From: an uncultured Oscillospiraceae bacterium
GTDB lineage: Bacteria > Bacillota > Clostridia > Oscillospirales > Oscillospiraceae
NCBI GenBank assembly: GCA_949841465.1
Contig: CATKZW010000002.1
Coordinates: forward strand, 1 to 37,960
Reading direction: 5' to 3'
DNA: 37,960 bases
Of the stretch, positions 1-37,960 are shown piece by piece (position 1 is the stretch's first letter; every line of letters starts with the position of its first letter). The translations under genes were made by a program, and so were the position numbers. Under the pieces are notes generated by a model. The model made no database searches, was not told the origin of the DNA, and saw only the letters and a list, made by a program, of their open reading frames with translations.

Positions 1-17
1 TTGCTCTCTGCAAACAC

Positions 18-77
18 GCCGACTTCGGCCCTAGGGTCAGCATGAAGCGAAAACGCTTTTCCGCCGCCCTTGACCCT
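18..77. other. Nested inverted repeats, possible structured RNA or interspersed repeat
   Basis: Three stems can be seen in the first 80 bases. A GCCGA/TCGGC hairpin lies at 18-29. A 7-bp outer stem pairs AGGGTCA (33-39) with TGACCCT (71-77). Inside it, AAGCG (45-49) and CGCTT (54-58) close an AAAA tetraloop. No ORF explains the region, and the piece may continue beyond the window edge. It could be an interspersed palindromic repeat or a small RNA. I cannot tell which. Between this and the end of clpB (about 105-256) I see only a weak GC-rich palindrome near 225-240, without a U tract. Confidence 0.35.
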
Positions 78-256
78 GACCGTTTCCTGCAAATTTTATT
101 TGCCAAATCTTAAATGCTGTTGCCCTGCAGCAGAGGGACCCCCTTCTCCCACAGAGACGGCTCGAACCAGGAGGAGCAGAAAGAATCAGGTTTCTGCCGC
201 CTCGGTATGAACTGTCCCTATAAGAGAAGGGGGCCCCTCTGTTTATCGTGCCGGAA

Positions 257-2851
257 TTATTTGATCACCAGCTCGCCGTTTTGCGCGTCCACGGTGAGGG
301 TGGAATCCGGGGCGGCCTCCCCAGCGATGATCCTGCGGCCCACCAGGTTCTCCACCGTGTGCTGGAGATACCGCCGCAGGGGCCGGGCCCCGTACATGGG
401 GTCGTAAGCTGCGTCCAGGATCAGGGACTTGGCGGCGTCCGTCAGCTCCACCTTCAGGCGCTTATCCGCCAGACGGCGGTTCAGCCCCGTCAGCAGCAGG
501 TCGATGATGTGGTAGATGTTGTCCTTCGTCAGCGGCTTATAGAACACAATCTCGTCCAGCCGGTTGAGGAACTCCGGCCGGAAGGAGCGCTTGAGCAGTT
601 CGTCCACCTGGGCACGGGCCTGGGCGCTGACCTCCCCGTCCTCCCCGATGCCGTCCAGCAGGAACTGGCTGCCCAGGTTGGAGGTGAGGATGATGACGGT
701 GTTCTTGAAGTCCACCGTCCGGCCTTGACTGTCCGTAATGCGGCCGTCGTCCAATACCTGCAGTAATACGTTGAACACGTCCGGGTGGGCCTTTTCCACC
801 TCGTCGAACAGGATGACGGAGTAGGGATGGCGGCGCACCGCCTCGGTGAGCTGGCCGCCCTCCTCATAGCCCACGTACCCCGGAGGGGCCCCGATGAGCC
901 GGGAGACGGAGAACTTCTCCATATACTCGCTCATATCGATGCGCACCAGGTTCTTCTCGCTGTCGAACAGCGCCTCGGACAGAGCCTTGGCCAGCTCCGT
1001 TTTGCCCACGCCGGTGGGGCCCAGGAACAGGAAGGAGCCGATGGGCTTATCTGGGTCGGCGATGCCCGCCCGGGAACGGAGGATGGCTTCGCTCACCAGC
1101 CGCACGGCCTCCTCCTGGCCCACCACCCGCCGGTGCAGGATGTCCTCCAGGTGGAGCAGCTTTTCCCGTTCACCCTCCATCAGCTTGGCCACGGGGATGC
1201 CCGTCCAGCGCTCCACGATGCGGGCGATCTCCTCCTCGGTGACCTTGTCCCGGAGCAGGTTGTCCTCCTTGGACTGGGCGGCACAGCGCTCCTGCTCCTC
1301 CAATTGCTTTTTCAGCTCCGGGATCGCGCCGTATTGCAGCTGAGCGGCCTTTTCCAGGTCGTACTCCCGCTGGGCCTTCTCCAGCTGGGCGTTGGCGGCC
1401 TCCAAGTCCTCCCGCAGCTTCTGCACCTTGCCGATGGCGTTCTTCTCGTTCTCCCACTTGGCCTTGCCCGCGTTGAACTGATCCCGCAGCTCGGCCAGCT
1501 CCTTCTGGATGTCCGCCAGACGGGCCTGGGAGAGCTGGTCGTCCTCCTTTTTCAGCGCCGCCTCCTCGATCTCGCACTGGATGATCCTCCGGGAGATCAC
1601 GTCCAGCTCGGTGGGCATGGAGTCCATCTCGGTGCGGATGAGGGCGCAGGCCTCGTCGATGAGGTCGATGGCCTTGTCGGGCAGGAAGCGGTCGGTGATA
1701 TAGCGGTTGGACAGGGTGGCGGCGGCCACGATGGCTCCGTCGGTGATTTTCACGCCGTGGAATACCTCATAGCGCTCCTTGAGCCCCCGAAGTATAGCCA
1801 CCGCGTCCTCCACCGTGGGCTCGGACACCATCACGGGCTGGAAGCGGCGCTCCAGGGCGGCGTCCTTCTCGATATACTGGCGGTACTCGTTCAGGGTGGT
1901 GGCCCCAATGCAGTGCAGCTCGCCCCGGGCCAGCATGGGCTTGAGCAGGTTGCCCGCGTCCATGGCTCCCTCGGTCTTGCCCGCGCCCACGATGGTGTGC
2001 AGCTCGTCGATGAACAGCAGGATGCGGCCCTCGGACTGCTTCACCTCGTTCAAAACCGCCTTCAGCCGCTCCTCGAACTCGCCCCGGTACTTGGCCCCGG
2101 CGATGAGGGCCCCCATGTCCAGGGCGAACACGGTCTTGTCCTTCAGCCCTGCGGGTACGTCGCCCTTGACGATGCGCTGGGCCAGCCCCTCGGCAATGGC
2201 GGTCTTGCCCACGCCGGGCTCACCGATGAGGACGGGGTTGTTCTTGCTCTTGCGGCTGAGAATGCGGATGACGTTGCGGATCTCATCGTCCCGGCCGATC
2301 ACCGGGTCCAGCTTGTTCTGCCGGGCCCGTTCCACCAGGTCGGCGCCGTACTTTTTCAGCGCCTCGTAGGTGTCCTCCGGGTTGTCGGAGGTCACCCGCT
2401 GGTTCCCCCGCAGGGCGGCCAGGGCCTGCATGACCTTCTCCTTGTCAATGTTGTAGGTGCGGAACAGCTCCTTCAAATTGCTGTCCGCGGTGTCGATGAG
2501 GGCCAGCAGAAGGTGCTCCACCGAGACAAACTCGTCCTTCATGCCGCCTGCGATGGTCAGGGCCTGGTTCATGGCCTTGTCCACCCCGGCGGAGATGTAG
2601 ACCTTGTCCGCCTCCCGGCCGGAGCCGGACACCTTGGGCAGCCTCTCCACCTCGTGGCGGACGGCGGCCCGAAAGGACTCCAACGTCAGCCCCATGTGGG
2701 TGAGCAGCTGGGGGATGAAGCCGCCCTCCTGGTCCGTCAGGGCCAGCAGCAGGTGGCACTGCTCAATCTGCTGGTTGCCGTGCTGGGTGGCAAGGTTTTG
2801 GGCGTTTTGGATGGCCTCCAGGGATTTCTGGGTAAATTGGTTCATATTCAT
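257..2851 (-). CDS. clpB: ATP-dependent disaggregase ClpB
   Basis: ClpB is a hexameric AAA+ unfoldase that, with DnaK, pulls proteins out of aggregates in the cytosol. The 864-residue length is normal for the family. The order is as expected: an N-terminal Clp repeat domain (about 1-145), a first AAA+ domain with Walker A GEPGVGKT near 210-217 and an IDELHT Walker B segment, a long charged coiled-coil middle domain (about 400-540), then a second AAA+ domain with GPTGVGKT near residue 605 and an MSEYMEK segment. A ClpB C-terminal domain follows. The middle domain separates it from ClpC and ClpE. An upstream GTG at 2863 lies on top of the AAAGGAG ribosome-binding site, so ATG at 2851 is the better start. 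A second ATG two codons later is also possible. The gene has its own promoter and a perfect CIRCE, so HrcA control is expected. Confidence 0.97.
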
Positions 2852-2898
2852 GGTGAAATTCACTCCTTTTCGAGAAGCGCGGGACGTGTCTTCGGCGG

Positions 2899-2917
2899 CT
2901 TCCTTTAAAAAAGGAAG
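2899..2917. repeat. Short purine/pyrimidine hairpin in the clpB leader
   Basis: CTTCCTTT (2899-2906) and AAAGGAAG (2910-2917) form an 8-bp stem in the clpB 5' leader. The 17 bases at 2907-2923 recur exactly, in inverted orientation, at 3167-3183. These two copies therefore flank the clpB promoter and CIRCE. Role unknown. Confidence 0.5.
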
Positions 2918-3046
2918 CGAAAAGAAATTTTTAAACTTTGGACATTATTGTGTCCCATCGCCGGCAGGCTCGCCGCGCTCCAACCTGTCATTTCATTTAC
3001 TAGTATACCCTGCCCCGCCCAAAATTCATGAACTGCCTGTAAACAA

Positions 3047-3073
3047 TTAGCACTCTCACGCGGAGAGTGCTAA
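3047..3073. promoter_or_regulatory. CIRCE operator (HrcA binding site) of clpB
   Basis: TTAGCACTC, nine bases, GAGTGCTAA: a perfect match to the CIRCE consensus. It sits just downstream of the predicted -10 element, near the transcription start, and about 195 bases upstream of the clpB start codon. This is the classical position for repression by HrcA. In many Firmicutes CIRCE controls groESL and dnaK while clpB is under CtsR. Here no CtsR-type direct heptads were noticed. The rest of the 2864-3215 interval holds the promoter, two hairpins and no gene. Confidence 0.96.
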
Positions 3074-3075
3074 AG

Positions 3076-3105
3076 TAAATATTTCCGCATTTCCTGCCAT
3101 GTCGA
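3076..3105 (-). promoter_or_regulatory. Probable SigA promoter of clpB
   Basis: On the minus strand, TCGACA (3100-3105) and TATTTA (3076-3081) are separated by 18 bp. CIRCE begins a few bases downstream, so HrcA bound there would cover the start site. The hexamers are moderate matches. A TATACT at 3002-3007, downstream of CIRCE, is an alternative -10 without a convincing -35. Confidence 0.55.
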
Positions 3106-3172
3106 CTGTATTGACCTGACCCACAAAAACGCGGCTGTCCCAATGACGAAGTCTAAAAGCTTCTTTTTTTCG

Positions 3173-3204
3173 CTTCCTTTTTTCTTTTCAAAGAAAAAAG
3201 GAAG
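3173..3204. repeat. Long pyrimidine/purine hairpin between the hydrolase gene and clpB
   Basis: Two 15-base arms (3173-3187 and 3190-3204) form a perfect pyrimidine/purine palindrome with almost no loop. It lies 12 bases after the stop of the minus-strand hydrolase gene. It may stop or protect that transcript, but on the minus strand it is followed by an A-rich stretch, not a U tract, so it is not a standard terminator. Confidence 0.5.
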
Positions 3205-3215
3205 GCCCTTTGCCC

Positions 3216-3872
3216 TCACCTCTGGCACAGCGGCAGGAACGCCCGGAAGACCGCCCCGCCGTCCACCGTGTCGGGCCGGGCCAGCGCCCCAATCATCCGC
3301 TCCGGGTGGAACTGGACGGAAATCAGCGGGAGGTGCTCATGCTCCAACGCCTCCACCACGCCGCCCTCGGACCAGGCGGATGCCCGCAGACCCCGGCCCA
3401 GCTGCCCCACCCCCTGGTGGTGGGCGCTGTTCACCGGGAACACCGGGCCGTACAGCCGGCGGAGGAGCGTGCCCTCCGCCGCCCGAATCAGGTGGACCTG
3501 ATCGCCCTGCTCCCTTTGATGGAAGGGGGTGAGCTCGGGCCCCAGGTCCTGGATCAGGTCGCCCCCCAGCCATACGTTCACCACCTGATGCCCCCGGCAG
3601 ATGGCCAGCACCGGCTTTCCGGCCCCGCAGAACGCGTCCAGCAGGGCCAGCTCCGCGCCGTCCCGGGCCCGGTCGACGCCTCGGGACCCCCGGTCCTCCT
3701 GGCCGAACAGGGCTGGATCCATGTCGTCCCCGCCCGCCAAAACCAGCCCGTCATAGGATAGGTCGGGGGCGGGGAGGTACTGCGCCTCCCCTACGCCTCC
3801 GGCTGCTTGGATGGCGGCCAGGTAATTGGCGGCGTCTCCTCCGCCGGTGGAAATCAGGATGCGAGGTTTCAT
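3216..3872 (-). CDS. Class-I glutamine amidotransferase-like hydrolase (peptidase C26, PuuD type)
   Basis: The 218-residue protein has the full class-I amidotransferase triad: the nucleophile Cys92 in AICRGHQ, and His189 and Glu191 in QFHPE. An HHQ motif at 151-153 and the sequence LAGGDDMDP near 45-53 are typical of the gamma-glutamyl-GABA hydrolase (PuuD-like) branch. Members hydrolyse gamma-glutamyl amides in the cytosol. The true substrate is unknown here, since no putrescine-catabolism genes are nearby. At 218 residues it is slightly shorter than usual PuuD proteins (about 240-250). It follows the SpoVB-like gene across the 56-bp tandem repeats and may be co-transcribed with it. Confidence 0.85.
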   Translation of the reverse strand: MKPRILISTGGGDAANYLAAIQAAGGVGEAQYLPAPDLSYDGLVLAGGDDMDPALFGQEDRGSRGVDRARDGAELALLDAFCGAGKPVLAICRGHQVVNVWLGGDLIQDLGPELTPFHQREQGDQVHLIRAAEGTLLRRLYGPVFPVNSAHHQGVGQLGRGLRASAWSEGGVVEALEHEHLPLISVQFHPERMIGALARPDTVDGGAVFRAFLPLCQR

Positions 3873-3899
3873 TTTGTTCCCCCCTCTTTTCCTAGGAGG

Positions 3900-4087
3900 C
3901 GGCCTTTGGCCGCCCTGGGGACGTCATTGGGGCCTCACCCCAACGACTGTCCCAGCGGCCTTTGGCCGCCCTGGGGACGTCATTGGGGCTTCACCCCAAC
4001 GACTGTCCCAGCGGCCTTTGGCCGCCCTGGGGACGTCATTGGGGCTTCACCCCAACGACTGTCCCAGCGGCCTTTGGCCGCCCTGGG
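3900..4087. repeat. Tandem repeat, 56-bp unit, three full copies plus 20 bp
   Basis: Units lie at 3900-3955, 3956-4011 and 4012-4067, followed by the first 20 bases of a fourth at 4068-4087. Copies 2 and 3 are identical, and copy 1 differs at one base (GGGGCCTC versus GGGGCTTC). Each unit can form two hairpins: TTGGGG/CCCCAA around TGAAG, and CGGCC/GGCCG around AAA. The second is extended by GTCCC/GGGAC arms. The unit length is not a multiple of three, so this is not a protein repeat. The last 13 codons and the stop of the flippase gene lie inside the array. Confidence 0.95.
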
Positions 4088-5573
4088 CCAGCAGCGCGGC
4101 GGCGTATACCACAATTCCCAGCGCCGTGCACGCCAGCGACGCCCCGCCGTGGCTGCACCCCGCGTCGATCATGGCGCGGAACAGCAGATTGCACCACAGC
4201 CCCATCAGCCCCGCCGCCAGCAGGGGGCGGACGAACCACTCAAACGCCTTGACCCGCAGCCCCGCGGCCCGCAGGACGGAGGCCAGGTTCAGCCCCGCCC
4301 CGGCCAGGCCGGAGGCCGCGTACCCCGCCGCGAACCCCGCCAGCCCAAACCGGGACACGGCAAAAAACGTGAACGCCAGCTGCACCACGTCGCTGAGGAT
4401 GGCGTTCCGGGCGGCTTTCCCCTGGAGCCCCAGGCCGTTCAGCGCCCCGGACAGCACCGACTGGTAGCAGCCCAGCAGGGTCCCCGCCGCCAGGGGCAGG
4501 ATCAGCTCTCCCACCCGGTCGTCCCGGAACAGCGCCGCCCCCACCGTGGGGCCGATCACCGTCAGCAGGGCCATGGCTGGGGCCATCAGCAGGGAGGTTG
4601 CGGACATCACCCGGTCCAGAAAGCCCCCCGCCGCCCGCCTGTCACCCTGGGCGGTGCGCCGGGACAGGTCGGGCACCATCACCAGGCACAGCGCCCCGAT
4701 AAAGCCCGTGGGCAGGCCCAGCATGGGCAGGGTCATGCCGGACAGCACCCCGAACTCCGACATGGCGTCGGGCAGGGCCATGCCGCCCTCCACCAGCTTG
4801 GCGGGTATGAGCACCGAGTTGGCGGAGCCCAGCAGCGTACCCAGCAGGGAGGTGGCCCCCACCGGCAGGGCGATGGCCATCAGCCGCTTTCCGCTCACAT
4901 TCTCCCCCGGCTCGCCCGGCGGGAAACGCCTCCAGTACCGTCGGAACAGCAGGGTCAGGGCGCAGGCGGAGAACACCTCGCACAGCACCATGCCCAGGGC
5001 GATGATCCCCACCGTCTCCTCCGCGCTCCGGGGCAGCAGGGCTGCCAGCAGGAGCAGCACCGCCCCCGCCCGTATGAGCTGCTCGGCGGTCTCCACGGCG
5101 GCGGGAGGCCGCACCCGGCCGATACCGTAGAAGCAGTGCTTGTGGAGGTTTTCCACCCCGGTGAGCAGCATGCAGGGCACCATGATCACCACGCCCAGTC
5201 TGGTCCGGGCGTCCCCCAGCAGGTACACGGAGATGGGGTCGGACAGCACCACCACCGCCAGCCCCAGGGGGACGGCCAGCAGGAGAAAGTTTTGCAGCGC
5301 CCGGCGCAGCACCAGCCTCACCGTGCCGCTGTCGCCCAGGGCGTGATACCGGGCGGACAGGGTGGACACCGCCACCGTCAGCCCCACGGCGGTCACCGAC
5401 ATGAGCACGGAGTACACCGGCATCACCAGCTGATACAGCCCCATAGTCTCCGCGCCGATGAGCCGGGACAGGGCCATGCGGTATAAAAACCCCACCACCT
5501 GGGAGAACAGCCCGGTGGCGGTGAGCAGCAGGGTCCCGGCCAATATGGTGGACAAAGCCTCGCCCCCCTTCAC
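4047..5573 (-). CDS. SpoVB-like MOP-superfamily lipid/polysaccharide flippase
   Basis: The 508-residue membrane protein is hydrophobic throughout, with about 14 predicted helices. Its N-terminus (GFLYRMALSRLIGAETMG, then YQLVMPVY) is the signature of the stage V sporulation protein B / polysaccharide biosynthesis (MATE-like) family, which flips lipid-linked sugar precursors across the membrane. In spore formers SpoVB acts in cortex peptidoglycan synthesis. Paralogs are common, so the exact role is open. The longest reading frame begins with GTG at 5573, inside a long hairpin. A TTG at 5555 has an AAGGGGGG ribosome-binding site seven bases upstream and may be the real start. The C-terminal 13 residues (ending in GQSLG) are encoded by the 56-bp tandem repeat, so the natural tail has probably been replaced. 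It lies downstream of yycI. Confidence 0.85.
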   Translation of the reverse strand: MKGGEALSTILAGTLLLTATGLFSQVVGFLYRMALSRLIGAETMGLYQLVMPVYSVLMSVTAVGLTVAVSTLSARYHALGDSGTVRLVLRRALQNFLLLAVPLGLAVVVLSDPISVYLLGDARTRLGVVIMVPCMLLTGVENLHKHCFYGIGRVRPPAAVETAEQLIRAGAVLLLLAALLPRSAEETVGIIALGMVLCEVFSACALTLLFRRYWRRFPPGEPGENVSGKRLMAIALPVGATSLLGTLLGSANSVLIPAKLVEGGMALPDAMSEFGVLSGMTLPMLGLPTGFIGALCLVMVPDLSRRTAQGDRRAAGGFLDRVMSATSLLMAPAMALLTVIGPTVGAALFRDDRVGELILPLAAGTLLGCYQSVLSGALNGLGLQGKAARNAILSDVVQLAFTFFAVSRFGLAGFAAGYAASGLAGAGLNLASVLRAAGLRVKAFEWFVRPLLAAGLMGLWCNLLFRAMIDAGCSHGGASLACTALGIVVYAAALLAQGGQRPLGQSLG

Positions 5574-5606
5574 AGGATAGTTACTGCCTATCCTATGAAG
5601 GGGGGC
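5562..5606. promoter_or_regulatory. 19-bp hairpin over the flippase start region
   Basis: Arms 5562-5580 and 5588-5606 pair over 19 bp with one mismatch and a 7-base loop. On the minus-strand mRNA the downstream arm contains the GTG at 5573 and the AAGGGGGG ribosome-binding site for the alternative TTG start. Folding would therefore hide the translation signals. No U tract follows on either strand, so translational control is more likely than termination. Confidence 0.6.
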
Positions 5607-5642
5607 TTGTCAGACATGCGCGGCGGTTACAAGGCAGAGCGC

Positions 5643-5664
5643 CGTCCCCGCAGGGGAGGGGACG
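5643..5664 (-). terminator. Possible weak terminator after yycI
   Basis: CGTCCCC (5643-5649) and GGGGACG (5658-5664) form a 7-bp GC stem about 40 bases downstream of the yycI stop. No U tract follows, so termination would be weak or factor-dependent. Confidence 0.3.
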
Positions 5665-5702
5665 CCGTTCCGCCCGCGCCCGCCGGGAGGGGCACAGGGC
5701 GG

Positions 5703-6536
5703 TCAGCGGTCAGACAGCCGGGTCAGCGTTCCGGTGACGCAGTCCAGGTAGTAGTCGGAGGTGTCGGTGGACACCAGCCACACCGGGGCCAGCCGGGCCC
5801 CGCCGGACAGAGACTGGGTAAAGGCCCAGTACCCTGCCTCCATGGACCGGACGGCGGAGCACACGTCGCCGGTGGCGCTCAGCTCCTCGGAGAAGCGCAT
5901 CAGCGCTGTGGGCAGGGTCAGGGGCGTGCCGGTTTCCGCCGTTCCCGTCCCGGCGGTGAGCAGGGAGCCCCGCAGGGCGGTGAGATATCCGTCCCGGTAC
6001 ACAAGCTCCACCTCGCAGGAGAACACCGCCGTGCCGTTCCAGCTCTGGCGGAAGCGGACGGCGGTCTCGTCCCCCTGCTCTGCAAAGCCGGTCTGAACCG
6101 CCTCGATCCCCAGCTGCTTCAGCAGGGCGGCGGCGTGGTCCTCCGGACGGGCGGTCTGCCAGTGCTTGTCCCGCTCAAATTCGGCGGACAGCTCGCCGCC
6201 CGCCCGGAGGCTCAGCTCACCCAGCGTCCCCTGGTACAGGTACAGCCCGCCGCCCCGGTTCTCCCCCTGGACGGGCTCACCCAGCAGGGCCTGGGCCAGT
6301 CTGGCCTCCCGCTCCAGGTTCCGGTCCACCGCCATGGGGACCAGCCCCCCGGCGGAGGTGACGGCCTCGATGTCCACCTGGATGCCGCCCTGCTCCAGCA
6401 CCTGCACCGTCTGCTCCAGTGCCGTCCGCTCATACCGGGCGGACTCCTCCCGCCGGGCGCCCACCAGCACCAGCAGAAAGCCGTTGACAATCAGCAGGAT
6501 GAGGATGATGATATTTTTCAGCTTGGGCCACTCCAT
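5703..6536 (-). CDS. yycI: YycI-like membrane regulator of the WalRK system
   Basis: The protein has 277 residues: a short cytoplasmic start, one membrane helix (about residues 8-26), and an extracytoplasmic region with the long coiled and beta-rich character of YycI. In Bacillus, YycI and YycH form a membrane complex that contacts the WalK sensor and tunes its activity. The assignment rests mainly on the single-TM topology and the position right after walK-yycH. The sequence itself is weakly conserved. Thirteen bases separate it from yycH. ATG at 6536 has a GGGGGAGG ribosome-binding site three bases away. Confidence 0.75.
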   Translation of the reverse strand: MEWPKLKNIIILILLIVNGFLLVLVGARREESARYERTALEQTVQVLEQGGIQVDIEAVTSAGGLVPMAVDRNLEREARLAQALLGEPVQGENRGGGLYLYQGTLGELSLRAGGELSAEFERDKHWQTARPEDHAAALLKQLGIEAVQTGFAEQGDETAVRFRQSWNGTAVFSCEVELVYRDGYLTALRGSLLTAGTGTAETGTPLTLPTALMRFSEELSATGDVCSAVRSMEAGYWAFTQSLSGGARLAPVWLVSTDTSDYYLDCVTGTLTRLSDR

Positions 6537-6549
6537 GGGCCTCCCCCTC

Positions 6550-7812
6550 TCACACCGCCACCCAGTCCGGGGACAGCTCCGCCCCGCCGCCGTCCAGGTA
6601 CTGGATCACCAGCTCCCGCCGCTGGTCCGTCAGGTCCGGCAGCATGGCCGCCGCTTTGTCGATGGGCAGCAGCAGGGTCTGCTCTCCGTTGGTGGTGTAG
6701 CTGCGGAAGCGCAGAGTGAACCGGATGATATAGCCGTCCCGCACCGCGAATTCCGCCGCCCAGCCCTCGCTGCCCAGGTGCACCGCGCCGCCCCCCAGCA
6801 GGTAGCCGAATTGAATCCGCAGCTCCCCGCCGGTCTCCCGGGCGGACATGAGGTACAGCCGCGCCTCGCCGCACAGCGCCCCCAAAGTGGCCTCCGCCAG
6901 GGAACGGGCGGCCTCCACTCCGCCGGCCGGGCCGATGCCCACCGGGTATTTCTCCCCCTGGGCCGCCCGGTAGGTGATGGTGCCGTTGGACCCCACCACC
7001 AGCCGGTCGCCGCCGTCCAGATACACCTCGCCGCCGCTGCCCGGGGCGTGGTTCTGGCTGTTGAAGGACAGGGCGGACAGCACCAGTGCCTGGGCTTCCC
7101 CGGTCAGGGGAACGCCTGCGTCGTACCGCGTCCCGCTCTGCTCCCCCTCGGTGATGAGGGTGTAGGGGGCCAGACGGTCCGCCAGGGCCGGGTCCTCAAA
7201 GGCGAAATAGGCCCCGTTGGAGGTGATCCCCTCTACGGCCGGGTCCAGGTTCAGGCTCTGGGTCAGGGCGGTGGAGCAGGAGAAAAACGACCCGCTGTCC
7301 GCGTCCTGCCAGCACAGGAGCACCTGATCTCCCGCCCCGGCGCACAGCATCATCCGCCGGGCGGAGCCCTCCAGGGGCTGATCCCCCACCCCCTGGAGCC
7401 AGTGCTCCAGGGCGGACAGGGGCATGTCCCCCTGAAAGTCAAAGTAGACGCTCCGGCCGCCCAGATGCCGCCGCCACTCCTGCTCGTCCATGGACTGGGG
7501 CTGGCCCGCGGAGGCCAGCGCGTCCCCCAGCAGTGCGCCCAGAGGGGGGAACTGCTCCTCCAGCCGCGCCTCGTCGTACTGGATGCCGAAACGCCCTCCC
7601 GCCCCGGTGATGGCCAGCCGGGCGGGGAGCATGGCCGCCGTTCCGTCCCCGCTGGACGTGCCCGCGCCGGGGCTCTCCCTGGGGGCGAGCAGCTCCATGA
7701 CGCCGCTGTCCCGCACCAGGGGCGTCATGGACAGCAGGTACACGGCGGACAGGGTGAGCAGGACGATGAGCGCGTCCTTCCCCAGCTCAGTCCAGCGCCG
7801 TTTATTTCTCAT
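6550..7812 (-). CDS. yycH: YycH-like membrane regulator of the WalRK system
   Basis: The 420-residue protein has one N-terminal membrane helix (about 14-32) and a large extracytoplasmic part. This matches YycH, which works with YycI to modulate the WalK kinase. The start codon lies inside the 3' end of walK (11-base overlap) and has a GGAGG site six bases upstream, so translation is probably coupled. Family similarity is diffuse and gene order carries much of the call. Confidence 0.8.
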   Translation of the reverse strand: MRNKRRWTELGKDALIVLLTLSAVYLLSMTPLVRDSGVMELLAPRESPGAGTSSGDGTAAMLPARLAITGAGGRFGIQYDEARLEEQFPPLGALLGDALASAGQPQSMDEQEWRRHLGGRSVYFDFQGDMPLSALEHWLQGVGDQPLEGSARRMMLCAGAGDQVLLCWQDADSGSFFSCSTALTQSLNLDPAVEGITSNGAYFAFEDPALADRLAPYTLITEGEQSGTRYDAGVPLTGEAQALVLSALSFNSQNHAPGSGGEVYLDGGDRLVVGSNGTITYRAAQGEKYPVGIGPAGGVEAARSLAEATLGALCGEARLYLMSARETGGELRIQFGYLLGGGAVHLGSEGWAAEFAVRDGYIIRFTLRFRSYTTNGEQTLLLPIDKAAAMLPDLTDQRRELVIQYLDGGGAELSPDWVAV

Positions 7813-9592
7813 GGGCGGCCTCCTCCCGGGGACCCCGGATGGGCAGCTCCATGCGGATGGTCAGGCCGGGCTCCTCCTTGTCCACCAGATACAGGCTGCC
7901 CTCGTGGCGGTGCATGATCTCCTGCGCGATGGACAGTCCCAGCCCCGTGCCCCCCGACTGGCGGGAGCGGGCCTTGTCCACCCGGTAGAACCGCTCGAAA
8001 ATGCGGTCCCGGTCGCTCTCCGGGATGCCGATGCCGTTGTCGTCCACCTCCATCCACACCTGGTCCCCGGTCCGCCCGGCGGATATGCGGATGCGCCCCC
8101 CGTCGGGGGTGTACTTGATGGCGTTGGACACGATGTTCATCATCACCTGCATCACCCGCTCCCGGTCCGCCCGGACCTCCGGCAGGCTGCCGGGCAGGTC
8201 CAGCTCCACGGTGTGGGCGTGGTTCTGGGCGTCCATGAGGATGGCCTGATAGGTGTCGTCCACCGCCTTGGCGAAGGGGAACCGGGTCAGGCGCAGCTCG
8301 TCCCGCCCGGAGTCGAACCGGGACAGGGTGAGCAGGTCCTGGAGGATGTGGGTCATGCGGTCGGACTCGTTGAGGATGACCCCCAGGAATTTGTGCTCCA
8401 TCTCCGGGGACAGGTCCCCCACCCCGTCGTCCAGGGTCTCGGCGTAGCTCTTGATGTTGGTCAGAGGGGTGCGCAGCTCGTGGGACACGTTGGCAACAAA
8501 GTCTTTGCGCATCTGCTCGGCCTTGCGCTGCTCGGTGACGTCGTGGATGAGCACCAGGACGCCGCCCTGGTTGGCCCGGGCGAAGGGGGCCAGCAGCAGC
8601 TCCAAATGCCGCCCCTCCACCCGCCGGGCCCCCGACAGGTGGCCGTCCGCCGCCTCCGCCTGCTCGAAGGGGAACAGGTCGCCGAACAGCTCGCCGTACC
8701 GGTCCTCCTGGGTGAAGGCCCGGCCCAGGAGCCGGGCGGCGGCGGGGTTGGAGTGGATCACCCGCTCCTCCCGGTCGAAGGCCACCACCCCGTCGGCCAT
8801 GTGAAGGAACAGGGTGTCCAGCTTGTTGCGCTCGTTTTCCACGGCGGCGATGGTGGTCTCCAGCTGCTGGGCCATGGCGTTGAAGCTCTCGGTGAGCTGG
8901 CCGATCTCGTCGCCGGAGCTCACCTCCAGCTTCCGAGAGAAGTCCCCCCGGGCCGCCCCCTCAATGCCGTTGGTCAGCCGCTGGATGGGGTTGACCATGG
9001 TCTTGGCCAGCAGGAAGGACAGCAGGATGGAGATGATGAGGCCCAGCACCAGCGCCTCAATGATGAGGGAAAACATCTCGGCGTTGAGGCTGCGGGCGGT
9101 CTCCCGGCTGTCCAGGATATAGACGATGTAGGACTGTCCCCCCCGGGTGATGGGGATGGCCGCGTCCATGTAGTCGGCGGTGACGCTGCTGTCGTCCCCC
9201 ACCTTCCCCAGCAGGGCGGTGGAGATGTTGGGCGTGATGGACACGCCCCCCTCCGGGGCGGGGGCGGAGCCGGTGAGATACCGGCCGGTGGTCCCATCCA
9301 GCACGAAGTAGTTGCGGTTGCGGCGGTCCACCCCCAGCACGCCCTCGTAGAGGGCCAGCACCGCCCCCACCATATCCGCCCCGTCGGCTTCATCCTCGGC
9401 GCCGGTGGCGGTCTGAAGGTCCCGGACAAAGTCCACATTGTCCTCCCCAAAGGCGTCGGCGATCTGCTGGTAAAACTCGTGGATATAGTAGCCGGTGACC
9501 GAGTTCATCAAAAACGCGCCCACCACCACCATCAGCGACACGATGAGCAGCACCATGATGAGCACCAGCTTGATGTGCAGGCTGCGGCGCAT
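7802..9592 (-). CDS. walK: Cell-wall stress sensor histidine kinase WalK (VicK/YycG)
   Basis: This 596-residue kinase has the complete WalK layout. TM1 lies at about 8-30, followed by an extracellular sensing domain (31-172), TM2 (174-198), a HAMP domain (198-250) and a PAS domain (about 257-355). The HisKA domain carries the phospho-acceptor His371 in NVSHELRTPL. The ATP-binding domain shows NAIKYTP, DDNGIGIP and GGTGLGLS. It senses peptidoglycan status and phosphorylates WalR, which controls wall hydrolases. The start has AGGAGG eight bases upstream. It sits 37 bases after walR and overlaps yycH, the standard operon order. Confidence 0.95.
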   Translation of the reverse strand: MRRSLHIKLVLIMVLLIVSLMVVVGAFLMNSVTGYYIHEFYQQIADAFGEDNVDFVRDLQTATGAEDEADGADMVGAVLALYEGVLGVDRRNRNYFVLDGTTGRYLTGSAPAPEGGVSITPNISTALLGKVGDDSSVTADYMDAAIPITRGGQSYIVYILDSRETARSLNAEMFSLIIEALVLGLIISILLSFLLAKTMVNPIQRLTNGIEGAARGDFSRKLEVSSGDEIGQLTESFNAMAQQLETTIAAVENERNKLDTLFLHMADGVVAFDREERVIHSNPAAARLLGRAFTQEDRYGELFGDLFPFEQAEAADGHLSGARRVEGRHLELLLAPFARANQGGVLVLIHDVTEQRKAEQMRKDFVANVSHELRTPLTNIKSYAETLDDGVGDLSPEMEHKFLGVILNESDRMTHILQDLLTLSRFDSGRDELRLTRFPFAKAVDDTYQAILMDAQNHAHTVELDLPGSLPEVRADRERVMQVMMNIVSNAIKYTPDGGRIRISAGRTGDQVWMEVDDNGIGIPESDRDRIFERFYRVDKARSRQSGGTGLGLSIAQEIMHRHEGSLYLVDKEEPGLTIRMELPIRGPREEAAHEK

Positions 9593-9629
9593 GGGCGCGT
9601 CCTCCTCTCAGGTAAAATGGCAGAGCCGG

Positions 9630-10331
9630 TCACACGCCAAAGGCGTAACCCAGCCCTCTGCGGGTGACGATAAACTTGGGGTCGGCGGGGTCGTCCTCCA
9701 GCTTTTCCCGCAGGCGGCGGATGGCCACGTCCACCGCCCGCACATCGCCCACAAAGCCGTCGAAGTTCCACACCTGCTTCATCAGCGACTCCCGGGACAC
9801 GGCCTGCCCCCGGCTGGAGGCCAGGGTCTTCACCAGCTCGTACTCCCGCTGGGTCAGGTCCAGGGCCTCGCCGTCCTTATAGACGATCATAGTGTCCGTG
9901 TCCACCTGCACCCTGCCCAGCTCCAGCCGGTTTCCGGAGCCCTGGGAGCCGGCCTTTGCCAGCATCTCCGTGCGGCGGATGTTGCTTTTCACCCTGGCCA
10001 GCAGCTCCCGCATGGAGAAGGGTTTGGTGATATAGTCGTCCGCCCCCAGCTCAAGCCCCAGCACCTTGTCCGTCTCCTCTTCCCGGGCGGTGAGCATGAT
10101 GATGGGGGTGGCCCGCCCCTGCTCCCGCAGGCGGCGGCACACCTCGAAGCCGTCCATCTTAGGCAGCATCAGGTCCAGCAGGATCAGGTCCGGGTCCTGC
10201 TCCAGGGCCAGGCGCAGCCCCGCTGCCCCGTCCAGGGCCTCCAGGGTGTCGTACCCCTCCCGGGCCAAGTTGAAGGTGAGGATGTCCACGATGTTGCGCT
10301 CGTCCTCCACCACCAGGATTTTTTTACCCAT
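9630..10331 (-). CDS. walR: OmpR-family response regulator WalR (VicR/YycF)
   Basis: The protein has 233 residues. The receiver domain (1-120) carries the acidic pair in VVEDE, the phospho-acceptor Asp53 in LLDLMLP, and the conserved Lys in ITKPFSMREL. A winged-helix DNA-binding domain (about 130-233) contains LTQREYELVK and ends in TRRGLGYAFGV. This is the WalR partner of the adjacent WalK, an essential regulator of cell-wall turnover in Firmicutes. Its start overlaps the end of the Nudix gene by eight bases, so it is read as the second gene of the operon. Confidence 0.95.
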   Translation of the reverse strand: MGKKILVVEDERNIVDILTFNLAREGYDTLEALDGAAGLRLALEQDPDLILLDLMLPKMDGFEVCRRLREQGRATPIIMLTAREEETDKVLGLELGADDYITKPFSMRELLARVKSNIRRTEMLAKAGSQGSGNRLELGRVQVDTDTMIVYKDGEALDLTQREYELVKTLASSRGQAVSRESLMKQVWNFDGFVGDVRAVDVAIRRLREKLEDDPADPKFIVTRRGLGYAFGV

Positions 10332-10872
10332 CAGCTTCCTCCCGCATCAGTTTTTCCGCCCGGAACAGGGCCGCCACCGTCTTGGCGTCGTTGATCCGCC
10401 CGTCCGCCGCCTGGGCCAGCGCCTCGGCGAAGGGCAGCTTGAAGGGCTCCAAAAACTCGTCCTGATCCAGGTGCCGCGCCCCAAAGCTCAGGTCACGGGC
10501 CAGGTACAGGTACAGCATCTCGTCGGTGTAGCCCACGCTGGGCATGATGTAGCCCAGCGCGTCCCACCGGCCAGCCTCGGCGCCGATCTCCTCGCTCAGC
10601 TCCCGCCGGATGGCGTCGAAGGGGTCCTCCCCCGGCTCCAGCTTGCCCGCCGGGATCTCGGTGACCACCTTGTGGTAGGGGTAGCGGAACTGACGCTCCA
10701 GGTAGACGTTCCCGTCCCCGTCCAGGGCCACCGCCGCCACGCCGCCGGGGTGGTGGACAAATTCCCGGCTGGAGGTGCCGCCGCCGGTCAGCTCCACCTG
10801 GTCCAGATATACCTTCAGCAGCCGGCCGTTAAAAACCTGCTGGCTGGACAGTGTTTTTTCATTCAATTCCAT
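10324..10872 (-). CDS. Nudix hydrolase, ADP-ribose pyrophosphatase type
   Basis: The 182-residue protein contains a complete Nudix box, from GKLEPGEDP to RRELSEEIG. This loop-helix-loop binds the metals that cleave nucleoside diphosphates linked to another group. The preceding RQFRYPYHK and EIPAGK segments are typical of ADP-ribose pyrophosphatases. Longer in-frame starts exist up to 10929, but ATG at 10872 has GGGAGG nine bases upstream and gives the family's usual N-terminus. It is the first gene of the walRK operon, an unusual partner for that system, and overlaps walR. Confidence 0.88.
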   Translation of the reverse strand: MELNEKTLSSQQVFNGRLLKVYLDQVELTGGGTSSREFVHHPGGVAAVALDGDGNVYLERQFRYPYHKVVTEIPAGKLEPGEDPFDAIRRELSEEIGAEAGRWDALGYIMPSVGYTDEMLYLYLARDLSFGARHLDQDEFLEPFKLPFAEALAQAADGRINDAKTVAALFRAEKLMREEADG

Positions 10873-10919
10873 AATAAAATGCCTCCCGGTCAGTGTGATG
10901 TATTGGTTCATGCTCAGGT

Positions 10920-10925
10920 ATTTTA
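10920..10925 (-). promoter_or_regulatory. Extended -10 promoter of the Nudix-walRK operon
   Basis: The minus strand reads TGGTAAAAT, an extended -10 element, about 48 bases upstream of the Nudix ATG. No good -35 hexamer lies at normal spacing. It is divergent from the DUF815 promoter. Confidence 0.45.
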
Positions 10926-10982
10926 CCACAGCGGGGAAAAAATAGAAAGTGGCAAGTCAGAATTTCCCGCAGAAATGGGGGA

Positions 10983-11011
10983 TTGTCTTTTGGAGCGTTT
11001 TCCACTATAAT
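10983..11011 (+). promoter_or_regulatory. SigA promoter of the DUF815 gene
   Basis: TTGTCT (10983-10988) and a perfect TATAAT (11006-11011) with 17-bp spacing end 21 bases before the ATG at 11033. This fixes the start downstream of the longer open frame. Confidence 0.75.
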
Positions 11012-11032
11012 ATCCCCACTGGGGTGATTTCC

Positions 11033-12226
11033 ATGAATGTGAAAACCATGCTGGCCGCCCTGCGGGGCGTGACGGCGTATAAAGACATCCTCACCCAGCC
11101 GGTGATGGAGCGGGCCCTGCGCCTGCTGACCTGCTCCGCCCACGGGGACGGGCCGGGCGGGCTGGAGGCCTACACCGACCTGTTCTACCAGCTCCGTGTG
11201 GAGGGCTGGCCGGGGCTGGGCCACTGGCTGGGGGAGGCTCTGCGGTGGTCGGAGGGGCCCTATCCCCTGCTGGCCGGCCGGGGGGACCGGGACCCGGCTT
11301 TGGAGCAGGCGGCCAAGCTGGACATATCCGCCTTTGAGCTGCTGGCCAGCGTGGACTGCGACAAGTGGCTGAGCCACCTGGGGAAGCTGCTGGACAGCGA
11401 CTACCAGGGAGTGCTCACCTCCCTGCCCCGGTGGCAGCGGGGGGTGCCCTTCTCCTACGACCAGCTTACCAAGGCGTACCGGGAGGAGGGCGCGGGGCTG
11501 TTCGCCCGCTACCGCGCCTTCGTGTGGGACCGCGGTGAGCTGATCCCGGTGGCCCATCCGGACTGCCCGTCCTCAGACCAGCTGCTGGGCTACGACAGTC
11601 AGCGGGCCGAGGTGGCGCGCAACACCCGCGCCTTGATTGAGGGGAAATACGTGAACAACGTCCTGCTCTACGGCGAGAGCGGCACGGGCAAGTCGGCCAC
11701 GGTGAAGAACCTGCTCACCCTGCCGGGGATGGAGGAGCTGCGGCTCATTGAGGCGGACAAGGAGAATCTGGGCGGCCTGCCCGCCCTCATCCGGAAGCTG
11801 GACGGGCGGCGGCAGAAGTTCATCGTGTTCATCGACGATCTGACCTTTGACCGGGACGACCCCACTTACTCGATACTTAAAACCATCCTGGAGGGCGGCG
11901 TGGAGCGCCGGCCCCAAAACGTGGCGGTGTACGCCACCTCCAATCGCCGCCATCTGGTGCGCCAGACCATTTCCGAGCGGGCCGGGGACGAGATGGACCG
12001 GTCCGAGACCATCCGGGAGAAGACCTCTCTTGCCGACCGGTTCGGGGTCCGGGTGCTGTTTCAGGGGCTGAACAAGACTGAGTTCCTGGCCCTGGTGGAC
12101 ATGCTGGCGGACCAGAACGGGGTCCAGCTGGACCGGGAGGAGCTCCACCGTCAGGCTGTGGCCTGGGAGCGGTTCCACGGAGCCCAGACCCCGCGGACGG
12201 CGTTACAATTTATCCTGTCGCTGTAA
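11033..12226 (+). CDS. DUF815-family AAA+ ATPase
   Basis: The protein has 397 residues. The C-terminal half is a P-loop ATPase with Walker A GESGTGKS at about 214-221, Walker B IVFIDDLTF near 262-270, sensor-like YATSNRRHLV, and the ending GAQTPRTALQFI. These are the marks of the DUF815 family (archetype YcaC-neighbour ATPases of clostridia), whose biological role is unknown. The N-terminal 200 residues are a helical domain. ATG at 11033 is chosen because it has GGGGTG seven bases upstream and a TATAAT promoter just before it. An in-frame ATG at 10949 lies upstream of that promoter. The gene is single and divergent from the Nudix-walRK operon. Confidence 0.85.
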   Translation: MNVKTMLAALRGVTAYKDILTQPVMERALRLLTCSAHGDGPGGLEAYTDLFYQLRVEGWPGLGHWLGEALRWSEGPYPLLAGRGDRDPALEQAAKLDISAFELLASVDCDKWLSHLGKLLDSDYQGVLTSLPRWQRGVPFSYDQLTKAYREEGAGLFARYRAFVWDRGELIPVAHPDCPSSDQLLGYDSQRAEVARNTRALIEGKYVNNVLLYGESGTGKSATVKNLLTLPGMEELRLIEADKENLGGLPALIRKLDGRRQKFIVFIDDLTFDRDDPTYSILKTILEGGVERRPQNVAVYATSNRRHLVRQTISERAGDEMDRSETIREKTSLADRFGVRVLFQGLNKTEFLALVDMLADQNGVQLDREELHRQAVAWERFHGAQTPRTALQFILSL

Positions 12227-12231
12227 CCAGA

Positions 12232-12257
12232 AGCCCCCCGGTTTGCACCGAGGGGCT
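12232..12257. terminator. Bidirectional hairpin between convergent genes
   Basis: AGCCCC (12232-12237) pairs with GGGGCT (12252-12257), extended by CGG/CCG around a short loop. It lies between the stop of the DUF815 gene (plus) and the stop of the lipoprotein gene (minus) and can serve both. U tracts are short. Confidence 0.6.
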
Positions 12258-12273
12258 CATGTTTCCGGTTTAT

Positions 12274-12921
12274 TTACGTCTCGACCTCTTCCACCTGGAT
12301 GTCGATGCCCACCAGCATCTGGCGCAGATCCGCTTCGTCTTTGGGCCGGAACCCGTCGTAAAGGATGAACATTCCTGTGGCAGATACCGCGCCGCCCTCG
12401 CCCTTGCCGAAGGTCACCGCCGCCGGAGCGGCATCCTCAAAGGTATACAGGTAGACCACATCCTCCGTCAGCTCGTCGCTGACAAACGTTGCCCCAACGG
12501 TGCATATGCTGGCGGCCGCCAGCGCCATTGATCCGCCCTGCGCGTTGATCTGAGTGAAAATCGCCGCATTGAGCTTCGATTCCAGGTTGTCGCGCAGCGC
12601 CTCGGACAGCCCGTCTATGTCTGCCCCGGCCAAATCAAAAAACGAGTTTCCCAAAACTTTGATGCGGTACACGGCCTGAGGGTGGGAAACATCTCCCTGG
12701 GCCGCGGTGGACAGGACGTCCTTGAACTCCTCGCTGCTTGACATCAGCGCGATGTACTCGTCGCTGGCGGCCATCTCCTGCATCAGGGCAATCATGTCCA
12801 GGCCCCGTTCATACAGGGACTTATCCCCTGTCCTCCCGCTTTCAGTCCCGGCGCCGCAGGCCGGCAGCGCCGCCAGCGCCGCTGCCAGCAGCAGGCAGAC
12901 GGCGCTTTTCATTTGTTTCAT
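12274..12921 (-). CDS. Small predicted lipoprotein of unknown function
   Basis: The 215-residue protein has a lipoprotein signal: MKQMK, a hydrophobic stretch, and the lipobox LPAC with Cys22. The mature part is mixed alpha/beta. It has a short alanine-rich segment (ALAAASICTVGATFV) and an acidic C-terminus (VEEVET). I recognise no family. It would be anchored on the outer face of the cytoplasmic membrane. ATG at 12921 has AGGAG about eight bases upstream. The upstream in-frame start at 12957 would spoil the signal peptide. It lies 36 bases downstream of the TtcA-like gene and may be co-transcribed with it. Confidence 0.7.
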   Translation of the reverse strand: MKQMKSAVCLLLAAALAALPACGAGTESGRTGDKSLYERGLDMIALMQEMAASDEYIALMSSSEEFKDVLSTAAQGDVSHPQAVYRIKVLGNSFFDLAGADIDGLSEALRDNLESKLNAAIFTQINAQGGSMALAAASICTVGATFVSDELTEDVVYLYTFEDAAPAAVTFGKGEGGAVSATGMFILYDGFRPKDEADLRQMLVGIDIQVEEVET

Positions 12922-12957
12922 GGCGATCACTCCTTTTGTGCTCCTGAGTTTCATCAA

Positions 12958-13752
12958 TTATAGCCTGTCCTGCAAAAAATTGCAAGGGCGGTCCGTGCCG
13001 CTTTTTTCCGCCGCGTACCGCTTAATGCCGCGGCTGCTCTCCACCGGGCCCCACTCGGGCAGGGGCAGGCGCTGCATGGCCCCGAATACGTAGTCCTTCA
13101 GCTTAGGGTAGTTCTTGGACAGCCGGGCCACCAGCTCCTTCACCTCCTGCCGCCGGGTGTTGCCGTCGGCGGGGCAGGGGTTGTGGACCACAGGCAGGTT
13201 ATACCGCTGAGCGGCGTTTCTCAGCGTGCCCTCCCCGCAGTACAGCAGAGGGCGGATCTGGGTGATGCCGGTGCGGTCCAGGTAGGTCACCGGCTGGAAG
13301 CAGGACAGACGGCCCTCGTAGAACAGGGACAGGAAAAAGGTCTCCACCGCGTCGTCAAAGTGGTGGCCCAGGGCCACCTTGTGAATGCCCAGCTCCTTCA
13401 GGGCGTTGTGCATGGCCCCCCGGCGCATTTTCGCGCACATGGAGCAGGGGTTCTTCTCGCGGCGGCAGTCGAAAATGATGTGGAAAATCTCCGTCCGCAC
13501 CAGGTGATACTCCACCCCCAGCTCCCGGCACAGCGCCGCCACCGGGGTGAAGTCCATCTCCTCGGGGCCGGGGTGCACCGTGACGGCGTGGAGCTCAAAG
13601 GGCGCGGGGTAGAACTCCCGCAGCTTGGCCATGGCGTACAGCAGGGCCAGCGAGTCCTTGCCGCCGGACACGCCCACGGCGATCCTGTCGCCGGGCTGTA
13701 TCATGTTGTAGTCCTCAATGCACCGGCGCATATGGGACAGAATCAGGCGCAT
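12958..13752 (-). CDS. TtcA-like tRNA thiolation enzyme (PP-loop ATPase)
   Basis: The 264-residue protein has the PP-loop SGGKDS at 29-34, a CxxC pair at Cys103 and Cys106, the GHHFDDAVET segment from 129, and a third cysteine at 193. This matches the three cysteines that hold the iron-sulfur cluster in TtcA, which makes 2-thiocytidine at tRNA position 32. The activity adenylates the base and adds sulfur. Relatives of the TtuA/TtcA family modify other tRNA bases, so the exact target is inferred. ATG at 13752 follows an AGGGAGG site. It is divergent from rplM across an A+T-rich interval. Confidence 0.85.
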   Translation of the reverse strand: MRLILSHMRRCIEDYNMIQPGDRIAVGVSGGKDSLALLYAMAKLREFYPAPFELHAVTVHPGPEEMDFTPVAALCRELGVEYHLVRTEIFHIIFDCRREKNPCSMCAKMRRGAMHNALKELGIHKVALGHHFDDAVETFFLSLFYEGRLSCFQPVTYLDRTGITQIRPLLYCGEGTLRNAAQRYNLPVVHNPCPADGNTRRQEVKELVARLSKNYPKLKDYVFGAMQRLPLPEWGPVESSRGIKRYAAEKSGTDRPCNFLQDRL

Positions 13753-13872
13753 GATCAGCGCCTCCCTTCATAAAAAAGAAAAATATCAAAACGAGAAAAA
13801 ACGAGTATTTATCTGAAATCGCGCGTTTAAGAGAGGATTTCAAAAATATTTCGAAAAATTCTCTTTTTTTCA

Positions 13873-13901
13873 TTGACACACCCGCTTTTTGGCATTATAA
13901 T
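13873..13901 (+). promoter_or_regulatory. Consensus SigA promoter of rplM-rpsI with A+T-rich upstream region
   Basis: TTGACA (13873-13878), 17 bp, TATAAT (13896-13901): both hexamers match consensus perfectly. Runs of A and T at about 13840-13871 directly upstream resemble an UP element. This suits a highly expressed ribosomal protein operon. Confidence 0.93.
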
Positions 13902-13908
13902 ACACTAT

Positions 13909-13930
13909 GCTCCCCATTGTAAAGGGGAGC
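13909..13930 (+). promoter_or_regulatory. L13-type ribosomal leader hairpin
   Basis: GCTCCCC (13909-13915) and GGGGAGC (13924-13930) form a perfect stem at the very start of the rplM transcript. L13 leaders are known autoregulatory structures upstream of rplM in Firmicutes, thought to bind L13. The match is by position and a short GC stem, not by a model search. Confidence 0.65.
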
Positions 13931-13976
13931 GTTCCCATGTTTCAAACAAATTGAACATAAATGGAGGAAACCAGAA

Positions 13977-14408
13977 ATGTCTACCTTTATGGCAAACAAG
14001 GGTAACATCCAGCGCAAGTGGTATGTGCTGGACGCTGCCGGCAAGCCTCTGGGCAAGACCGCTGTCGCCGCCGCCACCATCCTGCGGGGCAAGCACAAGC
14101 CCGAGTATACCCCCCACGCCGACTGCGGCGACTTCGTCATCGTCATCAACGCGGACAAGGCCGTCCTCACCGGCAAGAAGCTGGAGCAGAAGTATTACCG
14201 CACCCACTCCGGCTATGTGGGCGGCCTGAAAGAGACCAAGTACCGCCTGCTGATGCAGAACAAGCCTGAGCTGGCCGTCCGGCTGGCGGTGCGCGGCATG
14301 ATGCCCCGCAACATCGTCACCAAGGACTCTCTCACCCGGCTGAAGATCTACCGCGGCGACAGCCACCCCCACGCCGCCCAGAAGCCCGAGACCTGGACCG
14401 TGGAATAA
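13977..14408 (+). CDS. rplM: Large-subunit ribosomal protein L13
   Basis: The 143-residue protein has the usual length for L13. It begins with WYVLDAAGKPLGKTAVAAA and contains GDFVIVINADK and VRGMMPRN, all family hallmarks. L13 binds 23S rRNA early in 50S assembly. GGAGG lies upstream of ATG at 13977. It is the first gene of the two-gene rplM-rpsI operon, which is conserved across bacteria. Confidence 0.97.
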   Translation: MSTFMANKGNIQRKWYVLDAAGKPLGKTAVAAATILRGKHKPEYTPHADCGDFVIVINADKAVLTGKKLEQKYYRTHSGYVGGLKETKYRLLMQNKPELAVRLAVRGMMPRNIVTKDSLTRLKIYRGDSHPHAAQKPETWTVE

Positions 14409-14422
14409 GGAGGTAACGGATC

Positions 14423-14827
14423 ATGTACAAGAGCAAGAAGCCTTATCATTACGGCACCGGCCGCCGGAAATCCTCCGTGGCCCGCGTCCACCTGTTCCCC
14501 ACCGGCACCGGCAGCATCACCATTAACGGCCGCGACATTGAGGAGTACTTCGGCCTGGAGACCTTGAAGATGGTGGTCCGCCAGCCCTTGAATACCACCG
14601 GCGTCGTCGGCAAGGTGGACATCACCGCCACCGTCACCGGCGGCGGCGTCACCGGCCAGGCCGGCGCCCTGCGCCATGGCATCTCCCGCGCCCTGCTGGA
14701 GATGAACCCCGAGTTCCGTCCCGCTCTGAAGGCCGCCGGGTTCCTCACCCGCGACCCTCGCATGAAGGAGCGCAAGAAGTACGGCCTCAAGGCCGCCCGC
14801 CGCGCGCCTCAGTTCTCCAAGCGCTAA
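14423..14827 (+). CDS. rpsI: Small-subunit ribosomal protein S9
   Basis: The 134-residue protein starts with the S9 motif [13 protein letters not shown] and ends in [17 protein letters not shown]. This basic tail reaches into the P site of the ribosome. It lies 14 bases after rplM with an AAGGAGG site eight bases before the ATG, and a strong terminator follows. Nothing is unusual. Confidence 0.98.
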
Positions 14828-14834
14828 AATCTCT

Positions 14835-14875
14835 CAAACCCCCGATGCCGCAACGGCTTCGGGGGTTTGCCTTTT
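14835..14875 (+). terminator. Rho-independent terminator of rplM-rpsI
   Basis: CAAACCCCCGA (14835-14845) pairs with TCGGGGGTTTG (14859-14869) over 11 bp, with a further GCCG/CGGC inside. A CCTTTT tail follows. It lies seven bases after the rpsI stop. Confidence 0.93.
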
Positions 14876-14896
14876 AAAATGCCCTGGCGAAATTTC

Positions 14897-14929
14897 ATCG
14901 TGCCCGCCGCCTGACAGGACGGGCACGAT
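14897..14929 (-). terminator. Hairpin ending the glycan locus transcript
   Basis: ATCGTGCCCG (14897-14906) and CGGGCACGAT (14920-14929) form a perfect 10-bp stem 16 bases after the stop of the last minus-strand gene of the glycan locus. The U tract is poor, so this is a probable rather than certain terminator. Confidence 0.6.
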
Positions 14930-14945
14930 TCAAGGCTCCGCCTCC

Positions 14946-15407
14946 TTAAGAGGGATTAGTTGATACGACTGTTACATTCCCGTCCTCAACATAAACATCC
15001 GCAATTATTTTTGATAATTTGTTTTCTGCATCATCTTTTGCTCTGACAAAAGCCTTTACCCGAAAATGTCCGTCATGATCAAATGTATAAACTAACGTTC
15101 CGTCCGTTTTGTTATACATAATTTTGTCAATTGTCTCTTTTTTCTCGTCGTCAATAATATACCAGGCATACTCCACCAGGTCAGGCTCATAGCTGTTTTT
15201 AAACGTGACCTCATTATCATTCTGGCTGATAGATACATCCTTTGGCGTAAATTTCAGTATCATACTTTTATCATTTTCGTTTTGCTGCTGTGAGTTTGTG
15301 GCATCACCGACCTCTTGGCTTGCTTCACTGTCAGCATTGTACGTGCAGCCTGTTAAAAGCAGGAGCATCACCAGTATAGCGATGGCTGATTTCTTTGTTG
15401 TTTTCAT
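14946..15407 (-). CDS. Small lipoprotein with a YYY/PKD-like beta domain
   Basis: The 153-residue protein has a lipoprotein signal ending in LLTGC (Cys21), a Ser/Gln/Asn-rich linker (about 22-46) and one small beta-sandwich-like domain (50-145). The pattern YAWYIIDD, then LVYTF, then HFRVKAFVR closely resembles the N-terminal domain of the ABC permease of the same locus (FAFYVYRDG, then VYTFKVFIR). Such Ig-like modules usually bind sugars or other proteins. I infer a glycan- or exporter-associated lipoprotein on the outer face of the membrane. It is the last gene of the locus, 67 bases after the first lyase gene, with a GGAGG site before the ATG. Confidence 0.7.
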   Translation of the reverse strand: MKTTKKSAIAILVMLLLLTGCTYNADSEASQEVGDATNSQQQNENDKSMILKFTPKDVSISQNDNEVTFKNSYEPDLVEYAWYIIDDEKKETIDKIMYNKTDGTLVYTFDHDGHFRVKAFVRAKDDAENKLSKIIADVYVEDGNVTVVSTNPS

Positions 15408-15474
15408 ATTTTCAAGTTCCTCCTCTATTCATTATGAAGTGTCATTTTGCGAACATTTGTTCTTTTTGCTTCTA

Positions 15475-17361
15475 TCATAAAAGCACGATTGTAGTAACAA
15501 TTTGCACCGCACCTGCGGGACATTGGCTGTCTACCTTCAGCAGAGAACCAATCTTTGGTTCTTTCTCTCCTTCAAACAGCCAGGTATAATAGGGATCGCT
15601 GCCCTCGCTGCCGCCGGTAACAGCAGACAGCTCGACTTGCTCAGCAAGGGAACTGGAAACCGTGACCTGCGCCACTGCGGCATCGCCCCGCAGGAGCAGC
15701 CAGCCGCCGTCGGTTTCCTGTACCTCAATTCCTTCCGCGAGGTGATGCAACAATGTACACTTGCTGGCTTCCTTCACCTCCAGGTCGTCTGTAATGGTCA
15801 CAACTCCGTTTCCCTTATCATAAGCCAGGGTCCGCTCCTGTTTCACATTTTCAAAACGTGTCTGAACTGCGGAAGCCGTTTTTACTGGAGAATCCATATC
15901 ATATGAGGTGATCTTTGTGTTATACGCCGCATCAGTAATCGACTGTGACCCAGACGCGCCAAAGGTAACCGGAAACGCCTGATCATCCACACAGAGGACA
16001 TTATGCGCATAGCCGGAGTAGGCATGTTTGGTCATTTCATGAGTGTAGTTATAATCTCTGTTCCCGGCCTCTACAAACAGGTCGCCTTTGTGGTAAAGTA
16101 TGAAGCTCAAATCATCGCCGTGCTTATGCGCCCTCGAATGCGTAGACGCCATAAATAAGAGATAGGTTGACTCCTCCGGCGTGTCTTCCCAGGAACTGCG
16201 CATAACGGCATAGCCCCCTTGCGGGAATACGATATCAGCCGGTGGCTGAACGCCCGCTGTTCCACCCGATGCCACATAATTAAATTCCGGATTACTATAC
16301 TGCAAACCGACCAATGGTGAATATCTGCGGATGCTGTCTCCGATGGAAGGCCAAGAATTATCCGGCTGTACGATCATCGCCAGATACACCCCCGTTTTCT
16401 CATAAAGATCTGCCAGCCATTGTGCATATTCGGAATCAATTTCGGAGAAAATAGCGCTGAACCGCAACATCTTTATGGCTACGTTTCTTTGATAATCTGG
16501 GGAGTGTTCTGTATGAACACCATCTTCAGTAAAGCAAAATTCAAAGTACTCTCTGGAACGCTTTGCGGCCAAATCTAAATACTGCTGACGCAAGGGCTCC
16601 TCTGCCAGCAGCAGTGCATAAGCAGTCAGCCCCAAATCCTGATACATTCCATGATTATGACGCTTTTTGTAGAAGGACTCCTGAGCAAGCAGATCAGCCT
16701 GTTCCGCCAGAGATTCTCTAATCCTTTCTCCGTCCTCGGGAGTAAAGTCTTGTTCCCACCGGGAAAAATACCAACTCATGCGCAGGACTCGACGGGCAAC
16801 TGAATCGTCATTCCATGCCCACTTGTTGTCAAAATCAATGGTCGGATTGCTATTGACCCAATCCACGATAAAGTCCATAATCAGTTTCGTATATGCCTCA
16901 TCCCCGCTGTCAACATAAGCAGAATAGGATATATCCAGAAAAAGAAAGCCATGCATTTGGTAGCAAAAGCTGGTATCTGTATCCAGATACTTGGCGCAGC
17001 TCCAGTCATAGGGAACTGTGATTGGGTTGTCATTCTTTCCAGTTCCATTAATAACATTTGCATAGGCTTTATTGCTGCTACTAAGGATCTCCTTCTCCAG
17101 TTGTTTTTCCCATTCTGTTAAAAATTCCTTGTTGCTGCTTTCAAGCGTTTCCGACGCAAACAGTTCTTCTTCTTTTGGTAAGGATTCATCGGCGACCGGT
17201 GAGGACTCGACCTCACCGGTCGTCCAAGCGATGCTTGGACGACAACAGCTACTAAGCCCCCCTAACAAAGAAAAAAATATAAATAAAGAAATTGGGATAA
17301 GAATATTATGGTTACGCACCCAACATTTCCCCACTACGTTCTTTTTTGGGCTTTCTTGCAT
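15475..17361 (-). CDS. Heparinase II/III-type polysaccharide lyase lipoprotein
   Basis: The 628-residue protein has an N-terminal signal with lipobox LSSC (Cys39) and a Glu/Ser-rich linker (45-95). It then has an alpha-helical toroid domain (about 115-340) with NHGMYQD (236-242) and EHSPDYQ (285-291), and a C-terminal beta-sandwich starting with HSRAHKHGDDLSF (408-420) and VEAGNRDYNY. This is the heparinase II/III fold, in which His and Tyr residues remove a proton from uronic acid and cleave the chain by beta-elimination. The substrate is not known. The neighbouring WecB and WecC enzymes suggest a ManNAcA-containing polymer. It would be anchored outside the membrane. Residues 34-60 are encoded by a 77-bp block shared with the next lyase. 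Confidence 0.83.
   Translation of the reverse strand: MQESPKKNVVGKCWVRNHNILIPISLFIFFSLLGGLSSCCRPSIAWTTGEVESSPVADESLPKEEELFASETLESSNKEFLTEWEKQLEKEILSSSNKAYANVINGTGKNDNPITVPYDWSCAKYLDTDTSFCYQMHGFLFLDISYSAYVDSGDEAYTKLIMDFIVDWVNSNPTIDFDNKWAWNDDSVARRVLRMSWYFSRWEQDFTPEDGERIRESLAEQADLLAQESFYKKRHNHGMYQDLGLTAYALLLAEEPLRQQYLDLAAKRSREYFEFCFTEDGVHTEHSPDYQRNVAIKMLRFSAIFSEIDSEYAQWLADLYEKTGVYLAMIVQPDNSWPSIGDSIRRYSPLVGLQYSNPEFNYVASGGTAGVQPPADIVFPQGGYAVMRSSWEDTPEESTYLLFMASTHSRAHKHGDDLSFILYHKGDLFVEAGNRDYNYTHEMTKHAYSGYAHNVLCVDDQAFPVTFGASGSQSITDAAYNTKITSYDMDSPVKTASAVQTRFENVKQERTLAYDKGNGVVTITDDLEVKEASKCTLLHHLAEGIEVQETDGGWLLLRGDAAVAQVTVSSSLAEQVELSAVTGGSEGSDPYYTWLFEGEKEPKIGSLLKVDSQCPAGAVQIVTTIVLL
17183..17259. repeat. 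77-bp double-palindrome block, copy 1
   Basis: The block holds a 12-bp stem (17193-17204 with 17211-17222, loop ACTCGA) and an adjoining 10-bp stem (17220-17229 with 17233-17242, loop GAT). It lies inside the coding sequence, from the lipobox to a few residues beyond it. The copy at 19182-19258 differs at about nine positions, and several of these keep the stems intact. The 10-bp stem loop reads GAT here and ATC there, the reverse complement. Confidence 0.9.
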
Positions 17362-17422
17362 TATTAATTTCCACTCCCTTTCTAAAATTTTTTATCAAAA
17401 AAGTTATTGGAATAATGCTTTT

Positions 17423-19360
17423 TTAATTTTCGCGCAACTTTATCATCTGCTCATTGTTTTCATTATCCATGTACCAAAAGGCTTTCTCATCGTCATTCCA
17501 ATTAAATTGGGCAATATCAATATTTCTTCCATTTTCATCTTCAATTGTAATCAAAGTAACAAATTTTGTAGTTTCAGCAGTTTCTGAAAACCTTATTGAA
17601 TATATATAATCAACCTGCCCTGTTTTGGGTGAATATTGTCCATAGGGTGTTCCAGCCTCTCCTTTCAGTACCTCTGATGATGTATTATTTCTAAGCTGCT
17701 TTATTCTCACAAAATAATCTGTATCAGCAATTTGCATGAGGGCCTCATTATCCATAGCCGATATTATCTTCATATCTGGTCCACATTGAAAATTTTGAGT
17801 ATACTTGTGACTATTTTGTGACACGCATTCATCAACCAACAATATGGCTTCCTTAAAATTAATAAAGTGCCGAATAAGATCCGCATCCTCAAAATAATTG
17901 TTAATGCCCAATACATAATCCAACGGTTCATTTTCTGATAAAGTATAACTTACAATTCCTGCCTTTCCCGGCTCATTCTTCTTTGCGTAATATGTCTTAT
18001 CATCAATTGAAATAGCATTATGACCAGCAGCAGAAGTTAAATATCTTCTCAAACTATTGCTGACATATCCATAAAAGCCCGGATCAACAAAGATATCATG
18101 ACCTTTTGCATAGTATTGAAATGAATTATCATCATCCTGTTTGTGGACAACTGATAGAAATCCACTTTTAAACATTGCCCATGAAGAATCCTCAAATCCA
18201 TCTGCATCCCATGTTTCTCTTGCGATATAGTACCCTGCCTTTGGAAATATAAAACTTGTATCTTTAGGTTTTACACCCTGAGTTCCTTTCGATGTAACAT
18301 ATTCTAAAATGCTGCCATTGCTTCCCGTTGTTTCACTATATACTGTTACAGATGTTTCGCCGTGCCCGGATGAAACTGAATTTGGTTTAATCATCAATCC
18401 TTCTATGTTCTCACTGATTTTTAACTCTTCCAACTTATTCTTTCCCCAATCGTCATCATAGGCCAACAGAAAGCTGATAATATGGCTATATAAATCCTTA
18501 TTATATATCTGATAATTAAAACTGTTTTCCGTACTTATCATTTCATCTGTAAATTCAAAGTCCCATTGCTCTTGAAGTCTTTCTTTCGCGAGAGAAACCA
18601 GCTCATCAGATTTGTCATTATTAAGGAAATATGCGGCAAGTATTAATGCTCTGTCCTGCATAACTCCGTGGTTATGATTCTTATAATAGCAATTTTCATC
18701 GCATAATTTATCTATATGAAATTCAATCAGTTCCACTATTTCAGCTATGCCTTCTTCATCGAAGTACCCATGTTCAATTCCTGCAATAGCATAATATACC
18801 AGATTGTCTGTTCTCATTGCCATTCCATGGTGATCCCATACAAATACATTATTTTCCGAAATTTCTTTATTAGCTTCGTACGTTCTCCAGCTTCTTATAA
18901 AATCAGTCGCTAAGTCCATATATTTTTCATTATTTGTTCTATCATACGCACAGCTTAAAAATAAAACCGGCTGAAGCCCTTGAAGGTTCAGCTGAAACGT
19001 AGTTGGTAACGTTCCTACTTCCATATTCCAGTCAAGGCTATTCAAATTTTTATCGTCATATTCAGGTCTATCAGCCCGTCCTACACAGAGTTTACCATTG
19101 ATTAGATCACCTGCAAATTCCTCGCTTCTTTCTGTTGAAAGCCATGTGATACTGTTCTTGAGCTTTTCAATGTTGGACAAAGATTCATCGGCGGCCGGTG
19201 AGGACTCGACCTCACCGGTTGTCCAAGCATCGCTTGGACAACAACAGCCACTAAGCCCATTTAATAAGGAAAGTGCCAGAAGAAGAGCGCCAAGAGAGCG
19301 AATTTTCCATTTATATCTCCACCGTTGCCCTGTTACCCTCTCTTTTTCTATTTCTTTCAT
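17423..19360 (-). CDS. Second heparinase II/III-type polysaccharide lyase lipoprotein
   Basis: The 645-residue protein has a lipobox LSGC (Cys39), a short linker, a helical toroid domain with KNHNHGVMQDRA and STENSFNYQ motifs, and a C-terminal beta domain with VVHKQDDDNSFQYY and FVDPGFYGYV. The layout equals that of the first lyase, but the sequences are strongly diverged outside residues 31-60, so the two probably cut different linkages or ends. In the beta domain, HKQDDD replaces the HKHGDD of its partner. The base composition is strikingly A+T-rich, with codons such as AAT, ATA and AAA, unlike the locus upstream. This points to a separate transfer. It lies between the MBOAT gene and the first lyase gene. 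Confidence 0.8.
   Translation of the reverse strand: MKEIEKERVTGQRWRYKWKIRSLGALLLALSLLNGLSGCCCPSDAWTTGEVESSPAADESLSNIEKLKNSITWLSTERSEEFAGDLINGKLCVGRADRPEYDDKNLNSLDWNMEVGTLPTTFQLNLQGLQPVLFLSCAYDRTNNEKYMDLATDFIRSWRTYEANKEISENNVFVWDHHGMAMRTDNLVYYAIAGIEHGYFDEEGIAEIVELIEFHIDKLCDENCYYKNHNHGVMQDRALILAAYFLNNDKSDELVSLAKERLQEQWDFEFTDEMISTENSFNYQIYNKDLYSHIISFLLAYDDDWGKNKLEELKISENIEGLMIKPNSVSSGHGETSVTVYSETTGSNGSILEYVTSKGTQGVKPKDTSFIFPKAGYYIARETWDADGFEDSSWAMFKSGFLSVVHKQDDDNSFQYYAKGHDIFVDPGFYGYVSNSLRRYLTSAAGHNAISIDDKTYYAKKNEPGKAGIVSYTLSENEPLDYVLGINNYFEDADLIRHFINFKEAILLVDECVSQNSHKYTQNFQCGPDMKIISAMDNEALMQIADTDYFVRIKQLRNNTSSEVLKGEAGTPYGQYSPKTGQVDYIYSIRFSETAETTKFVTLITIEDENGRNIDIAQFNWNDDEKAFWYMDNENNEQMIKLREN
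19182..19258. repeat. 77-bp double-palindrome block, copy 2
   Basis: This is the same block as at 17183-17259. The stems are CCGGTGAGG/CCTCACCGG (19195-19203 with 19210-19218) and TTGTCCAAGC/GCTTGGACAA (19219-19228 with 19232-19241). The C:G pair of copy 1 is replaced by T:A in copy 2, a compensatory change. It is GC-rich inside an otherwise A+T-rich gene. Confidence 0.9.
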
Positions 19361-19378
19361 TAGTAATCCATGCCCTTT

Positions 19379-20845
19379 CTAAAATTGGAAGTAAATAAAT
19401 GTACCCGTTTTCCCGTATACACCGAACAAAATGATTGTCAGCAGCGCAGCGTAATAGACTACCCAGCGGACCGGCAGACAGCAGTTTTTCAGTGACGTCC
19501 ACAAATCCTTCCGTTCTGACACCCAATCGGCCAGATACAAGACAGCAATTAGTATCCAGGAAAGAATAAACTCTTCTTTACCCACAGCCTTTGCCAGTGC
19601 CTGAATGGCGTCAATATTCCAGTCCTGCCCCAGCCGGGAAAAAATCACCATAGCATCCGCAAAAGAGTTTACTCGAAAGAACCCCCAGGCAAACGCCACA
19701 AGGCAGAACGTAATAAATGTGGACAAGAAGACTTGTATACCGGAATCCTCCTCTATATGAAGAAAGGCACGCGCCTTTCTTTTCCAAGTCAATGTAAACT
19801 CGCCGATCAACTGGTACAATCCGTGCAGAGCACCCCAGATCACGAATGTCCACGCCGCCCCGTGCCACAGACCGCTGACCAAAAACACAATCATGATATT
19901 AAGCGCCCAGTCAGCTTTCGAAATCCGGTTGCCGCCCAAGGGGATATACAGGTAATCTTTAAACCAGGTGGAAAGGGAAATATGCCATCGCCGCCAGAAT
20001 TCTTTGATGGAGCGGGCCAGATAGGGATGGTTAAAGTTGCGCATTAATCGGAATCCCAGCAGCTTTGCACTGCCAATGGCAATATTTGAGTATCCGCCAA
20101 AGTCGCAGTAAATCTGAAAGGTAAAAAACAGCGTGGCAATGAGATAGGCCGGACCGCCGTAAGCCCCTGCATCATTGTAGACAAGGTCCACGGTCTTAGC
20201 CAGCCGGTCCGCAATGACCAGCTTCTGGAACATGCCCAGTACGATCAGCATCAGCCCGTCACGAATTTCCTTCGCGTCCGGAGTATGCACCTCTTCAAAT
20301 TGGGGCAGCAGATTTGTGGAGCGCTCAATGGGACCTGCCACTAACTGAGGGAAGAAAGATACGTACAGCGCGTACTTGCCAAAGTGGTATTGACATGGGA
20401 TGCTCCCCCGGTAGACGTCAATCGTATAGCTCATCGCCTGAAAGGTGTAGAAGGAAATCCCTACCGGCAGTAACGGAGAAAAATCTGGTAAATGGAGTGT
20501 CCATTCCAATTGCTTCATCAAAGCCTGGAAGCTGTCAAGAAAGAAGCCGTAGTACTTAAACAGAATTAAAATAGACAAATTTACGCCAAGTGACAGTGCA
20601 ACTAGACACTTTTTTACGCGAGGCGCTCTTTGGCCGAAACGGTTGGCCTTGTCTATCAGCACACCGGAGGCAAAGGTAACTGCCGTACTCAGCAGCATTA
20701 GCAGCGCATATTTTGCATTCCAGCAGGCATAGAAGAAATAGCTGGCCAGCAGCAGCAGGACCCACCGGAATCGATGCGGCAGCAGGTAATACAGCAAACA
20801 TACGCATGGCAGAAACAGGATATAGGAAAAAGCGGTAAACTGCAT
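19379..20845 (-). CDS. MBOAT-family O-acyltransferase (AlgI/DltB-like)
   Basis: The 488-residue polytopic membrane protein shows the MBOAT signatures FWRRWHISLSTWFKDYLYIP (about 283-302) and SGLWHGAAWTFVIWG with the catalytic-type His328. MBOAT proteins of the AlgI/PatA/DltB branch pass acyl groups, usually acetyl, across the membrane to an extracellular partner that decorates a polysaccharide. The SGNH protein encoded just upstream is the expected partner, as in AlgI-AlgJ/AlgX or DltB-DltD. ATG at 20845 has AAAGGAGG seven bases upstream. The frame can be extended two codons to a TTG that sits in the ribosome-binding site. Confidence 0.92.
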   Translation of the reverse strand: MQFTAFSYILFLPCVCLLYYLLPHRFRWVLLLLASYFFYACWNAKYALLMLLSTAVTFASGVLIDKANRFGQRAPRVKKCLVALSLGVNLSILILFKYYGFFLDSFQALMKQLEWTLHLPDFSPLLPVGISFYTFQAMSYTIDVYRGSIPCQYHFGKYALYVSFFPQLVAGPIERSTNLLPQFEEVHTPDAKEIRDGLMLIVLGMFQKLVIADRLAKTVDLVYNDAGAYGGPAYLIATLFFTFQIYCDFGGYSNIAIGSAKLLGFRLMRNFNHPYLARSIKEFWRRWHISLSTWFKDYLYIPLGGNRISKADWALNIMIVFLVSGLWHGAAWTFVIWGALHGLYQLIGEFTLTWKRKARAFLHIEEDSGIQVFLSTFITFCLVAFAWGFFRVNSFADAMVIFSRLGQDWNIDAIQALAKAVGKEEFILSWILIAVLYLADWVSERKDLWTSLKNCCLPVRWVVYYAALLTIILFGVYGKTGTFIYFQF

Positions 20846-20935
20846 AGTCAATCCTCCTTTGGTGTTGGATATTACAAGAAAGTTTTATATTGATACAGAA
20901 CTTTCCGCCCTGTGCTGATTATGTAACATCCATCA

Positions 20936-22255
20936 TCAGGGTGCATTCACTTTGCTGCTGTTTTGCTTCATGAACGGCAGTGAGAGCTGAATTATTTTCT
21001 TCATTTCTTTGTCATATTGACTGGGAAGCATATCGCAATATAATTGATCGGCTTTTGCGGGGTCCAGTTCCAATTCGCAGAAGTTTTCTTTTGACCAGTC
21101 CTTTACAACCTCTTCTCCAAGACGAAAACGATAGCGTGCATTCTTGTCAAAATTTTCCATCTCGTAGCGATATACTCCCCTTGTATCGGGCAATTGTTCA
21201 ATGGATTCTGTGCGGTAGGCAAACACAGGGCGGTAATCCGGTTCAGGCTGGTCAGGAAGAAAGCCCTGCTCCAAAAACCAGGTGGTAAATTTCACTGCGC
21301 CTCGACGATTCATATGACCGGCATCATAAAAGTCATCCAGATTCAGTCCAATCTCCCGAATGGACAAATGGAAATCCTGCACAAGCCGACAGCATGGGTA
21401 ATCTGCCGCGATTTCTTCAATCCGATTCATGCTGTGAATGAGCCTCTTATTTACTTTAAGCGTAGGAGATGTTAAGATCAGCACGGGAATCTGCCGCCTC
21501 TGTGCAAGTTCCAAAAAGGAAATCAGCGCAGCCTCATTTATTGGGTCAGTGATCTGCTTTTCACTGTCAGATGCATAAAAAGATATCAGCGCATCTTCTA
21601 TCTTCTTGGGTGTGACAGTTCCCCCGGTATAAGTATTTCGAAATTTATAACCACTCACATCAGCGTGTTTATAGCGGTTTACAGCAGGAGCATTTTCCCA
21701 GAGCTTTTCCCAACGCGACCATGTAAATTGTGGCCGAAACAACTGGGAAACACCGAATGGAATATCATTCAAATGCAAAACGCTGCAGGCAGCCCGAATA
21801 CGGTCCATAGGAGATCTCATTCCGTCAATATCCCGATACATATACTCCTGCTTTTCTGTTTGCATCGTCACACGCGTATTCGTAATAATACTATCTGCTT
21901 CCAAAAGGACCACATCCGGCGTATAGCTGTTTAAAACCGTTTTGAAGTTCTCAAGCGTTAAAAACATAGTTTCGCTTGATGAACCCAAAACGCCGCACGA
22001 CAATCCGGTGGATCCAGTGATGATATCCGGGACGTATGCGGTAAAGGCATGAGAGTTTCCCATAATCAGGATATCAGGTCCTTTGCCTGCCTCGATGGTC
22101 TCCCAAACGGTGCAAACTTGAGAATTATCGTAAAAAAGAACGTCTAATGCGTTCAATAGCAGAGCAAAAATCAGAATAAATGCCGCTAAGGCGAGGGCGT
22201 CCTTTTTATGGACGCCCCGCCTTGCAGCTCTATCCTGCCGCTGTAATTCTTCCAT
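20936..22255 (-). CDS. Membrane-anchored SGNH-family acyltransferase partner (AlgJ/DltD-like)
   Basis: The 439-residue protein has one N-terminal membrane helix (about 19-40). Its extracytoplasmic SGNH-like domain has the nucleophile Ser68 in MGNSHAF and the acid/base pair Asp311 and His314 in DAGHMNRRG. This is the layout of proteins that take acyl groups from an MBOAT partner and put them on surface polymers. ATG at 22255 is preferred: it has a GGGGGGAG ribosome-binding site and gives a normal topology. The longer open frame to 22417 overlaps the next gene. It is paired with the MBOAT gene, with about 90 bases between them. Confidence 0.82.
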   Translation of the reverse strand: MEELQRQDRAARRGVHKKDALALAAFILIFALLLNALDVLFYDNSQVCTVWETIEAGKGPDILIMGNSHAFTAYVPDIITGSTGLSCGVLGSSSETMFLTLENFKTVLNSYTPDVVLLEADSIITNTRVTMQTEKQEYMYRDIDGMRSPMDRIRAACSVLHLNDIPFGVSQLFRPQFTWSRWEKLWENAPAVNRYKHADVSGYKFRNTYTGGTVTPKKIEDALISFYASDSEKQITDPINEAALISFLELAQRRQIPVLILTSPTLKVNKRLIHSMNRIEEIAADYPCCRLVQDFHLSIREIGLNLDDFYDAGHMNRRGAVKFTTWFLEQGFLPDQPEPDYRPVFAYRTESIEQLPDTRGVYRYEMENFDKNARYRFRLGEEVVKDWSKENFCELELDPAKADQLYCDMLPSQYDKEMKKIIQLSLPFMKQNSSKVNAP

Positions 22256-22331
22256 GCCTTTTTCTCCCCCCGTAAAAATTGGCGACAGCCTATATGTCCT
22301 ATATGCGCCAGAGGGCACAAGCTGCGGGTAT

Positions 22332-25300
22332 TTATAATTTACGCTCCTGGTTAGCCTGCCGGATATAGGCCAAGGCCTGATCGTATTGGCCGGCATTGCA
22401 GTACATCGCAAACTCATTGATCACCGGACTGTTTCCGTCATAGCAGTCCAGATACATCTTGTGCATTTCATAGACAATCTTTGTGCACGCCTCCTCGTCC
22501 TCCGGCTTTGCGCGGCAGAGCGATTTCAAAAGCCAGCCGCTGAAATAGTAGTTATAGCGGTACTGCGCATAGAATTCCAGCAAATCATGCTCCTGCAAAA
22601 ATTTCCGCCGCGGTCCCTCAATGAGACGGCACTTCTCAAAATAGTTTTTCCCGATAGAGTTGGTGACGGAATTGCTGGTCGCCGCATAATAAACATGCAC
22701 CGTCAGACGGGTGATGCGGATGGACCGCGCATGCGCAATGATCTCCCATCCAAACAGAGTATCCTGCCCGGCAGCGCCGGGAACCTCCTCCAGATGGTTT
22801 TCCACCAGCAGCGACCGCCGGATCAGCATGGCCTGTATGCTCATGGCAACCAGATTGCTCTCCATCAGCAGCTGCCTCATATCACCGCTGTATACGTCGC
22901 TTCCCCGGTCGGCACACCCCAGCCGGTCATAATTGTAGTATCGTTTTTGAGCCGGCTGATTCGTACATTTCATCAGTTCGCCCAGCACCACATCATAAGG
23001 CATATCCTCCGGAGCCTCATCCAGCATGTCATACATCGCGGCGTATGCGTCATTGACGGCTTCGTTGTCCGGATCCAAGAAAGTGACATACTCCGTGTCC
23101 GCCAGCTGAACGCCCTTGTTCCGGGGCCGCGAGGCACTGCCGCTGCCGCCCTCATCAAAGAAATAGGCGGTGACATTGGGATATGTACGCTCCAAGTAAC
23201 GTACGATATTCGGTGTTTTCCCATCGGTAGAACCATCGTCCACCAGGAAAATGTGCATTTTGCTGAACATCGTACTGCGCTGGAGGCTGGCAAGGCATTT
23301 GGCCATCAGAAAATGGCCGTTATTATAAACCGGCACAATTACACTGATCAGCAGCCCGTCCGGCAGCGGCTTTTCCTGCGGCTTCCGCGCATTGTAGTTA
23401 AAATGGTCGATGCTGTAACCATTTGGCAGCTCTTGTCCATCCGCCATCGTCAACAGCGCCTGAGACTGGAACGCCTCCCGCCAGAACAGGGTGCGGTACT
23501 TACTTTCCATCCGATCTACGTAGTCATGCTCTGTCCCAGTATGCAGCTCGTCTCCAATCCAGTAGGCATCCTTGGTGATATAATCGCATGCGGTGTATTT
23601 AAAGCCATTGGCCATATCCTCCAGATAGAAGATTTCATAATCCATCTCTTCTGCAAAAAAGGCCGCCATGTCATAGTGCTCCAGCTCCTCCGGCGTTACG
23701 CTGCCGGCAAAAAGCAAGGTTTTTTCCGGATAGGTCTGCCGTTCAAACATATCACGAATGCGGGGCGTATCTCTATCGGCGATCACGGCGATGCGCCGCG
23801 CCGGCTGGTCCAGCGACACGCCGGCGGCGGAGGTCAGGGTGCCGAGGCGGTCAAAGCAGGTCTCGCCGGTCATCATGGCGCGGACGCCTTCAATCTGCCT
23901 GCGATAGATTTCCTCTGGCTGCATATGCTTTAAAATTTCCACAACCTCTTGCTGCTCGTTTGCGATGAATACAAAGGGCAGCTTGTCATTAACGCCGGCG
24001 CTGTAGTTGGAAATCTGCAGGGAACCGCAGGCCTGCAGCTCGTAGCCGCGATTGGCAAACATCGTCAAACTATTCTTTACCGTATTGATATCCAGCGCCC
24101 AGTCATAGAGCTTGTGGAGCTTCTGCAAATCGGCATGGTCAATGGGAGGGGAGATACTGGGCCAATATTTCGGCGGGAAGCGATAATTGGGCGCGTATCT
24201 GCTGTAATTCCGGTCAACAATCTTCAGCGGAACGTCTGCTTCCATAATGCCGTCCATTAGTAGCCGCATATCTTTGCAGCGCCCCGGATATTTATTCATC
24301 CAGGAGCCGGAGAAAATTACACCCGGCTTCTTATCCCGGTTCCGCATCCCCACCGGATTATGAATCAGCGGATTGATGCCGAACGGCAGCACATGGATTT
24401 GCTGCGCGGTGCAGTCCTCTTGGTATTTTTCCACGACTTCCGCACAGCTGGTGAACACGATATCACTGTGCTGCGCAATCGGTAAAAAGAAGTCATAATT
24501 TGGGGGGTCCTCTTTAGAATAAAAGACTGAGGGAATTCCACGTTCTTTACAAGCCGCCATAATCTTAAAGATCGTCTCTTGCCGCTCGGAGCCCGGTTTG
24601 GCAGCCCCCCGCCATTCCTCGTTCAGCCCGCTCCATGCGGAAACCATCAGCAGAAAATCAATCTCCTGAATCTGCTCTTCCCAGTGGTCAGGGGTTAGAA
24701 ACAGAAAATCGGCCGCGTCCTTGATGCTGTCCAGGAAAAATCGGTCCGCGACAATCCCGATTCTAAGCTGGCAGCGCTGATAATACCGGCAGCCGCTGCT
24801 CTGGGGCAAAGCGTCTATCAAGGGTTTGACCTGCTGGAAAAAATCCCGGTCCGTTTTTCTTTCAAATTCCGCTTGAGGCACATAGGCCCAGTCTGGACCT
24901 TTGCGTCCTTTTTTTGCGGCGGAATTTGCAGTTTCAAAATGTGGCAGTATAAATTTTTTGATGAATGGACGGAATTTCATATAAAGTCTGGTCAAAAGCG
25001 GATGGCTGAAAACAAACTCGCGAATTTGATTTTTCCACTTTTCACGACGGGCAGCTTTGGCGCGCCGCCGCTTTCCCTTATAGGTCCACCATTTAATTTG
25101 CAGCCGCCCAAACTTGGATTTGGACAAAACATCATATTTTCGAGTTAAATCTTTTAACTTGTTGTCCAAGATCTTTTGCTTCTTCAGCAAGTCTTTTTCC
25201 TTTTTTGACAGATCTGCATACTTATCAAGCAAAGCCGTGTATTGGCCGGACAACAACTCATGTTTGCTGACCAGGCTTTCGTGCTCATTGACCAAAATTT

Positions 25301-26222
25301 CATGTTTATTGGTCAATGTTTCGTGTGCGTTAGATAAAGCCGTGTGTTCACTGATTAACATCTCGTGTGCGCTGGACAGTGCCTCGTGTTCGCCGGCCAA
25401 CGCCTCACGCGTGGCAGACAATGCCTCGTGTTCACCGACCAACGCCTCATGCGTGCTGGACAACGTTTCATATTTGTTGGAAAGCGTTTTATTTTGTTTG
25501 GTAAGCTTTTTTATCTCTGCTTTCAGCTCATTTGATTTATTTTTGTAATAACCGATCGTATGCTGTTTTTTTGAGTCTACAAAAGAAATCCCCTGCTCTA
25601 TTCGCCTGAGCAGCTCTTCATCAATCGGGATGCCCTCTCTGCGCTCTCCCTGCTGACTGTATGCGCGAATGGCTATCCAACTGCCCACAAAATCAACCGC
25701 AGCCGGCTGAAAGTATGTTTGCATGCTGTGCAGAAGGTCTAAAAAGTAGTAGGTCCTCTTATGGTCTGGATGCGGATTGATGCCGAACGGGACCATGACC
25801 AGTACCTGCCCGTCAGGGCGCAGCAATCCGCTGATTTTTTCAAGGCAAGCCTCCGGAGCCTCTAAATGCTCCAGAACCTCTGTCAGCAATATGCAGTCAA
25901 AAGCTGCATCCTGCAAATCATAATTTAAAAAATCCGCGCACAGGTACTGCACGCGCTTCTGAACATCTGCGGGTTCGCCGGCAAGATGTTCCTCCGCATA
26001 GGCGATATTCTCGGCATCGATATCAATTGCCAGAACATTTTTCCCTGCCCGCGCCAGCAGCAGTCCAACAATTCCCTGCGAACATCCAACATCCAGAATT
26101 TCTTCGCCCACGGTTTGTTCGCAAATCCAGTCGATACGCTTTCTCGTGCGTTCCTGAAATTCCTCATTTCCATAATTGCCCTCGTATACGTCTCCTACGC
26201 GGTCTCTCTCTGCTTGTAACAA
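22332..26222 (-). CDS. Methyltransferase / coiled coil / CgeB-like / GT2 fusion glycan enzyme
   Basis: This 1296-residue protein joins three enzyme-like domains. Residues 20-185 are a class-I SAM methyltransferase (ILDVGCSQG motif I at 42-50, then IDIDAEN and LTEVLEHLE). Residues 215-370 are a coiled coil of about 18 regular heptads. Residues 445-800 resemble CgeB-type glycosyltransferases (SVFYSKEDPP, VLPFGINP, FSGSWMNKYPGR, MFANRGYELQACGS). Residues 955-1200 are a GT-A, family 2 glycosyltransferase (VIVPVYNNG, VDDGSTDG, FLDPDNE). I infer that it builds and perhaps methyl-caps a surface polymer, with the coiled coil as a molecular ruler or oligomeriser as in WbdD-type terminators. The start is TTG with AAGGA ten bases upstream, and an in-frame stop lies just before. 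Confidence 0.85.
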   Translation of the reverse strand: MLQAERDRVGDVYEGNYGNEEFQERTRKRIDWICEQTVGEEILDVGCSQGIVGLLLARAGKNVLAIDIDAENIAYAEEHLAGEPADVQKRVQYLCADFLNYDLQDAAFDCILLTEVLEHLEAPEACLEKISGLLRPDGQVLVMVPFGINPHPDHKRTYYFLDLLHSMQTYFQPAAVDFVGSWIAIRAYSQQGERREGIPIDEELLRRIEQGISFVDSKKQHTIGYYKNKSNELKAEIKKLTKQNKTLSNKYETLSSTHEALVGEHEALSATREALAGEHEALSSAHEMLISEHTALSNAHETLTNKHEILVNEHESLVSKHELLSGQYTALLDKYADLSKKEKDLLKKQKILDNKLKDLTRKYDVLSKSKFGRLQIKWWTYKGKRRRAKAARREKWKNQIREFVFSHPLLTRLYMKFRPFIKKFILPHFETANSAAKKGRKGPDWAYVPQAEFERKTDRDFFQQVKPLIDALPQSSGCRYYQRCQLRIGIVADRFFLDSIKDAADFLFLTPDHWEEQIQEIDFLLMVSAWSGLNEEWRGAAKPGSERQETIFKIMAACKERGIPSVFYSKEDPPNYDFFLPIAQHSDIVFTSCAEVVEKYQEDCTAQQIHVLPFGINPLIHNPVGMRNRDKKPGVIFSGSWMNKYPGRCKDMRLLMDGIMEADVPLKIVDRNYSRYAPNYRFPPKYWPSISPPIDHADLQKLHKLYDWALDINTVKNSLTMFANRGYELQACGSLQISNYSAGVNDKLPFVFIANEQQEVVEILKHMQPEEIYRRQIEGVRAMMTGETCFDRLGTLTSAAGVSLDQPARRIAVIADRDTPRIRDMFERQTYPEKTLLFAGSVTPEELEHYDMAAFFAEEMDYEIFYLEDMANGFKYTACDYITKDAYWIGDELHTGTEHDYVDRMESKYRTLFWREAFQSQALLTMADGQELPNGYSIDHFNYNARKPQEKPLPDGLLISVIVPVYNNGHFLMAKCLASLQRSTMFSKMHIFLVDDGSTDGKTPNIVRYLERTYPNVTAYFFDEGGSGSASRPRNKGVQLADTEYVTFLDPDNEAVNDAYAAMYDMLDEAPEDMPYDVVLGELMKCTNQPAQKRYYNYDRLGCADRGSDVYSGDMRQLLMESNLVAMSIQAMLIRRSLLVENHLEEVPGAAGQDTLFGWEIIAHARSIRITRLTVHVYYAATSNSVTNSIGKNYFEKCRLIEGPRRKFLQEHDLLEFYAQYRYNYYFSGWLLKSLCRAKPEDEEACTKIVYEMHKMYLDCYDGNSPVINEFAMYCNAGQYDQALAYIRQANQERKL
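25119..25490 (-). repeat. Heptad-repeat DNA coding for a long coiled coil
   Basis: About 18 consecutive 21-bp units code for residues 245-368 of the fusion protein. The consensus heptad is x-x-H-E-x-L-x (for example GEHEALS, NAHETLT, NKHEILV), turning to K-rich heptads at the end. Repetition at DNA level suggests unit number can change by slippage or recombination. Confidence 0.85.
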
Positions 26223-26312
26223 AATTTTCCATTCCTTCCCCTATAGGTAATGCAGTTATTTTAATCGACCTGCGTCCTCTCAAAAGTCATTCACAATGAC
26301 GCAAACCCGATT

Positions 26313-27116
26313 TTATTGCGGCATTTGCTCCTGCCTGCGCTGCAAAATTCTATCTTTGTATGCAATTTGCTGCTCTTTAGTCCAGCCGCTGTATTGCTTT
26401 GTAAACATCTCATAAGCGGGGATAACGTCTTTCGCCTCTCCGAAGGCGCGGATGCCACCGTACTCCAGCCAAAGCACCTTGTCACAAAAGTTCCGGACCT
26501 GCTTGGCGTTATGGCTGACGAATACGATTGTTTTTCCGTTTTGCCGAAAGGCGTCCATCTTATCCAGGCACTTCTGTGTGAACGTGGAGTCGCCTACGGA
26601 AAGCGCCTCATCAATAATCATGATGTCAGGATTGATGTTGACGGAAATCGCAAATCCCAGGCGTGCGCGCATTCCGCTGGAGTATGATTTGACAGGCTGG
26701 TCAATGAACTCGCCGATGTCGGCAAATTCTTCGATCAATGGCTTCATGGCATGGATTTCTTCCATGGTAAAGCCAAGCATCAGGCCTTTTAACTCGATGT
26801 TTTCCCTGCCGGTAAGATAGTTGTTCAAACCCGAAGAAATGGCGATGATCGACGGGACGCCATTCGTCGTAATGATTCCGCTGGTGGGCATGGAGAGCCC
26901 GGCGATGATATTGGAAAGCGTAGATTTCCCACTGCCGTTCAGGCCAACCAGCCCCAGCGAATCCCCTTTATTCAGAGTGAAGCTGATATCCTGCAGAGCA
27001 AAAAACGGCTTCCCCCCGTGCCCCAGCAAAAAGCTTTTCAGCCGTTTCTTTGCGTCGCTGTACAGGTAGTAGCATTTCGCGACATGCTCCGCCACGATCG
27101 CGTATTGGTTTTCCAT
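26313..27116 (-). CDS. ABC exporter ATPase for surface polysaccharide (Wzt/TagH type)
   Basis: The 267-residue ATPase shows Walker A GLNGSGKST, signature YSSGMRARL, Walker B IMIIDEAL and the switch His in VFVSHN. The spacing and the SVGDSTFTQKC segment are typical of the Wzt/TagH branch, which exports O-antigens and teichoic acids. A C-terminal carbohydrate-binding domain, present in some Wzt proteins, is absent. A cap or sugar recognition function would have to come from elsewhere, perhaps the permease N-domain. ATG at 27116 follows a GGAG site and begins eight bases after the permease stop. Longer frames overlap the permease gene. Confidence 0.93.
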   Translation of the reverse strand: MENQYAIVAEHVAKCYYLYSDAKKRLKSFLLGHGGKPFFALQDISFTLNKGDSLGLVGLNGSGKSTLSNIIAGLSMPTSGIITTNGVPSIIAISSGLNNYLTGRENIELKGLMLGFTMEEIHAMKPLIEEFADIGEFIDQPVKSYSSGMRARLGFAISVNINPDIMIIDEALSVGDSTFTQKCLDKMDAFRQNGKTIVFVSHNAKQVRNFCDKVLWLEYGGIRAFGEAKDVIPAYEMFTKQYSGWTKEQQIAYKDRILQRRQEQMPQ

Positions 27117-27124
27117 GCGCCGCT

Positions 27125-28246
27125 TCACTCCAAATCCAAGAACTGGTTCCTGTATTTCACCTGCAGATTGCTGCCCCAAATAATCAGGGCAAAATTGATG
27201 AGCCAGAAAAACAGCATTTTATCACAATGCTGATAGAAAGCCGTCTGATAAAGCAGACTGTCCCGAAATCCATCCACAACATACAGGCATGGGTTGCACT
27301 CCAGCAGGCGCTGGGCCCACACGGGGAGGTTCTCCATGCTCCAAAGAATCGGCGTCAAGTAAAACAGCAGCCGGATCAAAGAGTTTATCAGCTTCTGAAA
27401 ATCAATTGCGACCATGCTCAAGACAGAGGTCACCATCGCAAGCCCGGTAAACAGGACAACAGAATAAAACAAATAGTAGATCAAATTTAGCCAATATAAA
27501 GAGGGAAAGTATCCAAAAAAGAAAAATGTCACCATCAAAATCGCAATCATAATCAAATGGGTGTACAGCGCGATCAAAATTGCCTCCAGGGGCATTGTGG
27601 CGATGGGATAGCGCATTTTCAAGGCGGTGATCCCCTTGCTCCGTATCGCTCCCGCCCCGCGGGTAATACACTGGCTCATAAAAAACCAGGGAATCAAGCC
27701 TGCCAGCATCCAGATCAGATACGGATAGCCGTCTATGTCGCGCCGATTGCGAAGGCCGATGCCAAATACAAACCAATAGGTCGCAATTTGAATCAGCGGG
27801 TTCAAAATGTTCCAAAAGCTGCCCAAATACGCGTCTTGGTTCAGGACTTTGTAGCTGAACCTGGAAACACGCCACATCCGTTTCCGGTTGACCCAAATCT
27901 CCTGGGCGACTGCCCCGACGTTCCTCAGCCAATCGAAGCGCCGTCGGGGCGGCTCAATATTGCAGCAAATCTCTCTGCTGCTCTCAAACAGGTACGGGGG
28001 CGACAGCTGTGAGCGCTTGTTCCCCTTTGCGTCCCGAATAAAAACTTTAAAGGTATAAACGCCCGGCTCCTGGGCCCAATAGGAAATCTCCGCCTGCTTT
28101 TGATACGCATAGTGCCCGATGTCCTTTCCGTCGCGGTAGACGTAGAAGGCAAACGTGCATTTCTGGGGCGGATTTTCACAGACGCACCGGATTTCGTTGA
28201 TGCCGCGAAGCATCGTACGTATGCAAAGCTTTTCTTTGATAGCCAA
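27125..28246 (-). CDS. ABC-2 polysaccharide exporter permease with N-terminal beta domain
   Basis: The 373-residue protein has an unusual first 100 residues: a beta-rich module with FAFYVYRDG and VYTFKVFIRDA. A typical Wzm/TagG permease of about six membrane helices follows, from LGSFWNILNPLIQIATYWFV on. Partnered with the ATPase encoded next, it should move an undecaprenyl-linked polysaccharide out of the cell. The N-terminal module is cytoplasmic by normal topology, since no signal peptide precedes it. It resembles the domain of the small lipoprotein at the end of the locus. It could bind the glycan end or the ATPase. The gene lies 12 bases downstream of the wecB-like stop. Confidence 0.88.
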   Translation of the reverse strand: MAIKEKLCIRTMLRGINEIRCVCENPPQKCTFAFYVYRDGKDIGHYAYQKQAEISYWAQEPGVYTFKVFIRDAKGNKRSQLSPPYLFESSREICCNIEPPRRRFDWLRNVGAVAQEIWVNRKRMWRVSRFSYKVLNQDAYLGSFWNILNPLIQIATYWFVFGIGLRNRRDIDGYPYLIWMLAGLIPWFFMSQCITRGAGAIRSKGITALKMRYPIATMPLEAILIALYTHLIMIAILMVTFFFFGYFPSLYWLNLIYYLFYSVVLFTGLAMVTSVLSMVAIDFQKLINSLIRLLFYLTPILWSMENLPVWAQRLLECNPCLYVVDGFRDSLLYQTAFYQHCDKMLFFWLINFALIIWGSNLQVKYRNQFLDLE

Positions 28247-28258
28247 ACCCCTCCCTGC

Positions 28259-29380
28259 TCAATGCCCGAATTCCGTCTCTGGAGAGGCACTGCCCTCCAA
28301 AAAGTCTGCGATGCGCCGGCAGGCATGCCCGTCGCCATAGGGATTTGAGGCATGGCTCATGGCCTCATAGGACTGCCGGTCCGTCAACAGGGTCTTAAAC
28401 GTCTCATAAATGGTTTCCTCCCGGGTGCCCACCAGCTTCAGCGTTCCCGCCTCAATTCCCTCCGGCCGCTCCGTCGTATCACGCATGACCAAGACAGGCT
28501 TTCCCAGGCTCGGGGCCTCCTCCTGGATGCCGCCGGAGTCCGTGAGGATCAGATAGGACCTTGCCAGGAGGTTGTGGAAATCCAGCACCTCCATCGGCTC
28601 TATGATACGGATGCAGTCGTCGCCGCCAAAAATGTCCGCCGCAGTCTGGCGAACCACCGGGTTCATGTGGATCGGATACACCACCTTCACATCCGGCGTC
28701 TCGTCGGCGATGCGCTTGATGGCCCGGAACATCTGGCGCATCGGCTCGCCCAGATTTTCCCGCCGGTGCGCCGTCAGCACAATCAAACGGCTCCCTTCCG
28801 CCCAGTCCAGAACGGGGTGCTCATAGCGTTCCCGCACGGTCGTCCGCAGCGCGTCAATCGCGGTGTTGCCGGTGACGAAAATGCTCCGAGGGTCCTTCCC
28901 TTCCTTCAGCAGGTTATTCTTGGCCATTTCCGTGGGCGCAAAGTTGTATTTCGCCACAATGCTCACGGCCTGCCGGTTGAACTCCTCCGGGAACGGCGAA
29001 TCCAGGTTATAGGTGCGCAGGCCGGCCTCCACATGGCCCACCGGAATCCGCAGGTAGAAACAGGCCAGCGCCGACGCAAATGTTGTGGAGGTATCGCCGT
29101 GCACCAGCACCACGTCCGGGCGCTCCTTTTCCAGCACTGCTTTGAGGGACAGCAGCACGTCGCTGGTGACGTCAAACAGGGTCTGCCGCTCCTTCATGAT
29201 GGACAGATCGTAATCGGGCGCCACCTGGAACGCGTCCAATACCTGGTCGAGCATCTGCCGGTGCTGCCCTGTTACGCATACCACCGTTTCCAGGCTTTTC
29301 CGGCTCTTCAGCTCATTTACCAGGGGACACATCTTGATCGCTTCCGGACGGGTCCCAAAAACCAGCATAATCTTTCTCAT
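28259..29380 (-). CDS. wecB: UDP-N-acetylglucosamine 2-epimerase, non-hydrolysing
   Basis: The 373-residue cytosolic enzyme interconverts UDP-GlcNAc and UDP-ManNAc. Family motifs are clear: VFGTRPEAIKM at the start, HGDTSTT, HVEAGLRT, LTAHRRENLG and LTDSGGIQEEA. ATG at 29380 has AGAAGG nine bases upstream, and two earlier in-frame ATGs lie too close to that site. Its product feeds the dehydrogenase encoded 54 bases upstream, so together they supply UDP-ManNAcA. In some Gram-positives MnaA also feeds wall teichoic acid synthesis, but no TagA homologue is seen here. Confidence 0.95.
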   Translation of the reverse strand: MRKIMLVFGTRPEAIKMCPLVNELKSRKSLETVVCVTGQHRQMLDQVLDAFQVAPDYDLSIMKERQTLFDVTSDVLLSLKAVLEKERPDVVLVHGDTSTTFASALACFYLRIPVGHVEAGLRTYNLDSPFPEEFNRQAVSIVAKYNFAPTEMAKNNLLKEGKDPRSIFVTGNTAIDALRTTVRERYEHPVLDWAEGSRLIVLTAHRRENLGEPMRQMFRAIKRIADETPDVKVVYPIHMNPVVRQTAADIFGGDDCIRIIEPMEVLDFHNLLARSYLILTDSGGIQEEAPSLGKPVLVMRDTTERPEGIEAGTLKLVGTREETIYETFKTLLTDRQSYEAMSHASNPYGDGHACRRIADFLEGSASPETEFGH

Positions 29381-29434
29381 TGATTGCATCCTTCTTCCCA
29401 ATATAGGCCGTAAGCCCTGTCTGCCGCGCCTGGC

Positions 29435-30658
29435 TTACAGATGGTGGACAGACATGTCTTTGCAGATGTATCGTGTATCCAAAACAATCTTGCCGGCCAG
29501 CTTTTCCATGCTGTTTTTAAGCTCGCTGTGGCCAACCATAACCACCACCATATCCACATCACCCAAAAACGCGTCCAGCTCATGGTACTGATTTTCCACA
29601 ATATCATGGGTGACCCAGGGGTCATATACCTTGACGCCCCTGGCCAGATGCCGCTTCATGCTTTCCAGCAGCTGCAGGGTCGGGCTTTCCCGCACATCGT
29701 CCACGTCTTCCTTATAGGTCAGGCCGTAGAGGCCCACCCTGCCCACGTCCGCAATGCCGTGCTCGTCCATGATCTCAGAAATCCGGCTGAGCACATGCTC
29801 CGGCATGCCGTCGTTAATCTGGCGCGCCTGCTTGATCAGGTTGGCCAGATTGGGGTAATCCCCCACCAGGAACCAGGGATCGACGGAAATGCAGTGGCCG
29901 CCGACGCCGGGCCCCGGAGACAGGATATTGACGCGGGGGTGCTTATTCGCTATGCGGATAATTTCGTGGACATCCATCCCGTCCTGACGGCAGATCCTGG
30001 CCAGCTCATTCGCGTAGGCAATATTGATGTCACGATACGTATTTTCAACCACCTTGGTCATCTCGGCGGTGCGGATATCGGTTACGACGATGTCGCCCGT
30101 GCAGAAGGAGCTGTACACGGCCTTGACCTTTTCCCCAATGGCCGGGTCGTCCACGCCCACAGTCCGGGAGTTGTGCTCCAGCTCGTAAATCATGTTGCCG
30201 GGGACGATCCGCTCCGGCGTATGCGCCAGATGAATGTCCTTACCGATTTCATAGCCGGCCTCCTCCACAAACGGGCGGATAAACCGGTCGATGGTGCCCG
30301 GCGAAATCGTCGATTCCACGCAGACGATCGAGCCCTTGCGGCATGCGGACAGCACGCACTTCACGGCGTTGATCACATAGCTGGGGTCAATTTTCTTGCT
30401 GAGCTTGTCATAGGGCGTGGGCACCGCGACAATATACATATCCGCGTCAGGATATTCGCAGGAAAACTGGATGCCGCCCTCTACCGCCGCGCGGTACAGC
30501 TCCTCCAGACCGTCCTCCTTGAACGTCACCTGCCCGTGGTTCAGCATGGATACCAGTTCCTGGTTGAAGTCAACGCCGATTACCTCGACGCCGTGGGATG
30601 CCATCATCGCCGCCGTCGGCAGACCGATATACCCCAACCCAATTACACAGACCTTCAT
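29435..30658 (-). CDS. wecC: UDP-N-acetyl-D-mannosamine dehydrogenase-type enzyme
   Basis: The 407-residue NAD-dependent UDP-sugar dehydrogenase oxidises the C6 alcohol to a carboxylate in two steps. The Rossmann motif GLGYIGLP is at 7-14. The catalytic cysteine sits in PGVGGHCISVDP, and TYKEDVDDVRESP lies near the C-terminal domain. Pairing with the WecB-like epimerase favours UDP-ManNAc as substrate, giving UDP-ManNAcA. UDP-GlcNAc dehydrogenases look alike, so specificity is inferred. ATG at 30658 has GGAGG nine bases upstream. Confidence 0.92.
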   Translation of the reverse strand: MKVCVIGLGYIGLPTAAMMASHGVEVIGVDFNQELVSMLNHGQVTFKEDGLEELYRAAVEGGIQFSCEYPDADMYIVAVPTPYDKLSKKIDPSYVINAVKCVLSACRKGSIVCVESTISPGTIDRFIRPFVEEAGYEIGKDIHLAHTPERIVPGNMIYELEHNSRTVGVDDPAIGEKVKAVYSSFCTGDIVVTDIRTAEMTKVVENTYRDINIAYANELARICRQDGMDVHEIIRIANKHPRVNILSPGPGVGGHCISVDPWFLVGDYPNLANLIKQARQINDGMPEHVLSRISEIMDEHGIADVGRVGLYGLTYKEDVDDVRESPTLQLLESMKRHLARGVKVYDPWVTHDIVENQYHELDAFLGDVDMVVVMVGHSELKNSMEKLAGKIVLDTRYICKDMSVHHL

Positions 30659-30727
30659 AAACAAGTTCCTCCATTCTCAAAATTAAAAATATCAATCTAT
30701 TTTCTGAAATAGCTTGCAGCTGAATTT

Positions 30728-30749
30728 CTGCGGCTCAGGCATACCGCAG
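30728..30749. other. Small hairpin in the 117-bp gap before wecC
   Basis: CTGCGG (30728-30733) pairs with CCGCAG (30744-30749) between the CgeB-like gene and wecC. The rest of the gap (30659-30727) is A+T-rich and might hold an internal promoter, but I see no clear -35/-10 pair. Confidence 0.35.
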
Positions 30750-30775
30750 GCGCATGATCCAAAGTACCGGTCACG

Positions 30776-31963
30776 TCAGCCCGGCTGAGGCTGCCTGCGC
30801 GCATCCTCCGGGGGCGGGGCGGCGCCGGACACTATGCCCGCCTCATGGAGCGCTTTGCCCAGCAGCGTGCGGAACGTATAGTTCAAAAATACGCATTTTA
30901 TATTTTCTTCCACGATCTCTCTGGGATTTTCCTCTGAAAATGTTTCCCCCACAAACCAAATCCTCCCCGGGAAGCGGCGGCGCAGGCCCTTTGACTCGTT
31001 GCTGATAATCAGGCGGCCGCAGGCCATGACCTCAATCACCCGCCGCGCAAACATGGTGTCCGAATCCTCTACGGTGTTGACGTTGATCACATACTCCGCC
31101 TCTCTCATCACCTCCCGGACCTTGTCATAGGGAACTCCGCCGGTCACATAGGGGCGGTATTCTTCCGGGTAAGCGCGGTCCTCATTGGGCGTGCCGGACA
31201 TCCGGTCATAAATCACCAGCTTCAGCCCTTTTTCCAGCACCATATCGAAAATCCGGCGCATTGCCCGGCATCGTTCGGAATAGCTCTCATACCAGCTGCC
31301 GAAAAACACTGCCGTCCCCCGGCGGGTCGGCTCCGGCAGCGGGGAAAACAGCTCAGGCGAAAAGCCGAACATCATCAGGTGCACGCTGGGGTGCCCAAGT
31401 GCGCGGTATTTTGGAATGGTTTCCGCCGTGGTTGTCAAGATGTGGTCAAACAGGAGCGCCGTATCAATAAAGCTGCGGGGATAATCGTCAAAGGCCGGCG
31501 TGTCCTCTTTGTTCCAGAACACCGTTGGGATATTTGCGCCGCGGCAGTACCTGAGGACCTGCCGTAGGACAAACCTGTTATCCTGCCGCAGCGTGCAGTC
31601 GCGGAAAATCATGTTCTGCCAGCAGCCCTGGAGCCCTTCCCACGCGGCCTCACAAAACAGGACGTCCGGACGTTCGGATTCCAGGCGGCTGCGCCAGTTC
31701 GACGGCGTCAAATAAACGGCATTGGTCTCCCGCCGCATATTTTCCCAGGTAAACCCATCGCAGATCACCGCGATGCGCAGACCCTCCAGGGCTTTGGGCG
31801 GGCCGTCCCTCCTCCAGGTGGGCCCGCGGTATCCGCAATACGTTCCCCGCACAAAACCGGGAACCTTTTTCAGCAAAAAGACGGCCTCTCGAAAAAAAGC
31901 ATACCGTTTTAAATACCGATGATACCAGCGTTTTAATCTATCCTTCGCCTTCACCGCGCACAC
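30776..31963 (-). CDS. CgeB-like glycosyltransferase
   Basis: The 395-residue protein has a basic N-terminal segment (1-60), then LRIAVICDGF, IPTVFWNKEDTPAFDDY (145-161), MMFGFSPELFSP (197-208), FFGSWYESYSERCRAM (220-235) and FARRVIEVMACGRLIISN. These match, motif by motif, the CgeB-like part of the large fusion protein in the same locus, so the two are paralogous domains. CgeB relatives are GT-B-like glycosyltransferases first known from spore coat maturation. The gene starts with GTG, either at 31963 or at 31954 (which has AAGG upstream). It overlaps the GT2 gene by 13 bases, so translation is probably coupled. The C-terminus (PPPEDARRQPQPG) is low complexity. Confidence 0.8.
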   Translation of the reverse strand: MCAVKAKDRLKRWYHRYLKRYAFFREAVFLLKKVPGFVRGTYCGYRGPTWRRDGPPKALEGLRIAVICDGFTWENMRRETNAVYLTPSNWRSRLESERPDVLFCEAAWEGLQGCWQNMIFRDCTLRQDNRFVLRQVLRYCRGANIPTVFWNKEDTPAFDDYPRSFIDTALLFDHILTTTAETIPKYRALGHPSVHLMMFGFSPELFSPLPEPTRRGTAVFFGSWYESYSERCRAMRRIFDMVLEKGLKLVIYDRMSGTPNEDRAYPEEYRPYVTGGVPYDKVREVMREAEYVINVNTVEDSDTMFARRVIEVMACGRLIISNESKGLRRRFPGRIWFVGETFSEENPREIVEENIKCVFLNYTFRTLLGKALHEAGIVSGAAPPPEDARRQPQPG

Positions 31964-32985
31964 CTTCGCATCTGTTTGCGTCTATACAGCTTTTTCAGGC
32001 TGTGGTAGCTGTCCACCACCCCGCAGAACACCGGCCGCGGCGCATACTTGACCAGCAGGTATTTGCAGCGGGTGCGCTTATCCTCACGCCAGCCCGGCGG
32101 GCGCAGCCCACCCAGCAGGGATGGGAACCACTCCTCTTTGAGGATCTTCCAGTACTGCCTGCGGACGGTTTTGTCGTTTATGGTGCCTACATGCCATATC
32201 AGGAATTCCACGGCCCCATTCAGAAAGCTCCGCTGATACTGTTCCATCAAATCATGCTGCGCCAAAAATGCCTTCACAATGGAAAATGCCTCATACGGCG
32301 CGTCAGGATCGCTGCTGCGGCTGTTGGACACGGAGGCAGGCCGGTTTACCCGGTGGTGAATCAGCGTCCGGTCAAGAACAGTGATGCGCCGCGCGGCCAG
32401 AAGCGAGGGGAATACAAAGGCCAGGTCCTCCGAATTCCTGAGCGCTGGAAATCGAAGCTGCTCCTGCCGGATCAGGCTTGTCCGGTAGAGCTTGTCCCAC
32501 GGCCAGCCATAGGTGAATTGAAAGATATGCTCCGAAATATCCTCCGGCCGGAAGGCCTCTCCGGGCAGCTGGTGGACCTTGAGCATCCAGCCGGAGGGCA
32601 GCTCCCGGTCCCCGTCCGTATCAAATTCCACCGCCCGGCAGATGGTTGCATCGGCTCCGGTCTGCTCGGCTTTCCGGGCCATCAGCTCCAAAAAGTCCGG
32701 CTCAAACCAGTCGTCGGAGTCCAGGAAAATCAAAAACGTCCCTTCCGCCTGCTCCAGCCCGGTGTTGCGGGCTGTGCCGGGGCCGGAATTGGCCTGGGTG
32801 ACGACGCGGAACCTGCTGTCACGGGCGGCGTACTCCTCCAGTATCTGAGGGCTTGAATCGGTCGAGCCGTCATTGACGCAGATGATTTCCAAATCCTCCA
32901 GCGTCTGGGCGGCCAGACTGTCCAGGCACTGGCGCAGATGCCGCTCGATGTTGTAAACTGGGATCACTACCGACACCAGTGCCAA
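31951..32985 (-). CDS. Family 2 glycosyltransferase
   Basis: The 344-residue protein has an N-terminal GT-A domain: VSVVIPVYN, CVNDGSTDSSP, SGPGTARNTGLEQA and the metal-binding FLDSDDWFEPD. The C-terminal half is basic (KKLYRRKQMRRCAR), as in peripheral membrane transferases that extend capsule or exopolysaccharide chains. The sugar added cannot be read from the sequence. It lies six bases after the DUF4422 gene and overlaps the CgeB-like gene. Confidence 0.92.
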   Translation of the reverse strand: MALVSVVIPVYNIERHLRQCLDSLAAQTLEDLEIICVNDGSTDSSPQILEEYAARDSRFRVVTQANSGPGTARNTGLEQAEGTFLIFLDSDDWFEPDFLELMARKAEQTGADATICRAVEFDTDGDRELPSGWMLKVHQLPGEAFRPEDISEHIFQFTYGWPWDKLYRTSLIRQEQLRFPALRNSEDLAFVFPSLLAARRITVLDRTLIHHRVNRPASVSNSRSSDPDAPYEAFSIVKAFLAQHDLMEQYQRSFLNGAVEFLIWHVGTINDKTVRRQYWKILKEEWFPSLLGGLRPPGWREDKRTRCKYLLVKYAPRPVFCGVVDSYHSLKKLYRRKQMRRCAR

Positions 32986-32991
32986 GCTCTC

Positions 32992-33834
32992 TCACCTCTT
33001 CATGGCCTTGATCCGGCTCCGCCTTACGCTCCCCGGCGGCAGCAGCAAATTGACGGCCTGCTTTTTGAGCCGCTCCGCCGGGTCCCCGATAAAATGGACC
33101 CGGGGCAGCTCCAGGGTTTTCAGATCACGGCGGTAGACGGCATAGATCCCCAGCAGCCGCTCCGCCAGGTATCCGTCTACCCGCCGCTCCTGCGCCGTGT
33201 AATTTCCGGTGTCCGCCCGGCGGTCAAATTCCCTCAAAATTGGGAACAGCCAGCTGCAGTAGTCATGAAATGCCTGCTGTTTCATGATATGGATGTTGCC
33301 AAAATAGCAGATCGAACCGGAAAGGTATTGCTCCATGGCCTGCGCCATTTCCGGATGCCGCTCCCGGACGATCCGCTCCGCCAGCTCCAGGTCCCTGCCG
33401 TGGTGGAACGGCGCCTGTGCGTAATGCTCCCGCACCGGGACATGCATATCCTCCCCTTTGGGTAGGATCAGGTCATACCGTGAAATCAGGTCCGACAGAG
33501 CGGCGTACCCCAGCTTGTCCAGCAGGGGGAGCGCAGGCTCCCCCTCGATTCGATAGGGCTGCTTGGCGCTTCTGTCCGGGTAAAGGTAGCGGCGGTAGTG
33601 GAAAAAGCCGCAGCAGTCCGCCCGCACATTTTTCCAGGCCCAGTACTGGGCGGTCAGCTCACAGTAGGAGCGGTTTTCCCGGGAAATATTGTCGCCGGCA
33701 TCATCATGCAGAAAGCCTGGAAAATGGGAATCCGCCAGCGCCGCGCCCACCTGAACGGGGACCAGCAGGGGGTGCTCCGGAACCACCGCCGGCCGGTGGC
33801 AGCAGACAAACAACCTGATATTGGCCACCGCCAT
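32992..33834 (-). CDS. DUF4422 family protein, probable capsular glycosyltransferase
   Basis: The 280-residue protein matches DUF4422, a family found in capsule and exopolysaccharide loci and thought to transfer sugars. Typical motifs are NIRLFVCCHRP at the start, CELTAQYWAWKNV, FFHYRRYL, YDLILPKGEDM, and a C-terminal YAVYRRDLKTLELP. ATG at 33834 is chosen for its GGGAGG site. The frame is open to 34071, but that extension crosses the promoter and has no family similarity. It is the first gene of the glycan locus. Confidence 0.85.
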   Translation of the reverse strand: MAVANIRLFVCCHRPAVVPEHPLLVPVQVGAALADSHFPGFLHDDAGDNISRENRSYCELTAQYWAWKNVRADCCGFFHYRRYLYPDRSAKQPYRIEGEPALPLLDKLGYAALSDLISRYDLILPKGEDMHVPVREHYAQAPFHHGRDLELAERIVRERHPEMAQAMEQYLSGSICYFGNIHIMKQQAFHDYCSWLFPILREFDRRADTGNYTAQERRVDGYLAERLLGIYAVYRRDLKTLELPRVHFIGDPAERLKKQAVNLLLPPGSVRRSRIKAMKR

Positions 33835-33870
33835 TGTCCCTCCCTGCTGATTCATCACAATGAAAAGTAA

Positions 33871-33886
33871 CGGAATTTGCATTCCG
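33871..33886 (-). promoter_or_regulatory. GNRA-capped hairpin in the leader of the glycan locus
   Basis: On the minus strand CGGAAT and ATTCCG close a GCAA tetraloop, in the roughly 95-base leader between the promoter and the first gene. TTACTTTTC follows it. It may be a pause or antitermination site; no ops sequence is seen. This is the only structure I see in the 33835-33934 leader. Confidence 0.45.
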
Positions 33887-33934
33887 AAACATTTGCAAAA
33901 AGACAAAAAGAGCCCTGCCCAAAACGCCCAAATT

Positions 33935-33963
33935 ATTTTAGCATAAAAACAGGGGGTGCGCAA
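33935..33963 (-). promoter_or_regulatory. Main promoter of the glycan locus
   Basis: TTGCGC (33958-33963), 17 bp, TAAAAT (33935-33940) on the minus strand, with a TG one base before the -10 (extended -10). It lies about 100 bases upstream of the DUF4422 gene. All genes from there to 14946 point the same way with small gaps. Confidence 0.6.
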
Positions 33964-34128
33964 CCCTTTTTTGCATGAAGAGGAGACTGTTTCCGGATTA
34001 TCTCGGTCAAATTCAAAGGCTTTATCCTTGTTTTCCCAATCTGCGCCGTGGGGCATGGGTTTTCCTTCCATTTTCTCAGTTCACAAAATGGAAAAAGTAG
34101 ATATCGGATTTCAGATTCCGTTATATAT

Positions 34129-34171
34129 AAGCACTGAATAAATGCGCCCCAGACGCATTTATTCAGTGCTT
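34129..34171 (-). terminator. 18-bp hairpin terminator carrying the trmO stop codon
   Basis: Perfect 18-bp arms at 34129-34146 and 34154-34171 with a 7-base loop. The trmO stop codon TAA (34159-34161) is inside the stem. TATATATAA follows on the minus strand, so it is not a clean U tract. The remaining gap, 33964-34128, holds no gene that I can support. Confidence 0.75.
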
Positions 34172-34872
34172 CTCAAGATATCCAGCACCGTGAGCACCCC
34201 GTCCCGGACGCGGAACCGCACCTCCAGCCCCGCAAAGCCAAAGCCGTAAACCCGCTGGGGGTCGTCCTGGTAGGAGGGGCGCGGGTCCTGGGCCAGCAGG
34301 CCGGTCAGCGCCCCCTGATGCTCCGGCTGCACCCGTTTCAGCAGCTCAGGCGGGATATCCACCGCCAGCTTCCCCTCGGGAGCCGCCCCGGCAAAGCCCC
34401 CCGCCGCCTCGGGACGGCAGTCGGCGTAGGGGACATAGGGCTTGATATCGAAGATGGGCGTGCCGTCCACCAGGTCCGCCCCGGCGACATGCAGCACCGG
34501 ACCCTCCGGGGTGTCCAGCTCCACCTTCTCCAGCCTCACGCAGGACAGCCCGATGGGGTTTGGCCGAAAGGGGGAGCGGGTGGCGAACACACCCATGCGC
34601 TGATTGCCCCCCAGCCGGGGCGGGCGCACCGTGGGGGACCAGCGCTCCCGCTTATTCTGGGAGAATTCCCAGATCAGCCACAGGTGGGAGAAGCCCTCAA
34701 TGCCCCGCAGGGCCTCCGCGATCCGGTAGGGCGGCTCAAACACGACGGCGGCCCGCAGCTCCTCCACCAGCCCCGCCTGCCGGGGCACGCCGAACTTGGT
34801 GGGGAAGTCGGAACGGATATGGGCGATGGGATTCATCAGGGCAGCCGGCAGGCTGCCGGACCGGTTGTTCAT
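34159..34872 (-). CDS. trmO: tRNA m6t6A37 methyltransferase TrmO (TsaA)
   Basis: The 237-residue protein carries the TrmO core: PIAHIRSDFPTKFGVPRQ near the start, IEGFSHLWLIWEF, and VFATRSPFRPNPIGLS. It uses SAM to N6-methylate the threonylcarbamoyl-adenosine at tRNA position 37. A C-terminal extension (RPSYQDDPQRVYGFGFAGLEV) is common in the family. The ATG at 34872 begins two bases after the HD-gene stop, so translation is coupled. An ATG 12 codons later matches the usual family start but has no ribosome-binding site; a GGCAGC/GCTGCC palindrome lies before it. Confidence 0.92.
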   Translation of the reverse strand: MNNRSGSLPAALMNPIAHIRSDFPTKFGVPRQAGLVEELRAAVVFEPPYRIAEALRGIEGFSHLWLIWEFSQNKRERWSPTVRPPRLGGNQRMGVFATRSPFRPNPIGLSCVRLEKVELDTPEGPVLHVAGADLVDGTPIFDIKPYVPYADCRPEAAGGFAGAAPEGKLAVDIPPELLKRVQPEHQGALTGLLAQDPRPSYQDDPQRVYGFGFAGLEVRFRVRDGVLTVLDILRSTE

Positions 34873-34874
34873 CC

Positions 34875-35438
34875 TCAGGATGAATGCCGGTCCTGGGCGG
34901 CTCGCATGGCCAGGATGGTCCTGGCAATCAGCTCGTCCAGCTCCCAGCCCAGCATGGCCGCGCCCTGCTCGATGACCTCACGGGAGCACCCGGCAGCGAA
35001 CTTCTTGTCCTTGTACTTCTTCTTCACCGACTTGACCTCCAGGTCGCTGACGCTCCTGGAGGGCCGCATGATGGCCACCGCGCCGATGAGCCCCGTCAGC
35101 TCGTCCACGGCGAAGAGCACCTTCTCCATCTGGTGCTCCGGCTTGATGTCCACCGTCAGGCCGTAGCCGTGGCTGGCGGTGGCGTGGATGACCGACTCGT
35201 CGATGTCCCGCTGGCGCATCAGCTCCTGGCTCTTGACGCAGTGCTGGTCCGGCCACCGCTCGAAATCCAGGTCGTGGAGGATGCCCACGGCCTCCCAGAA
35301 ATCCGCCTCACCGCCATAGCCCAGCTCCTGGGCGAACCAGCGCAGCACGTCGCCCACGGTGCGGGCGTGTCTGCGGTGGAACTCGCCCTCGTTGAATTCA
35401 CACAGAAGGTCCCAAGCCTGCTCGGGAGTGGGGATCAT
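34875..35438 (-). CDS. HD-domain hydrolase
   Basis: The 187-residue protein has the HD phosphohydrolase pattern: His24 in RRHARTV, His54-Asp55 in GILHDLD, a later His-x-x-x-His-type segment in HATASHGYG, and Asp in VDELTG. These residues hold a metal pair in nucleotide or cyclic-dinucleotide hydrolases. The substrate is unknown. ATG at 35438 has an AAGGAG site about nine bases upstream. It has its own promoter overlapping the end of nagZ, and is followed at once by trmO. Confidence 0.83.
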   Translation of the reverse strand: MIPTPEQAWDLLCEFNEGEFHRRHARTVGDVLRWFAQELGYGGEADFWEAVGILHDLDFERWPDQHCVKSQELMRQRDIDESVIHATASHGYGLTVDIKPEHQMEKVLFAVDELTGLIGAVAIMRPSRSVSDLEVKSVKKKYKDKKFAAGCSREVIEQGAAMLGWELDELIARTILAMRAAQDRHSS

Positions 35439-35474
35439 GGCAAACAGCTCCTTTTTTATAGTAGTTTAGTTGGG

Positions 35475-35503
35475 ATCATATACCCCTTTTGTCCAATTGT
35501 CAA
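35475..35503 (-). promoter_or_regulatory. Strong promoter of the HD-trmO pair
   Basis: TTGACA (35498-35503), 17 bp, TATGAT (35475-35480) on the minus strand. The nagZ stop codon (TGA) is part of the -35 hexamer. Confidence 0.75.
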
Positions 35504-36777
35504 TTCGGTATCGGGATGATGCCCCGGTCCAGCTTCAGCCGCAGCACCCTCAGCACGCTTTCATCCAAGCGTTCCTGGGTGATGACGCCGTCCTCCACCG
35601 CCTGGGTGAGGGCCTGAACGGCCTCCTTCAGATTCTGCGGGCACAGCAGCAGGTCCACCCCCGCCTGGACGGCCCCTACGGCGATGTCGCCGCTGCCGTA
35701 GTGGTCGGTCATGGCCTGCATTTTCAGGCTGTCGGTGATAACCACGCCGTCAAAGCCCAGCTCCTCCCGCAGCAGCTCCGTGACGATTTTGCGGGACAGC
35801 AGCGCGGGCTGATCGTCCACGTCGGCGATGATGAGGTGGCCCATCATCACCGCGTCCGCCCCAGCGTCGATGCCCGCCCGGAAGGGCAGGAATTCCTCCG
35901 CCCGCAGCTCGTCCAGGGTCTTGTAGACATACACCGAGCCGTAGTGGCTGTCGGCGGAGGTGTCGCCGTGGCCGGGGAAGTGCTTGAGGGTGCAGGCCGC
36001 GCCGCCCTGGTGGAAGCCCTCCACCGCGGCGGCCACCAGCTGGGCGGCCTGCTCAAAGTCGTCGCTGTAGGCCCGGTCGCCGATGACGGTGTTGCTGGGG
36101 TTGGACCACACGTCCGCCACCGGGGCAAGGTCCATATTGAAGCCGCAGGAGGTCAGATCGGCGGCGATGGTCCGGGCGTTTTCCGCCGCCTTGTCCGTGC
36201 CCTGGTCCTTGTAGTCCAGCATGGGGCCGACGTAAGTGGTGCCGATGGTGTGCATCAGGCGGTTGACCCGGCCTCCCTCCTCGTCGCAGGTGAGGATGAG
36301 GGGGATTTTGGTGTAGGTCTGGACACTGGCCAGCATGGTTTTGGTCTGGTCCATGCTCACCAGGTTGCTGGCGTCGTACAGCAGCCCCGCCACCGGCCAG
36401 CGTTCCAGGGCCAGCCGGGTGATTTCGCCCGACGCGGTCACCCTGGGCACGCCGGTGAGGTCGGCGGGCTGCACCACAAACAGCTGGCACACCTTCTCGT
36501 GGAGGGTCATCTCCGCCAGCAGCTCCTCCGCCGGGTCTGGGTCGGCGGCCGGCTCCGGGGTGGGCTCCGCTGAGGGCTCCTGACCGGGGCTCTGGGCGGC
36601 CTGCGGGGGCTGGGAGGGGGTGGCCTGGCTGGGCTGAGGCGTGGAATCAGCGGCCGGATTCAGGTGTGAGGCGGAAATCATTACGACGGTGACAAGCAGG
36701 GCGGTCACAGCCGCGGCCGCGGCGGGCAGCAGCCATCCGGGCCGGGAGGGGCGGGCGCTTCGTTTTCCTGTGTACAT
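35500..36777 (-). CDS. Membrane-anchored GH3 beta-N-acetylhexosaminidase (NagZ-like)
   Basis: The 425-residue protein has one N-terminal membrane helix (about 15-37), a Pro/Gln/Glu-rich linker (40-82) and a single GH3 barrel. The NagZ signature KHFPGHGDTSADSH begins at 265 and supplies the Asp-His acid/base dyad. The nucleophile is Asp349 in VVITDSLKM. Such enzymes release N-acetylhexosamine from peptidoglycan fragments. The anchor and linker place it outside the membrane in a Gram-positive, as with Bacillus NagZ. ATG at 36777 has GGAGG eight bases upstream; the ATG at 36792 overlaps that site. No substrate-uptake genes are adjacent. Confidence 0.9.
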   Translation of the reverse strand: MYTGKRSARPSRPGWLLPAAAAAVTALLVTVVMISASHLNPAADSTPQPSQATPSQPPQAAQSPGQEPSAEPTPEPAADPDPAEELLAEMTLHEKVCQLFVVQPADLTGVPRVTASGEITRLALERWPVAGLLYDASNLVSMDQTKTMLASVQTYTKIPLILTCDEEGGRVNRLMHTIGTTYVGPMLDYKDQGTDKAAENARTIAADLTSCGFNMDLAPVADVWSNPSNTVIGDRAYSDDFEQAAQLVAAAVEGFHQGGAACTLKHFPGHGDTSADSHYGSVYVYKTLDELRAEEFLPFRAGIDAGADAVMMGHLIIADVDDQPALLSRKIVTELLREELGFDGVVITDSLKMQAMTDHYGSGDIAVGAVQAGVDLLLCPQNLKEAVQALTQAVEDGVITQERLDESVLRVLRLKLDRGIIPIPN

Positions 36778-36829
36778 GGCGGGTTCCTCCATAAAGATGG
36801 GTTGAGACGGGATGTGCCCAAAATTTGGG

Positions 36830-36855
36830 AGCCGGCCCCGAAAGAGGGGCCGGCT
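36830..36855 (-). promoter_or_regulatory. GC-rich hairpin at the 5' end of the nagZ transcript
   Basis: AGCCGGCCCC (36830-36839) and GGGGCCGGCT (36846-36855) form a perfect 10-bp stem directly downstream of the predicted nagZ -10, followed on the minus strand by CCCAAATTTTGGG. It may protect the mRNA 5' end or attenuate. On the plus strand it could block transcripts entering from nagZ antisense. Confidence 0.55.
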
Positions 36856-36858
36856 GAA

Positions 36859-36887
36859 ATTTTACCCTATTTTCGACTCCGCCGCAA
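36859..36887 (-). promoter_or_regulatory. Promoter of nagZ-like gene
   Basis: TTGCGG (36882-36887), 17 bp, TAAAAT (36859-36864) on the minus strand, about 80 bases upstream of the ATG. Confidence 0.55.
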
Positions 36888-36967
36888 GGGGGTGCGCCAT
36901 CTTTTGGCTGATCTCCGATTGTATGCTGAACGCATCAATCGGCAGTGGCCGGTATTCCTTCCTTAAT

Positions 36968-36996
36968 TTGACTTTTCGGGGGGTTCATGTTATCCT
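36968..36996 (+). promoter_or_regulatory. Promoter of the aldehyde dehydrogenase gene
   Basis: TTGACT (36968-36973), 17 bp, TATCCT (36991-36996), with TG at the extended -10 position. It lies 70 bases before the ATG. Confidence 0.65.
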
Positions 36997-37065
36997 GACA
37001 AAAATGAATTACCACTCCGTTTCGATACGGCCGAATGATGCAGATGCTGCAAAGGAGGAAGCCCT

Positions 37066-37960
37066 ATGAGTTCCATGACCATCCAACAGATTGTGGAGGC
37101 ACAGCGCCGGTTTTTCCGCACCGGTGCAACCCTGCCCATTCCCTTCCGCGTCAGCATGCTCAAGCGCCTGCGGGACGCGGTAAAGCGGCATGAGGAAGAG
37201 ATCGGCCGGGCGCTCGCCGCCGACCTGGGCAAGAGCGCCTACGAGGGCTTTATGTGCGAGACGGGGCTGGTGCTCACCGAGCTGAGCTATATGATTCGGA
37301 ACACCCGCCGCCTGGCCCGGGAACAGACTGTCCGGACGCCCCTGGCCCAGTTCGCGTCCCGGAGCTATCGGAAGCCGTCGCCCTATGGGAACACCCTCAT
37401 CATGAGCCCCTGGAACTACCCCTTCCTGCTCACGCTGGACCCCCTGGTGGACGCCGTTGCGGCGGGCAACACCGCCGTGGTAAAGCCCAGCGCCTACTCT
37501 CCCGCAACCGGGGAGGTGATCGCAAAGCTGCTGGAGGAGTGCTTTGATCCCAGCTATGTGGCCGTGGTCACCGGCGGGCGGCAGGAGAACGCCGCGCTGC
37601 TGGACGAGAAGTTCGACTTTGTCTTCTTCACCGGCAGCCAGGCCGTGGGCAGGGAGGTCCTGCGGCGCACGGCGGAGCACCTTACCCCGGCCGTTCTGGA
37701 GCTGGGCGGAAAGAGCCCCTGCATTGTGGACGCCACCGCCCAAATCCCGCTGGCCGCCAGGCGCATTGCGTTCGGCAAGTTCCTCAACTGCGGCCAGACC
37801 TGCGTGGCGCCGGACTACATCCTCTGCCACAGCAGCGTGAAGGACAAGCTGGTGGAGGAGCTGTGCCGGCAGATTCGGCGGCAGTACGGGGAGGACCCGC
37901 TGCGCAACCCCGACTACGGGAAGATCGTCAATCAGAAGCACTTTGACCGGCTGGTGGGGC
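37066..37960 (+). CDS. NAD(P)-dependent aldehyde dehydrogenase, 3' end beyond the window
   Basis: The first 298 residues of an aldehyde dehydrogenase are present; the gene runs off the window with no stop. It shows the fold's conserved residues: MSPWNYPFLL, the cofactor Lys in AVVKPSAYSPA, FFTGSQAVGRE, the general base Glu212 in LELGGKSP, and the catalytic Cys246 in NCGQTCVAPDY. The short N-terminus and NYP/GGK motifs fit the class-3-like ALDH (fatty or aromatic aldehydes, AlkH/YwdH-like). AAAGGAGG lies seven bases before ATG at 37066. It is divergent from nagZ. Confidence 0.93.
   Translation, partial: MSSMTIQQIVEAQRRFFRTGATLPIPFRVSMLKRLRDAVKRHEEEIGRALAADLGKSAYEGFMCETGLVLTELSYMIRNTRRLAREQTVRTPLAQFASRSYRKPSPYGNTLIMSPWNYPFLLTLDPLVDAVAAGNTAVVKPSAYSPATGEVIAKLLEECFDPSYVAVVTGGRQENAALLDEKFDFVFFTGSQAVGREVLRRTAEHLTPAVLELGGKSPCIVDATAQIPLAARRIAFGKFLNCGQTCVAPDYILCHSSVKDKLVEELCRQIRRQYGEDPLRNPDYGKIVNQKHFDRLVG

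Follow-up and report, generated by a model that had tools for sequence, protein, structure and literature searches.

A minus-strand gene block with the features of an ABC-dependent, ManNAcA-type polysaccharide locus and two predicted heparinase-fold lipoproteins in an Oscillospiraceae genome

Analysis of the window (the whole stretch of DNA studied, 37,960 nt) identified a block of 13 genes spanning positions 14946-33834, all on the minus strand, to which all feature coordinates below refer. The intergenic gaps within the block measure only -13 to 117 nt, and a single transcript is therefore plausible. The initial annotation had given the block one polarity and one promoter: the common polarity was confirmed, while the single promoter was not, the candidate sites being near chance level (27 promoter-like sites versus 21.4 by chance, sd 4.9; 26 terminator-like sites versus 21.4, sd 4.3). 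Every gene it had named was found in the block by Pfam, NCBIfam or PDB sequence matches, the SGNH gene by motifs only.

The flanks have a GC content of 0.58-0.72 and the block interior one of 0.35-0.60, and GC3 drops along the operon, with values of 0.61-0.78 for its first eight genes and 0.31-0.59 for the SGNH, MBOAT, lyase and lipoprotein genes. Because its GC differs from that of the flanks and GC3 declines along the operon, the locus looks like a mosaic. The source assembly is 92.87% complete and in 136 contigs, so that partner genes are possibly missing. Five related loci were found (G043, G067, G811, G265 and G193). As a whole, the block looks equipped to make an acidic surface sugar chain, to limit its length, to export and acylate it and finally to trim it.

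The operon opens with a DUF4422 glycosyltransferase-like protein (32992..33834; Pfam DUF4422, 1.9e-67); its ORF opens at 34071, and the start was placed at the ATG at 33834, which has the better ribosome-binding site. It is followed by a GT2 glycosyltransferase (31951..32985; Pfam, 2.7e-40) and a CgeB-like glycosyltransferase (Glyco_trans_1_2; 30776..31963; Pfam, 1.4e-7). The latter shows 35-43% identity with the gene at the same position in four related loci and is a core gene of the locus family. The UDP-ManNAc dehydrogenase WecC (29435..30664; TIGR03026, 6.5e-130) and the UDP-GlcNAc 2-epimerase WecB (28259..29401; TIGR00236, 519 bits, cut-off 210) are both in the block, as expected of a UDP-ManNAcA polysaccharide locus, and the gene content suggests a ManNAcA polymer. 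The best solved-structure match of WecC is Cap5O of S. aureus (371 bits); its score of 365 lies below the enterobacterial equivalog cut-off of 459.

The hallmark of the ABC pathway, a Wzm/Wzt or TagGH-type exporter inside the biosynthesis block, is present: an ABC-2 permease of the Wzm type (27125..28213; Pfam ABC2_membrane, 6.3e-17) and an ABC ATPase of the TagH/TarH type (26313..27116; TagH, 318 bits with a cut-off of 320; TarH 6jbh, 345 bits). The permease carries an N-terminal Ig-like (Y_Y_Y-like) module (28010..28177; E 3.4e-10), detected with an HMM seeded from G043 alone, for which reversed decoys gave no match; its Y_Y_Y match, 3.8e-5, is under the Pfam cut-off. With the same HMM the module was found in the small lipoprotein at the other end of the block (14946..15407, lipobox LTGC; module at 15009-15191, E 4.1e-12), and no C-terminal copy was found on the ABC ATPase of the window. 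In the relatives the module was found on exporter ATPases, transferases and lyases. One exporter subunit carries it in the window, G043 and G067, namely the ATPase in the last two; no exporter subunit of G811, G265 or G193 gave a match. A further copy (4.7e-8) lies between the two fused lyases of G043, and a weak match (9e-4) is seen at the C-terminus of the G067 lyase. A structure model of the module (pLDDT 83.5) has seven strands. Foldseek with this model returned generic Ig, FN3 and PKD folds, none at E <= 0.001, and the module is assigned, on the model, to a fold class only.

Next to the exporter lies the gene of a 1296-aa fusion protein (22332..26222), in which Pfam matches and layout indicate a methyltransferase, a coiled coil, a CgeB-like glycosyltransferase and a GT2 module. 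The methyltransferase domain (25785..26126; Methyltransf_11, 5.7e-20) is separated by about 80 residues from the coil (25089..25538), which has Leu in 20 of 21 heptads and whose DNA contains 21-bp tandem repeats (TRF rows within 25258-25511). The CgeB-like part is below the Pfam cut-off, yet shares 49-51% identity with the G043 and G067 transferases. An amphipathic membrane helix after the coil was considered and rejected, the hydrophobic moment being just 0.06-0.36 over the stretches tried. The domain order is like that of K. pneumoniae O7 ORF6, in which a methyltransferase, a coiled coil and two GT modules form one protein (excerpt of PMC11231755). The 150 residues of the coil, if an extended coiled coil, would measure 22.3 nm by calculation, compared with about 20 nm for WbdD (excerpt of PMC5082667). 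The kinase domain of WbdD and O7 ORF6 was not recognised in the window fusion, no kinase family match being obtained; WbdD of O8 is a simple methyltransferase (excerpt of PMC3482155). By analogy, the fusion is proposed as a putative terminator, ruler and polymerase.

The fusion methyltransferase is present in one locus of the six, that of the window. It had no tblastn match in the G043, G067, G811, G265 or G193 loci, and Pfam recognised no methyltransferase in the G043 and G811 fusions. A class search with the fusion returned 2 of 391 genomes, its own and G782; near the G782 match, ATPase and dehydrogenase similarities are weak only (22-26%).

An SGNH-type acyltransferase with an N-terminal membrane anchor (20936..22255, start set at 22255) was assigned by eye from GNSH/DAGH motifs and a hydrophobic stretch, the protein having no match in Pfam, NCBIfam or PDB sequences. 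Its neighbour is an MBOAT O-acyltransferase of the DltB/AlgI class (19379..20851; Pfam MBOAT, 3.5e-31), which scores 163 bits against the DltB model (cut-off 375). Together these genes suggest O-acetyl chemistry of the polymer. The pair is found in the window only (1/6 loci), with no tblastn match for either gene in the stretches taken from the other five loci.

Lyase A is a PL12-like heparinase II/III lipoprotein (15475..17361; Hepar_II_III_C, 9.7e-20; lipobox LSSC) and lyase B a heparinase II/III-like lipoprotein (17423..19360; Hepar_II_III_C, 2e-17; lipobox LSGC). Lyase A scores 60 bits in NCBIfam, with a cut-off of 700; in lyase B the C-terminal Hepar_II_III domain alone exceeds its cut-off. 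The PDB sequences matching the lyases at E <= 0.01 are all heparinase III or alginate lyases. The HNHG motif of lyase A (16648..16659), which holds a His and the neutraliser Asn, occurs in all six locus lyase domains, and its Asn aligns with Asn240 of PL12. Equivalents of the PL12 catalytic residues Asn240/Tyr294/His424 (Table 4 in an excerpt of PMC12088678) are kept in all six domains. Both window lyases have Hepar_II_III domains and the Asn/Tyr/His triad of the PL12 class, and beta-elimination is predicted for both. A fold model of lyase A (pLDDT 54.3 on a 4-row alignment) was not used.

The two lyases have a secretion leader in common (17176..17361 in lyase A, 19175..19360 in lyase B). Over amino acids 1-62 they are identical at 34 of 62 positions, against 156 of 507 aligned in the remainder, and the leader DNA is identical at 73 of 87 nt over codons 34-62. 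The window lyases seem to have been re-routed outward through this common leader. Lyase B, with a GC content of 37%, looks recently acquired.

Lyases are present in four of the six loci (the window, G043, G067 and G811), and no tblastn match was obtained in G265 and G193. In the tree they fall into a single clade made up of two old halves, lyase A grouping with the G043 copies and lyase B with G067 and G811 (100/99 in each case). The tree and motif set comprised 19 rows (16 of 22 Hepar_II_III match places, plus G067, G811 and G166); short or partial sequences (G008, G038, three of G040 and G050:C120) were left out. The tie between the lyases and a UDP-ManNAcA/ABC-export system, suggested earlier, is borne out by this single clade in 4/6 related loci. 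The view that uronic acid, acylation and lyase form one conserved system, as had been envisaged, is not supported, the MBOAT/SGNH pair having been detected in the window only and G265 and G193 showing no lyase. Since the methyltransferase and the acylation pair were each seen in one locus of six and the lyases in four, none of the steps outside the core is indispensable. Lyase genes in relatives without the rest of the locus, named in the initial annotation as evidence against the tie, do occur within the genus in G002, G015, G022, G028 and G031, but these five belong to other tree clades.

The co-occurrence of lyase and fusion is statistically weak: P = 4.6e-4 over 393 genomes, and 0.023 with the congeners G043 and G067 merged. 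A scan of named genomes confirmed 1 of 20 pattern matches, which was G043 (JAFWDJ010000030.1), and a class search with CgeB returned 3 of 391 genomes, its own included. G782, with a WecC match of 44% next to its CgeB-type gene, and G563, with a CgeB-type transferase alone, were not counted as related loci; G086, of the G043 family, gave no CgeB match.

A His directly before the neutraliser Asn, taken as a mark of mannuronate-type (alginate) lyases, was found in 6/6 locus domains versus 1/13 other Hepar_II_III proteins, and in one of six named relatives (motif read, unaligned), five of those six lying near wecB/wecC-type genes. As a marker of ManNAcA lyases the His-Asn pair, striking in the 19-row set, was downgraded, as it fails in 5/6 named relatives. 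These named-relative (plasmid) contexts cover 6 of the 13 lyase A matches; lyase B had 7 matches, two of which, Cytobacillus and CP114562, are shared with lyase A. No signal-like N-terminus, judged by hydropathy and lipobox only, was detected in the lyases of G043 (a double lyase), G067 and G811 or in any of the six named relatives. The lyases of the relatives thus look cytoplasmic, a hint that they have an additional task, and surface action as the general rule is not supported. Nor is there support for an association special to Gram-positives, as had been supposed: in Leisingera and Paracoccus similar lyases accompany wecB and wecC, and in Haloarcula wecB.

We consider that the block is an ABC-dependent locus for a ManNAcA-containing wall or capsule polysaccharide working as follows, with a probability of about 0.5; for the sugar identity, the terminator role, the acylation and the substrate and point of action of the lyases, this is what we infer. 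WecB and WecC would supply UDP-ManNAcA, and cytoplasmic assembly of a lipid-linked chain would fall to the DUF4422, GT2 and CgeB-like proteins together with both transferase modules of the fusion. Sitting at the distal end of the roughly 22 nm coil, the methyltransferase would cap chains once they have grown to a set length, and the capped chains would leave the cell through the Wzm/Wzt (TagH-like) exporter, which carries the Ig-like module. Outside, the anchored SGNH/MBOAT pair would acylate the chain, and the lipid-anchored lyases A and B, beside the Ig-module lipoprotein, would cut unprotected uronate stretches of the polymer, which may serve trimming, release or turnover.

Action of the lyases on the cell's own polymer is the best supported reading of their function. 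That their presence here is fortuitous and they serve to degrade host or dietary glycosaminoglycans or alginate is highly improbable: PL12 includes heparinase III and lyase B looks recently acquired, but across four genomes a single clade goes with WecB/C-ABC loci, and no sugar-import or sulfatase gene was recognised among the 30 window ORFs run against Pfam. The polymer itself could be an S-layer protein glycan, or a pyruvylated wall polymer holding SLH proteins, instead of a capsule, a possible though doubtful alternative. An SLH protein gene adjoins the G067 locus, the G265 locus has others at a distance of about 4 kb, PF04230 and LCP were each found in 5/5 genomes tested (LCP weakly in G193, 24 bits), and comparable systems serve O-linked glycans of Gram-positives (excerpt of PMC3482155). 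The genome of the window itself has two LCP, two PF04230 (pyruvyltransferase) and 44 SLH matches, but its CsaB-type (PF04230) and SLH genes lie outside the block, in which no SLH, PF04230 or O-oligosaccharyltransferase gene was recognised, and G193 gave no SLH match.

The signal-less lyases of the relatives allow two further readings. In one, cytoplasmic lyases cap lipid-linked chains: beta-elimination would leave a 4,5-unsaturated uronate at the non-reducing end, stopping growth, and the Ig module of the exporter could recognise this end; in the window the methyltransferase would have taken over capping and the lyases moved outside. Consistent with this, the Ig module is on the G043 lyase and weakly on that of G067, as on the ATPases of both loci, and the sole locus with this methyltransferase also has exported lyases, while the three loci with cytoplasmic lyases had no tblastn match for it. 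A strict swap is broken by G265 and G193, which gave a tblastn match for neither; the comparison covers six loci and part of their proteins, signal peptides were judged by hydropathy and lipobox only, and full-text search of open-licence literature found no precedent, so we regard capping as improbable. In the other, the heparinase-fold proteins are polymer C5-epimerases that remove and re-add the C5 proton, turning ManNAcA into L-GulNAcA in the chain. Dermatan sulfate epimerase works in this way on a related fold, the same base and acid residues could serve either reaction, and both the biosynthetic context of the four lyase-bearing loci and named relatives and the cytoplasmic siting suit a modification before export. 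It is nevertheless unlikely, since none of the PDB matches at E <= 0.01 is an epimerase and full-text search of the same literature returned no paper on such a link. A wider idea takes in both activities: a broad, hitherto undescribed class of cytoplasmic heparinase-fold synthesis enzymes would cap (with an unsaturated-uronate terminator) or C5-epimerise lipid-linked uronate chains and, together with the exporter, would be read by a common Ig-like module; in the window, once a methyltransferase ruler had taken over termination, a borrowed lipoprotein leader would have re-routed these enzymes to the surface. We hold this idea only tentatively and do not expect it to prove correct.

On the preferred reading, of an ABC-dependent ManNAcA polysaccharide, the window would offer a Gram-positive-type example of an ABC-pathway chain-length ruler, in which coil length should set polymer length. 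Signal-less heparinase-fold enzymes in sugar-making loci, mostly with WecB/WecC-type genes, are a recurring neighbourhood in Firmicutes, proteobacteria and haloarchaea, on which no study was found in open-licence literature. Should these enzymes work ahead of export, it is misleading that databases label them degradative lyases, and such loci could then lead to lyases or epimerases with new specificities towards ManNAcA polymers.

The locus is a variant of the already known ABC-dependent kind, and its constituent parts are of known kinds. Pseudomonas alginate combines a uronate polymer, MBOAT/SGNH acylation and a lyase, as is predicted for the window; it is synthase-dependent and a polymannuronate, and its AlgL is a PL5 enzyme, whereas no alginate-type synthase family (Alg8/Alg44) was found among the proteins of the block with Pfam and NCBIfam. 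The S-layer glycan pathway of Geobacillus, likened here by description, is Gram-positive, has an ABC exporter and a methyltransferase-GT terminator, WsaE; its glycan is a rhamnan without uronate, and we know of no lyases in it. S. aureus capsule 5/8, an O-acetylated ManNAcA polymer, resembles the window in UDP-ManNAcA supply, Cap5O being the best solved match of WecC, and differs in its Wzx/Wzy route, its O-acetyltransferase and in having no known lyase. PL12 heparinase III shares its Hepar_II_III domains and Asn/Tyr/His residues with the window lyases, which differ in scores below the NCBIfam cut-offs, in the His before the Asn and in their biosynthetic context. K. pneumoniae O7 and E. coli O9a have a Wzm/Wzt exporter, as does the window. 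Their binding module is on the ATPase, as in Wzt of O9a (excerpts of PMC3482155 and PMC11127046), while that of the window is on the permease, and the window is further distinguished by ManNAcA supply, a Gram-positive-type host, and lyases and MBOAT/SGNH genes within the block.

The block of 13 same-strand genes was placed by ORF calls, family searches and translations at 14946-33834 on the minus strand, with intergenic gaps of -13 to 117 nt. In the order of transcription the genes encode a DUF4422 transferase, a GT2 glycosyltransferase, a CgeB-like glycosyltransferase, WecC, WecB, an ABC-2 permease and an ABC ATPase, followed by a 1296-aa fusion protein, an SGNH protein, an MBOAT protein, lyase B, lyase A (both heparinase II/III-like lipoproteins) and a small lipoprotein. 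Start codons were picked by ribosome-binding site or position and deviate from the longest ORF for four genes of this strand: the DUF4422 transferase (33834), the permease (28213), the ATPase (27116) and SGNH (22255). Housekeeping-type genes flank the block, e.g., those for TrmO and a GH3 protein on one side and for a PP-loop protein on the other. The GC content was 0.58-0.72 in the flanks versus 0.35-0.60 in the block interior; GC3 was 0.61-0.78 for the first eight genes and 0.31-0.59 for the SGNH, MBOAT, lyase and lipoprotein genes. The initial annotation had assumed a single promoter for the block, which the analysis did not establish. The block is real and mosaic and is best read as an ABC-dependent block for a ManNAcA-type polysaccharide, with finishing enzymes predicted outside the cell. 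The lyase B gene (17423-19360), with a GC content of 37% and a GC3 of 0.31, lies far below the neighbouring genes, suggesting its recent arrival.

Among 394 genomes of the order, its own genome included, the glycosyltransferase half of the fusion was matched in five at a cut-off of 1e-30 and lyase A in five at 1e-15; three genomes, the own genome among them, were common to both sets. CgeB was matched in 3/300 genomes of the family at 1e-60 and in two of the three genomes of the family of G043. The genes for WecC, CgeB, Wzm, Wzt and fusion-type glycosyltransferases occur in like order in the window and in five related loci, referred to by their genomes (G043, G067, G811, G265 and G193). WecB was found in five of the six loci, at the far end in the relatives; the G811 contig stops about 1.9 kb past its lyase. 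The proposal of one distinct pathway uniting uronic acid, acylation and beta-elimination held only in part: lyases are present in 4/6 loci, but MBOAT and SGNH in one only. The methyltransferase of the window was likewise found by tblastn in 1/6.

The G265 fusion has a C-terminal GT4-type module and is adjoined by a small separate coiled-coil-like protein, an arrangement which G193, read by eye, resembles. A large fusion of G265 (L062 1439-5575) combines an XcbB/CpsF-like hydrolase, Ig modules and an asparagine-synthase-like part, assigned via similarity to G043 proteins; in that of G811 (L081 1888-4524) a hydrolase is joined to the lyase. Phage portal- and terminase-like ORFs, recognized by eye, flank the G265 locus (L069 7166-8431 and L062 15325-16992), which may lie in or beside a prophage.

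Because WecB is an equivalog match in the family-model search and the nearest PDB match of WecC is S. aureus Cap5O, UDP-ManNAcA is firmly predicted as the precursor. The nearest match of the exporter ATPase was TarH/TagH. The own genome contains two LCP-ligase matches, two PF04230 matches and 44 SLH matches, and linkage of the polymer to the wall is therefore possible. An SLH-domain protein gene directly adjoins the G067 locus (L060 13000-14190) and others lie about 4 kb off the G265 locus (G265:C24, about 4.0-6.4 kb, L069), so that the polymer may function in the cell wall or S-layer.

The best match of lyase A alone, and of a profile of A, B and two G043 domains, was PL12 heparinase III, whose Asn240, Tyr294 and His424 (listed in Table 4 of PMC12088678) are kept in all six locus lyase domains. 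These domains form one clade (support 93/98) with two halves, each supported at 100/99: window lyase A with two G043 copies, and window lyase B with those of G067 and G811. A and B sit in two old halves and therefore did not arise by recent duplication. The two window genes nevertheless have a leader in common: identity between A and B is 34/62 over residues 1-62 and 156/507 beyond; over codons 34-62, 73/87 nucleotides are identical. No signal-like N-terminus was found in the G043 double lyase, the G067 lyase or the G811 hydrolase-lyase fusion, nor in six relatives of lyase A from plasmid records (Leisingera, Paracoccus, Haloarcula, Caballeronia, Cytobacillus and Manganitrophus), Paracoccus coming closest (hydropathy 1.41 versus 1.87 for lyase B). 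Whether leaders were gained in the window or lost in the relatives, the lyase tree requires two changes. Gain is favoured because the window leaders are near-identical and the six plasmid relatives lack leaders; the window lyases would thus descend from cytoplasmic enzymes to which a lipoprotein leader was added. The third Hepar_II_III protein of the own genome (G000:C65:6726-7202; L003, L033) belongs to another clade and has an NNWT motif; its 11-kb contig gave no tblastn match to window genes.

Thirteen plasmid records carry a lyase A relative, and the contexts of these six were read. Glycosyltransferase genes were nearby in all six, and in five the stretch included wecB, wecC or a gene for a nucleotide-sugar dehydrogenase: both wecB and wecC in Leisingera and Paracoccus, wecB in Haloarcula, wecC about 14 kb away in Caballeronia, and the dehydrogenase gene in Cytobacillus. 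The Manganitrophus stretch has none of the three. Because of these five contexts, the tie of heparinase-fold enzymes to ManNAcA-type synthesis is, as judged from gene neighbourhoods, wider than the initial annotation had supposed; no study of such a tie came up among the papers checked in a search of open-licence literature. On the Leisingera plasmid (L091 82-21575) the heparinase gene adjoins two large glycosyltransferase ORFs, in a stretch with wecB, wecC, glmM, glmS, glmU and asnB.

PMC12088678 reports that the alginate activity of GAGase III needs a His before the neutraliser Asn and that this His is conserved in alginate lyases, but also that other GAGases did not become active on alginate when it was introduced. 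HNHG, with His before Asn, occurs in 6/6 locus domains versus 1/13 other Hepar_II_III proteins (P = 2.6e-4, for rows that are not independent, the six being one clade). Only one of the six plasmid relatives (Leisingera) has this His, although five are near wec-type genes. The His is compatible with a manno-uronate substrate without being a marker of one.

An HMM of an Ig-like module, seeded with eight domains all from the G043 locus, matched the small lipoprotein (4.1e-12), the permease N-terminus (3.4e-10) and nothing else in the window; none of 1594 reversed decoys was matched at E <= 1. The structure model predicted a seven-strand Ig-like sandwich. The best PDB profile match (E 9.7e-6) was to part of endoglucanase 2c26, its PKD domain, and the fold search gave generic Ig/FN3/PKD matches only. 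In G265, G193 and G811 the module is on proteins other than the exporter. The G043 and G067 loci have it on transferases and lyases and also on the exporter ATPase, whose C-terminus it occupies, the site of the binding module in O9a Wzt (PMC3482155), whereas in the window it is on the permease. We infer that the module binds the polymer.

In the proposed mechanism the chain would be synthesized and capped inside the cell and exported; outside, the anchored SGNH/MBOAT pair would acylate it and the two anchored lyases, of different subfamilies, would cut it. Acyl groups would probably shield parts of the chain, as O-acetyl groups do in alginate. In the other lyase-bearing loci the lyases would act ahead of export. 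Beta-elimination puts an unsaturated uronate on the lipid-linked part and, because it stays there, such a cut would be a cap in itself. The bold reading that lyases cap the chain before export, or instead catalyse C5-epimerisation, is supported by the alternation of lyase and methyltransferase among the loci but weakened by G265 and G193, which have neither.

The fusion, viewed as a chain-length ruler, consists of a methyltransferase (residues 33-146), a coil (residues 229-378) with Leu at 20/21 heptad positions and underlying DNA that repeats at 21 bp, a CgeB-like part, which falls under the Pfam cut-off but shares about 50% identity with transferases of G043 and G067, and a GT2 module. Another genome of the class has three tandem GT2 modules resembling the latter (G782:C17, L067 11440-14262). 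Geobacillus S-layer glycan synthesis has a methyltransferase-glycosyltransferase terminator, WsaE. K. pneumoniae O7 ORF6 has, like the fusion, a methyltransferase(-kinase), a coiled coil and two glycosyltransferase modules, the coil setting chain length with the terminator at its distal end (PMC11231755). That source names orthologs from alpha- and gammaproteobacteria and cyanobacteria, and the term 'Gram-positive' is absent from its main text; comparable Gram-positive systems are mentioned in PMC3482155. The 150 coil residues correspond to a computed 22.3 nm, against the ~200 A given for WbdD in PMC5082667. In view of ORF6, WbdD, WsaE and the Gram-positive systems, the proposed ruler is of a known kind in a new setting.
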